Origin: Atrina japonica
Taxonomy: Eukaryota; Mollusca; Bivalvia; Pterioida; Pinnidae
Direction of reading: 5' to 3'
NCBI GenBank assembly: GCA_030159075.1
Contig: BROG01000236.1
Coordinates: forward strand, 124,001-188,000
DNA: 64,000 bases
Notes under the pieces: model-generated
The model's input: the letters and a program-made list of their open reading frames with translations, nothing else
What the model was told of the DNA's origin: nothing
Database searches by the model: none
Translations under genes and position numbers: made by a program
In this document: positions 1 through 64,000 of the stretch, piece after piece
Layout: every line of letters begins with the position of its first letter
How positions within the stretch are numbered: position 1 is the first letter of the stretch

Positions 1-160
1 TTAAGAATACATGTCAATACTATAATTACTTGATAAATATTTTTTCAAGTTTCTTAATTTCATTGAAATAAACACTAATTAAATATATTTGACATTCAAA
101 GTGTTAACATTTATTTAACAACAAATCTTTTAATATAGGCGGAAGAAAACAGACAGGAAC

Positions 161-466
161 ATGTCTTGTGGGGACCACTTAATTGTGGCAGCTATTGATT
201 TTGGTACAACATTTTCTGGGTACGCATTTTCTTTGCTGCATGAATTCCAAAACGACCCAACGAAATGCTCAACAATGACATGGAGCGCTGCTATTGGTGG
301 ATTGCAGTCTCTGAAAACATCAACTTGTGTTTTATTTGATGACAAAAGAAAATTCCATTCTTTTGGATTTGAAGCAGAGGAAAAGTATTCCAATTTGGCT
401 CTTGATAACAATCACCACAAGTGGTTGTTTTTCCGACGGTTCAAGATGCAACTATATAAACAGGCA
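161..466 (+). CDS. HSPA12-like: HSPA12-like gene, exon 1 (first recognised coding exon)
   Basis: It encodes 102 codons starting MSCGDHLIVAAIDFGTT, which places the phosphate-1 loop of the ATPase close to the N terminus as in HSPA12 proteins. The ATG at 161 is chosen because the conserved AAIDFGTT segment follows within 10 residues. The donor is GCA|GTAAGT at 466/467, phase 0. A possible 3' splice site (ATATAG at 133-138) precedes the ATG and the intervening 22 nt contain no stop, so this may be the second exon of the transcript. The open frame runs past the donor to 514, but those residues are intronic. Confidence 0.87.
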
Positions 467-3400
467 GTAAGTAACTGTATATCAGATATATTTCATGTGA
501 ATACGTCCATGTGATTTATAAATAAACTTAAAGTAGCTATGTGAATGTGTGAATACCAGTATGTACTAATTAGATAAACTTAGAGAAGCTATCTAAATAT
601 GTGAATACCTTAAAAATATCTATATAAACATGTGGATACCTGCATGTGCTGTATAAATAAACTGTGTAGCTATGTAAACATATGAGTACCTGTATAAATA
701 CACTGAAAGTAACTATATAAACACGTGAATACCTGTATGTCCTGTATGAATAAACTGAAAGTAGCTATGCAAACAGGTTTTCAGTACTTGTATAGATCAA
801 CTGTAATTTGTTAGATAATAAAAATGAAAGTAGCTATGTAAAGATATGAATGCCTACATGTCTTGTATAAACAAACTGAAATTAGCTGTGTAAATATGTT
901 GTAAATACCTGAAAAAATGTAATATGCAAAAGCAAACATAAGGTAACTATGTAAGTCTGTGCATACCTGTACAAACGAGGCGTAATGAGCTGTAGATATA
1001 AACTGTACAAACGAGTCGTAATGTGATGTAGATATAAACTGTACAAACGAGGCGTAATGTGCTGTAAATAAAAAAAAACTGTACAAACGAGGCGTAATGA
1101 GTTGTAGATATAAACTGTACAAACGAGTCGTAATGTGCTATAGATATAAATTGTACAAACGAGTCGTAATGTGCTGTAGATATAAACTGTACAAACGAGG
1201 TGTAATGTGCTGTAGATCTAAACTGTACAAACGAGGTGTAATGTGCTGTAGATATAAACTGTACAAACGAGTCGTAATGTGCTGTAGATATAAACTGTAC
1301 AAACGAGGTGTTATGTGCTGTAGATATCAACTGTACAAACGAGGTGTACTGTTTTGTAGATATCAACTGTACAAACGAGGTGTAATGTGTAGTAGATATA
1401 AACTGTACAAACGAGGTGTAATGAGCAGTAGCTATAAACTGTACAAACGTGGCGTAATGAGCTGTAGATATAAACTGTACAAACGAGGCGTAATTAGCTG
1501 TAGATATAAACTGTACAAACGAGGTGTAATGTGCTGTAGATATAAATTGTACAAACAAGGTGTAATGTGCTGTAGATATAAACTGTACAAACAAGGTGTA
1601 ATGTGGTGTAGATATAAACTGTACAAACGAGGTGTAATGTGCTGTAGATATAAACTGTACAAACGAGTCGTAATGTGCTGTAGATATAAACTGTACAAAC
1701 GAGGTGTTATGTGCTGTAGATATCAACTGTACAAACGAGGTGTACTGTGTTGTAGATATAAACTGTACAAACGAGGTGTAATGTGTAGTAGATATAAACT
1801 GTACAAACGAGGTGTAATGAGCAGTAGCTATAAACTGTACGAACGTGGTGTAATTAGCTGTAGATATAAACTGTACAAACGAGTCGTAATGTGCTGTAGA
1901 TCTAAACTGTACAAACGAGTCGTAATGTGCTGTAGATATAAACTGTACAAACGATGTGTAATGTGCTGTAGATATAAACTGTACAAACGAGGCGTAATGT
2001 GCTGTAGATATAAACTGTACAAACGAGTCTTAATGTGCTGTAGATCTAAACTGTACAAACGAGGTGTAATGTGTTGTAGATATAAACTGTACAAACGAGT
2101 CGTAATGTGCTGTAGATATAAACTGTACAAACGAGGCGTAATGAGCTGTAGATATAAACTGTACAAACGAGGTGTAATGTGCTGTAGATATAAACTGCAC
2201 AAACGAGTCGTAATGTGCTGTAGATATAAACTGTACAAACAAGGTGTAATGTGGTGTAGATATAAACTGTACAAACGAGGTGTAATGTGCTGTAGATATA
2301 AACTGTACAACCGAGTCGTAATGAGCTGTAGATATAAACTGTACAACCGAGGTGTAATGTGCTGTAGATATAAACTGTACAAACGAGGTGTAATGTGTTG
2401 TAGATATAAACTATACAAACGAGGTGTAATGTGGTGTAGATATAAACTGTACAAACGAGGTGTAATGTGCTGTAGATATAAACTGTACAAACGATGTGTA
2501 ATGTGTTGTACATATAAACTGTACAAACGATGTGTAATGTGTAGTAGATATAAACTGTACAAACGAGGTGTAATGAGCAGTAGCTATAAACTGTACGAAC
2601 GAGGTGTAATTAGCTGTAGATATAAACTGTACAAACCAGGTGTAATGTGCTGTAGATATAAACTGTACAAACGAGGTGTAATGTGCTGTATATATAAACT
2701 GTACAAACGAGGTGAAATGAGCTGTAGATATAAACTGTACAAACGAGGTGAAATGAGCTTTAGATATAAACTGTACAAACCAGGTGTAATTAGCTGTAGA
2801 TATAAACTGTACAAACGAGGTGTAATGTGCTGTAGATATAAACTGTACAAACCAGTGTGTAATAAGATGTAGCTATAAACTGTACATACGAGGCGTAATG
2901 TGCTGTAGATATAAACTGTACAAACGAGGCGTAATGTGCTGTAGATATAAACTGTACAAACGAGGCGTAATGTGCTGTAGATCTAAACTGTACAAACTAG
3001 GCGTAATGAGCTGTAGATCTAAACTGTATAAATGAGGTGTAATGTGCTGTAGATATATACTGTTCAAACTAGGCGTAATGAGCTGTAGATCTAAACTGTA
3101 CAAACGATGCGTAATATGCTGTAGATCTAATCTGTACAAACGAGTCGTAATGTGCTGTAGATATAAACTGTACAAATGAGTCGTTATGTGCCGTAGATAT
3201 AAACTGTACAAACGAGGTGCAATGTGTTGTAGATATAAACTATACAAACGAGGTGTAATGTGCTGTAGATATAAACTGTACAAACGATGTGTAATGTGCT
3301 GTAGATATAAACTGTACAAACGATGTGTAATGTGCTGTAGATATAAACTGTACAAACGATGTGTAATGTGTTGTAGATATAAACTATACAAACGATGTGT

Positions 3401-4998
3401 AATGTGCTGTAGATATAAACTGTACAAACGATGTGTAATGTGTTGTAGATATAAACTATACAAACGAGGTGTAATGTGCTGTAGATATAAACTGTACAAA
3501 CGATGTGTAATGTGTTGTAGATATAAACTATACAAACGAGGTGTAATGTGCTGTAGATATAAACTGTACAAACGATGTGTAATGTGCTGTAGATATAAAC
3601 TGTACAAACGAGGTGTAATGTGCTGTATATATAAACTGTACAAACGAGGTGAAATGAGCTGTAGATATAAACTGTACAAACGAGGTGAAATGAGCTTTAG
3701 ATATAAACTGTACAAACCAGGTGTAATTAGCTGTAGATATAAACTGTACAAACGAGGTGTAATGTGCTGTAGATATAAACTGTACAAACCAGGTGTAATA
3801 AGATGTAGCTATAAACTGTACATACGAGGCGTAATGTGCTGTAGATATAAACTGTACAAACGAGGCGTAATGTGCTGTAGATATAAACTGTACAAACGAG
3901 GCGTAATGTGCTGTAGATCTAAACTGTACAAATGAGGTGTAATGTGCTGTAGATATATACTGTTCAAACTAGGCGTAATGAGCTGTAGATCTAAACTGTA
4001 CAAACGATGCGTAATATGCTGTAGATCTAATCTGTACAAACGAGTCGTAATGTGCTGTAGATATAAACTGTACAAATGAGTCGTTATGTGCCGTAGATAT
4101 AAACTGTACAAACGAGGTGCAATGTGTTGTAGATATAAACTATACAAACGAGGTGTAATGTGTGTGTAGATATAAACTGTACAAACGATGTGTAATGTGC
4201 TGTAGATATAAAACTGTACAAACGATGTGTAATGTGCTGTAGATATAAACTGTACAAACGATGTGTAATGTGTTGTAGATATAAACTATACAAACGATGT
4301 GTAATGTGCTGTAGATATAAACTGTACAAACGATGTGTAATGTGTTGTAGATATAAACTATACAAACGAGGTGTAATGTGCTGTAGATATAAACTGTACA
4401 AACGATGTGTAATGTGCTGTAGATATAAACTGTACAAACGAGGTGTAATGTGCTGTAGATATAAACTGTACAAACGAGGTGTAATGAGCAGTAGCTATAA
4501 ACTGTACAAACGAGGTGTAATTAGCTGTAGATATGTCGTGAAATCGATTATAAACCAGGTGTAATATGCTGAAGAAAGAAACTGAAAGCACCTATGTAAA
4601 AATGTGATTACATTATAAACCAGTTGTAATGCGCTGTAGAAATAAACTGAAAGTAGCAATGTAAACACGTGAATACCCTTTAACCCAGTAGTAATGTGCT
4701 AGAAATAAACTGAAAGTAGCAGTATAAACATGTCGTTAATACCTTATAAACCAGGTGTAATATACTGTAGAAATAAACTGAAAATAGCCATGTAAACATT
4801 TTAATGCCCGTATAAACCAGATGCAATGTGCTGTAGAAATAAACTGAAAGTAGCTATGTAAACATGTGAATACCTTATAAACCAGGTGAAATGCGCTTTA
4901 GAAATATACTGAAAGTAGCTATGGGCAAATCTATTTTTAAAACTTGTTTTGGTTTCTGACTGTTAAAATGGTCTGAAACTAGTTTCATTGGATTTGCA

Positions 4999-5043
<45 letters not shown>

Positions 5044-7604
5044 TCTTTAAAGATATTTGTCATGTGCATCCGTAATTTTCAAATTTCCATATTTTCAAAT
5101 ATATTCTAGGGATTAAAACGAAACTTCACTCTAGAAGCCGACAATGGAATGACCATGGATGCATTGGAGGTATTTTCAGCAGCAATCAGATATCTGAAAG
5201 ATCACCTCCTAAAAAAGTGTAATGAACAACACACCGACATAAAGGAAGACGACATTTTGTTTGTACTCACAGTACCCGCTATCTGGACAGATCAAGCCAA
5301 ACAATTCATGAGAGAAGCCGCCGAGAAGGTAAATATACATTATTTAATATTCCAAAAAGCAGTCACTTAAATTCATATCTTTCGTGTTCATAATCAAATG
5401 ACTTTGTTCATGAGTTGTATTATTAGCTAAAATTTGTTTCAACATATGTGTCCATTCACTACTGTGTTTCTACCAAAGTGTTTCTCAGAAAAATGTAAAG
5501 AATTGATATCATTGTAAGCATAAAAACATGATCTTATATGCATGTACCTCTATTTATATACATGCTCCTCTGTTTTATATACACGTACGTCTGTTTATAC
5601 ACATGAACCTCTGTCTGAAGAAAAACTCTGATTCCAATAACAAATACACTGAAGACGATATTATCAAGATGCTGGGATTTCTAGTAGACAACATCTTCGT
5701 GGTTTTTGCGGGAAAAGTTTTTCCAGCAGATTGTCGGCATTCCAATGGGTACCAATTATGCACCTCTCTTGGCTGACATCATTTTGTATTCATATGAAGC
5801 GGAATTTATACTGTCTCTGCTCTCCAAAAGAAACAAACAGTTAGCATCTCGGTTCAACTTTACTTACCGAACTTGACCCCACCGAAGTTGACTAGAAAGG
5901 TTTCCATGGAACGTTTACGACGGGTGTAGCATGCCAGCAGAGGACGCTGACTCCTTCCGGACACCTGGTCTTATACCATTTGGGATTCACAATTGTTCTT
6001 CATGTTGAGACCATGCACACATCTATTCCTCGTGTTATAATGGACTTGAGTTTTGATTATCGATTGGTACTTCTTCAATTTTACTTCACATACACGTACT
6101 TCTTTTTTACACAAACAGTGTCTAGTAGACAACATATTCGTGGATTGTGCGGGAAAACTTTTCCAGCAGATTGTCGGCATTCCAATGGGTACCCATTGTG
6201 CACCTCTCTTGACTGACATCTTTTTGTATTCATGTGAAGCGGAATTTATACAGTCTCTGATCTAGGAAACAAACAGTTAGCATCTCGGTTCAGTTTTACT
6301 TACAGGTATATCGACGATGTTCTGTCCATAAATAATTCAGAATTTCAGAATTGTCTTGGCCAGATGTATCCTGTTGAGCTTGAGATCAGTGAGACGACAG
6401 AGAGCAACACATCTGCTTCTTATCTAGATTTACTCCTGTCGATTGGAAAGGACAGTCAATTTCACACAATCCTTTATGACCAGCAGAAGACGCTGACTCC
6501 TTCCGGACACCTAGTCTTATCCCGTATGGAATTCGCAATTGTTCTTAATGTTGAGACCATTTACACATCTAATTCGTCGTGTTATAATGGACTTGAGTTT
6601 TGATTATCGATTGGTACTTCTTCAAATTTTACTTTATATACACGTACGTCTGTTTTACACATGTACTTCTGTTTGCATACATGCACCTCTGTTTTATATA
6701 CACGTATCTCTGTTTTATACTTGTACCGCTGTTTATATACATGTACCTATCTTTATATACATGTACCTCTGTTTTATATACACGTATCTCTGTTTTATAC
6801 TTGTACCGCTGTTTATATACATGTACCTCTCTTTATATACATGTACCTCTGTTTTATATACACGTATTTCTGTTTTATACTTGTACCGCTGTTTATATAC
6901 ACGTACCTCTCTTTATATACACGTATCTCTGTTTTATACTTGTACCGCTGTTTATATACACGTACCTCTGTTTTATACTTGTACCGCTGTTTATATACAC
7001 GTACCCCTGTTTTATACTTGTACCGCTGTTTATATACATGTACCTCTGTTTTATATACACGTATCTCTGTTTTATACTTGTACCGCTGTTTATATACATG
7101 TACCTCTCTTTATAAACACGTACCTCAATTTTACATTTATACCTCTGTTTTATATACACGTATCTCTGTTTTATACTTGTACCGCTGTTTATATACATGT
7201 ACCTCTCTTTATATACACGTACCTCAGTTTTATACTTGTACCGTTGTTTATATACATGTACCGCTGTTTATATACACGTACCTCTGTTTTATATACATGT
7301 ACCTCTGTTTATACTTGTACCGCTGTTTATATACATGTACCTCTGTTTTATATACACGTATCTCTGTTTTATACTTGTACCGCTGTTTATATACACGTAT
7401 CTCTGTTTTATACTTGTACCGCTGTTTATATACATGTACCTCTGTTTTATATACACGTATCTCTGTTTTATACTTGTACCGCTGTTTATATACATGTACC
7501 TCTCTTTATATACACGTACCTCTGTTTTACATTTATACCTCTGTTTATATACTTGTACCTCTGTTTTACTCACGTACGTCTGTTTATTTACATATACTTC
7601 TGTT

Positions 7605-7678
<74 letters not shown>

Positions 7679-8095
7679 TGTCTGTCTGTCTTCGATTTCT
7701 GCATTATCACTTGAAACCTGCAAACATTCGTGTCTTTTACAGCTGCTATAAAATCGCGAATTTACGTATTCGAAAATATACATGAAAGGGAAATAAAGTC
7801 TTTGCAAAATATGAATGATTTGCAGTATACAAAAACAAAACTTCATAATACCGTATATCATTATAACAGGCGGGAATTGAAAAAAAACAGCTTCAAATAT
7901 CTTTGGAACCGGAAGCTGCATCCCTGTTTTGTAAACATGTTCCTGTAGAGAAAATGGCTTCTTCTGCCAAGGCTTACAGTATTTTCAAGAAAGGGTCAAA
8001 ATACATCGTCTTGGATGCAGGAGGTAAGGACTTTATGTAAAACGATTTCTAGATTGGTTATAATTTTACAGATTAATTTACATTATTTAAACAAA

Positions 8096-8160
<65 letters not shown>

Positions 8161-10859
8161 GATTTTGCTTGTATTTTTTAATTTCCTTTCTATGACGTCA
8201 TTCCAGGATCATGTTGTGCCTACCACTACAAATGATCTTAATTTTTACATATTTACTACTTATATTTGGCGAGGACAAAATCACTGTGTGTGTGTGTGTG
8301 CGTGCGTGCGTGTGTGTGTGTGTGTGTGTGTTCGTGTGTTATAAAAAACATAAAACAAATAAGTGTACAATGTACTTGCATAGACATTATATTCTATATA
8401 TTATAGAAGTATCATTTTTTTTCACTGTTTTGATATGTGAATTGTAGCCAATTCTGGTTACATGTACATTTTTATACAGTGATAATGGAGAACTAGTGTT
8501 TTAGCTCATGTCAATTAGTCCATAGATAAAAAGTAAAACATGTATAGTCGAGCCCGGATATTTTAAAATCGAAGGGAAACGCAATTTTTCTTTCAAATAA
8601 ACAGGGTTTCAAATTAACTGGATTATAATGGTACAAAACATTCTGGTCGAGGGACCAATATCATTACAATTAAAGCAGGACTTCAATGTTACAGGGTTCA
8701 ATATAAGTGGGTTTGACTGTAGTTGTAAATTGTGGTAGGAAACCTTTCAGATTATCCACTTGGAAATCTGGAAAATATTGCATGTGCTGTGTAACTTCAC
8801 GTAAGGTTCAGCTCACTTAGGAGTCCGTCTCATATTAGACAGATATTAGTATTCAGTCTCTTGACAATGTTTTAGTAAATATGTCATAAGTAAAGACCCT
8901 CAGCTATTGTAAAGCTGAGATAGCCATCTTTTACATTGGTTACTCTTTGATGGATTTTGGCTATATGTATAGATTTATTATTTGGCCTTCTCTTTCTCTT
9001 TAGAAAATCTGTTTGAAATTGGAGCTCAACTGTTGCAGTCTAATTGGCAAAATGATCGTCTTGAGCATTATTACTTTGGTATTATGTTTATAATATTCAT
9101 TTGCCATTGCTGGTGGACCGTTTGAGTTCCTGAGGGTATAAGCCCAGTACGTGGTTTTTCGGTACCAGCTGATCATTTTTAGTAAAGTTGATTTTCACTT
9201 AAATAACACCATTTAAATTCTAAACTTCTCAAAACTATGATATTCATTATCAGTGGGTACTCTTAGACGGGTTTGGCAATACATTTAGAGTCATCATTTG
9301 GCCTTTTGCGATACCACTGTTATGGAAATATACTTTTAATCAAATTTGAAATGACTGTCGGACATCGCTGCCGTTTCTTTTGGTCTCGTTTGTAAAAGTA
9401 TAACTTTTGTATTGCTAATAATAGTTAAGATATTTTGTCGCTAATCTGACCACCATTTTAAGTTAGTCAGTTTTGGTCCAAATAGCGAGGAAACACTGTA
9501 CTTTGTAAATCATTTGTTATCTAACTGGCAAACTAGCATATACACAGACACTCGTAGCTCGAGTTAAGGGGAAGGTAAATTGTAAATAAATTATACTTTT
9601 AGTTTAGCAACTAAGTTGCAGTGCCAAATAGTGTAGCTGGACTGTTACTCAGGGCAACGGTGTATTAGATTACTGTATGCACGACTAAGTCCGTACGGCA
9701 AAATCCATGATTTTAAGTCATACTTGTTAATCAATTTAACACCATAATTAACATCAGATGCAGCAGTAACTATGTATGACGATAATTTTGTTTAGGTGGT
9801 ACGATAGACATCACAGTTCACGAGGTGGAAAGCGGGTCACATTTAAAAGAAATTCATAAAGCGAATGGTGGAGACTGGGGCGGCACCAAGGTGGACGATG
9901 AATTTCGCAAAATGCTGACTGACATAGTTGGAGAAAACGTTTTTGCGGTTTTCAGCAAGGAACACAAATTTGATATGTTGGAATTATTCGCAGACTTCGA
10001 GATTAAAAAGAGGACCATCACACCGGAATCAACTGAGAAAATCACTTTCAAGGTACCAATATCTCTATCCGAAACCTTCAGAAATCTGAACAATGGAAAG
10101 GAGATCAAATCGGATTTGGAGAATAAAGCGAAATATAAGGGGAAAATAGCATGGGTTGGTGACAAGTTGAGAATGGAAGCCGATATTGCAAAGGGTTTTT
10201 ACAAAGAACCTACGGACAACATAGTTCACCACATGAAAAAACTGACACAAGACCAAAGTGTAAAAGATGCACGATTTATTTTAATGGTAGGGGGCTTTTC
10301 CGAGTCCCCCATGCTACGTGATGCCATCCAGAAGGCTTTTCCCAGTAAAAAGATTGTAATTCCAAATGAGGCGGGATTATCGGTTTTGAAAGGAGCTGTC
10401 ATTTTCGGACATGCGCCAGAAACTATTGATTTCCGGGTTTGCAAATATACGTATGGAGTTAGCACAAGCGCAGTTTTTGACAAGAAAAAACATGATGAAA
10501 GTAAAAAATTTAAGAGTGATGATGGCGTAGAACGGTGTAGGAACCTCTTTAGCAAACATGTCGAAATAGGAAAAACCGTGGAAGTTGGCTGTCCTCAGAC
10601 AGAAAAAAGTTATACAGTTTTGAAAGCAGATCAAACTAGTATGTTATTTAAGGTGTACGTATCAACTGAACGCAACCCAATGTATGTCACTGATCCCAGC
10701 TGTACCTTCCTGGGATCACTTGAGATCGATGTTCCCGGAGAGGGACTCAATAGAGGTGCTAGGGTATGTTTGACATTCAGTGGAACTGAATTCGAAATCG
10801 AGGCTAGAGAAGATCAAACACAGGAGACAGTTTCGGCATCATTTAACTTTTTGGAATAA
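161..10859 (+). CDS. HSPA12-like: HSPA12-like HSP70-superfamily protein, four exons
   Basis: Joined exons 161-466, 5110-5328, 7870-8023 and 9796-10859 give one frame of about 580 residues. Motifs appear in HSP70/actin-fold order: phosphate-1 IDFGTT (12-17), connect-1-like SLEPEAAS (186-193), phosphate-2 DAGGGTID (224-231), adenosine-site MVGGFSES (390-397) and connect-2-like PNEAGLSVLKGAV (416-428). The GGDWGGTKVDD stretch and absence of a recognisable HSP70 substrate-binding domain or EEVD tail fit the HSPA12 branch, not canonical HSC70. The family is an atypical cytosolic ATPase group; client and role are unknown here. All introns are GT-AG with phases 0, 0 and 1. An AG at 137-138, with the frame open between it and the ATG, leaves room for an upstream exon. 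Length is somewhat below vertebrate HSPA12A/B (roughly 670-690). Introns 1 and 2 are full of minisatellite; the coding frame itself has no breaks. Confidence 0.9.
480..965 (+). repeat. Degenerate ~65-bp tandem repeat, 5' flank of minisatellite
   Basis: Intron 1 sequence made of decayed units built around 'AAACTGAAAGTAGCTATGTA' and 'GTGAATACCT', spaced about 60-75 bp. Units are recognisable near 505-590, 640-710, 715-785, 825-860 and 870-910, with heavy drift. The same unit type reappears downstream of the 36-bp array (4545-4922), so the two stretches appear to be the ancestral array on either side of a younger expansion. Confidence 0.75.
966..4532 (+). repeat. 36-bp intronic minisatellite, about 99 units
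   Basis: The unit is 16 nt (CTGTAGATATAAACTG) followed by 20 nt (TACAAACGAGGTGTAATGTG), repeated almost without interruption. Variants are mostly single substitutions (GAGG/GAGT/GATG/CAGG; TGTAGATATA/TGTAGATCTA). Higher-order structure is visible: a multi-unit variant block at about 2684-2900 recurs at about 3621-3840 (offset 937), and the 'TGTTCAAACTAGG' variant at 3061 recurs at 3961 (offset 900 = 25 units). Because 36 is divisible by 3 and the unit lacks stops in some frames, long open frames occur on both strands (for example 1097-2872 plus, a 12-residue repeat). The array lies wholly inside intron 1, so I do not call these coding. It should be highly length-polymorphic. Confidence 0.95.
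4545..4922 (+). repeat. ~65-bp tandem repeat, 3' flank of minisatellite
   Basis: About six units of roughly 65 bp. Each has the 16-nt half 'CTGTAGAAATAAACTG', a 29-nt middle beginning 'AAAGTAGCTATGTAAACATG', and the 20-nt half 'TATAAACCAGGTGTAATGTG'. Removing the 29-nt middle leaves the 36-bp unit of the neighbouring array. Units are better preserved here than on the 5' side. Confidence 0.85.
5000..5043 (+). repeat. (TTA)n microsatellite
   Basis: Perfect TTA triplet run of about 44 bp in intron 1, about 65 bp upstream of the exon 2 acceptor. Confidence 0.97.
5110..5328 (+). CDS. HSPA12-like: HSPA12-like gene, exon 2
   Basis: 73 codons (residues 103-175), beginning GLKRNFTLEADNGM after the acceptor TATTCTAG|G and ending AAEK at the donor AAG|GTAAAT. 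The segment ILFVLTVPAIWTDQAKQFMR is the conserved strand-helix of the HSP70/HSPA12 ATPase domain ('VPAIW' followed by a helix that ends AAEKAGI across the next junction). Phase 0 at both ends. Confidence 0.9.
5531..5616 (+). repeat. Short ~20-bp minisatellite block (about four units)
   Basis: Four units of the type 'TGTTTATATACATGTACCTC', directly upstream of the first RT fragment. They are the same family as the large array at 6630-7600. Confidence 0.85.
5617..6118 (+). mobile_element. Retroelement reverse-transcriptase fragment, copy A (broken)
   Basis: Conceptual translation gives KYTEDDIIKMLGFLVDNIF, then GIPMGTN and ADIILYSYEAEF, then RNKQLASRFNFTYR. This is a reverse-transcriptase finger/palm segment of a type common in bivalve genomes, most likely Penelope-like; the exact clade is uncertain. 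The frame is shifted around 5715-5722, where a T run is one base longer than in copy B. After about 5868 the RT sequence is replaced by about 70 bp of unrelated sequence. It resumes in a shared non-RT tail (ACGCTGACTCCTTCCGGACA, about 5944-5963) that copy B also has. Non-functional, within intron 2. Confidence 0.75.
6119..6640 (+). mobile_element. Retroelement reverse-transcriptase fragment, copy B (broken)
   Basis: Second copy of the RT segment in direct orientation. It has LVDNIF, GIPMGTHCAPLL, the catalytic-loop motif YIDD (in RYIDDVLS, near 6305-6330) and SASYLDLLLSI downstream. A short deletion near 6259-6266 relative to copy A introduces a stop and a frame change between the GIPMG part and the YIDD part. 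It ends with the same tail as copy A, finishing in 'ATTATCGATTGGTACTTCTT' about 6603-6622. No terminal repeat, endonuclease domain or complete ORF is visible. It is a dead fragment inside intron 2. Confidence 0.8.
6630..7600 (+). repeat. ~20-bp minisatellite with 60-bp higher-order unit
   Basis: About 48 units of roughly 20 bp. Three subtypes alternate: 'TGTTTATATACATGTACCTC' (20), a 21-nt form with ATACACGTATCTC, and a 19-nt form with ATACTTGTACCGC. Together they form a 60-bp higher-order unit. Because 60 is divisible by 3, frames stay open for hundreds of codons on the plus strand (6539-7714, 6661-7785). The translations are only YTCTSVLY-type repeats and lie in intron 2, so they are not called as genes. 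Confidence 0.93.
7604..7691 (+). repeat. Compound microsatellite (TA)n(TG)n(TCTG)n
   Basis: TA run about 7606-7618, TG run about 7619-7676, then TCTG repeats to 7691. They follow the minisatellite directly and look like its 3' extension. Confidence 0.95.
7870..8023 (+). CDS. HSPA12-like: HSPA12-like gene, exon 3
   Basis: 51 codons plus one base (residues 176-226 and the first base of 227). The acceptor is TATAACAG|GCG and the donor GAG|GTAAGG. It begins AGIEKKQ, completing the AAEK|AGI helix, carries SLEPEAAS (connect-1-like), and ends YIVLDAGG at the phosphate-2 loop. It is too short and split to stand out as an ORF; the call rests on motif, splice sites and phase agreeing with exons 2 and 4. 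Confidence 0.9.
8098..8157 (+). repeat. (TA)n microsatellite
   Basis: Uninterrupted TA run of about 60 bp, 75 bp into intron 3. Confidence 0.97.
8285..8340 (+). repeat. (TG)n / (CGTG)n microsatellite
   Basis: TG run with internal CGTG variants in intron 3. Confidence 0.95.
8543..8721. mobile_element. Short interspersed element with imperfect inverted ends (MITE-like)
   Basis: The left end TATAGTCGAGCCCGGATATT and the reverse complement of the right end, TACAGTCAAACCCACTTATA, match at most positions. This gives imperfect terminal inverted repeats around about 180 bp with no coding capacity. The interior (AAACAGGGTTTCAAATTAAC, CAGGACTTCAATGTTACAGG) resembles repeats I associate with mollusc genomes, but that is memory and not a search. 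Confidence 0.5.
8935..9400 (+). repeat. Diverged dispersed repeat, about 1.5 units with ~320-bp spacing
   Basis: Within intron 3 the module 'ATTTGGCC...tttgaaat' occurs near 8972-9020 and again near 9293-9352. Modules at 9022-9092 (GAGCTCAA ... CTTTGGTATTATGTTTATA) and 9152-9171 (GGTTTTTCGGTACCAGCTGA) reappear in reversed order at 57370-57507. The remainder of intron 3 (9401-9795) shows nothing I recognise. Confidence 0.6.
9796..10859 (+). CDS. HSPA12-like: HSPA12-like gene, exon 4 (terminal)
   Basis: The acceptor is TTTGTTTAG|GT, phase 1, completing the glycine codon of DAGG|GTID. It encodes 353 residues and stops with TAA at 10857-10859. It holds GGDWGGTKVDDEF, the KKRTIT segment, the adenosine motif MVGGFSES (from 10284), PNEAGLSVLKGAV (from 10362) and a C-terminal beta-rich part (VYVSTERNPMYV, EFEIEARED). 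The layout matches the minus-strand exon at 60749-61833 along its length. An internal Met at 9825 is not the start; the frame continues back to the splice site. Confidence 0.94.
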
Positions 10860-11434
10860 TGTCCTTCAACATCCCTTATGGACTAATGCTTTATTTATAC
10901 TTATATTTATGTAGTTTGTATTTCATAATCTCCATGATAAAATATGTATATTTTATAAAATATGCTGCTCTAGCTTTTGAAATCGATAAGATGTTCGAAG
11001 CGATCTGTTTAGATAAGGGATCATCCAAAAATGTTTATATCTGTCCATTTCTGGCAGATGAGAAAAACAACTTCATGAAGATCGGGCAATTAGTATGTCG
11101 GATAGTGAGTTGCTATAAAATTATTAGACTTGTACTAACCCCTTTTTGAAATCCAAAATGATGTGTAGTTTCAACGATGAAAAACTATTAATAATAGCTA
11201 TTAAATTATCAATCTTTAGATGATTCCCATAGTTAAGAGTTAATTGCATTCTTTTCATTTGATTCCATTGTACCAAGTGTGAACGACATATATATCAACA
11301 ACCAGGAACAAATCTGTTTTTGTGTTGTGGTTCTGATTTTTATAAAATATTCATTCAAAGTTCTCATTTGATTCTTTTTTCATTATTATCATTATATGTG
11401 ACTTTTTATTATATATATTCATCAGACACTTTCT

Positions 11435-11440
11435 AATAAA
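11435..11440 (+). promoter_or_regulatory. Candidate polyadenylation signal AATAAA
   Basis: First canonical AATAAA downstream of the stop that I can find, about 575 bp past the TAA and followed by T-rich sequence. It is a common hexamer in AT-rich DNA, so support is weak. Nothing else recognisable lies between 10860 and 11440. Confidence 0.35.
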
Positions 11441-11480
11441 ATCATATTTAATATTTTACATGTTACATTATTTACAGTAC

Positions 11481-11750
11481 AGTAGCTTGTCACTCTTGTT
11501 ATGAGTTGATTTAGACTCGTTATGCCAGTTTACCTTTGTAGATCTGTACACGATAAAGAGTCAAATCCAGGTTCTGCCAGGGACCGAAAGAATACTGTTT
11601 ATTTTACAAAGAAAAGAGTGTAGCCTACACGTACTAGTAAAACATTATGACTTCCCCTGTTCCCCGTGGATTTTCGTGACTCATAAAGTTGACACAAAAA
11701 CTAGCCTGTCACCCCCGTTACGATTTCATTTAGACTCTTCGCATTTGTGA
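11481..11750 (+). repeat. Pair of diverged ~50-bp direct repeats
   Basis: 'AGCTTGTCACTCTTGTTATG' followed by TTTAGACTC (about 11485-11520) is echoed by 'AGCCTGTCACCCCCGTTACG' followed by TTTAGACTC (about 11703-11740), spaced about 218 bp. A related AGCCCGTCAC string begins just right of the insert at 53634. Function unknown; possibly ends of a small dispersed element. Confidence 0.45.
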
Positions 11751-11814
11751 AAACGTGCCAATATTAGCTTGGAAGACTACACTTATTATGATGAAAGCGA
11801 CTCTGAAGAATACC

Positions 11815-12234
11815 GGCGACGGTGTATAATTATAAAATGCTTATGACTGTCAAACCTCTACCACTGTCATACCTATCAGCAAACCACAACAAGATGTACC
11901 ACTACCATGATTATACCACATAGATAATAACTGATAATACAGATCTGGCGTACCACAATCATATTAATGAGTTAAAGCTGGGTTTTTTCTCAGATAAACA
12001 TAGTTTTTTTTTCAGTTAATGCAAAATCCAAAAAAAAAAAATAGGTTCAACTGGGGAAAAACTAGGTTTAGATTATCAATGTGATTTTGGCATGTTACCA
12101 TTCTTACAAAAACTTATTCGGTAGGTCTAGTTATTGTAGTTCATTATCAATTTTGCCAAATTACCAATACTTATTTTCAGAGAATTAATTAACTGTATAC
12201 TGCTGTCTATTACAGTAAGGAGAACATCCAGCTA
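11815..12234 (+). repeat. Dispersed repeat, clean left copy; left bracket of the 41-kb insert
   Basis: This stretch contains CAAACCTCTACCACTGTCAT, ACCACATAGATAATAACTGA, GGTTCAACTGGGGAAAAACT and, at its end, AGAACATCCAGCTA. It is present again, with many indels and substitutions, at 53195-53634. A shorter relative with an internal deletion lies at 58119-58345. Normal sequence stops exactly after GCTA at 12234. Confidence 0.9.
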
Positions 12235-15200
12235 AAGGAGTAAAGGGTCTAGAGCTAGTAGGGAGAACTAGCCTAAGAGTAAAAAGAGAACTAAAGAAGA
12301 AAAAAGAGACATAAAGAGAAAAGAGAAAGAATAAAGAAAAAATAGATAGAAGTAAAGTAAAAAAAGCTAGAAGAAAGAGAAGCTAAAAAAGAGAGTAAGA
12401 ATATAAGACAGAAAAGTACTATAAAAGGAAAAGAAGAACTATATATAGAAGAAAAAAAAGACTAGAATAAGATAAGAAAGACTAGAGCGAAAGATCTAAT
12501 AAGATAAGCAGGAAAGGAGGAATAAGCAAGAAGAAGAAGAAAAAGCTAAAGGTAAGGGAAACAATAACTAAAGAAGTATATAAAGCAATAAGAAGAAAGA
12601 AAGGAAAGGAAAGAGAAAGGGGAAAAGTAAAAAACGAAGAAAAGGAGACGGAAAGAAAGATAAAAAAAGAAGGAGAGAAATAAGAGAGTAGAGAAAATCA
12701 AAAATAGAGGAAAAGAAAAAAGAGAAGTAAAAAAAAAGTAAGAATAGAAGAAGAAGAAGTAAAAAAAAGAGAAGAAAGTCAGAAAAGGAGACGAAAACTA
12801 GGATAACTACTATAGAAGGAAGATAAGAAGGAGAGCTAGAGAAATAAGAAAGAAAGAGGCTAGAGTGAAGGGAGAAAAGAGCTAGAAGAAGAAAAACTTA
12901 AGAGAAAGAGGAAAAGAATAGAAGGAGAGTAGATAAACTAGAGAAAGTATAAAAAAAAAAAAGAAGAGATAAAGAGAATAGAAAGGAGAGAAAAACTTAA
13001 GAGAGAAAAAAGTAAAAAAAGATAGAAATAAGTATATAAGGGAAGGGAAGAGAAAAACTAGAAAGAGAGCCCAAATAAGAGAAAAAAAAGAGGAAGTAGA
13101 AATACAAAAAATAAAGACTAAGAAAAGAGAAAGGGAGGAACTAAAGTTAAGATAGCCCTAAGAAATAAGCTAAGAAGAAAAGGCAGACAATAAAAGAAGA
13201 GAAGAAAAAGCAATAACGAAATAGAGAAACTACTAGAGGGAGAAAAAAAACAAAAGGTAGGAGAAAAAGGAAAACTAGGAAAAAAAAAGGAAAAAAGTAG
13301 GGAAAAGAGAAGACCTAAAAGAGGAAAATAGAAAGGAGCAGAAAGGAGAAAGAAAAAATAATAGGAGTAGAGGAAAAAGAACAATAGATAAACCGCTAAA
13401 AGAAAGAAAGGAAGAAGAAGGAAAAAACTAAAAAAAATAGAAACAACTAAGAAAGGGAAGCGAGAAGAGAAGATAAGGAAAGCAGACAGAAAAAAGGAGC
13501 AGAAGGCGGAGGATTAAAAGACACTAAGAGCTAGAGAGACAAAAAAGAAGAAAGAATGACTAAAGAAGTAGAAGAAAAAAAGGATAAAAAGAATAAAAAA
13601 GACTATAAAGTAAGAAAAAAAGAGGAAGAGGAGAAACGAAAAAAGAGGACGAAGAAGAAAGTAAAGAGTAGCGATGCTAAAGGAAAGAGATAAAAGATAA
13701 GTAAAGTTACAAGAGAAAAAAGAAAGCTAGAGATAAAGACAAAAGTAAAGATAACAAAGAATAAAGGGGAGGAGGATAAGAGAAGGAACTAAAGTTGGAA
13801 AAGGATAAAGCTAGTAAAAAAGATAAGTAAAAGAAAGAGAAAGAAACGGAAAGGACAACTAAAACTATGAGAAGAAACAGATAAAGAAAGCTAGAAAAGC
13901 TAAAAAAAAATACAGACTAGAAAAGAAAGAAGAATAAAGGAAAAAAAAGAGAAGAAAATAGTACTAAAGAGCACAAACTACAACAACAATAAGCTAAAGG
14001 AAAAAGTTAAAGAAAAAAAGACTAGACTAGGAAGGATGAGAGGTAAAAAAAAAAGAAAGTAAAGACTAGAAGGAGAAACTAGAGACAAGAAAAAGGAAAA
14101 TAAGGGAAATTAAAGAAGAAAAGAAAAAATAAAAAAACGTAAAAGGAAAAGATAGTAAGACATAGAAACCTAAGTATGGTAAGTAGAGAAGCTAAAAAGG
14201 AAGAGAAAAGAAGAAGAAAAAAAGAAATATATATAGAAAGGAGAAAGAAAGCTACAAAAAAGAATAGTAAGTATAAAACAGGGAAAAAGAAGCAGTAAGA
14301 AGGCAAGAAAAAAGAAAAGTAGAAATAGGAAGAGAAAAAAAGAGGAGAGACAGGAATAAAAAAGAGAATATAAATAGGATATAAAAATAGTGAAAAAGTA
14401 GTACTAGAGTAGAAATAAGCGTAGAGAAAAGAGCTAAAAGAAGAAGAGGAACAAGGAGGAGACAGAAGAGGGATAATAGAGAGAAGAGAAAAAGAGGAAA
14501 AGAATAGCTAAGTGTAAAGAAAAGAAAGTAGAAAGAAGAGAAAAGCCTATCCTAAAGTAGAAAGGAAAAAGAGGAAAAGAAAAAGTAAAGCTAAAGAAAA
14601 AAGAGGATAACTAGAAGTAAAAAAGGGATCAAAAGAAAAAATAAGACTAATGAAAAGACAAGAAGAGTATAGAAGAAGGAAAAAAGAATAAAGAGAGTAA
14701 AGGGAGAAACAGAGGGAGGAGAATAAAGTAAAATAGAGAGAAAAAAACCAAAGCCTAAAAAAAATAGGAAATAAAAAGGAATAAAGAAGAAAAAAAAAAG
14801 CAAGAGCTAAGAAGAAAAGAAAGAGCACTAAAGAAGGAATAAGCTAAAGGAAAAGATAAGGTAAAAGAGAAGAGAAAAATTAAGACTAGAAAAGAAAAGA
14901 AAGCCGAACAACTAAAGAAAGAAAAAAAAGAAGGAGCTACAAAAAATAAAAGAGAAGGGAGAAAAGCTAAGAGTAAGAAACAAAAAAGAGCTATAGAAAA
15001 AAAGAGGGAAAAAAAGGAAAAAGAGAAGATAAGACAAAGACAAAAGAGTAGAAAGTAGAGAAAAGAAAAAGGGTAAGCTAAAGAGCTAAGAAAAGAGAAA
15101 GAAAAGAAAGAGAAAGAGAGAGAGATGAACTAGAAAAGAGACTAAAGGGGAAATAAAGACCTAAAAAGCGTAAGGAGGGTAAAGAACAGTAACAGAAAGT

Positions 15201-18200
15201 AATCTAGCTCGGAAAAATAAGTAGAAAGAGGAAGAAGAGAAAAAGAATAAAGAGAAAGAGAAAGAGAGAAGAAAAGAGAGAAGGAAAGAGAAAGAGGGGA
15301 GGAAGCACAAAAAAAAAGGAGAGAGATGAATACATAAGTAAACTAGAGAGGAAGAAAAGATAAATAAATAAAAGAGAAAAGAGTAGGAGAGAGGAGTGAA
15401 GAGAAAAGATAGCCAAGAGAAGAAGTAGATAATAAAAAACTAAGGAGAAAGAGAAAGGAGAAAAAGGAAGAGAGAAGAGGTAAACTAAGCTAGGACTAGA
15501 GAAGAAAAAGTAACTAGAAAGAATAGTAGAAAGAAAGAAGAGAAATAGAATTAAAGAACAAGAAAAGCGGATAAAAAAGGAAGAAGGAAAAAAAGAAAAA
15601 GTGGAAAAGAAAAGAAAAAAGGTAATAAAAATAGAAAAAGAAGGAGAATAAAAAAAGGAGAAAATTAAAAAATAATAAAAGAGAATAAAAGAGTAGCATA
15701 TATAAGAGAGACTAAGAAGGGATAGGAGAAGAGAAAAGAAAAAGCTAGAAGAAGGGAAGGGAGAGAAAAAAAAAGGAAAAAATAAATGAGATATCATAGA
15801 AGTAGAGGCAAGACAAAAGAAAAAAACGAAGAGAGAGTAGAAGCAAAAGTACACCTATAAGAAAAAAGTAAAGTCAGGTTAAGGAAAGAGAAAGGAGAAA
15901 ATAGGAGAGAAGAAAGGAAAAGAAAAAAGTAAAAGGAGATATAGAGAACTAGGAAGGAGCAAAATAAGAACTAAGCAGAAGGGAAGTAGGAAAAGGAAGA
16001 AAAGAGTAGAAGTACTAGAAACATATAGGAATAAGTAAAGAAAGAAACTAAAGGAGAGGGCAAAAAAAAATAAAGAGAAGAAAGGATAAGAGAAGAAACA
16101 ACATATACAGAAGGAAAACTAAAAACTAACTAAAGAGAGAGAAGAAACAAATGAAGAGAAAAGAGAAAAGAAATAGAAATAGAGAGAGTAAAAATATAGA
16201 GGGAAGTAAAAAAGAAAGAGAAAAAGAGGAAAAAGAGGAAGAAACTAAAAAGATAAAGAGAAAACTAGGGAAAAGGGAAAGAGAAGAGATAAAGTAAAAA
16301 CTAAAGAATAAAAGGAGGGAAAGAGCTAGAAAAGTAGAGGGAAGAAAGAAGAGGAGAACGAGTAACAGAAGGAAGAGGCCACTAAGCGAGAATAAGCTAG
16401 ACTAAGAGAAAGAGAAATAGTAAAGAAAGAGCTACGGGAAAGAAAAAAACTAAAAAGGAAAGCTAAGGAAAAAGAAAAAGAAGAAGGTAAAAAAAACTAA
16501 AGAAGAGATATAGACTAACAAAAACTACTAACTAGGAGAGAGATAAAAGAGAGATAAGAGAATAGAGCCTAAAAAAGAAAAAAAAATAGAAAAGAAGAAG
16601 GGGAAGTTATAAAAAAAAAACAAAAAAAAAGAATAAAAAGAAGAGAATAAGACAAAGAGGAATAGGGTGGTACTAGAAGGAGGAGAGGAACGAGAGAATA
16701 AAGTAGATAAAAAAGGCAGAATATAAGAAGAGATAGGAGAATAGAAGCACAGAAGGGAAAGGTAAAAGGTAAGAGAAGCATAACGATAAATAAGAGAGAA
16801 GAGAGAAAAAAAAGAAGGAAAGCAAAGAAAGCCCTCAAAAAGAAGCTAGAGAAAAAGAACTACAAAGGAACTAAAGTAATAGAAAATAGAGAAAAAAACC
16901 TAGGAAGAAGGAGAAATAGAAACAAAAAGCGACCTAAAGAATAGGAAAAGGAAAAAAAAAAGGAGAAGAAAAAAAGAAAAGATAGAAATAGAAATAAACG
17001 GACAAAAAGAGAGAAAATAAGAATAGAAAGAAACTTAACTTATATAGAGAAGACAAAAAAAAAAAGAGAAAAAATAATCAAAAAGAGACACGAGAGAGAC
17101 TAGAATAGAAGAAAAGAAGAGAACTAAAGAGCTAAGAAATAAGAAAAAGAAGCGAGAATAAAGAAAAAAAATAAGACAGATAAAAGAAAGCCAGAAAAAA
17201 AGGATAGTAAAAAAGAAGATAAAATCTAGGAGTAATAAAAGAAAAAAAAAGAGAGAACTAAATAATAGCAACACATAGGAGAGAGAGAAGAAGACTAAAG
17301 AAAAAAGACTAAAAAAAAGAGGATAAGAGTAGGCCCTAAACTAAAGAAAAAAAAAAAAGAAGAGTAGAAAAGAGAAGAGGGGGAAGAAAAGAGGTAGAAG
17401 GCGAGTATAGAATAAGGATAGGAAAAAAAAACATAGAAAATAGGCAAAAGGTAGTAGAACAAGAAGAGGAGATAGAAGAAGAGATGAGAGAAGGAGAAAG
17501 CAAGAAGCTAAAAATAAAGACAAATTAAAAAACGTAACTAAAGAAAAAATAGAAGGCTAGAAAAAAGAAAGAGAAAAAAGGAAAAGCTAGAAAGACTAAA
17601 GAAATAAAGAGATAAGATAATGTAAACATAGAGAAAAAAAGAAAAGAAGTAAGGCTAAGAAGAGAGCAGAGAAAAGAAGAAAAAGGGAACAACAAGAGAG
17701 ACTAAAATAAGGAGGGAGTAAAAGAAAAAGGAATAGAAAGAGAAGTAAAGAAAAAAAAAATAGAGAGAAGAAAGGGAGTAAAAAGAGAAGAAGATAAAAA
17801 AAAACCGCGAAGAAAAGAGGAGGAGGAAGAATGAGTAGAATAGAGAGAGAAAAGAAAGAAGAGAGAAAAAGAAAAGATAGATAGATAGGAGCAGAGGAAG
17901 TAGCATAGCAAAATAGAGAATAAAACTAAAAATAAAAAGAGACAGCAGATACAAAAACAGAATAAAATAAAAAACAAGAAAATACGGAAATAGAGAAAAA
18001 GTAGGACAGAAAAAAAAAAGAGAGAAAGAGGAGGGGAAAGAAGCAAATATAAAATAAAAAAAAAGAAAAAGTAAAGGAAAGAAAAGGCGCGGAAAAAGAA
18101 AAAAAAGATAAAAAAGAAGGTAAATAAAAAATTATAAGAGAAAAGAAAGCTGAGAGAACTAAAAGAAGAGGAGAAAAGAAGAAAGGAAATGAAGATAAGA

Positions 18201-21200
18201 AAGAGACTAGCAAAGTAAAGGAGAAGGACCTATAAAAGGAACTAGATAGAGAGAGTCAAAAAGAGCAATAGCTAAAGAGAAAAAGAGAAAAGAGAGGATA
18301 AAACGAAGAGGAAAGTAAGAATAAGAAAGCAAAGAGAGGTAAAGATAAAGGGCATAAAAAGACTAAAAAAAAAAGAAAAAAGAGAAAGAACTAAAAGAAG
18401 AAACCAAGTAAAAGAGAGAAAAAAAAGAAGGAAGGGAAGTGAACAACGAAAAAGTAAACTAGAGAAACAAAGCAGAAAAGAAAGAGGAAATATAAGATAA
18501 TAAGAAAGAAAAAAATACAAAAAAAGAGTAGAAAAGGACAAAGGAGGAACAAAAGAGAGAAAAAAAAGAAGAGACAACTACTAGACTAGGGAGAAGAAAA
18601 ACAGAGAAGAACTAAGAAGAGAGTAAAACTTAAAGAGAAAAATAAGAAAGAGCTAAAAAAAAAAAATAAGAAAAAAAGAAAGTCTAAAGGGAAAAAGAAG
18701 ACTAGAAAAAGAAGAGAAAAACAACTAAAGAAAGACAATTAATAAAGGGTAAACTAAGAGAGAGAAAAAGCTATAGAAGAAGAGAAGGATAAAGAACATA
18801 GAAAAGAGGTAAGATACGAAAAAAAGGAGCTAATAGCAAATAAAGAGCAGAGAGAGTAGGAAGAATATTAAGAGAAACGAAGATGAAGGTAAGACGTAGA
18901 AGAAGAAGAAAGGATAGAGGCCAAAGAGGAAGAGGAAAAAAAGAGAGAAGAAGAAAGAAGAAAGAAGAAAAGAGAAAAAAAGAGGAAATAACAAGAGAGG
19001 AGAGAAAAGAAAGAAAACTAAGAGGAGTAGTTAGTAGCCTAAGCAAAGAAAAAGAAAAAAAGAAAGCCTAAACTAAAGAGGAAAAAGAGACTAAACAAAG
19101 AAAAAAAATAAGGATGAGGAAAAAATAAGTATGAAAAGGCATAAGGATCTAAAGGATAGATAAAGAAAAGACGAACTAAGAAGGAGGAAGAAGAAGAAGG
19201 AAAGAATATGAATATGAGAATAAGAAAAAAAAATAGACTAAGAGAAGAAAAAAACAGTAAGTAAGAGATAGTAAAGCAAAAAACCAAAATAAAGATAACT
19301 AAAAAGAAATAAAGAAGAAATAAAGTAAAGAAAAGACAACTAAAAAGATAAAAGAGCCTAAGAAGAAGCTAGAAGATGGAGAAAAGAAGGGTAAAAAAGG
19401 AGCTAAAAGTAGGTAAAAGGATAAGAAGAGCAAACCCTAGAAAGAAAAGAAGAGCAACTAGTAGGAAGAAAGAAGATGGGGGAAGGGAATAAAGACTAGG
19501 ATAACTAAAGGTCTAGGAGAAAAAACTATAAGAGTAGGAAGATAAGAAAAGCATAAAGAAAAACTAAAAGGTAGAGGAAAACACACTAAAAAAAAAAAAC
19601 GGAACCTATACAGAGAAAAAGGAGTGAAAGCGAGAAACAAATAAGGACCTAAGGAGATAAGGAAATAGAGAAGAGAAAAGCTAGAAGAGAGTATAGCAAA
19701 GAGGGAGAATAAAAAAAGAAAGAAGCAAAAGAAGGAAAAAAAAGAACATTGAAAAAGCAATAGAGCTAAGATAGGTATCTAAGAGGTAAGCATAGAGAGA
19801 ATTAAGGAGAAAGGCTAAAAGGAAAAAGTAAAGACTAAAAGATAAAACAGAGAGAATATAGAGAAGGAAAGAAGATAGAAAAAAAAAAAATAAATAAAGA
19901 AAATAAGAGAATAAGAAGAGAGAGAAAAAACGAAGAGAAGAAGGAGCGAAGAGTAAAAAAAGAGAAAAGAAAGAAAGAACGGGAGGAAGACATAGAAGAG
20001 AAGCATAATAGAAAATTACTAAAAATAAAGGAAAAGAAAGATAGAAAACTAGGAGGAAAGCATTGACAAAGGAAAAGAAAAAAAAGAAAGAAACAAGGAA
20101 AGGAAAAAACATGACTAAGAGAGTAAGAAGAAAAGAAAGAAAAAAAGTAGAGCGAGATAGGACTAAGAGAAAGCATAAATCCTAGGTAGAGAAAAAAAGG
20201 AAGGAAGAGAAAAACGAAACTAAAAAAAAAATAACTACTACAAAGAGAGAAAAAGAGAACCTAGCTAAAAAGAAGAGAAAAGAGAAGAAGAAAAACAAAC
20301 AAAGAACTAAGAGAGAAGAAAAGAGAATAAGTAAAGCTACTTAAAGCTAAGAGAGAATAGAATAAAGAAGAGAAGACAAGAAGGCTAAGAGGGAAGGAAA
20401 GAAGATAAAGAACTACTAAGAGAGCTAGAAGGGGGACTAAAAAAAAAAGAAATAGCAGACTAGGAAGAGAAGAAGAGAGACCCTAGAGAAAGAAAACGAG
20501 AAAGATACTGAAATAAGAACTAAGGAAGATAAAAAAAGAGATAAAAGATAATTAAGGCTAAGAACAAGATAGAAGTTAACTGAGGAAGAAATAAAGAAAA
20601 AATAAAAAAAACTAGAAAGTAGAGGTAGAGGGATAGTAAAGGAGACAAAAGTAAGAAAGAAACTAGAGGGAAGATAGAATAGGAAAAATAAACACAGAAG
20701 AACACTAGAAGAGAATAAATTAAAAAACCTAGAAGAGAAAGAAAGGTAGCATTATAATAGAAGAAAAAAAAGAAAAAAGAATTGCTAGAACGAAAGATAA
20801 GAAGAAAAGAGAATAAAAAGAAAAAAGACTAAAAAGTAAGATAAAGAATAGAAAGAGAATAGGAGAAAAAAAAAAATAAAAAAAAACTATAGAGAAAAGA
20901 TCAGATAAAATAAAAAGAAGAGAAAAGCAAGAAAGAGGTAAAAAAGAAAGAAAAGGAGCTAGGAAACTAGAAACAGAAATAGGAAAGAAAAAAAAGAGAA
21001 AAAGAAGAGATAAAGAGAGAAAAAAGAGAAGAAGAAGAAAAAAAAGAATAAAAAAAGAAAAGGAAAAGTAAAAGCAAGCAGAAAAGGTAGAATAAGAAGA
21101 CAAAAAGAAGTAGAAGAAATAAAAGTAAGAAAGGAAATATAGGATAAGACTATAAAAAGAAGAGAATAGGAAAAAAAAAAGAAAAAGATAAAACTAACGA

Positions 21201-24200
21201 AGGACCTAGAAATAAAGAGAAGAACATAGGGTACTAGCTCAGAAGGAAAGAAGAACTCTAAGAAAGAAAAGAGAGGAAGAGTAAGAAAAGAAAAAAAGAC
21301 AAGGACTAAAAGGAAGAGACCAAGAAATATAAAAGACGAGTAAAGTAAAAGAAACGGAAAAAAGAAGAATAGAGAGGAAGAAAAAAAAGAACAAAGAATA
21401 AAAAGAAAAGAAGAAAAGAGAAGAAGGAGGATAGAAAAAACAAGGAGAAGAGAGAACTCAGATAGTAAAAGAGATAGGCGGAAAAATAGGACTAAACAGA
21501 AAGAATAATAATACTAGAGGAGATAGGAGAGTAGAGCTAAAGGGAGGAGAGAAGAAGGGAATAAAAAAAAGTAAAAGAGAAAAGAAGAGAGAAAAGAGAA
21601 ATAAAAAACAAAAAAGAAGAAGAGAAGAAGGGAGAAAAAAGCTAAAAACTAAAAGAGAGCGAAGAAAAAGATATAAAGGGGAAAAATAGACAAAGAAGTA
21701 AATAGAGAAAATAAAAAGATAAAAAAGATAAACTAACTAAGAAAAAGAGAGAAGAGAAAAGAAAAATAAAAAGACAAATAGAAAGAGTAAAAAAGGGAAA
21801 AGAAAAGAGGAGGTAGTCAAAAGAAAAAGATTAAAATAGGCAAGACTGAAAAATTAGAAGAAGGAAACGAGATAAGAAGAAGAAAAATAAGAAAAAAAGA
21901 AGTAGGACGAGAAGAAGGAATAGAAGGACCTAAAGAAGAAGAGAGCAGAGGAGGAAGAAGAGGACTACAAAAGGTGAAAAAAAAAATAAATAAAAGACTA
22001 GAAGAAAACTAAAGAAAGAGCTAGAAGAAAGGGCTAGAGTACAAAAGAAAGAGAAGAGAGGAAGCGCTAGAGGAAAGAAAAAAAAAAGAGGAATAAAAGA
22101 GAATATGAAGAGAGAGAAACAACAACAAGGAAGAAAGAGTAACTAAAGAAAAAAAGGAGAATAAAGAAAATACTAAAAAAAAAAAGAGGAGGTAGAGATA
22201 AGAATATTAGAACTACAAAAATAAAAAGCGAGGCAGATAAGCCTAAGAGAGAGAAGATACATAGAAGGCTAAAAAGTAGAATACAAAAAGAAGTAAGAGA
22301 CTTAGCTAAAAGCGAAGAGAAGGAGTGAAAAGGTAGAACATTAGAAAGGAAAGAAAAGAAAGAAAAAAAAAACTAAAGGAAAGAAGAAAAGAAAAGAAGA
22401 GAACAGAAAGCACTAAAGAGCAGGAGAGAAAAATAAAGACTAAGGGAAATAAAAAAGACTAAGTAGAGACTAAAGAGGGAACTAGAAAGAAAAAACTAAG
22501 AACTAAAGAAAAGAGTAAAAATAAAAGTCTAAAAGAGAAAAAAAGAAGAGAAAAATATAAAGAAAAAACAGAGAAGAAGAGAACTAGCGTAGGAACTAGA
22601 AGGAGAAGAAAAAGAAAATGGGAAAGCCAAAAAAAAGAGAGAGAGAGAGAGAAAAAGAAAAAAAGTAAAAGAAAAAAGAAAAAGAAACTAAAGAAACTAA
22701 GAATGAGAGACTAAAATAAATAGAACTAAAAAAAGAGAACGAGAAAGAGAAAAGAAAGTAACAAAAGAAGACTAGAGAGAGAAAAGAAGATAAGCAAACA
22801 GAAAAAAGTAAAAAGAAGTAAGTAGAATAGAACAAAAAAGGACGACATACAAGGAATAGAGGAGGAAAAAAGAAGCTAATAAAGAAAGAGAAAAGTAAGG
22901 TAGGGAGGAGAGAAAAGCTAAAAAAAGGAAAATAAGAGGGTAGTAAAAACTAAAAAAGATAAAAAAAAAGAAAAGAGTAACTAGAAAGAGGATAAAAGAA
23001 AAATATGAAAAGAATAGGAGAAGAGCTAAAAAAAGCAATAGGAGAGGTAGAAAAGAAAAGAAAAGAGAAGGGCAGAAGGGAAGGAAAGATAACTAAATGC
23101 TAGAAACCTAAGCATAAGAGAGCGGAACTAAAGTAAGACTAGTAAAGGGAGAAAGAAAAGAAGACTAGAAGAAAAGAGTAAGAAGAGAAAAGGAGAAAAG
23201 GATAAGAAAAAGTAATAGACAGAGTAAAAAGTAAATAAAAAGAAAAGAAAAAACAGAAAAGGAAAGAGGAGCTAGGGAGAAACAGGAGGAATATAAAATA
23301 AAAATAGAGAGGAAGAAAAAAGAAAGTAAAAAATAAATAAGAAACTAATAAAAGACTGAAAAGGTAAAAAAGAAAAAGGTGAAGAGAAATTAGAAGAAGA
23401 AGAAGACGAGAGTAGATAAAGAAAAACAGATAAGAAACTAGAGGAGCAAAGACCAAAAGAAAGAAGTAGAAAGCATATAGAGTAGAAGGTAATAGAGGAA
23501 GCTAAAAAGAAAAACGATAAAGTAGAAATCAAAAAAACTAGAAAGAGAGGAAGTAAATAATAAAAAAGAAATTACTAAGAACAGTATAGAAAGAGAGAGA
23601 AAAAAGAAAAGAAAACTAATAAGAGAAGAAAGAAAAAAATTAAAGTTTAAACAAAAAAAAAAATAAATAAAAAAAGACAAAAATAAGAAAAGAGAGGATA
23701 AATAAAAGGAAGGAAAAGGGTAAAAAAAAAAATAGACTAAGGAGCTAGGGAAGAGACCATAAGAAGACTAGAGTAAAGAGAATAAAGAAAAAAAACAGAC
23801 TATGAAAGAGAAAGAGAAGAGAAAGAAAGAAAGGTAAAAAATAGAAAAAAAAAGAAAAAGAAGATAACAAAAAGAATAGAGAAAAGAAAAATAATGAATA
23901 GAGACTCAAACTAGCTAGAGAGGGAAAGAAGAAGTAGAAAGGAGGTAGAAAAAAAAGAGAGAAGAAGGGGAAGAAGAACTTAAAATAGAGACTCAAAGGA
24001 AAAGAAAAAGAAGAAGAAAAGTAAAGAACTAGGAAAAAAAAACTAAGGATAAGAGAAAAAGCGGAGGAAAAGTAGAAAAGGAAAGAAAAGCAAAAGAGGG
24101 AAAGGAGGACTAGAACGGGAAACTAAGTAGAAGATAAAAAAATAGAGAAGAAAGAGACTAGAGAGTAACTAAAGAAGCTAAGTAAGAGAGAAGGAAAAGA

Positions 24201-27200
24201 GGAAGCCTAAAGAGTAACAAAGACAAGAATAGAAAACCAGCTAAAGGAAAAAAAGAAAAAGTCAGTAAAACAGAAGGGAGAGCTTAAAGGAAATAAGAAA
24301 ACGAGAGAGGAGAGATGTAGAAGGAGAAGAGTATAAGAAATCACATAGAGGAAACCCCAGGAGAAGGAAAAAAAAAATAAGATTAGATAAGAGCTAGGGA
24401 AAAAAGAAAACAAGGAGATAATGTAAATATAGACGGATAAGAGTAATAACAAAGAAAAAGCAAAACAGAAAAACATGAACGCTATAAAAAAAAGGAGAGA
24501 AGGGAAAAAAAAGATAAAAAAAGGCTAATAGGAAGCTAGAAAAAAAGGGAAGCTACAAAAAGAAAAGGAGAGAAAGAAAATAAAGAGAAGTAGAAGAGAG
24601 AAGAAAAAAGAAAGAAGAGAAAGAAAAGAGTAAAAAATAGGATAAGAACAAAGAGTAAAATAAAGGATAAAATAAATAGAAGAAAAAAGGAGAAGAGAAA
24701 GATAAGAGAGAAAAATAAAAAAGAAAAGAAGCTAAAAGAAAGAAGATAAGGTAGAAGAAGAGAAGAAAACAGTAGAGAACTAAGAAAGAAGAAGATAAAG
24801 AAGTAGAGTAAAAGAGAAAGGAGAATAGAAGAGAAAGGAAGGGCTAAGAAGTAAAGAAAACTAATAAAGAGATAACTAGAAAAGAAGCAAAAGCAATAGA
24901 AGAACCAAGAAGAAAAATAAAGATAAGGAAAAAAAGAGAAAGAAGAGAGATAAGGAGTAGAAATGAGGAACACAAAGAGTAACTAGAAGGGAGAGAATAG
25001 AAAAAGGTTATAGAGAAGATAAAAAGTAAAAATTCAAAAAATAAAGAGATAGCTAGAAATAGATTAAAGAAACTAACTAGGAAGTTAAGAAGAAATAAAA
25101 AGAAAGTATAGCAGCTAGAAAAGAGAAAGAGAGTATAATAAGGAGAAAAGAGTAGGAGAGGAAAGAAAAGAATAGAGAAAAAAGAAAACTTAAAGAAGAG
25201 AAGAAAAAGAAGAGCGAGAGAAGAGAAAAAGGCCTCTACTAGAAAGGAAAAAGAAAAGACTAAAGCTAAGAAAAAAAAGAGTAAAAGAGGTAAGGAGAGA
25301 CTAATAGGAGGGGTCTAAAGAAGAAAGTATATAAGATAGAAAGAAAAAGAAAAAAACTAGGAGAGAGAGAAAAGAAAAAGGGAAAGAAAGAGGAGGACGG
25401 ATATAAGCGAAACCCCTATAAAATAAAGAAACTAAAAAAGGAAGGTAAGAAAGAGCATAAAGAAGATAAATAGAATGGTAGCCAATAAAGGAAGAGGATA
25501 GAGAGAAAAGGTAAAAGAAAGAACTAAGAAGAAAAGAGAGAAGAAAGAGAAAAAGAGGCATAAGAAACTAGAAAAGGAAAGGAGTAGGAAAAAAAAGAAA
25601 AAACTAAATAAAGAAGCAAGGATAAAGAGAAAAAAAGAAAAAAAAAGACATAAAAAGATAAGATAGAAATGATGAAGAGGGAGAAGAGAGAAAAAAAAAG
25701 AAAAAAAGAGAATAAAATAAAGGTAGATAAAGAGGGATAAGAAAGTAGGTAAATAAAGAAGATAGGGAGAAGGAAAAGATAGAAAAAAAAAAAGAAAAAA
25801 AAAGAAACGAAAGAAAAGAGAAGAAAGTAAAGGAAAGTAAGTAAGATAAGCTACAGGAAGGGGGAGAAGACTAAGACTAAAAAGAAAGAAATACTAGAAT
25901 AACGTAAAAAAGAAGAAAGAAAAAGGAGAAAGGAAGAAGGTAAGTAAGAGCTCAGAGGAGAAGAAGAAAAAAGAAAATGAGAAAAGAGAGACTTTTCTAA
26001 GAAAAGGAAAGGCAGCAGAGGAGAGAGGAAAGAAAAAATAGAAAAAGAAAAAAGTAAAGAATAAAATATAAAAAATAAAAAAAAGAAAAAGAAAACAAGA
26101 TAGAAGAAGAAAAAAAAGAGCCTAAAGAAAAAGAACTAGGTAAAAAAAAAAATAGGGAGGAAAGAAAAATAAAAAATAAGAAGGAAAGAAACAGAATAAA
26201 AGGAGGAAAGCGAAGTAATGAGAAGAGAGTAGAAAGGATAAAAGGTAGAAAAGAGAAAAGAAAAAAAAAAAAAAAAAAGGAAAAAAGAGCGAGGAAGGAG
26301 AAGGATAAAAAAGAGAAAAGAAGATAAAAATAAGTAAGAACAAAAAGCTAGAGCAACAAGCGAGAAGACAGAATAGAAGAAACTTAGGAGAGAGAAACAA
26401 GGAAAAGAAGAGAGAAATCGAAATATGCAGAAAAGGAAGAGAACGAAATAGAGAGAAACTAGAAGGAACGGAAAAAATAAGAGCAAGAGGGGCTAAAGGA
26501 AAGTAAAGGAGAAGGATTAAAAAAAAGAAGCTAGAGAGGGAAGTAGCTAATAAGAAGAGAAGATAAACAGGAGATACAGACAGGAAAGAACAGAAAGAGA
26601 GCTAAGTAGAAATATGAAGTTCTAAGAGAAAGAAGGAAGGGGGAGAAGTAAAAGAAGAGCAAAAAAGTAAAGAAAATAGTCTAGAAGGAGGAAGAGACCT
26701 AAGAAAAAGAGAGAGAAGAATAGAACTAAAGAAGACAGAGAAAAAATAGAATAAAAGAAAGAGAAGAGAAGATTAAACAGAAAGCTAGTAAAGTAGAGTT
26801 AGAAAAAAAAAAAGAAAGAAGAGAATAAAAGAAGAAAGGGAGTAAGAAGAAGAGGAGGGAAGAGAAATCACTAGAAAAAGAGATAGAAAAGAGAAAGAAA
26901 AAAGAAGGATAAGAAAGGAAGAAAAAAAAAAAAAGAAACTAGAAAATAAAAGTTAAGAAAGAGGTAGGATTAGACTAGCGAGAGGAAAGTAAGACTAAGG
27001 AGAAAAAATAAGAAAAGTAGTAACTACAAAAGAGAGGACAAGAAAAGATAGAGAAAGAAATATTAAAGATAAAAAAATAAAAAACTAGCGATAGAAGGAG
27101 AAAGAAAGAAAGAAAGAGGAAACTAGATAAGTAAGTAAACACCTAACTACACTGAAGCCTAAATAAAGAGAGGTAAGAAAAAATATATACTAAGAAAAAA

Positions 27201-30200
27201 GATATACAGAAAAAAAAAAATAAAAGGCTTAAAAGGAGAAAGTTAAGAAAAGGGAAAAGAAGAAAAAGAAGAGAAGAAGAAAGAAGTATAGAAAGAAGAG
27301 GAAGGCCTAAAAGAAATAAGCAACAAAATAACTAGGAGGAGAAAAAAGGATAGAGTAAGACTAGCCTAAGAAGCTAGAAAGAAAGGAAGAGGATAAGAGC
27401 GCTAAAAAGAGTGGAGAATACTAAAATAGAGCTAGAGAAAGTAGAAGAAAATGCTAAGCAAAAAGATCTAAAGGAAATGCTAAGGAAAGAGAAAGAACCT
27501 AGAGGATATAAAAAAAGAAAGGAAAGAAAGGTAAGTAGAAGAAAAGAAAGAAACAGAGAGAGGGAGAGAAGTAAAAAACTAATAAAAAAAGAAGAAGCTA
27601 AAGGAGAAAATAAGAGAGAAACTAAGAAATAGGATAAAAGAACAAAGGAAGAGAAGAGAGAGAGTAAAAGGAGAGAAAAGAATAAAGAGAAGAAAAAAAA
27701 AGAGATAGAATAGACAAAAGCACAATAATAATAGAAGAAAAGTAAGGGAAAAAACCAGAAAGTAAGAAAAAAGTAGAGCCTAAAAAAAGAAGAAATAGGA
27801 AGCAAATAAAAGAAAAAGTTAAGATTAGTAAAAAAAGAATAAAAGAAGAAAGAAGAAAAAAAACAGGAAGAAAATAGCGACGAAAAAGAAAAGGGAGAGA
27901 AAAGATAAAAAAAAAAGAAGAAGGGGGAAATAAGGAGTAAGGAGAAAAACTAAGCGCAGAAAGAGAGGAACAGGCTAATAAACCAATAGAAGCTAGCAGT
28001 AAGGGTAGAAAAAAAGGAGAAGGCTAGAAAAAAACTAAAGAGAGACAAACTAAAAGCTAAGAGAAAAGTAGAGAGAAAAGGTAGAGAAACCTAAAAAGAG
28101 AAGATAAGATAAGAAGAAGAGATAAGGAAGAAAAAAGGAAAAGAATAAAAGGTTATATAAAATAACTAGCAAAAGATAAAGGGAAAAAGAAAGAGAAAAA
28201 AAGAAAGAAGAGAAAAAGAAGAAAATAATAGAGAAAAACTAAAAGAGTAAAGGTAGACAAGAAAAGCTAAAAAAAAGACTAAGGAATAGTAAAGAAGAAA
28301 AAGGAAAGAGGAAAAAAAACTAATAAAAACTACAGAAGAAGGAAAAAGACTAAAGAGCTAGAAGAAAAAGAAGAGGAGATAGAATAGAGAGGACTATAAG
28401 AAGTCAAGGAGACTAAGAGATAAAAATAAGGAAGAAAAAAGAAAAAAGGAAGCTAGAAGAGGAAAAATAAAATAAGAAGAAGAAGACGAATAATAAAAAA
28501 AAAGATATAAAAAGCTAGAAAGAAAAGGAACTAGAAAAGAGCTAAAAAGGAGAAGGAAGAGGTAAGGAAAAGATAAAAGAAAGATAGAGTAGTGAAGAAG
28601 AGGCTAGAATGAAAATGAAAAAAAAAGGGAGGATAAGTAAAAGAAAGACAAGAAAGAAAAGCTAGAGCATATAGAGAGCAAAAGATAGAGTAAGAGGAAT
28701 AACACCTAAAAAGAAGAAAGAAAGAAGAACTAAAACTAAGAAGCTAAATAAGGAAGGGACCTAAAGAGAGAGGAAAGCGAAAGAAAAAAAAGAGATAAAT
28801 AAACTAGCTAGAAGTAGGAAAAAAGAAAAAGGAAAAAAAAGCATCAAAAAAGGTAGAGAGAGAAGAGAAAAGAGTAAGAAAAGAAGAATAAGAAGTAAAC
28901 TAGAAAAGAACATAGATTAGAGAAGGGAAAGAAAGCAAAGGCAAAGAAGAAGAGAAGGAGAAACTAAAAAAAACCGAGGGAGAACTAAGAAGAGAAAGAA
29001 GGAACGGAGAAGAAGAGAAAAGTAGTAGAGAAAAATGCAAAATATAGAACACGAAGGAAAGACTAAGAAAAAAATGGAATAGTAGAAGAGGAAGAGAACT
29101 AGAGAGGAAAAAGATTAAAGGGAAGGGAAAGGCTCAAAAGAGGTATATAAAAGAAAAAGAGTAGAGCGATAGAGAAAAAAAAAAGAGAACTAAAAAGAGA
29201 GAGAAGTAAGAAAAAAAGAACTAAGAGAGAAGGAAAAATAGAACAGAAAAAAAAGAAAAAGGAAGATAGGAGAAGAAAAGAAAGCTAAAGAAAAGAGGAG
29301 TAAAAAAGGAAGAAAGAAAGGAATAAAAGAAAATAAGAGTAAAAAAGGGTAAAAGAAGCGAAAAGTAACTAGAGGGAGAAAAGAGATAAGGAGACAGACT
29401 AGAAAGTATAAAAAATATTATAAAAAGAAGAAAGCACCTAAAGAGGGAGAAAAAGTAGGAAAAAGGAGAAAAAGAGGAGAAGAATAGTAGAAGAAGAAGA
29501 TAAAGAAGAGATAAAAAAGAAGAGAAGTAGAACCTAAAAGAGAAGCCTAAAAAGAAAAATAAGAGGAATAGGAAGAAATAAAAAAAGAAGAAAAAGCAGG
29601 AAAAAAGAAAAAAAAAATCTCTAAGGAGAAAAAAAAGGAAAGGAGGAAAAAGGAAAAGGAAAAAGAAGAAAGAAAACAAGGTAAAAGAAAAAACTAAGAG
29701 AAAAAAGAAGATAAGGATGAAATAAGAGTAAAGATAAAAGGAAAGTAGAAGGAAAGAAGAAAGAAGGAGTAAAGCTAAAAAGAAAAGAGGGAGAAGAAGA
29801 ACTAGAAGGAAAAGAAGACTATAGAGAAGAAGAAAGCACTAAAGAAGATAGAGGAGAGGTAAAGAAAATAAGAAGATATATAGAAAACTAGAGAAAAGAA
29901 AAAGGAAAAGAGAAAAGAAAAGAAAGAAAAAGAGAGAAAAGAAAGAACAGAATATAAAAAAAAAAGAGAAGATAAGATAAAGAAGAGAAGAGTCAAGATA
30001 AAGGAAAAAAAAGAGAAAATATAGACAGGAGCTAAGAAAGAACTAGAAGTAGGAAAAATATAGGAGTAAAGAAAAGGACTAGAACATGCAAAGAAAAAAA
30101 TAAAAGAACTAGAGAACATATAGTAGAAAAGGGGAAAAAAGAATAAGAATAAAAGGGAAATAGAAAGAGAAAAAAAAAAAAAAAAAGATAAAGAGGTAAA

Positions 30201-33200
30201 AGAAATAAGAAAAAAAGAATAACAGAGGAAGAAGAAAGAAACAAAAAAATAAAAATAGAAAACTTAGAGAGGAAGAAGAAAATAAGATACTAAGAGAAGG
30301 AGAGAGAAAGAGAAGGAAGAGAAGAAGCTAAAAAGAACAACGAAGCCCTAAAGAGAAAAAGAGATAAAAGATAAAAGAAAATAATAGAAAGAGGAAAGAA
30401 GGAATAAACTAAAGAGAAGAAGAAAAAAGAAGAAAAAAAAATAAAAAGGATAAAGGAGACGGAAAAGGAAGACGCAGGAAAGTCAAAAAGCTAAGAAAAG
30501 ATTAAAAGAGAGGATATAAGCTCAAAAACTAAGGGAAGATCTAAGAAGCAGTAAAAGGAAGAACCCTAAAAGAGGAAGTCTAAAACGTAGAAAAAAAAAA
30601 AATAGAAAAAACGAAAAGAAAAAAAAGAGAATAAAGTAGAAATAAAGGGTAGGGGAGTAGGAAGAAGATAAAAGTCTACAGGAAGACTACTACAGAAGAG
30701 ATAAGAAGATAGGAGAAAGACTAAAGAAATAGGACTAGTAAAAAAGAAAGAAAAAAAGGAATAGGAAAAGAAGAGAAGAGAAAGATAAGTACAAGAGGCT
30801 AGGAAAAGATAGGAAAGAAAAAAAGAAAAAAAGAGGATAAAAGAGACGAGCTAAAAGGAGGACGAGGTAAAGGAAGAAAAGAAAAGGAAGAAGGAAAGAA
30901 AGAGAAAAGAAAGAGGAGAGAGAGGAGAAAGAGAAGACGAATAGGAAATAGAGAGCAAAAAAAAAAAAAAGAGAAGAGGAAAAAAATACTAAGAAAGAAC
31001 AATAAAAGGAGGGAGAGAGAGGAGAGAGAACTAAAAAGAAAAGGAGATAGAGGTCTAATAAATGCACAGGAAAGAGTAAGAAGACAAGATAAAGAAAGAA
31101 AGAGAGAAAAAAAATAACTAACTAAGTAGGAAGAAGGACAAATAGAGAAAAGGGAGATAAAAAGAAAAGTAAGATCAAAAAGATAGAGAAAAGAGAAGAA
31201 CTAAGAAAAAGCTAAGGAAGAAAAAAACTAAAGAGAGAAATATAAATAGAAAATAGAAACTAGGAAATAAGCGAATAAAAAAAGAAAAAGGGGAATCTAA
31301 AAAGAGAAGAACTAAAGTAAGCTAAATAAAGAAAGACGAAAGACAAATAACAGAAAGGGCAAAGAGAAAAAAGCAAGAAGAGAAGGTAAAAAGAGAAGGG
31401 AAGAGCTAGCAAGAAATATATAGAAAGAGGAGAGAAGAGAAAAAGAAGAGAGTAAAAGGAAAGATAATAAGAAAAAAAGTAAGAAAGAAAAGAGGAAAGA
31501 AACTAAGAGCAAAAAAAATAAGAAAGAGAAAAAAAGAGAGGAAAAAAGCTAAAGAAAGTATAAGAAGAAGAAAAAAGAGAAGCTATAAAAAAAAAAGAAG
31601 CAAGAAGGAAAGAAAGAAGGACTAGAGATAAAAAGGGAGAGAGAATAGAGAAAATAAAAAGAAAAAGAGAGGAAGAGTTAGTAAGGAGAAGAGAAACAAA
31701 AGTAAAGAAAGAAAGAAAGAGGAAGAAGAATAAAAAAAGAGGTACTAGTATACGAAGATGGACCAAACAATAAGAAGGACAGAAAACAAAGTAAAGAAAG
31801 CTATAATAGAAGAAAAAAATAAGTAGAAAAAAAAGTAACTAAAACTAGAAAAAAAGAAGGATAAGATGAGAAAACTAGAAAAAACAGAAGAAACTAAAGC
31901 AGAGGGAAAAGAGAAAGAAAAGAAAAAAAGGAGAAGGAGAAAAAAATAGAGATAGGAGGAGAATCAAAGGGAAGAGGAAAAAAGGAAGAAAGGAAGGAGG
32001 TAGCTAAGAGAAAGAGACAAAGAAAGAGATAAAAGAATAGTGAAATAGTAGCTAAAGAGGAGGAGAAAAGAAGGGGAGGAATTAAGAGAAAAGAGGAAGG
32101 GAAGAGAATTAAAAGCAAGAAAAAGACTAAAAGAGAGACTAAGAACTAAGCAGAAATAAGAAAGAAGAAAAAAAAGAAAAAAAGAGAGAAATAGAGAACA
32201 AAGATCTACCTGTAAAGCTAAAAAGGACATAAAAAAGAAAGAAGGAGCAAAGGATAGATAAAAGAGGTAGATAAAAAAAGGAGGAGAGTAAGAAAGAGGA
32301 AAGGACAAGCTAGAAATAGAGAAAAGAAAATAAACTTTAAAGAAAAGAGAGGGAAATAGAATAAACATCAAGAGGGAGGACTAGTAAATATAGGAAAGAA
32401 AAAAACTAGGAAATAAGAAGGAGAAAAAAGACTAAAGAAAAAAAGAGAGAATAACAGGTAGAAAAAAGAAAAAAGCCGAAGAGAGAAGGAAAAAAAGAGG
32501 AAGAGAGAAAGTAAGAAAAGGAAAAAGGAAGAAGAAAAGAAGAAAAGAAAGTTAACAGTAAAGCTAAGATAAAAGGGAAAACAAAAAAGTAGAGAAAATA
32601 GCTAAACAGAAGGAGGAAAAAAATAAAAGCTAAGAATATAGATATATAGAGGAGTAGACTAAAGAGCACAGATAAAAAGAAAGAAAAGAGAGAGCTAAAA
32701 AAAGCTAGAGAAGGTAGAGGAAAAAAAAGAAGAAAAGAAAGAGAAGAAAGATAGAGACAACTTAAAAGATAGGAGGCTAAACTAGAAGGGGAGAGAAGAA
32801 AAGTAAAAATAGGTAAGAAAAGGAATAAGAAAGTAGTTAGAATAAGAGAGAAAAATAAGAAAAAAGGAGTAAGCTTAGATATAAAAGCAAAAAGAGAGAA
32901 AAAAAGAAGATCAATAAGTAAAGAGTGCTAAAGGCAAGAGCTAGAGGAAGGATAGAAGAACAAAAAAAGAAAAGAAAGAAAGAAAAGAAGAGAAGAAAAA
33001 GAGGAAAAAAAACGAAAAGGCAAAGAAGGAAAGAAAGAGCTAAGAGAAAAGAAATAAGATAAGAACTAGAAATTAGAAGAAAAAATAGGGAGAAAATAAT
33101 AGATAAATTGAAAAAGAAAGGAGACTACATAGCAGAAAAGAGAAGAAAAAAGAAAAAATAAAAGAGAAAGAGAATTAAGTACTAGGGAAAGAAAGAAAGA

Positions 33201-36200
33201 AAAAAACTAATAGCATATCGATGGAAAAAACTAATAAAGAAAAAAAAAGAAGAGAAAGTAAGAACACTAATAAATAAGAAAAAAGTAGAAGAAAAACGAA
33301 GAAAAAGAAAGAAAAAGGGAAAGTAAAGAAATAAAAAGAAAAAGAGGAAAATACAGAAAGAGAGAAAAGCTAGAAAAAAAAAAAGGAAGATCACTAAATG
33401 CTAAGGAAGATAAAAAATACTAAGTGGTACAACTAACTAGAAGGAAGGAGGAAGAAGAAAAAATAAGAAATAAAAGAGAAGAAGAAAAAAAGTATGAAAG
33501 AAATAAGAAGAAAAGAGCGTAGTAAAGAAAGATAAAGAAAAGGAGAGACCAAGTAAAGAAAAGAAGGAAAGGAGATGCATAAGAAGGAGAGTAAAAAAGA
33601 GAGGGGTAAGAAAAGAGTAAGATATAGAAAGAAGCTAGAAAAGAAATAAAAGAAGAAGAGAATAAAGAAAGTAAAAAATAGAAAGGATAAGACTAATAAG
33701 GTAAGAGCGGGAGAAGAGAAGGAAGAAAGGTAAAGAAAGAACTAAAACAAGAGCAAAAGAAGAAAAGGAGCTAGCCTAAATATAGAAATAGGAAAGCAAA
33801 GGGATGAGAACAAAGAAACGAAAGGAGAAGGGAAGAGAAAAAAGATAAAGAAGAAGAAGAGAGCAACCGAGAAGCAGAGAGAAGAAGAAGAGAAATAGAG
33901 GAAAGATAAACAAAAGGAAAAGGAAAAAAAGAGAGAAAAAGAAAACTAGAAAAGTCAGAAAAATAAGTGATAAGAAGGGAAGAAAAAGAAGCTAAAAAAG
34001 TAGAAAAAGAAAGGGAAAGGGTAAAAGTGAGAAACTAGGCAAAAGGAAAAGAAAAGAAAAGATAGCCTGAAGGAGAGATTGAATTAATGAAAAAAACTGA
34101 AGAAAAGAAAAAAGGACTAAGGAAATAAGAAAGAGAAGAGAGACTATCAAGAAAATAAAGAAGAAAGAAAAGAAGAGAGATAGAAAGACTAAAGAAAGTA
34201 AAAAAAGAAAGAAAACTAAAAGGAAGAAGAGAGGAAAGAGGAGAACAGTAGGTAAAAGGAACTAGAAAAAAAAAGAAAGTAGGAATAGAAAGGAGCCAAA
34301 TAAGTAAAGAGTCAAAAAAAACATAGAGACGAATAGGAAATTAGGATAAGAGCAAGTCAAGAAAGGGAAGAAGAGAAGAGAAGATAAGGCTAAAGAGGAG
34401 TATAGAAAGCACTAATAGTAGAAATATAGAGAAGGGAAAGAAGAATAGATAGAACTAGGAGATAAAGAAGGATAAAGATTAAAAGAGTAATACAGGGAAT
34501 ACAAGAAGAAAGAGAAAAAGTAGACGAAAAGAAAGGAAAAAGGAAAGAAGAAAGAAGGAGAAAAAAAACCAATTAAAGGAGAAGAGATAAGCAATATAAA
34601 AAAAAAAGAACGAAGAAGAAAAAAAAAAAGCTAGAGAAGAAGAAGACTATAACTAAGAGTAGAGCAAAAAAAAGGAAAGAGAGAAAAAAGGGAAGAAACA
34701 ATAAGAGCTAAAAAAGATAGAGATAGAGTAAGAAATAAAAATAATCGAAAAGATAGGACTAAGCCGAGCTATAGAATAGAAAGCGAATAGGAAGACTAAC
34801 CAAAAGAAAAAGTAAAGAGAAAAAAAAAGGGGAGCGACCTAAAGCGAAAATAGGTAGAGCCATAAAGCAGGCATAGAGGATAAAAGGGAAAGGAGAAAAA
34901 GGAAGAGAAGTAGGGATAGAGAAAAAAAGAGCCAAAAAAGAGAGTAGTAATAAAAAGAAAAGGAGCCACTAAACTAACAGAAGAATAAAAATAGCCGGAA
35001 AAAGATAAATAAAGAGAAAAAGAAAAAAAAAAATACTAGGGACTAAATTAGAGGTAAGAAAAGTAAAGGAAGAAGAAAGAAAAGAGAAGAATAAAAAGAG
35101 GAGAAACTATAGGAACGGTAAAAAAGAGAGATATGTAAAAAACTAGAGAAGAGGAAAAGAGACTAAAGAGATAAGGAAAGAAGAAGTAGGACTAGAGTAA
35201 AGAAAAGAAAGTAAGGAAAGCAGAAATAGGAAAAGAATAGAAAGGACAAAGAGATTAGAGGGGAGAGATACACAACCTAAGAGGAGAGAAAGTTAAGAAA
35301 AAAGAGAAAGGCGAACCTAAAATATACATAGAAGGGGAAAAAAAAACAAACAGGAAGGAAGGAAAAGTAGAAAGAAAGAGAAGGATAAAGAGAAAAAAGG
35401 AGAAGAGAAAGGGAAAAAGAAAAGGAAAGAAAAGAAGACTAGAAGCTAGAACTAACTAAAGACGAAAAAAAGGGAAAAATTAAAAAGGAGACTAAAAAAT
35501 AAAGAAAGTAGAAGAAAAAGAAGAGGAAAATGCAAGAAAAGACAAGAAAAAAGGACTAAAGAGCTTACGACTAGAGAGGAGATAAGACTCAAAGGAGTAG
35601 TAAAAGAACTAAACTAAGGTAAAGATCTAGAAGCAGGAGCAAAGAGGAAAAAAAAGTGAAAAGCAAAAGAAACTATAAACTAAGAAAAGTTAGTAGGGAA
35701 AAGAAAAAATAGGAAAGAAACAATAGGCTATAGTAAGAGAGAGAAAGAGAAATAGAAAATAAGAAAGAGAAAAATATAGTAAAAAGAGAAAAAAAGTATA
35801 AGAGATAAGAACTAAAGAAAGGTAAGGTAAGAAGAGAGATAAAAATAGAGAAGGGAGACAAAAAGAAACTTATAGAGAGTAAACTAAAGGAAGAGGAAAC
35901 AAAAGAAGGAACTATGAGAGGAAGAGAGAAAAGGAATAAAGGAGGAAAGAAGAGAGGAAGATAGTAAAAGAAAAGAGAGGAAAAAAGAAAGAAGATAGAG
36001 AAAATAAGAGAAGAACCTAGGAGAGGACTAGGGAAATTAGGATAAAAGTATTAAAGAAGCAAGCAAAAAGAAAAGAGAAAAGAAAGGAGAAAAAAAGAAG
36101 AAAGAGCTAGAAAAGAAAGAAAAGTCCTAGGGAAGCAACGGTAAATAAAAAGAGGGAAAGAAATAAGAAAAAGAGGAATAGATAAGGAAGCTAGTACAAA

Positions 36201-39200
36201 GGAGAGGAGAAGAAAAAGAGAAAGAGAGGCGAAGAAGAAGAATAAAGAGAAGAAGAAAAAGAGAAAAAAAATAAAGGTAAAGAGGAGAATAGAGGAGCTA
36301 ATAAGAATTAAGGCAGAAAAGAAGAGAAGAAACTAAGAAGAAAGAAAAGAAAGAGAAGAGATAAAGAGAATAAGAGAAAGAAACCTAAAGAGGTAAAAAA
36401 AGAAGAAAGAGTAATAAGGCTAGAAGGGGAAAGCTAAAACATACCTAAGAGAAAAGCGAGAAGAAGCTAGAAAAGAGAGATAGGACTAGGGAGAGGATGA
36501 AAAACGCTATAAGGAATACAGATAAGCTAAAGAAAAAGCTAAAAGATTAAAAAGAAGAAGGAAGGTATAGATAAAAGAAGAAAACTAGCCTAAAGATAAG
36601 AAAGAAAAAAAAGATCATAAGAACTAAAAGAGAAAGTAAAAAGAAAAAAGCCTAAACTAAAAAGAGAGGAGAAGATAGAAAAAGAAAAAAGAAAGAAAGA
36701 AAGTAAGAAAAAGAAAAAGGAGAAAGAGATTGCTAGAAAAGAAAGATAACAGAGAAGGAAAAGGAGAGATGCTGACTAAAAGATAAAAAAATATGTAAAA
36801 GGGTAAAAAGAGAAATAGACAAATAGAAAAAAGGGAGAGAGGAAAGATAGAGAAAAGTAAGAAAACAAGAGAGGGAAGAGAAACTAAACTAATGAAAATC
36901 ATAGAAAGAGGAGTAAAAGGGAACAAGAGAAAGAATAGAGAAGACTAAAGAGAAAAAAAAAAAAAAAAAAAAATAGAAAAGAAGGGAAAGGGTAAAAGGG
37001 AAAGCCTAAAAGAAAGAATAAAAAAAAAAAGAAAAAGAAAAAAGAGAGGAGAGAAATAAAGAGAGAAAGAAAAAGGTAAAGAAAATTAAAATTAAGAGAG
37101 AAGGAAGAGGAAAGAATAAGAAGAGAGAGGGAAAAAGAAAGAAAGAATAAAAGAGTAAAAAAGAATATAAACAATAGAAGAAAGGAAAGAAAAAGAAGAG
37201 CAATAGACTAAGAAAGACAAAACTAAGAAGAAGTAGAAAAAGAGCGAAAGGGAGAAAGAAGACAGCTTAAGGATAAATAGGTAGAGAGCTAAAAAAGAAG
37301 AGGAAAGGAAAGAAGATAATAGGATAGAAGGAAAGGAATAGGAGAAAAGGGAAGAAGCAAGAAAGTAAGAGAAAAGATAAAAAAACTAAAGGAAAGAAAG
37401 AAGAAACTCAAACTAAGAGAGGAGCACTAGAAACTAGTTAAGGAAGAAAAGTACTAAAAAGAAAACGAAAAGAAAAAAGGAAAGAAAAAAGCACTAAAAG
37501 AGAGAAAGAAAGAAAAGAGAAGAAAGAAGGTAGAGAACCTATAGCTAAGAGGAGTAGAAGAAAAAGTAAAAGGGAAAGAGGAAGAGAAAAAGCCGCTAAG
37601 AAGAGCAGGAGAAGGGGAGAAGATAAGAAAGAAGTAGAACTAGAGTAATTAGTAAAAGAAAAGAAAAAAAAAGAAAGAGAAAATAGGAGAAATGAAAAAA
37701 AAAATATAAGACTATAAAAAGAGTAAAAGACTAAAAGAAGAGCAAAAGAGGAAAAAGAGAGAAATAGAAAGAAAAAGAAACATAAAGTAAAACTAGATAA
37801 GAAAAAAAAGAAACATAGAAAAGAAAGGGAAGAAAGAAGAAGGAATAGAATAAAGAAAAGAGAAAAGAAGCTAGAAGGAAGAAGCTAAAGAAAGACGAAG
37901 AAAACAAGAAAAGGAACAAAAAGCTAAGAAGCTAGAGAGGTAATAAGAGGATATAGCTAAGATGAAAGAAAAAGAGATAGATAGCTAAAAAGTAAAGAGA
38001 GAAATAAAAAAGAAAAGAGATAAAAAAGTACGAAGGGCGGAGAGAAAGTACAGAAAATAAGACTAACTATAGTAAAGAGGAAACAAAGATAAGAAACAGA
38101 ATAGGCGAAGAAAAAAAAAAGGAGAGAGAAGAACTACTAAGATAAGAAGAAAGAAGAAGAGTAATAAACACGAAAAATAGAGTAGAGAAGAGGTAAAAGC
38201 ATAAATAGATAGTAGAAAAAAATGAGAGGACGAACCTAAAGAACTAAGTAGAAAAGAAAGGACTAAATGACAAAGAAGGCAGAATAAAGAAGAAGAATGA
38301 ACAGGAAGAAAAGAAAGGAAAAGAGAAAGATAAGAACATAAGCAAGCGAGAAAAAGAAAAAAAGAGAAAGAGAAAAAAAAAAAAAAGCTAAAGAACGAAA
38401 AATAAGAAGAGCTAAATAGATGAGAAGAAATAAAGAAGATAAAAAAAAAAATAAAAAAAAAAAAAATGAAGAAAAAAAAAGGAAAGGAAGTAAAGAGACT
38501 AGAACTAAAGAAAATAAGAAAGGAAAAAAAAGAAAGAGAAAAGAGATGATAGCAAGGAGATACAGAAGAAGTTAAAAGAAAGTTAAGGAGAAAAAAGTAA
38601 AAAGATAATAGCATAGACTAAGAAGAAATAAAGAAAAAAGTAAAAAAGGAAAAAGTAAAAAGGAAAGAAAAAAAATAGAAGCTAACTAAAAAAAGAGAAA
38701 GAAGGGAGAGAGAAAAGTAAAGGAAACAACTATAGAAGAGAAAAGTATACACAAGCATAAGAAAAGAGAAATAGAAAAGAAGAAAAAATAAAAAGCCTAG
38801 AAAGAAATAGAAAAGAAGGCATAAGGTAAAAAAAAAAGAAGGATACCTAAAAAAGTAGGAAAGTAAAGAGACAGAAAGAGAGGTATAGAAAGATAAAAAA
38901 GAAAAGGAACAAAAAAGAGAAAAGAAGGAAAAAGAAAGAGAAGAGAAAAAAGAGGAACAAGATAAAAAAAAAAAATAAGCCTAAGAGAAGGAACTAAAGT
39001 AGAAAAGGAAAGTAAAATAAGGATAAAGAAAAACAATAGAGAGAAAGAAAAAGAAAGGATAAGGAAAGGAAAACTAAAGCTAAAAGAAAGAAAAGGAAAA
39101 AAAAAAAGAGAAGAGAACGAACTAATAAAGGAAACAGATGTAAAAGGGAAAAAAAGATTAGAGGGAAAAAAAAAGAAATAATATAAGAAAGAAAGATACA

Positions 39201-42200
39201 AAAAACGAGTAAGATAAAGTAGAAAATAGATAGAATAAAACAACAATAAACTAAGAACTAGCTAAGAAAAAAAAAAAAGAAAATAAAGAGGAATAAAAGT
39301 AAAAAGAAAAGAAAAGAGCGAAAAGAGAACTAGAGAGAGATAAAGAGGAGAATAGAGAAAGCTAAGACCTTAGAGAACGATAAGAGGAAAATAGAACTAA
39401 GGAAAAGGACATAAGTAAAGAGAGCGTAAAAAGAGAAGAGAAAAGAAAGAAAAGACGAGATAGAAGAGCACTATAGAAAAAGAAGCTACTAGAAAGTCAG
39501 GGAAGACAAACTAGGGCAGAAAAAAGAGAAAAGGAAGAAAACCGTAGAAGAAGTAAGGAGCTAGAGAAGAAGAAAGAAAATAGAAACAAGCGTAATAACT
39601 AAGGTAAAAAGTAAGAGAAAAAAAAAAAAGGAAAGAAAGGAATAACTAGTAAAAGAATAAAAACTAAAGATAATAACAATAAAATAGAGAAAGTAAAAAG
39701 GTAAATAGAATTAGAGATAAGGTAAAGCAAAGAAAGAGAGGAAGAAGGAGAGGGGAAAGGGGGAAAAAAAGACACCTAAATATAAGAGAGGAGTAGGGAA
39801 AGAGAAAGGACTCAAAAGAAAAAAAAGAGGCTAAAAGAGAGAAAAAAAAGAGGAAGGAGAAGGTATGGTAAAGCTAAGGGAAGATAGAAGAGGGAAGAGA
39901 AGAAAAGAAAGAAAAAGAAGGAACGTAAAGAGGAAAATAAGAGAAAGAATCTAGAAAAGAAGAAGAAATAAGAAAAGAGCAAAGAGAAAGAAGAGAGCAA
40001 AGAGCTAAAGAGAGGAAAGCAAAACAAAGAGGACGAGAAGCGAAAAACTAAGAAAGAAAAGGAGTAAAGAAAAAAGAGAGAAAAGAAGAAAAGAGAAACT
40101 AAAAAAAAGAGGTGAGAAAAAGAAAAAGGGAAAGAAGAAAAAGAGATAAAAAGGAAAGAAGCCAAATAGGAGAAGTAGGGAAGCTAAAGGAAAAGAGAAA
40201 GAAAAAAAAGAGGAAATACTAAAATACCCGAAAGAGAGAAAAGAATAACGAAAAAAAGTAAGGAAAAAGAAACACTAGGAAGAAAAAAAAAAGAAAGTAT
40301 AAAGGGGAAAAAAGAAAAAATCTAAAAAGAGAAAGCAGAGGCTAGAGAGAGAGTAAGACAGAAAGCCCTTCAGTACTAAGAATAAAACTTAGAAAAAAAG
40401 AAAAAGAAGAAATAAAGAAAGTAGAAAGAAAGAGAAGAATAGACCGAGGGAAAGAAGAAAGAACTAAAGAAGAAAAAAGAAGTAAGAAAAAGGAAGAGAA
40501 AAAGAGAAAAGGAAAAAAAAGAGAGAAAAAGCAGAAAAGTAAAAAAGATAAAAAAGATAGCGAGAAAGAATAAGAAAAAAGACTTAAAAGGAAGAGCAAA
40601 GGAGAAGAAAGAGAGTAGGAGAAAAGAAAGAGAGTAAAAAAGTAGGAGAACTACTAGAGAAGAACACAGAGAAAAAAAGAGAAAGAAAGAACCTATAGAA
40701 TAAAGAAGAAAGAAAGAAAGAGAGAACTAGAGTAGAAAAAAGAAAAAATAAAGAGAAAAGGGGAGAAACCTATAAAGAGAAGAAAATAGGAAAGAAAAAG
40801 CAACTAGAGAGGGAAAGGAAGGAGAGAAGAACTAGTAAAAAAGAGGAAATCAAAGCTAAATAAAAAAAAAATAGAGAAAGAGAAAGGAAACTAAGAAAGA
40901 TAAAAGAAAAGAAGGAAAAAAAAAAGACTAAAGAGCAGAGGAGGAGGAAAGAAAATAGAAAAGAGAGAAAACTTAAAAAGAAGAAAGAGAAAAAGAGTAA
41001 GAAGTAAAGGAGAAAGTAGAGATAAATCTAAGAGAGAAAAAAGCATGGAGGAGAGAAAAGAGAAAAGTAAGAAAAAAATAAAGATAAAAATCTAGAAAAA
41101 GGCAGAGAATAAAAGACAAAAAGAGAAAAAGAAGCTAAGAACAGAAACTAAAAATACATAAGATAGGACTAGAAGAAAAAAAAGGAAGAGAAAAGAAAGA
41201 GGGAGAGTAAAGGTAAAGAAACTAATAGATAGACTAAGAAAATAAGAGAAAACAGAAAGAAAGAAAATGGTAAAAAGAAAAGTGAAAAACAAAGAAAGGA
41301 GAAAAAAAGAAACTAAAATCATAGAGACGAAGGGAGAGTAGACAAAGAAAAGAATAGAGAAATAAAGGTACTAGGCTAGGTAGAAAGAAAGAAACAGAGA
41401 GACTAAAGAATAGAAAATAAAATAGGAAACTAAAACATAAATAACTAAAAGAAAAAGACAAGAGAAGAACAAAAAGAGGTAAAATCCTAAGAAAGGAGCT
41501 AGGAACCCTAGCTAAAAAAGAACTAAGATATAAAAACTAAAAAGAGAAAAAAAAAGAAAAGAAAGGTAAAAGAAAAGGGAGCCGCAACTAAAAAGAAAGG
41601 AAGCTAGAAAAAGTAGAAAAAGGAGAAAATAAAAGAGAGGAGAAAAAAGCTAGTCATAAGAGAAACGAGAGGAAATCTAAAAGGAATAAGGAAGCAAGGG
41701 AAGAAAATAAAATAAGCTAAACTAAGAGACAGATAGAGAAGGAAAGACGTAAAAAGAAGAATAAATAAGGAGGCAGAGGAGTAAATCACGAAAGAAAAAG
41801 AAAAAGGAAAAAAGCTAGAAAAGAAAAGCGAAGAAGAATAAGTTAGAAAAACTAAAACGCTAGATAGAACCTAGAATAAAAAACTAGGGGGGAAAAAAAG
41901 AGTTAAAGCTAGAATAGCTAGGAGAAGAGAGAGAAAGAGAGAGAAAAAGGTAAAGAAGATAAGAGAAGAAAGAGAAAAAGAACTAGGAAATAAAAAAAAT
42001 AGAAGCAGGCATACTAAAAGGGGAATAAGAGAAGGGGTAAGAAAAAAGACAAGGAGAATAAAAAGATAAAGTAAAAGTAAAAGATAAAGAAGAGAATGAA
42101 AGACACAGACTAGGAATAAAGAAAAAGATAAGGATAAGAAAAAAGGAGTAAGGAAAAAAAAGGGAAAAAAGAAAAGAAAAACTAACAGAAAGAGAGGAAA

Positions 42201-44783
42201 AAAAAGAGAGAGAAAAAAATAAAGAAAAGAAAAAAAAAGAAAAAACGATAAGAAAAGGCTAAAAGTTACTAACAGAAGAAAAAAAGGAGAGGGAAAAAGG
42301 AGAAAAGAAACTAAAGAGAGAAAAAAGAGAAAGAGGCTAAAATAGCTAAAAGAGAAGATAGACTAGTTAAAAGAGAAGCTAAAAGACACCTATAAAAAAG
42401 TAAAAGAACTAGGAAGTAGACAAAGGAAGAAGAAGAAAATAGATAAATGAATACAGGAGAAGAAGAAATAAATCGAAAGAAGGAGAGCTCTAAAGGAAAG
42501 AAAAAGAGGCAAGAGAAAGAAAAAAGAAAGCAAAGACTAGGAGAAGAAAAAAGAAAGAAGGGAGGAGAGAGAACAAAGAAGAGCTAGAAGGACTATAATA
42601 GCGGAGAAAAGAAGAATAGGAGAGATAAAGAAGCGAGAGATAGGAAGCAGACTAAGAGGTAGACTAAAGAGAAAAAGACAGTAAAGAAAAAGAGTAAGAG
42701 AGAAGAAAGATTAAAAAGAAAGAAGCAAGAGAATTATATAATAAAGAGTTAGAAAGGAGAGAAGTAACTAAAAATAAAAAGCAAAGAGAAAAGAAGAGCA
42801 TAAAGTAAAAAGAAAGAGAAAGAGAAAGAAGAGAGAAGGGAGGATTTAATAAAAAATAGAAAAGAAGAAAAAAGAAGAAAAAGAAAGAAAAATAGAAAAA
42901 AAAAGAGAAAAGAGCACCTAAAAAAAAGAAGAGTAAACACTACAGGAGGGAAGAGTAAAAGAAAGAAGAAAAAAAAAAGGAGAGAAAAAAAAGATATAGC
43001 TAAAGAAAGATCAGAGGGATAGCTACTAAAACTAAGAAGGAAAAAGAAGAAAACTAAGAAAGACGAAGAGAAGAAGAAAAAAATAAGAAAGAATAGAAGA
43101 TAAAAGTATGAGAGAGAGATAGAGCAAAAATAGAAAATAATAGGAAGAGATACAAGAAAGCATGAAGAAAGAGAAAAAAAAGAAAAGGAAAAAGAAAGAT
43201 AGAGATAAGGAAAGAACAAAGGAAAAAAGAGAAAAAGAGAGAGCAAGAAAAAAAAAAAACCTAAAGACTAGAAAGAGAGGAAGAATTACGGAACGCAGTA
43301 AGAGATAAGTAAAAAGAAAATATAGGAATAAGGACAATACAAATAAAGAGAAGAAGGAGAGGAAAAAAGGAAGGAAGCAAGAGGAAAAGAACTAATTATA
43401 AGAGGAGAAAGGACAAAGAACCTAAAGGGGCTAGACAGAAAAAACAGTTAGAAGAAAAAAAAGAAAAAAGCTTAGGCTAGTGAAAAAAGAGAGCACTAGA
43501 AAGAAAAAAGAAAAAAATTAAGAAGAAAAAGGACTACAAGTAAAAGAGGAAAAAGAAGAAATACTAAGTAAAAAGAAAGAAAGGATACTAAAAAAGAAAA
43601 AAGAATAAGAAAGGTAAAATAAACAAGCTAAGCATAGAGGAGCTAAGATATACAAAATCAATAAAACATAAAAGAAAGAGTAGAAAAAATCTAGAAGTAA
43701 AAGAAAAATAAAGAAGATAGAAGAGAAGAAGATAACGAGATAGGGAAAAGAATAAAAAAGCTAAGAAATAGCGACTAGTAAGGAGGAAAAGAAATAAAGT
43801 AAGGATAAAAAGGGTAAAGATAACGTAAGAGAGTAAATAAGTGAAAAGAAAAAAAAAAGAAAAAAGAAGAAGGAGAAGGAAAAGGAGAAGAAGCAGAGAG
43901 AAAGATAAGCAATAGAGAGCAAAGAGAGAGAGAAAAGGAAGAAGGAAAGGAAGAAAAAAAAGAAGGAGAGGGATTAAAGACAGACTTAGAGGAAAAAAAA
44001 GAAAAATGAGAAATATAAAATAAAGAAACTAAGGAGAGTACAGAGAGTAGAAGAACAACGTAAGAAAAGGAGATAGAGACTAAAGAAAGTTTAAGAGAAA
44101 AGACAGAAGATGAAAAACGAAATAATAGATATAAGTATAATAAAGACCCGAGAAAAAAGGAAGAAGAGAAGAAGGTAGAGGAATTAAGCTAAAGAGAAGA
44201 CAAAAGGAAGGTAGAAAAAATAAAAAAAGACAAGACAGAGTTAGAAGAAAGGGATAAAACTATAAGGAGAAGAGAAAAAGAAAAGAAAAGAGAGCAGAGA
44301 AAAGTAAAAAGAAGAGAAAGTAGGAGGAAAGATAAGAAGAAAAAGAGAAAGGGAGACTAGTATAAGGCATAGAAGTAAGAACAAGAAAAAAAGCAGAGAA
44401 AGAATTGGAAGAAAGCAAATAAAAAATAAAACTATAAAAGAGAATTAGGAGAGAAGGGAAAGAGAGACTAGGAGAAAAGTAGAAAACTAAAACAAAGAAA
44501 AAAAAAGGGAGAAAGGAAGAGAGAAAAGAGATTATTCTAGAACAACTAGAAATAAGAAAGTAAAGAGGTAAAAAAAAAGGGGAGTAAGAAAAAAGGGAGC
44601 GAGAAGGAGAGCTAAAAGTACTAGAGAAAAGAAGAGAAAAAAAAAAAAGTAAAAAAGAGATGAAAAACTAGGGAAAAAAAGCAGAAAGAATAATAAACTA
44701 AAAAAAAATAGATAAAGAGAGGATAAAAAGAGAAAAAGAAATAAGAGAGGAAGAAGATAGGAGAAGAGAAAATAAGAGGAAAA
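12235..44783. other. 32.5-kb aperiodic purine-rich block, probable sequencing/assembly artefact
   Basis: By eye nearly all bases are A or G, with A clearly commonest. T occurs almost only before A (CTA, GTA, ATA); TT, TC and TG are scarce, and C is sparse. There is no period, no repeated unit, no recognisable gene, transposon or microsatellite, and the texture hardly changes over 32 kb. A runs reach about 20 (36953-36973), while G runs are short. Minus-strand open frames here (F/L/S/Y-rich, 60-216 codons) arise because a T/C-rich strand rarely spells stops; they are ended mainly by plus-strand CTA (TAG on the minus strand). I annotate no genes. No natural 32-kb sequence class I know fits; a failed base-calling stretch does. 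Confidence 0.85.
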
Positions 44784-47700
44784 CCGCCGCAACGCACTGC
44801 CTCCGCGGCCACCCCGCCCCCGCCTCCACGCACCGCCCCCGCTCCCTCCCAGCTGCTGCACCCCGGGCCTGTCCACGCCCCCCCCGCGCCGCCCCCCCCA
44901 CCGGCCGGCACTCCGAACTCATCCGCCCGGCGTGACCCCCCCCCCCAACGCCCCGCGCCCTCCGCCCCCGTCCTGCCTCGCCTCCGTGGCCGAACCCCCC
45001 CTACAGGCTCCGGCCCACCCAACCCCCGGGCTTCACACCGTCACACCACTCTGCGCGTCGACCGTTTCGATCGTCACCCCCCTGCCTCGTCCTGAGACGT
45101 CCACCCACTCTCTCTGTCCCGCTCCCGACCATCCGCCCGCCCGCGGTCGCCTGCTCCGCGGCACAGCACGCTTCGCGCCCCTCCCTTCCCGTAGCCCGAC
45201 TGTCTCTGCACCACCCCGCCCGCTCCGCCGCCCCGCCCCTCCCCGCATCCACCCCGCGGGCGCGCCGCGCCCTACCCTGCTCCGCCTCTCCGCCCACGTC
45301 ACGGCCCCCCCCACCCCGTGCCGACACACGGCACGCGGTCCATCTCTTCCTCGATCCGTACGTCACCGTGCGATCCCCGCCGGCCGCCCCCGCCCGGATA
45401 ACCCTCGGTCGTCCCCTGAGACGCCCCACTTCTCGCTCACGCCCCGCACCGCAACCCCCCACACCGTCTTGTTTTTACCGCCTCTTCGGCGACTTTCGCT
45501 ACTAGCTCCTCACCCCGCCTACCTCGCCCCTTCCGCCGCGTCCCCGCAGACCCCCCACCCCCTCTCCCCTTCACCCGTCACCGCGCCGCCCGCCCTCTCG
45601 CTCTCCCCATCTAGCCCCGCTCGGCCGCCCACCCCGCGCCCACACCGCCCCTTGTACCCCGAGACCCCACGCACACCTCCCCCCTCTCCCCCACCCCACC
45701 CTACCCCGGTCGCCCACCGCCACGTCCCCACGTCCCCTGGCTCCACCGCCCGCTCCGCCCTTCGGCGTTGCTCGTCTCTACGTGCCCGGCGCAGCTCCCC
45801 GCCCGCCTGCCCTGCTCGACTGCCGGGACCACTCCCTCCTACGCGCCCCGCGCGCGCGCCCAAGACGTCCCACCGACCCCGCCGCTCTCCCGCCCTGCAC
45901 CTCCCTCCACCCTCCCGTCACCCCCCCCCCCTCCGCACCCCCCACCGGCACCGGTCCCGCGCCCCCGCCGCCCACACCGGACACCCCACCACACACCCTT
46001 CCGCCCGGCCCGCCGGCGCCTCCCGCGCTGCCCCGCGCGCCCCCTGGCCACGCTGCGCAACCAGGCACCCCCCCCCGCAACCTGCCGCTCGCTCCCCCCG
46101 CCCCTTACTCCCCGTGCACGCGCGCGCGCGCCCCCGTCCCCCCCCCGCGCTCGGGCCACCGTCGCCGCCCCCACCGCCCTGTCCCTCCCTCCTCCGCACT
46201 ACACCCTCCCGCCCCGCGTACGCCCGCCGTCACGCCCGCTCTGCCACTGCCCCGCCGGGCGACTCCTCACGACCCCCCCAACCCCCCCCCGTCACCCCCC
46301 ACCTCCCCGCGCCGCCGCCCGCCGGACGCACCTCAACCTTCGTCTTGCCGTCTCTCCCACCCTCCTCCCCTCCCACGCTTTCTCCTTACCGCTCCGCCCC
46401 ACCCCCCCGCCGTTCAGCCGCCGCCCACGCCTACTGGCCGCTGCCCATCCCGCCCCCACCTTGCTCCGCCCCCTCGTCGGGCTTTCTCGCTCCGGCGCCA
46501 CTCCACACCACCCCCACCCCCCCCACCCCATCACCCCCACCCCACCACCCGCCCCTCCCTCACGCGACCCACCGTCCGCCGCCGCTCCACGTCACCCTTT
46601 CGAGCCCCCTCCTCCGGTCCCCACCCTCAGCCCGGCGCCCCCGCTCCCCCCGTACCCCGCGGGCCCTCCAACCTCCCCACACCGCCCCCGTACTCCCCTT
46701 GGCTCCCTTTGTCCGCCAGCCCCTCCTCGCGCCCTCCTGGACCCTGACGCCTGCCCCACGCTCGCCGCTAGCCGTCACAATTCCCACCCCCGTCCCTACT
46801 CCTGACCGCGCACCGCCCTCCCTCGCCGCCCTCACCCTCACCCCCCCCTGTCGCCACGCCCTCGACCTCCCCGGCGCGCCCTCAGCTCTCCTCGCTCCCT
46901 CCCCCTCGTCCCACGGTATCGCGCACGCCCGCCCGCGCTTCCGGCTTCACTCCTCCCGCACCACCCCACGCCCTCCACCGCGCACCGTACCGCCGACGCC
47001 GCGTACCTACCCCAGTGGACCCCCCGCCTCCGCGCTGTGGCTCCCCGCGCCTCACCGCCCCGCTCCACTCGCCCGCGCAACCCACTCGGTCGCCCCCCAG
47101 TCCGGCTACCTTCCGCCAACCGCCCCTTCGCGGCGCACCCGCCCCTCCGCAACCCGACGCGGCAGCACTGCCCCGCGCCTCCGCGCCAGCGCCCACCCAC
47201 GCGCCCGTCCCCACCACCCCCTCCCGCCCCCCTACCGCCCTCTACCTGACGCCCCCCCCTGCGGCCACTCTCTACCCGCTCTCTCCGCCCCCCCGGCTCT
47301 CTCGCCGCCCGCTCCTCACCCCGTCCCGCCCCCTGGCCGCCTCACCTACCCCCCTCCGTCAGATGTTTCCGCACCGCCCGCCGCCCCCCCCCCACCTTTA
47401 GCCCCCTACCGCCTCCACCCCTCACCCCTCCCGCCCACGCCGCGGTCCCGCCCTCCACGCACCCCGGTCCCCTCCAACCTCCTCTCCTCCCACCCTCGTG
47501 CCCTGGCGCGTCGTCGCACCCACTCCTCCTTCGCCGTGACTACCCACGCCCCCCCGTACGTCCCGTCGCTCCGCCCCTCCCTGCCACGAACCCGTCGCTC
47601 GGCCTCTTTCATTCCCCTGCGCGCGGCCCCCGCCGCACCCACCGCGTACCCGCTCTCCACGCGTCCACTCGGCGCCGCCCCGCCACGCGCGCGTGCTCAC

Positions 47701-50700
47701 CACCTCTCACCGCCCCTTCCCGTCGCGTCACCGCCTGCCGTCAAACCCGACCACAGCCGTGCCTCCCTCACCCACACCCCCCCACGCACCCCACGGCCGG
47801 CATACACCCCGCCCCCTCCAGCGCCGCCTCTCTGGCCGCCCGCCCCTCCGTCTCCCCCGCGGCTCGACCCACCCGGCCCCTCACCATCTCCGCATCGACG
47901 CCGCCGGTCGGCCCCCCGCCCCACGCTCTCTCACTCCCTCGGCTACTGCCCACCCACGCTCAGCCCTCCCCCGCGCTTCACCAGGCCTGCGTGCCAGCCG
48001 TTACTCCCTGCTGCGTACAACCCGTCCCTCCCCCCGCCTGCACGCGGCACTTCCGTCATCGCCTGTCGCCTCACACCCCCGCCACCTACTTCCCGCCGAC
48101 TCTCACCCCCCCTACTCTCCGCCGCCCACCCCCCCCCCACCCCGCCTTCGCTGTGCGTGTCGCCAGCGCCCTCCTTCGCCCCTTCCCGACGCACGCCCCG
48201 CCCTCCCCGCCTCCGCGGCCCCTCCCAGCCGACCCCCTCTACCGCCATCACCACCTCGCCTCCCACGCCCCCCGCCCGCGACCGCCGACCGCCACCCCCG
48301 CCCCCACCCTCCTCGGCACCCGCAGCCCCCTTTCCGCTGCTCCCCTCCTCCACGTCACTCCCAGCCGCGCCCCTCGCCGGCCCCCGCCGCGCCCCCCCCA
48401 ACCGCCCTCCGGTAATCGGGCGCGCTTCACTGCCGTCGCACGCTGCCGTCTCGCCCCACGCCACCAAGCTCCCCCCCCCACCCAAGCGCTACACGCGACC
48501 CACTCCCTCCCTCCCGGCCACCCGCGGCCTCCGCCGCTCGCGCTTCCGCTCCGACTGCCCGCGTGCCCCTACACTCTCTCCCCCCCCCGGCCCCCCTTGG
48601 GTACCCCGCCCGGTACCACCCCCCTGGCGCCCCCGCGCACGCACCTTCCCCCGCCCCCCTCCCTCCGCACCCTCCCCTCGTACGGCGTTCCCACCACCCA
48701 CCTCCCGTTTCTGCCTTCACCCCGGCCGCGCGGACCCACCCCCGCCCACCACACCTGCGACGATCTCGCTCCGCGCACCCTCCGACGCCCGTACTACACC
48801 CCCTCCCTCCCCCTCCGCTCCGTCCCGACCCGCCCACCCCGCCGTCCGCTCCCCCTCCCACCGGTCTCAACACCCTGCGCCCCCCGCGCGACCTCCCACC
48901 GCCGCCGCCCCCCGGCCACGCCATCGCGCGCTCCGGCCACCCCGCCCCCCTCCTCTCCCACCACGCCCGCCCCCGGTGATGCCGAACGCCCGCCGACCAC
49001 GTCCGACCCCCCCGCCGCCCCGTCGACACCCCCTCCCATCCCCCGGGCCGTGTACGCGGATGTCGCGCTACCGTCGCTCTCTTCCTCACCGACCCCCCCT
49101 CGGATTCCCGTCGCCCGCTCTACCCCGCCACCGCGCCCCCCGCACCGCTCTAGCCCAACCTCACTCCCCCCACGGGCTCCCCACTCACCCCCCCGATTCT
49201 CCGCTCGTGCCACCCTGGCGCCCACCCGCGCCCTCCGCCACTGGGCCTACCCGCCCGACGCGTCCCACCCTTACGTCCCCCACGTGCCGACCGCGCAACA
49301 CGACGTCCGCCACTCGCACCGACTCGTCCTGCCCGCACGCGGCCCCACGGAGTCGCCGGCCCGCACACCTCGCCCGCCCACGCGACCCCGCCGGGCCGCG
49401 CACGCGAGCGCCACTCCTCCACGCGCGCGCCCACGCCACCCCCTCCCCCCGCTGCCCACGGCCCACCGTCCGCCCCCCCGTCCGCCGCCCGCCTCGCCCC
49501 CCCTCACCTCACGCGCGTGGATCCCCCCCACCCCCGCGCGACGCCGACCGCCGCGCGCCGCACGCTGTCCTTCGCTCCCCCCCACGCGCCTCCTCCAACC
49601 GGTCGCCATGCGTCGCGCTCGCGGTCGCGACCTCCCCCCTTCGCCCCCACCCCGCCCCCGCGGCCGCCCTCCGCCCCCGCGCAGGCCTCGGACCCGTCCT
49701 TCCGCACCGCGCACCCCACCCCACCGCGACCGCGCCCCCCTCCGTCTCTACCACTCCCCGCCACTTCCACACCTACCCCCCCCCCTGCACGCGCGCCTTT
49801 CGCCCTACCCCCCGCCGCTACCCCCCAGCTCGTCCTCCTGCGTTCCCGGCCGCCGCCTTGATCCGCCCCGACCGTCCGCGTCCCGACCCCTCCCACCGCC
49901 CCCTCGCTCTCGCCAACCTCGCCGCGGTGCGGTCGTGATCCACTACCGCACCCCCCGTCCTCGCACGCCTCCGCGGCCTCCGCCCCCTGACTCCGCCGCC
50001 CACCCACGCCCCCTCTGTCACGCGCCACCCACCCATGCCTGTCCAGTCCCCGACCGGCCCCTGCCCCCCCACAGCCCGGCCCCGAACACACGCTCTCCGC
50101 CCGCCCCACCCACTGACGCCCCACACGCCCCGCGACTCTGCACTCCTCACGCGACCGCTACCTCCCTCTCCGCCCGACACCCGCTGCGCGCGCCCACCCT
50201 CCCCCGGGTACCTCCGCTTTTCTATCTGCCTACCCCCCCCCCCCCGCGTGTTCCCTCCCACGCCTGCCTCCCCGCCGACTTTGCCCCCCACGCCGCCTCT
50301 CCCCCTCCCACGCCTCTCCCTGCCCCACGACTCTCCGCGAATCCAGCCGCAGCGCCCCCCCACCATCCGACCTCCCGCGCCCCACGCCGCCATCGATCCA
50401 CCGCCGTCACCACCTCGTCCCCCCCTGTCCCCTCTGACCGAATCGCCTCCAGCCCCTGCGGCCGCGTCCCACCACTCGGTTCCCCCTCCCCTCCGCGTCA
50501 CTACTCTCCCTCCCCTCATCGCGCACACGCGCGACCACCCCACGTCGCCCCCCCCCACGACCCTCCCTCTCGCCCCGTACCAATCCTCGGCTAATCCAAG
50601 ACGCCCCTCCCGCCCCCCTCCCCCAGCCGGCCCACAGCTGCTCCCCCACGTCACCACTCCCTCCTGGTCCTTCTCGCAGTTCACGTGGACCTCCCTCCCC

Positions 50701-53194
50701 GGCCTCGTTCCCACCCGCACTCTCCCTCCCCCCATGTCGCCCACCGCTACGCCTACTCCGCCAACCTCGACCCCGACGCACTGTCCCCCACCCCCTTCCC
50801 GTATCGCCTCTCACTCCCGCGCTTCACGCCCGCCACCCGTAGTGGCCCTCCACCGCGCGGCCGCACACGTACTCCCGCCGACTCGTGCCCGCGCGCGCTA
50901 CCCTCCCCGCTCCCCCTCGCTGCCGCGGGTCTTCCCCACCGTTCCCCCCTCCATCGCGCGCCCCCGTACTCCCCACTATCCCGCCCGTCCCACCGACCCA
51001 AACCTTACGGGGCGTCGCGTGCGCTGACACCCGACCTGATCCCACCCGACGCCCGACCCCGGTACGCACTCCGACGCCGCCCGCGCGCCGCGCCCCTCCC
51101 TTGCCACCGCACCTACACCCTCCGTCCCCCGCCCCGCGCCGCACCGCGCCGGCTCTTCGCCCGCCCCCGATCGCCGACAAGACTCTCTCCGGCCACCTCG
51201 TCCCGCGCCCCTCGGCCCTGCAACTCGCCCTCCACCTCGGCCCTCTCAACTCTCTCTCCGCCTGCCTTACTCCACCCCACACCGCCCGACCCCCTCGCCG
51301 TCTCCCACCCGCCCCCCCCCCTCAGCACTCGTCACCGCCCTTGCGCCACCTCCACTATCGACGCGACGCCTCCGCTCCACCCGTGATCCGGCACCGACCA
51401 CCGTGCCCGCGCCGCCCACCTCCCTAGCCACGATGTCGGCCCCAACCCCCTCTCGCGCGCCGCCACCGCTACGCTGCAACCGCCCTCTTCGCCCCTCCTC
51501 GCTCCTCCTTCCTGCCCCCTCACCGACCCCCGCTCCCCCACTCCCACCCGTCCCCCGCCCCCGCGCACTCACTGCCCTCGAGCCCCCTCGCCCACACTCA
51601 CATCGACCCCACTCCTAACCCACCACCGCTACGCCCCCTCGCCGCCCCGCCGCCTCTTCGCCTTCCCCACTGCCGCCCGCCCCTCGCCCCCCGCCCCCCC
51701 CCGCTCCGTTCGCGCAAGGCCAACCACTCCGCTGTCCCCCTTCCTAACGTTCCCCCGCCCCGTGGCCCCTCCCCGCCCTCCCGCTCCTCCACTCGTCTCC
51801 CCTAGCTCCACCCCCTCCCCACCGCACGCACCTCCCCTCCCGCCACCCCGCTGCCTGCCGGGGCCCCCCTCTCCCCCCCCCCACCCTCCGGCACCGCGCA
51901 CTCCACGCGCCGCCGGTCGTACCCCCGCGGCCTCCGCCCCCACTGCGGCACCCCCTCGTTACCCCCCGACCCCCCTCCCGTCTCCGTTACGCACCGCCGT
52001 GCACGCCTACCCCACCCCCGCGGTCCGACCCGGCCACTCCGGCCCACCCGTCGCCCTCCCTCCGCCGACATCCGCCACCCACCCACCCCGCGGTCCTTCC
52101 GCCCCGCACCCTCCCACGCCCCTCAACCACCCTCCCCCCATATCACCTCTCTCACGCCCTCCCCCTCGCTGCCTCCGCCGCGCCCCCGCCGCCGACACCC
52201 AGCCACGCCCCCCCCACTCCCACACGCGACGCCACCCCCACGACCCCGGGACCGGCTCTTCGCCCCTCCGTGGGTCGTCCCCCGCGGCCCGCGCCCGCCA
52301 CGTCCGCTGGCCCTCTCTTCGGACTCCGCCACCCCCTGACCCTCGCCGAGCCCGCCGCGCCGCCCCCCACAACGAGCACCCGACTCGTCGAACTTCCCCC
52401 CCTGCGAGCGACGCCCGTACCCCCCCTCACCCCTACTGCGCGCGTCTCCCCCACCCCTCGGCCCCCTGCCACGGCGAGCCCTTCTTGACCGCTCCACCTT
52501 CACCACCCCTCACGCTGCTCCTCACCCCGCCACCCCTCACACGGCCCCTCCCCACCCGCCCACGCCCCCTCTACCCTTCCCGCTCCCACCCCTCCGCCCT
52601 CTCCTCCCTCCCTTCGCCCCGCCGCCGCCGCTTTCCCTACCCCCCCCAACCGTGTCCACGGCGGCCCCCCGTCCCCCCCCCCCGCAACCCCCTCTTGCTC
52701 CCCTCGCCACACGCCCGTCGCGCACACCCCCGTCGCCCTACGCCTGCCGCTCCCGCCGCACGCTCCTCTCCCCGCGCACCCCCGCCTCCTCCACCACCGG
52801 CCTCTCGCACACTCGCTCACCGCCTCTCGCTCCCTCCCCCCCCCGCTGCTCTCGCCGACCCGCCCCTCGCACCTCGCTCCCGCCCCCTCGGGCCCCCGCC
52901 ATCGCGCGCCCCTCGCCCCGCCTACTCCCCCCCCCCCCCGCGGAGTCTCCCAATCCCCGACGGCCGACGTAGCCGTACCTTACCCGCCCTCGCTACTCCG
53001 CCCCGAACCCGCCCGACCCCTCGCCAACTCGCCCCCGCACCCACCCATAGCCTATACTCTGCCCCTCCGTCGCGCCGCTGCCAGACACCCCCCGAGACCG
53101 CTATCTTATCGCCCTACGCCTAATAGTGCACCGAGCCACTCAACGCTAGGCCGCCACCCCTTCAACTGCTGCCCGCGAGCGCCACTACGTCTCC
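44784..53194. other. 8.4-kb aperiodic C-rich block, probable sequencing/assembly artefact
   Basis: C makes up well over half of the bases, with G, T and A as isolated interruptions that usually return to C. C runs exceed 12 (for example near 50233). No tandem unit, CpG-island-associated gene, rDNA or satellite is visible. It begins abruptly at 44784 directly against the A/G block. C-rich DNA seldom spells TAA, TAG or TGA, so several overlapping frames stay open on both strands (1668 codons at 44932-49938, 867 at 47991-50594, 453 at 51762-53123). Their products are Pro/Arg/Ala/Ser/Thr noise without domains, and they overlap each other in different frames, so none is annotated. From about 53130 real sequence begins to show through. 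Confidence 0.85.
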
Positions 53195-53634
53195 CGTCGC
53201 CGTGTAACAATACTCCAAATGCTTATGCCTATGTCAAACCTCTCCCCCAGTCAACCCTCACAGCCACCCCCCACAAGATGTCCCCCTCCCAATGATTCTC
53301 ACCACACAGATACTAACTGATATACCGATCTGGCCTGGCGTCCCACACAAGAAATCATCATTCCTGAGTTTAAGAAGCTGGGTTTTTTTTCTCAGATAAA
53401 CCATAGTTTTTCTTCAGTTAATGCACAATCCAAAAACCAAAATAGGTTCAACTGGGGAAAAACTAGTTAAGATTTATCAATGGTGGAATTTGGCAGTAAC
53501 CATTTCTACAAAAACTTATACGAAGGTCTAGTTATTGTAGTCATTATCAATTCATTGCCAATTACCAGACTTATTTTCAAGAATTAATAACGGTATACTG
53601 CTGCTATTAACAAGTAAGGAAGAACATCCAGCTA
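53195..53634 (+). repeat. Noisy right copy of the 11815-12234 sequence
   Basis: It aligns end to end with 11815-12234, both ending AGAACATCCAGCTA. Up to about 53340 the differences are mainly gains of C: left CTACCACTGTCAT corresponds to CTCCCCCAGTCA, and GATGTACCACTACC to GATGTCCCCCTCCC. Further right they become scattered single-base indels, as in uncorrected long-read sequence. The gradient runs away from the C-rich block. After GCTA (53634) the sequence continues as ordinary AT-rich DNA (GCCCGTCACAGG). Confidence 0.88.
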
Positions 53635-56600
53635 GCCCGTCACAGGAAGATTATCAAATCAAATACGACAGTTAATACGTCTTCATTATTACAACAGGGT
53701 ACTACCTTATAACTGAAAAAGTGTTGTGTCTTAATACATAAGTAATCAATGTGTTAGGAGTTTCATCTTTATCTAAAATAGTGGTTAAGTTTGAGTATTC
53801 AAATAATATGGGATCCAATTAATTACATGTCAACAGTCGTAAGTCCTAAGTTAGTTACTGGACCTTGAAACAATCCCTAGAGGCTGTTTTACACGCACGT
53901 TTACAAATAAAATACCGATAAGTATGAATTTCTGTACCTGATAAAAAGATTAAAACTCTTGCAACAATAAAGCAAGTCTACGCCTATCCTCTGGGAAGGC
54001 ACAAAGGCATGGCATGATTTTGTCGCAAGTCCAATTTGTTGTAGAATGATCGACAGTCATCATTGTGGTCCTAAGACCAACGCCACTTTGCACAAAACGT
54101 AAATAATTTTATGTTTTGAGCAAAAGCACCAAGGCAAAGGACTGAAACTACTGATTAGAGGCTCCTTTAAACGTTGCCCTCTTAATATACAACCGGCCAT
54201 GAAGGTTTATACATATATGACATATTTTAACATGTTTTATTTTGTCTACAAACTACACCAATGTTTAGTTTTACAATGTTGGTCAGTATTTATTTTTCAG
54301 TAAACAGGCAAACTTTATCATGTGGTTCTAGTGGTGCTTAAATACCACGCTGACTAAAGTCTGTCTTCAAGGCTAAAAGTGATATGTTCCAACCAGTCGA
54401 CGACGGTGTCTAATAATCATGAATCACTTATAATTGTATACCTGGCATAAATGACAAAGAGTCGTGAATTGTGTATTTAAAATACTGGTCATTATCTTCC
54501 GATATCAAAATAACATTTATCAGGAAGATCGCGGGATCAAATTTCCCCGTTTTTCTCAAAGGAATTTTAGGGGTATTTAATTTCGCGTACTGTGTTTCCA
54601 TAACAGAAGTGTAGAAGAAGTTTGTTTTCCATTGAATTAATGACCTCACACATAGTAAATAGTTCGGAAGTAAATGAAGCTTATGATGTTTTATGGTACG
54701 TCTATATATACATGTATATGCTGTTTGGTTTTACATGAATACATTTAGATTAGTAATCTCTTTTTATAATTAAGACTGGTTATATATTAACTTTCTGACA
54801 TTTCATGAGTATCGGATATATCCACGGGTTTTTAAACAATTATACCGCCGCCAATTGATTTTCAAGCGTTTTAAGAAACTTAAAGAAACATGAATCCCCA
54901 GAAGATTTAACATCAAAAGACATGCACAATGGTAATCATTGCACAAGTCACTGTAGTCTGTTACAGCGGAAGTTGAGATCAGTATACTCTACTTTTAATG
55001 AATAGAATAAACTGAATGGCAATTTTGGTATTATTTACACGTACATAATCAGTGTACACAAGCGAGATATGAAAATGATACGTGGAGTATTTTGGCCTTT
55101 TTGTTCGACTACACTAATGTCAGTGTTTTTGAATGATTTCAAAGTTCAATGACAGCTGAAAATCAGAAAATGAAATTTCAATACTACACACAACGATCTT
55201 TGACGCTTTTTTATTCTTAAAACCATGTATATTCATAATTATACGATATGAAACAAGTCAATATTTTAGATACCTTCACAATTTCCAGAGTCAACCAGTA
55301 CGTACATGTAGTAACTAACTGACAAACGCGAACGATATATGTAGGAGGAGAGGGAGACCAATCATTTCATGATTTTACAACTGTGGAATTGTATATGCAC
55401 AACTATTTTACCGTAAACTCACAATTACACAAAAACACTTCATCGAGTGAGTCAAGTTTCTACACGTGTAATTGTAAAACAAAACAAAAGACATGAAAAA
55501 TAGTTACAACATACTATGCACCTTTACAAAGATAAATGAAAAAAAAACTAGAGTATAATTTGTATTAACAGTTATCCTTCTTAAAGCGATATAAGCTGTC
55601 CCAACGATGATTTTCGTTCACTAACATATAGTTGAAAATATGATAAAATGTGTGTTCAAATACATTATCAAACACCTGAAACGTTGTAAAATATCTTCTT
55701 TTCGAAGTTATTTGTTTTTAAGAATTTAAGTTTTCCAGTACCATAAAAAATTCAGCTGCATTTCCGTATGCAATGACCTTTCAGAAAACTCTTTCGCCAT
55801 ATCAAATGTGCTTCATAATTCGGTCAGGGGGGTCTCGTTTCTTTATGAGCTCGGTCTATCATCAATGTGGGTCTTTAACATAATCGCCGCATGTTAAAGT
55901 CGGCCGATTTTTATGTGTTTTATATTTACTTTCAAAATACCGGATGTGATTTTATTGGAAAGTGCACGTATGTGTTATGTAAAATGTGTGCTTTACAACG
56001 CTATTTTGAATACCTGAAGATATGATTTTTTTCAATCTTTAATGTTACCCTGTATGTTGACATTTTTACAATCGTGCCGCCATGTCCGATGGAGATGGGT
56101 AGTTTATGATCATATGTATCAAAAATGATAATGCCGAGAATGCGATGGGACGAGTTAAAAATGGGTCGAGATCACCCGATATACCCGGTACATGGACAAT
56201 TTCAGAAACGAATGTTTCTAAACAAAAGAAAAGACCAACTTTGCACGATTTAGGTAAGAAATGATGATTTACAAAAATAAACTCAAAGGGTAATAATAAC
56301 AGAATGCATATTAACTGCAAATAGCACGAGCTTATAGGAAAGTCGGTAATCTTCGTAAACTATTACCGAAAGTTAATTTGCAATGCACAAAGAAATGGTG
56401 GACAAACTGATATTACGGCTTATGTTTGGCAAGATTGTTGCATTTGTTATCCTTACCACCAGATGGTCTCTTTGGAATGTATCCGAGATAAAATATTACA
56501 TAAAACGGGCAAAATATTTATCTATGACGGCTCATATCGCTTTAAAAGATAGATTTGTAACTGTTTTAGCAACAAAAATGAATCCACGTTCTCTCTCATA

Positions 56601-57369
56601 TGACCTTTGAAAGATTAACCTTGAAATTTTGACGTACATGTACTAATGTTCATGTCAGACCCAACAACTTTCACAAGCACAAGTTTTTTTTTCACAAAAA
56701 GTTGACAATTTATAAGGAAAGTTTCCAGTTTTAAACGATATCCCAAATAAAGATGTTTTTCATCTATTTTTCCGAAATCTTTACAAAACATCCTTCATGC
56801 TGGACTCATCAACTTCAAAATTCTTATGTCTTAACAAATGGTTAAAAGATATTTTTCAGAAAATTAGTACATGGATATCGTGTCTACAAACATAGTTTAT
56901 TTAAAATTAATTGTAGTCGGACTTATGAATAATTACATCAAAATGTCTGCACTTGAAAGGAAATCCAGTGATCTCTAATAGATAGTTTCACAAGTTGTAA
57001 CGCTAGCATTCCCTGAGCCCAAATGAACACCTATGTTTTTTTGTATATTTTACAAGACAATTTAACGAGTTTGCTCACAAAATTCAATAACATTGGATTT
57101 AACTTTTATAAAATATTTCTACAAACTGTAAAAAGAACAAAGCTTTTGAGTTGATTTAAATCAACTATTGCAAAACATGATTTGTTTGACAAACCCTATG
57201 AGGAAGTAACCATCAGTTGAAGATATCAAAGGCCCACAACTATGACAAACATTGCTGAATATCAAATGCATCATAGATCTTACTGAGATACTATTTCAGA
57301 ATTTGATTAAAGAAAATCAATCTTTATTTGATGGAACCCAAAATTTACCAAACAGAGAAACAGTTACCT
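53635..57369. other. AT-rich intergenic DNA, no gene recognised
   Basis: About 3.7 kb of ordinary-looking AT-rich sequence. Open frames are short (84 codons or fewer: 54428-54649 minus, 56066-56320 minus, 56383-56610 plus) and show no recognisable domain or splice-consistent partner. A small inverted pair ACAATTACAC / GTGTAATTGT occurs at about 55420 and 55467. No microsatellite of note. Confidence 0.6.
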
Positions 57370-57507
57370 GGTTTTTCGGTACCAGCTGATAACCTTATAT
57401 TTAAATAATACCACTTTCCCTTTCTAAAATATATATCAAATTTAGAGCTCAATTGAATTGACAGAAACAACCGTCTTGCGCATTATAACTTTGGTATTAT
57501 GTTTATA
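57370..57507 (+). repeat. Dispersed repeat modules shared with intron 3
   Basis: GGTTTTTCGGTACCAGCTGA at 57370-57389 and GAGCTCAA ... CTTTGGTATTATGTTTATA at 57445-57507 match 9152-9171 and 9022-9092. The order of the two modules is exchanged, as expected if both were cut from a tandemly repeated source. From 57508 to 58118 I see no gene or clear repeat. Confidence 0.65.
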
Positions 57508-58118
57508 TTTAAAAGGTCAAACAGCCCAAACACAATATGCCCCGCCCACTTTTATTCAATTCCTAGGCATAAGAATGTCAAATAACAAGATTTTAGTTAT
57601 TTAAATTAATTCTAGCCCATATAAATAAGTCAAATTCATAAAATTATAAACGTAAACATATCTTTAAGTGAAAATAAAATTTTAATCTGATTTTTAAAAT
57701 GTTTCAGCTTACTATATTCGAAATCTTTTCAAAAAATTTCAGTTGTATGAACGTATTATATACAATGTATAGGGAAATATTTTTTTACAAACATACCAGT
57801 GTGTTTCTGATGCATCACAGATCACAGTACATCAACCATGACTATGTTTGTTTTTACATTGTGCAAATAATTTTTTTACTTATATGTGTTAACAAACATT
57901 TTATGATGAGGAGCCAAAACTTAGGAACTGTGCTACAGGCTGAAGACATACAGTGAGAGTTCTTTACATGCCACATCTGTCATGTAATGATATAAGACAT
58001 TTGAAGTCTCATTCAGGAAATATGATTCCCACTTTTCATGCAGAGTGTTTGTCAATGGATCAGTCACTACCTTTTTAAAGTGTAAAATACAACCTAGTAC
58101 CAAGAATTGACCTTGTGA

Positions 58119-58345
58119 CCCTCTATTTACCATTATCATACCTACCACTGGACCACAACAAGCAGTACACTACTATGGTTACACCACATAGATAATAATT
58201 GATAATACAGCTATGGCATACCACAAAACAAGCTTTTCTCCAGTTAATGCGAGTTCTAAGAAAAACTAAGTTCAACTCGGAAAAAAATAGGTTTAAATTA
58301 TTCATGTGATTTTTGGTGCAGAGTTTGAATTAACTGTATATAAAC
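58119..58345 (+). repeat. Third copy of the 11815-12234 repeat family, internally deleted
   Basis: It shares ACCACAACAAG, ACCACATAGATAATAA, TGATAATACAG, CAGTTAATGC, a diverged AGTTCAACTCGGAAAAA segment and GAATTAACTGTATA with the left copy. It lacks about 110 bp present there between GTGATTTT and GAATTAACT. This shows the bracket sequence belongs to a dispersed family, while the 53195-53634 copy is much closer to the left copy than this one is. Confidence 0.75.
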
Positions 58346-58565
58346 TATGGCACAGTTAAACCTGATTTTTCTCAGTCAATCTAGATTTTCCTAAGAAAAT
58401 ATTTTAGGTTTAACTAATTTTTATGATACTGGCGTAGTTAAACCCAGTTTTTCTCGATTAAACCTACGGTAGGTTTTCTAAAATCAATGTGAGTTATCTA
58501 ATGAGAAAAACAAGTATTGACTGGAGAAAACTAGGAAAAAACTAGTTTTAACTAATTAAGTGTGA
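58346..58565. repeat. Cluster of direct and inverted AGTTAAACC / GGTTTAACT motifs
   Basis: AGTTAAACCTGATTTTTCTC (58348 on) and AGTTAAACCCAGTTTTTCTC (58438 on) lie about 90 bp apart. Inverted relatives GGTTTAACTAA (about 58410) and AAAAAACTAGTTTTAACTAA (58534-58553) are interleaved with them. It is probably part of the neighbouring dispersed repeat with foldback structure. Confidence 0.55.
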
Positions 58566-58802
58566 TTTTAAAAGTGTGACAAATACAGCTTAAATACAAA
58601 AAAAGGCAGTAACTCCTTTTCTGATTACTTTGCTTCAAACAATACTCCCTTTATATATTCCACATTTTAAGATAACTGCCAATCCATGATAATCCAATTG
58701 AAACTGGGAATAACTCCTACAGAACTTAACTGACAAATTTTGTATAATACATGTAATATATATTTATTTAACAATGATTGACCAACAAATATAATTAATT
58801 CA

Positions 58803-58888
58803 TGAACCCCTGACAAACAATGGACTTTTCTGTATTAAAAATAATAACTTACATGAAGGCCAGTCCAAATGTGTCTTTAGGAGTCAAT
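58803..58888 (+). repeat. Short dispersed repeat, copy 1
   Basis: ACCCCTGA, AATGGACTTTTCTGTA, CCAGTCCAAATGTGTCTTTA and GAGTCAA occur in the same order and similar spacing as at 60619-60700. Confidence 0.7.
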
Positions 58889-59143
58889 TAGTTAACCTTA
58901 AATATATAGATAAATGTTTCTTGTCAGCTTTAATATTTGTGTGAGGGGGGCGATTATTTGCAATAAGGCAATCTCCTCCACAACTAAAAACTTGCCTTGA
59001 TGTCATCATATATGATAAAAAAACAGTGAGTGTGGTGTAAAATATAAATGAAAACACAACAAAACATGTTGTACTTAATGATGAACATAATGCTAATTTG
59101 GAGTATGCACCAAGATAAATACTGCGGTAAAAAATATACAAAT

Positions 59144-59270
59144 ATTGACATTTAATCAGGTTGACACCTCAATTTAACAACCCCAGTGGGTAACATTCGC
59201 CAAGGCTGACAGCCAAGGTGAATATCGCTTTTCCTGGGGTTGATATGTCAATCAATATTAAAAGTCAACA
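59144..59270. mobile_element. 127-bp foldback (MITE-like) element
   Basis: The left arm has ATTGACATTTAATCAGGTTG, then ACAACCCCAG. The reverse complement of the right arm has GTTGACTTTTAATATTGATT, then TCAACCCCAG, so the arms pair over about 38 positions. The centre is a tight palindrome, GGCTGACAGCC (59204-59214), flanked by ATTCGCC / GGTGAAT. No coding capacity. The whole element could fold into one long hairpin. Confidence 0.7.
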
Positions 59271-60618
59271 ATTGTTATATTACATGATTATTTGATCAGA
59301 CCAAGTTATATATATATCAAATAAATATCATAAAAACGGAACAAGTATGTTGATAACATTGATTGCTTTCTGTGATTAAACATAGCAGGATGGATATAAA
59401 AAAAATTGTTCTTACTTATCAGAACACCCTGATTAATATCTGTAATTTACTAGTTGTTGGTTTGTTATATGAACCTACTAAGTGATTCCGAGGTTGATAT
59501 AATGATAGAGGATTAAAAAAAAGTATCTGATATGCCTCTCGGCGACTACAGAATACAAGTCATGTAATAAATGCATTGTTTTTGTAGAACATGCATCTGT
59601 CTTATTGATTATTTTTGGCATCATTTTGTTGTTATAAATTATAATGATTATTATGCAATAAATATGATTTAGCATGACAGGAAAAATTAACTATAAATAA
59701 CTCATATTAGAGACTTGGCAATATTGATCAAAATTAAGATTCAACCTCAAAGGTTAATTAACTAGATACATATATTGTAAAATAAACAGATATCAAAGTA
59801 CTGATCGCCATAGGGTATAGATGTATACCGTGGATTAATATTATCAACATGCTGGTGCTGAAAAAAGCCCCATTCCCAATGCAAAATCTGCTGTTTTTTT
59901 CCCAATTATGTTCAACATGTCATTCTTTTTAACAAAAAAACAATGATTTAGAGTGAACTACACTTTCAATTCTTCAGATAAATTTAATTGTGTCAGTTAA
60001 ATAAAGGACGTTAAATGAATCACAAGATTTGTATTATTATAAGTAAAATTACCAGTTTCTTTTTTTCCCAACTTGGCCCATCGAGACGTAAAATTTCCAA
60101 ATAGAAGGGTACAGGGCCCTGTCCCAAAAAAGGCCTATTAACCCCTGAATAGAATATACAAATATGAATTGACATGGGACAAACACAGACCTCCTGAGGT
60201 GGGATCAGATTGCATCCGACGTTGACAGGTCACACCCACAGGGAGTCCAGTCAAATTCAAACAGAACAAGTGAGGAATGACCCTTGTCATAAGCACTGAA
60301 GATATTTCAACAACTATCAAACAGATAACTCAACATTTCATTTGGTGAAACATAGAGTGGTTTTGGACAAAATATGTATCTACATGACAAATTACAACAT
60401 ACTGAAAGTTCCAAAAATCATTCACTGAAAATACTGTTTTGAATGATGGCAAAACCTCTTTTTATCTATTTTTCTTTTTTTAAGTAGTTTTTAGTTATTT
60501 CACTTGTGTTGTCACAATATTAAATATTTTTATACTGTAAATTTATAAAATAAGAATTCATGACTGATTTATATCAATAATTTGTAATGATGGCTTTAAT
60601 TATGTTGCATTAACCCAT
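59271..60618. other. AT-rich intergenic DNA, no gene recognised
   Basis: Short open frames only (65 and 60 codons on the minus strand), without recognisable domains. Nothing else supported. Confidence 0.55.
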
Positions 60619-60700
60619 CTACCCCTGAAAAATAATGGACTATTCTGTAAATCAATGACTCCAACCAGTCCAAATGTGTCTTTAGTGGTGAAGGAGTCAA
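60619..60700 (+). repeat. Short dispersed repeat, copy 2
   Basis: Matches 58803-58888 (ACCCCTGA, AATGGACTATTCTGTA, CCAGTCCAAATGTGTCTTTA, GAGTCAA). It lies 49 bp beyond the stop codon of the minus-strand HSPA12-like exon, so it is probably in that gene's 3' UTR. A variant polyadenylation hexamer (ATTAAA, complement of 60595-60600) lies just past it. Confidence 0.7.
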
Positions 60701-60748
60701 TCACACATAATCAAAACTGAAAGCACTTGGTGATAAATAATTTGTATG

Positions 60749-61833
60749 CTAAGAATCATCATCAGAAATGTCATCCATAAGGGTATTGAAGTACGCTTCA
60801 TAAGTTTTATTGTGAGTTAAATCTCTGGCTCGTACCAGCAATTCAGTTTCACCAAAAACAATAGCTTCCTCTACTTCAAGGGACGTGCTCGTTATATCAC
60901 TTGGCATCGGAACAGTTAACACCCCAAGTTTTCTGCAACTCTCATTTGTAACAAACATCGGATCTGTTTCTGTTGAGGCATACACAATACATTCCAACGT
61001 TGCTTCTTCTGGTTTCAGTGCCTCAAACACTTGTGCCTGCTCATAACCAGGTCTGACTTGTTGTCCACGAGACAAGTATTTAAAAAACACATCTTTACAT
61101 CGAGCGACTCCATTTATGATTACCTTTTTAGACTCTGGATGAATGTCAGGATTAAACTCAGGCCAACTCTGTATACCGTAGGTATGACGAGAGACCCGCA
61201 TTGCAATTGCCCGAGGCATATGACCGTAGAGAACAGCACCTTTGAGGACAGAAAGTCCAGCTTCATCAGGAACTATTATTCTTTTGTCTTTGAAATTTTC
61301 CCTTATTGCATTTTGAACTAATTCACATTCAGAAAATCCACCAACTAGCAAAATATTATCAATATCACTGGTATTATCTTCTGAAAACACTTCCCGAATA
61401 TGGTTAATTATTCCATCAATTGTTTGTGTGAAAAAAGATTTGAATAATTCAGCTGCTATTTGTAATTTCTGTACTTTCCAAAATATTTTATCCTTGTAAT
61501 TGCTTTGATTTATGATATTTTCCATAGACTGATCCCCCTGAATTTTTTTTACAAGGTCAGATAATCCGACCCTGATTGTAAAGTTAATTTTTCCTTTTTT
61601 TTCCATTGTAAGTGACCGTTTTTTAGTTTCAAATTCTCTTGCAAGCTCTAAATAGTCATCAAGATTCTCCATCTTAAGGGTTTCTATCACATTCTGTCCA
61701 AAGACTTCTTCTAGACATTTTTCAAATGTATCATCTACAGATACCCCGCCCCAGGGACCACCGCTGGCTGATCGCAACTCTCGTAGGGAACCATCAGCTG
61801 CTCTCTGATGCACTGTTATATCTGCTGTCCCAC
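60749..61833 (-). CDS. HSPA12-like: Second HSPA12-like gene, terminal exon (partial gene)
   Basis: On the minus strand the acceptor TTTATTTACACAG|GT at 61834-61835 opens a phase-1 exon of 360 residues ending in TAG (60749-60751). It starts in the phosphate-2 loop (GGTADITVHQ) and continues with GGPWGGVSVDDTF, KKRSLT, the adenosine motif LLVGGFSECE, PDEAGLSVLKGAV and the C-terminal beta region (VYASTETDPMFV). It ends in an acidic tail DDISDDDS that the plus-strand paralogue lacks. The frame continues upstream through the splice site to a Met at 61873, but that part is intronic. The intron position and phase match intron 3 of the 161-10859 gene. Upstream exons (phosphate-1, connect-1) were not found before 64000 and probably lie beyond the window. 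Same family role as above: an atypical HSP70-type ATPase. Confidence 0.93.
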
Positions 61834-62453
61834 CTGTGTAAATAAATAAATGCTCCTTTATCCTGATAAACAATTGTTTCCAAAATGATGTTGGTAATTT
61901 GAAGTTTTACACTGTACAATGCTGGGACCAACAATCATCAAAATTATCACTAGATCATCAGTGCAAATACTTTTGAAATCATCTTGTTCAGATGCAATAT
62001 TAATGTCATTTGTCCAAAATTGAACAAAGTAAACATGGTTATTTATGTATGGAGTAATCTGCATTAGATATAGAGTATATTTATGTAAATTACCCATGCG
62101 TACCAGTCAAAAGGTATGCTAAGAATAATCATGTAATACAGGACTAATCCACAAGAAGGTGTGACATCATGTACAATACACCCATGAGTAATGTTAGCAT
62201 AAAAAAATTTGGTATTTAACAACACACAGAAGTATCTAAGCTTTCAGTATGTTATACATGTTGATATATTTGTTGCGCAACTGGGAGTTTAACATCTTTT
62301 TGAAAGCATGGACATTCCAACCCAACCCTGTATTTTTAAAGTTTATCTCTTTCATCCCCAAATTTCTGAGTTGGCCTGTTCTTTGCTATTGTTTAAGACC
62401 AGTCTATTGTGGTCTGTAGTATTGAAAGGGTTCAAATGTATATACTGCACTGA
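61834..62453 (-). other. Intron of the second HSPA12-like gene, nothing recognised
   Basis: AT-rich sequence directly upstream of the terminal exon. I looked on the minus strand for the short exon that should end in a DxGG codon context with a GTAAG-type donor and did not find a convincing one. Confidence 0.6.
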
Positions 62454-62703
62454 CTTTGTAAATATCACAACATACAATGCTAAACATAATTTGTATAAAT
62501 ACAAGAACAGATCAAAGGACCAAATCTGTCACATGATATCCTAATGTATATAAAAAATCCCACAACCTCTAGGTTAACTTTATAAATGTCACAACATACA
62601 ATGTTCAACACAATTTGTCTAATTTGTACAACAAGAGGTCAAAGAACAAAATCAGTCACATGATCTCCTAATGTACATGTATATAAAAAAAATCCCACAA
62701 CCC
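62454..62703 (+). repeat. Tandem duplication of ~120 bp
   Basis: Copy 1 (62454-62568) and copy 2 (62578-62703) share CTTT(G/A)TAAAT, CACAACATACAATG, TCACATGAT, TCCTAATGTA and AATCCCACAACC in the same order with about 80-90% identity by eye. Copy 2 has small insertions. Confidence 0.85.
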
Positions 62704-62714
62704 GTAGCTCATAG

Positions 62715-62790
62715 CAGACAGTGAAGCTCAGTGGTAGAGCACTCAAATTTCAGATAGAGCCAGATTTTTAGAGGTGATAATTCACCTCCT
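62715..62790 (+). mobile_element. Possible tRNA-related SINE remnant
   Basis: AAGCTCAGTGGTAGAGCAC (62723-62741) closely resembles the D-arm / A-box region of animal tRNAs, with GCTC/GAGC pairing around AGTGGTA. About 35 bp downstream GAGGTGATAATTCACCTC forms a perfect stem where a T arm would be, but the loop is not TTCRANY-like and the anticodon stem does not pair. I therefore do not call a tRNA gene. Confidence 0.35.
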
Positions 62791-62941
62791 GTCCACACTG
62801 GCCCTTCCTTCTAATTGCATCTATCCCTAACTGGATGTTTAAAGAATTTACAGTGTGTCGTTTCTGTCGTTTGGCAGATTGTAAAAGCTGTTGTAAATAC
62901 AGACCAGTCAAGAAGGACACAATTCAGATCTAAAAAAAAAA

Positions 62942-63020
62942 CACTCGTCCACTCATCCAGACGAGTGATTTTACGGAAGTGCCGAGTAAATTTGAGCCTT
63001 CACTCGTCCGCGTGACGAGT
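62942..63020. repeat. Two hairpins with the same ACTCGTC / GACGAGT stem
   Basis: CACTCGTC (62942-62949) pairs with GACGAGTG (62960-62967) across a 10-nt loop. ACTCGTC (63002-63008) pairs with GACGAGT (63014-63020) across 5 nt. The spacer between the hairpins contains a further partial CCGAGTAAA. It may be part of a small foldback element; no protein-binding role can be read from sequence. Confidence 0.65.
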
Positions 63021-64000
63021 ATTTTTTCATGAGTCTCAAAATTATTTTTTGCACCATTTGTCATTTTAACAAAAACAATGCATCACTCGAATATCAAAAA
63101 TATTTCTGATACGTACATCACTGATATGTATAAATAACCATCAATTTTAAGGAAACCATTCAGTATCTTGCTTGTCAGGCTTGCGCGATGTCCTGACAGA
63201 AAACGTCAAGTCCAAATCGTAGTCGACGTAATCCCAAATATGTAATCTTACTACTTTACTGCCAAATGAATATTGTTTAATTTCGTATAAATAATTTTTT
63301 TTACAAAGAATGCACGCAACGTTATAAGTCATTCTGCATTCGTGCATCCGTAAGTATTCATAATTGCATTTTAAGTCGGCATTGGCATACGCATTTTCTG
63401 TTGTGTCGTCGTAAGTACACTGATCATTGATGTACAGTGCTGAGGTGAATATTGAAGAATGTGTGCTGAACGATTACAGTTCAGCTCTGAGAATTTTTTA
63501 TTAAAATGCAGTATATCTGATAGGTCAACATTCATTATAATGCCTCAAAGAAAGTTGTCATCTTTTCGGATTCAAGCCCAATTATGAAAGTTAAATTGGG
63601 GATACATTTAAAAATGTGACTGACTGTTGCCGTGTTGGCATTGGGATTCTGTCATGACCCATTTTCATGTGCTGCATAACTGACTTGGCTGAATTTCTGC
63701 CTCCATTTTAAGTTACTTAAATTCATATTTTACTACAACAAAACATGACAGAACCCAAATTTACCACAGTAAATAAATCTAGTTAGTAGCTTAAAATAAT
63801 GGCAGAATTTTTGTTCCAGTAACTGAGCTACTATTTCAGTGTTTGAATTTTTCAGTTTTGCAGTATTAAAATTTGTGTGTTTGAATTTAACAATTTGACA
63901 GACATAGTATGTACATGTATGCAAAAATCCCTTGCTTTCTGTTGTTACTGAGAACTTAAGTTTCAAATGATTAATCTTAATAAACATCATATTCTTTTCC
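63021..64000. other. AT-rich flank, no supported gene
   Basis: Contains a 66-codon minus-strand frame at 63147-63347 with a non-repetitive, fairly balanced composition (ending RKPDKQDTEWFP) and an 85-codon minus-strand frame at 63733-63990. Neither shows a domain I recognise nor clear splice context linking it to the HSPA12-like exon. The region could be intron or intergenic. Confidence 0.5.

Follow-up and report, generated by a model that had tools for sequence, protein, structure and literature searches.

A 41-kb stretch of probably spurious base calls, in two noise compositions, in a contig of Atrina japonica

The window analysed here, that is, the whole stretch of 64,000 nucleotides taken from contig BROG01000236.1 of Atrina japonica, contains a run of ~41 kb that, with a probability of about 95% as judged from the sequence itself, would be made up of spurious base calls, retained in the assembly from raw single-molecule sequencing data. 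This run is most likely not DNA, because it is noise-like and because the sequence just before it is read a second time, with many errors, just after it. From left to right, the parts are the ordinary sequence ending in X, a block dominated by A and G, a C-rich block, an erroneous copy of X (termed X'), and the ordinary sequence again (Table 1). The calls probably stem from one single read, and a PacBio continuous long read (CLR) is favoured over a nanopore read at about three to one.

Table 1. Coordinates of the features in the window
Feature	Position	Strand	Remarks
X, last ordinary sequence before the break, good copy	11796..12234	+	blastn match to X'
Noise block 1, A/G-dominated	12235..44783	.	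first-order Markov, without convincing genomic content
Noise block 2, 59% C	44784..53177	.	adjoins block 1; right edge accurate to some tens of bases
X', unpolished second copy of X	53178..53634	+	blastn; start 53,194 by stricter local alignment
Ordinary genomic sequence resumes	53635..64000	+	ordinary composition and strand symmetry
Divergent dispersed copy of part of X, outgroup	58112..58313	+	67%, blastn E 7e-24; three-way alignment
HSPA12-like open frame, 374 aa	60,749-61,873		right flank

Composition and noise statistics of the two blocks

By maximum-likelihood change points, ordinary sequence ends at base 12,233 and sequence of the A/G type at 44,783, both within a base or two of the limits (12,235-44,783) given in an earlier note on this DNA. 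The A/G block is 32,549 bases long, and the two noise blocks together come to ~40.9 kb. The base content of the A/G block (A 61.1%, G 24.7%, T 9.0%, C 5.2%) bears out the dominance of A and G and the rarity of C described in that note; the pyrimidines, which make up 14% of the block, are scattered throughout. The note's further claim, that T is nearly confined to the step before A, holds in so far as the next base after a T is an A in 88% of cases, but this preference is part of a wider directional pattern in the order C>T>A. Thus, CTA occurs 734 times, against 93 expected from the base frequencies, and the reverse order ATC 46 times, against the same expectation of 93. Such a directionality would suit a process read out in time; speculatively, the order may mirror the order of signal levels on a PacBio instrument.

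The extent given in the note was correct for the A/G block but incomplete, since it left out the C-rich block from 44,784 to ~53,177 as well as the noisy repetition of the left flank that comes next. According to the change-point analysis, the composition switches from the A/G to the C-rich type in a single base step (44,783/44,784). The C-rich block is ~8,394 bases long, with 59% C, 18% G, 13% T, and 10% A. With composition as the only criterion, the change point on the right falls within X', at 53,290, since X' begins with C-rich sequence of its own.

Both blocks are near-memoryless beyond the nearest neighbour and closely match first-order Markov noise. The conditional entropy of the A/G block is 1.467 bits at order 0 and 1.387, 1.385, and 1.384 bits at orders 1, 2, and 3. 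Exact repeats in this block at k = 12, 16, 20, and 24 number 9867, 1209, 55, and 0, whereas the means of 20 order-1 simulations are 9857, 1078, 50, and 1.7; the count at k = 16 lies 1.4 sd over the simulation mean, and the longest exact repeat is of 23 bases (22-28 in the simulations). The C-rich block has 340, 8, 0, and 0 such repeats against 302, 8.7, 0.1, and 0 in its simulations. In contrast to both noise blocks, the flanks contain exact repeats that are far more numerous than those in their own simulations. The run lengths of each base are close to a geometric law (shown for A runs of up to 14).

At lags of 9 to 2000, no periodicity was found in the A/G block (autocorrelation z between -2.59 and 2.73), as the earlier note had stated, and z in the C-rich block stays between -3.0 and 2.98. 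The variance of the base counts in 1-kb windows is not significantly over that of 200 simulations in either block. In the A/G block, it lies under the simulation mean for each of the four bases, furthest for T (99.5% of the simulations reach or exceed it); in the C-rich block, it lies under the mean for A and G and over it for C and T (values reached by 32.5% and 12.5% of the simulations, respectively). Hence, in entropy, repeats, run lengths, and autocorrelation, there is no information beyond a short-range call bias, with a slight excess of tandem rows in the C-rich block that this reading does not account for (Tandem Repeats Finder gives 17 rows there, and its ten simulations 5-14).

In the A/G block, the same program reports 261 rows with a best score of 195, and ten order-1 simulations give 238-324 rows with best scores of 150-305. 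A satellite or other tandem repeat is therefore rejected for this block, where both the repeat counts and the rows are within the Markov simulations; the earlier note had likewise seen neither a repeat nor a satellite. Strand symmetry is broken: the distance of the 3-mer profile to that of its reverse complement is 0.85 and 0.68 in the two noise blocks, against 0.06 to 0.20 in three flank pieces taken outside the left-hand tandem array (901-8,399).

The left flank and its erroneous copy

X' lies directly after the C-rich block, and its match to X stops at the exact base where the A/G block begins. By blastn, the two are 80.3% identical on the same strand (E 1.6e-87). Their local alignment scores 514, whereas none of 100 shuffled versions of the target exceeds 83; elsewhere in the right flank, eight 1.2-kb pieces reach 70-218, the value of 218 belonging to the piece that holds a dispersed copy of part of X.

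The alignment has 95 error columns out of 477 (37 substitutions, 38 insertions, and 20 deletions), and these are distributed unevenly. Counted by quarter from the noise outward, they number 35/119, 30/130, 17/114, and 13/114. The same gradient is found in the C-type errors: A>C changes number 14, 6, 3, and 0 in the successive quarters, and inserted C 6, 6, 0, and 1. The C-rich state therefore grades into good sequence. In the last quarter, 11 of the 13 errors are indels, and the raw-read-like background left in X' is ~11%, again mostly indels. X' thus has the error rate of a raw read beside the noise, densest where it adjoins the noise, and would come from the same read as the noise. Its 37 substitutions include 23 A>C, 7 T>A, 3 G<->T, and 2 transitions. 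For a read in the opposite direction, the A>C changes would count as T>G.

The dispersed third copy, which is more divergent, can be used as an outgroup for positions 11,840-12,088 of the left copy. Of 48 substitution columns, it shares its base with X in 38 and with X' in 5, the other 5 matching neither; counting columns of every type, 59 group it with X only, 6 group it with X' only, and 16 have three different states. Since the third copy sides with X, X' is X plus errors rather than a diverged second genomic copy. If the correct reads went to X on the left and, on the right, only to the sequence from 53,635 onward, this would explain why X' was left unpolished amid surroundings that look polished.

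We infer that the true genomic neighbours are base 12,234 and base 53,635. The right flank carries an open frame of 374 aa whose best named relative is a protein of Pinctada imbricata (66% identity over 97% of the query), alongside an unnamed match at 67% identity. Next, among the best 120 of 1,019 matches, come oyster, scallop, and mussel proteins named heat shock 70 kDa protein 12A-like or 12B-like. These relatives point to a bivalve, perhaps one close to the pearl oysters, as the probable source of the window.

Genomic content hidden under the noise was sought with a tolerant alignment, run at two settings and compared with control sequences. The positive case, X against X', scores 253 with a control maximum of 24 (8 controls) at one setting and 138 with a maximum of 14 at the other. 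From the right end of the C-rich block, two successive 400-base pieces were aligned with the flank upstream of X; the final piece (12 controls) and the one before it (8 controls) both stay under the control maxima at both settings. Alignments of the first 300 and the first 66 bases of the A/G block with the putative continuation (from 53,636, one base past its start) gave four scores, of which two are within the control range, one equals the control maximum (20 controls), and one is 6.23 against a maximum of 5.71 (12 controls). This last score is not taken as a signal, and there is no convincing genomic signal under the noise near either end.

With both strands checked, one flank 16-mer only (at 58,526) recurs within the noise. 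Known RNA families have no match at the gathering score in the whole window. A megablast of 3,001 of the 32,549 A/G bases and 4,001 of the ~8,394 C-rich bases against a plasmid collection gave no match, but this is a weak test because low-complexity sequence is filtered and the collection consists of plasmid records only. An open frame of 1,668 aa is present in the C-rich block. We discard the reading frames of both blocks as probable by-products of composition: long frames would arise because C-rich sequence contains few stop codons, as does the strand of the A/G block that is rich in T and C.

Origin of the noise and rival explanations

The explanation that best fits these results is that a raw read, most likely one PacBio continuous long read, crosses the locus and that, within it, the instrument would have lost the template signal. 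Noise calls would then have been emitted in two successive states, A/G and C-rich (in the orientation of the window), and a 439-base stretch of the same strand would have been read twice, once on either side of the noise. If it was the + strand that was read, the loss of signal would follow base 12,234, and the signal would have come back ~440 bases further upstream, where C-type miscalls died out within ~300 bases; if it was the - strand, miscalls would have built up before the loss, and reading would have restarted ~440 bases back. This restart could be due to slippage or, with a circular template, to the same stretch being met again on a later pass. An assembler or gap filler would have kept the noisy path, and polishing may have left it unmended because no other read supports it. 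Near-collinear returns may be those that an assembler breaks least.

This explanation receives support from what has been described for PacBio reads. The artefacts mentioned in excerpts from the tegu lizard genome paper, which is based on such reads, include long low-quality segments and polymerase strand jumps (PMC6304105), and low-quality regions, chimeras, and missed adapters are listed in a partial text as issues of real PacBio reads (PMC8848313). The low-quality segments of CLR reads, as treated in the patch step of MARVEL, resemble the present stretch in that meaningless or highly erroneous calls lie within a good read that has the same locus on either side (PMC6304105 and PMC7671305, in the portions consulted). 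They differ in that here the noise is of ~41 kb, has two compositions, and survived into a contig. None of the excerpts, titles, and abstract openings consulted on sequencing artefacts describes noise of such composition or length.

Strand jumps and missed adapters are understood as a read returning to sequence already read. X' has this return in common with them (both being named in the excerpts from PMC6304105), but here the return is on the same strand, ~440 bases back, and with noise between the two readings. The PacBio model does not account for the point of restart, as a step back of 440 bases is not easily made by a polymerase.

That difficulty is eased if the raw read came from a nanopore, where a stalled strand would give noise, be pushed back (e.g., by a reversed voltage), and be read again from ~440 bases back. 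A restart on the same strand a few hundred bases back comes naturally on this platform. The high proportion of indels in the last quarter of X' would also suit it; more generally, indel-rich errors and back-slipping fit a nanopore as well, and the 7 T>A changes are not typical of PacBio, all of which counts against the PacBio version. Still, the near-memoryless noise, with its geometric A runs to 14, would not be expected of neural base callers. As regards substitutions, excerpts from PMC7671305 report a slight rise of A<->C and G<->T changes for PacBio and of transitions for ONT, whereas transitions are 2 of 37 here; the corresponding check on platform (23 of 37 A>C, 3 G<->T, 2 transitions) is confounded by the adjoining C-rich state. 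Overall, a nanopore origin appears unlikely without being far-fetched.

Another possibility, and one somewhat less probable again, is that the assembler or a gap filler joined two reads with junk ends, one running from X into A/G noise and the other from C-rich noise into X'. The single sharp switch point between the noise types is what such a join would give. It would, however, need two rare faulty reads that end within 440 bases of each other and, in addition, the joining of noise types of unlike composition. One raw read with a long low-quality segment would account for every part together.

Explanations in which the stretch is real fare much worse, and the A/G block is most likely not a biological feature. 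Polypurine/polypyrimidine sequences that can form H-DNA have a strong A/G bias on one strand. The A/G block shares this bias but differs in its 14% of scattered pyrimidines, its near-memoryless and aperiodic sequence, and the C-rich block that follows. A triplex-forming tract, for which a long unbroken purine run, often with mirror symmetry or simple repeats, would be expected, was rejected on these pyrimidines and on the absence of periodicity and of repeats beyond the Markov expectation. The earlier note had weighed a giant polypurine tract against an artefact of skewed, low-information base calling. The latter is now supported by the near-memoryless statistics, the second type of noise, and the error-laden X' with its C-type errors by the noise; the former is not, because 14% of the bases are pyrimidines and because a real H-DNA tract would not be expected to lead into a block of 59% C and, beyond that, into a repeat of its left flank with changes of the error type.

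A mobile element with a target duplication was also considered. The repeats at its ends would be identical if the insertion were young or both diverged if it were old; here, the differences are mostly in X' and densest beside the insert, and the candidate was rejected. More broadly, the direct repeats at both ends of the 41 kb superficially resemble a 440-bp target duplication around a giant purine-rich low-complexity tract and a C-rich tract, but such a real insertion is scarcely credible given that the error-type changes of the duplicate are densest beside the insert and that the third copy lacks most of them, that the insert has no repeat history or strand symmetry and hardly any higher-order structure, and that it shares with the flanks no more than the one 16-mer mentioned above. 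Equally improbable, at the very margin of what deserves mention, is a real 41-kb insert of an unprecedented kind, information-poor and strand-asymmetric (e.g., an untemplated polymerase product) and accompanied by a mutated 440-bp target copy.

Consequences for the assembly

The raw-read artefact, as the preferred explanation, matters for data quality only. About 41.4 kb of the contig (12,235-53,634) should be treated as spurious because it can be a source of false open reading frames, of false low-complexity annotation, and of a false insertion in comparisons. Other long-read assemblies could be screened simply for inserts of this kind by looking for a first-order Markov composition together with a broken strand symmetry and a noisy duplicate of the flank.

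Structure within the noise blocks

The two adjoining noise blocks are most likely spurious long-read base calls. In the A/G-dominated block (12235-44783), there is a C>T>A staircase that is directional, CTA occurring 734 times vs 46 for ATC; this staircase might stem from the signal-level order of the instrument. For the C-rich block (44784-53177), Tandem Repeats Finder returned 17 rows vs 5-14 in first-order simulations (n=10), and by this row count the block departs slightly from pure first-order noise.

Repeats of the flanks

The 36-bp array, which is probably a minisatellite, carries long open reading frames on each of its strands, the longest of 591 aa. In the second minisatellite, near which a TG-rich run lies (7619-7689), successive nested periods differ by about 20 bp. 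The dispersed repeat is accompanied by a weak inverted match of 11919-12011 with about 58,258-58,349.

Features of the sequence flanking the noise blocks
Feature	Coordinates	Strand	Details
Tandem array, 36-bp unit	967-4534		98.9 copies, 90% match
Second minisatellite	6633-7610		nested periods 39, 59, 80, 99 bp
Left HSPA12-type Hsp70-like frame	9825-10859	+	
Right HSPA12-type Hsp70-like frame	60749-61873	-	
Dispersed repeat, two copies within the window	11840-12088 and 58112-58313	same	67% identity

HSPA12-like frames

The two frames, which lie on opposite strands, look like HSPA12-type relatives of Hsp70. A Pfam search of the left frame at E 0.001 gave no match, and its likeness to the right frame was seen by eye only. 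The right frame's Pfam match, to HSP70, scored only under the curated cut-off, and many bivalve relatives were found for this frame among the matches listed.
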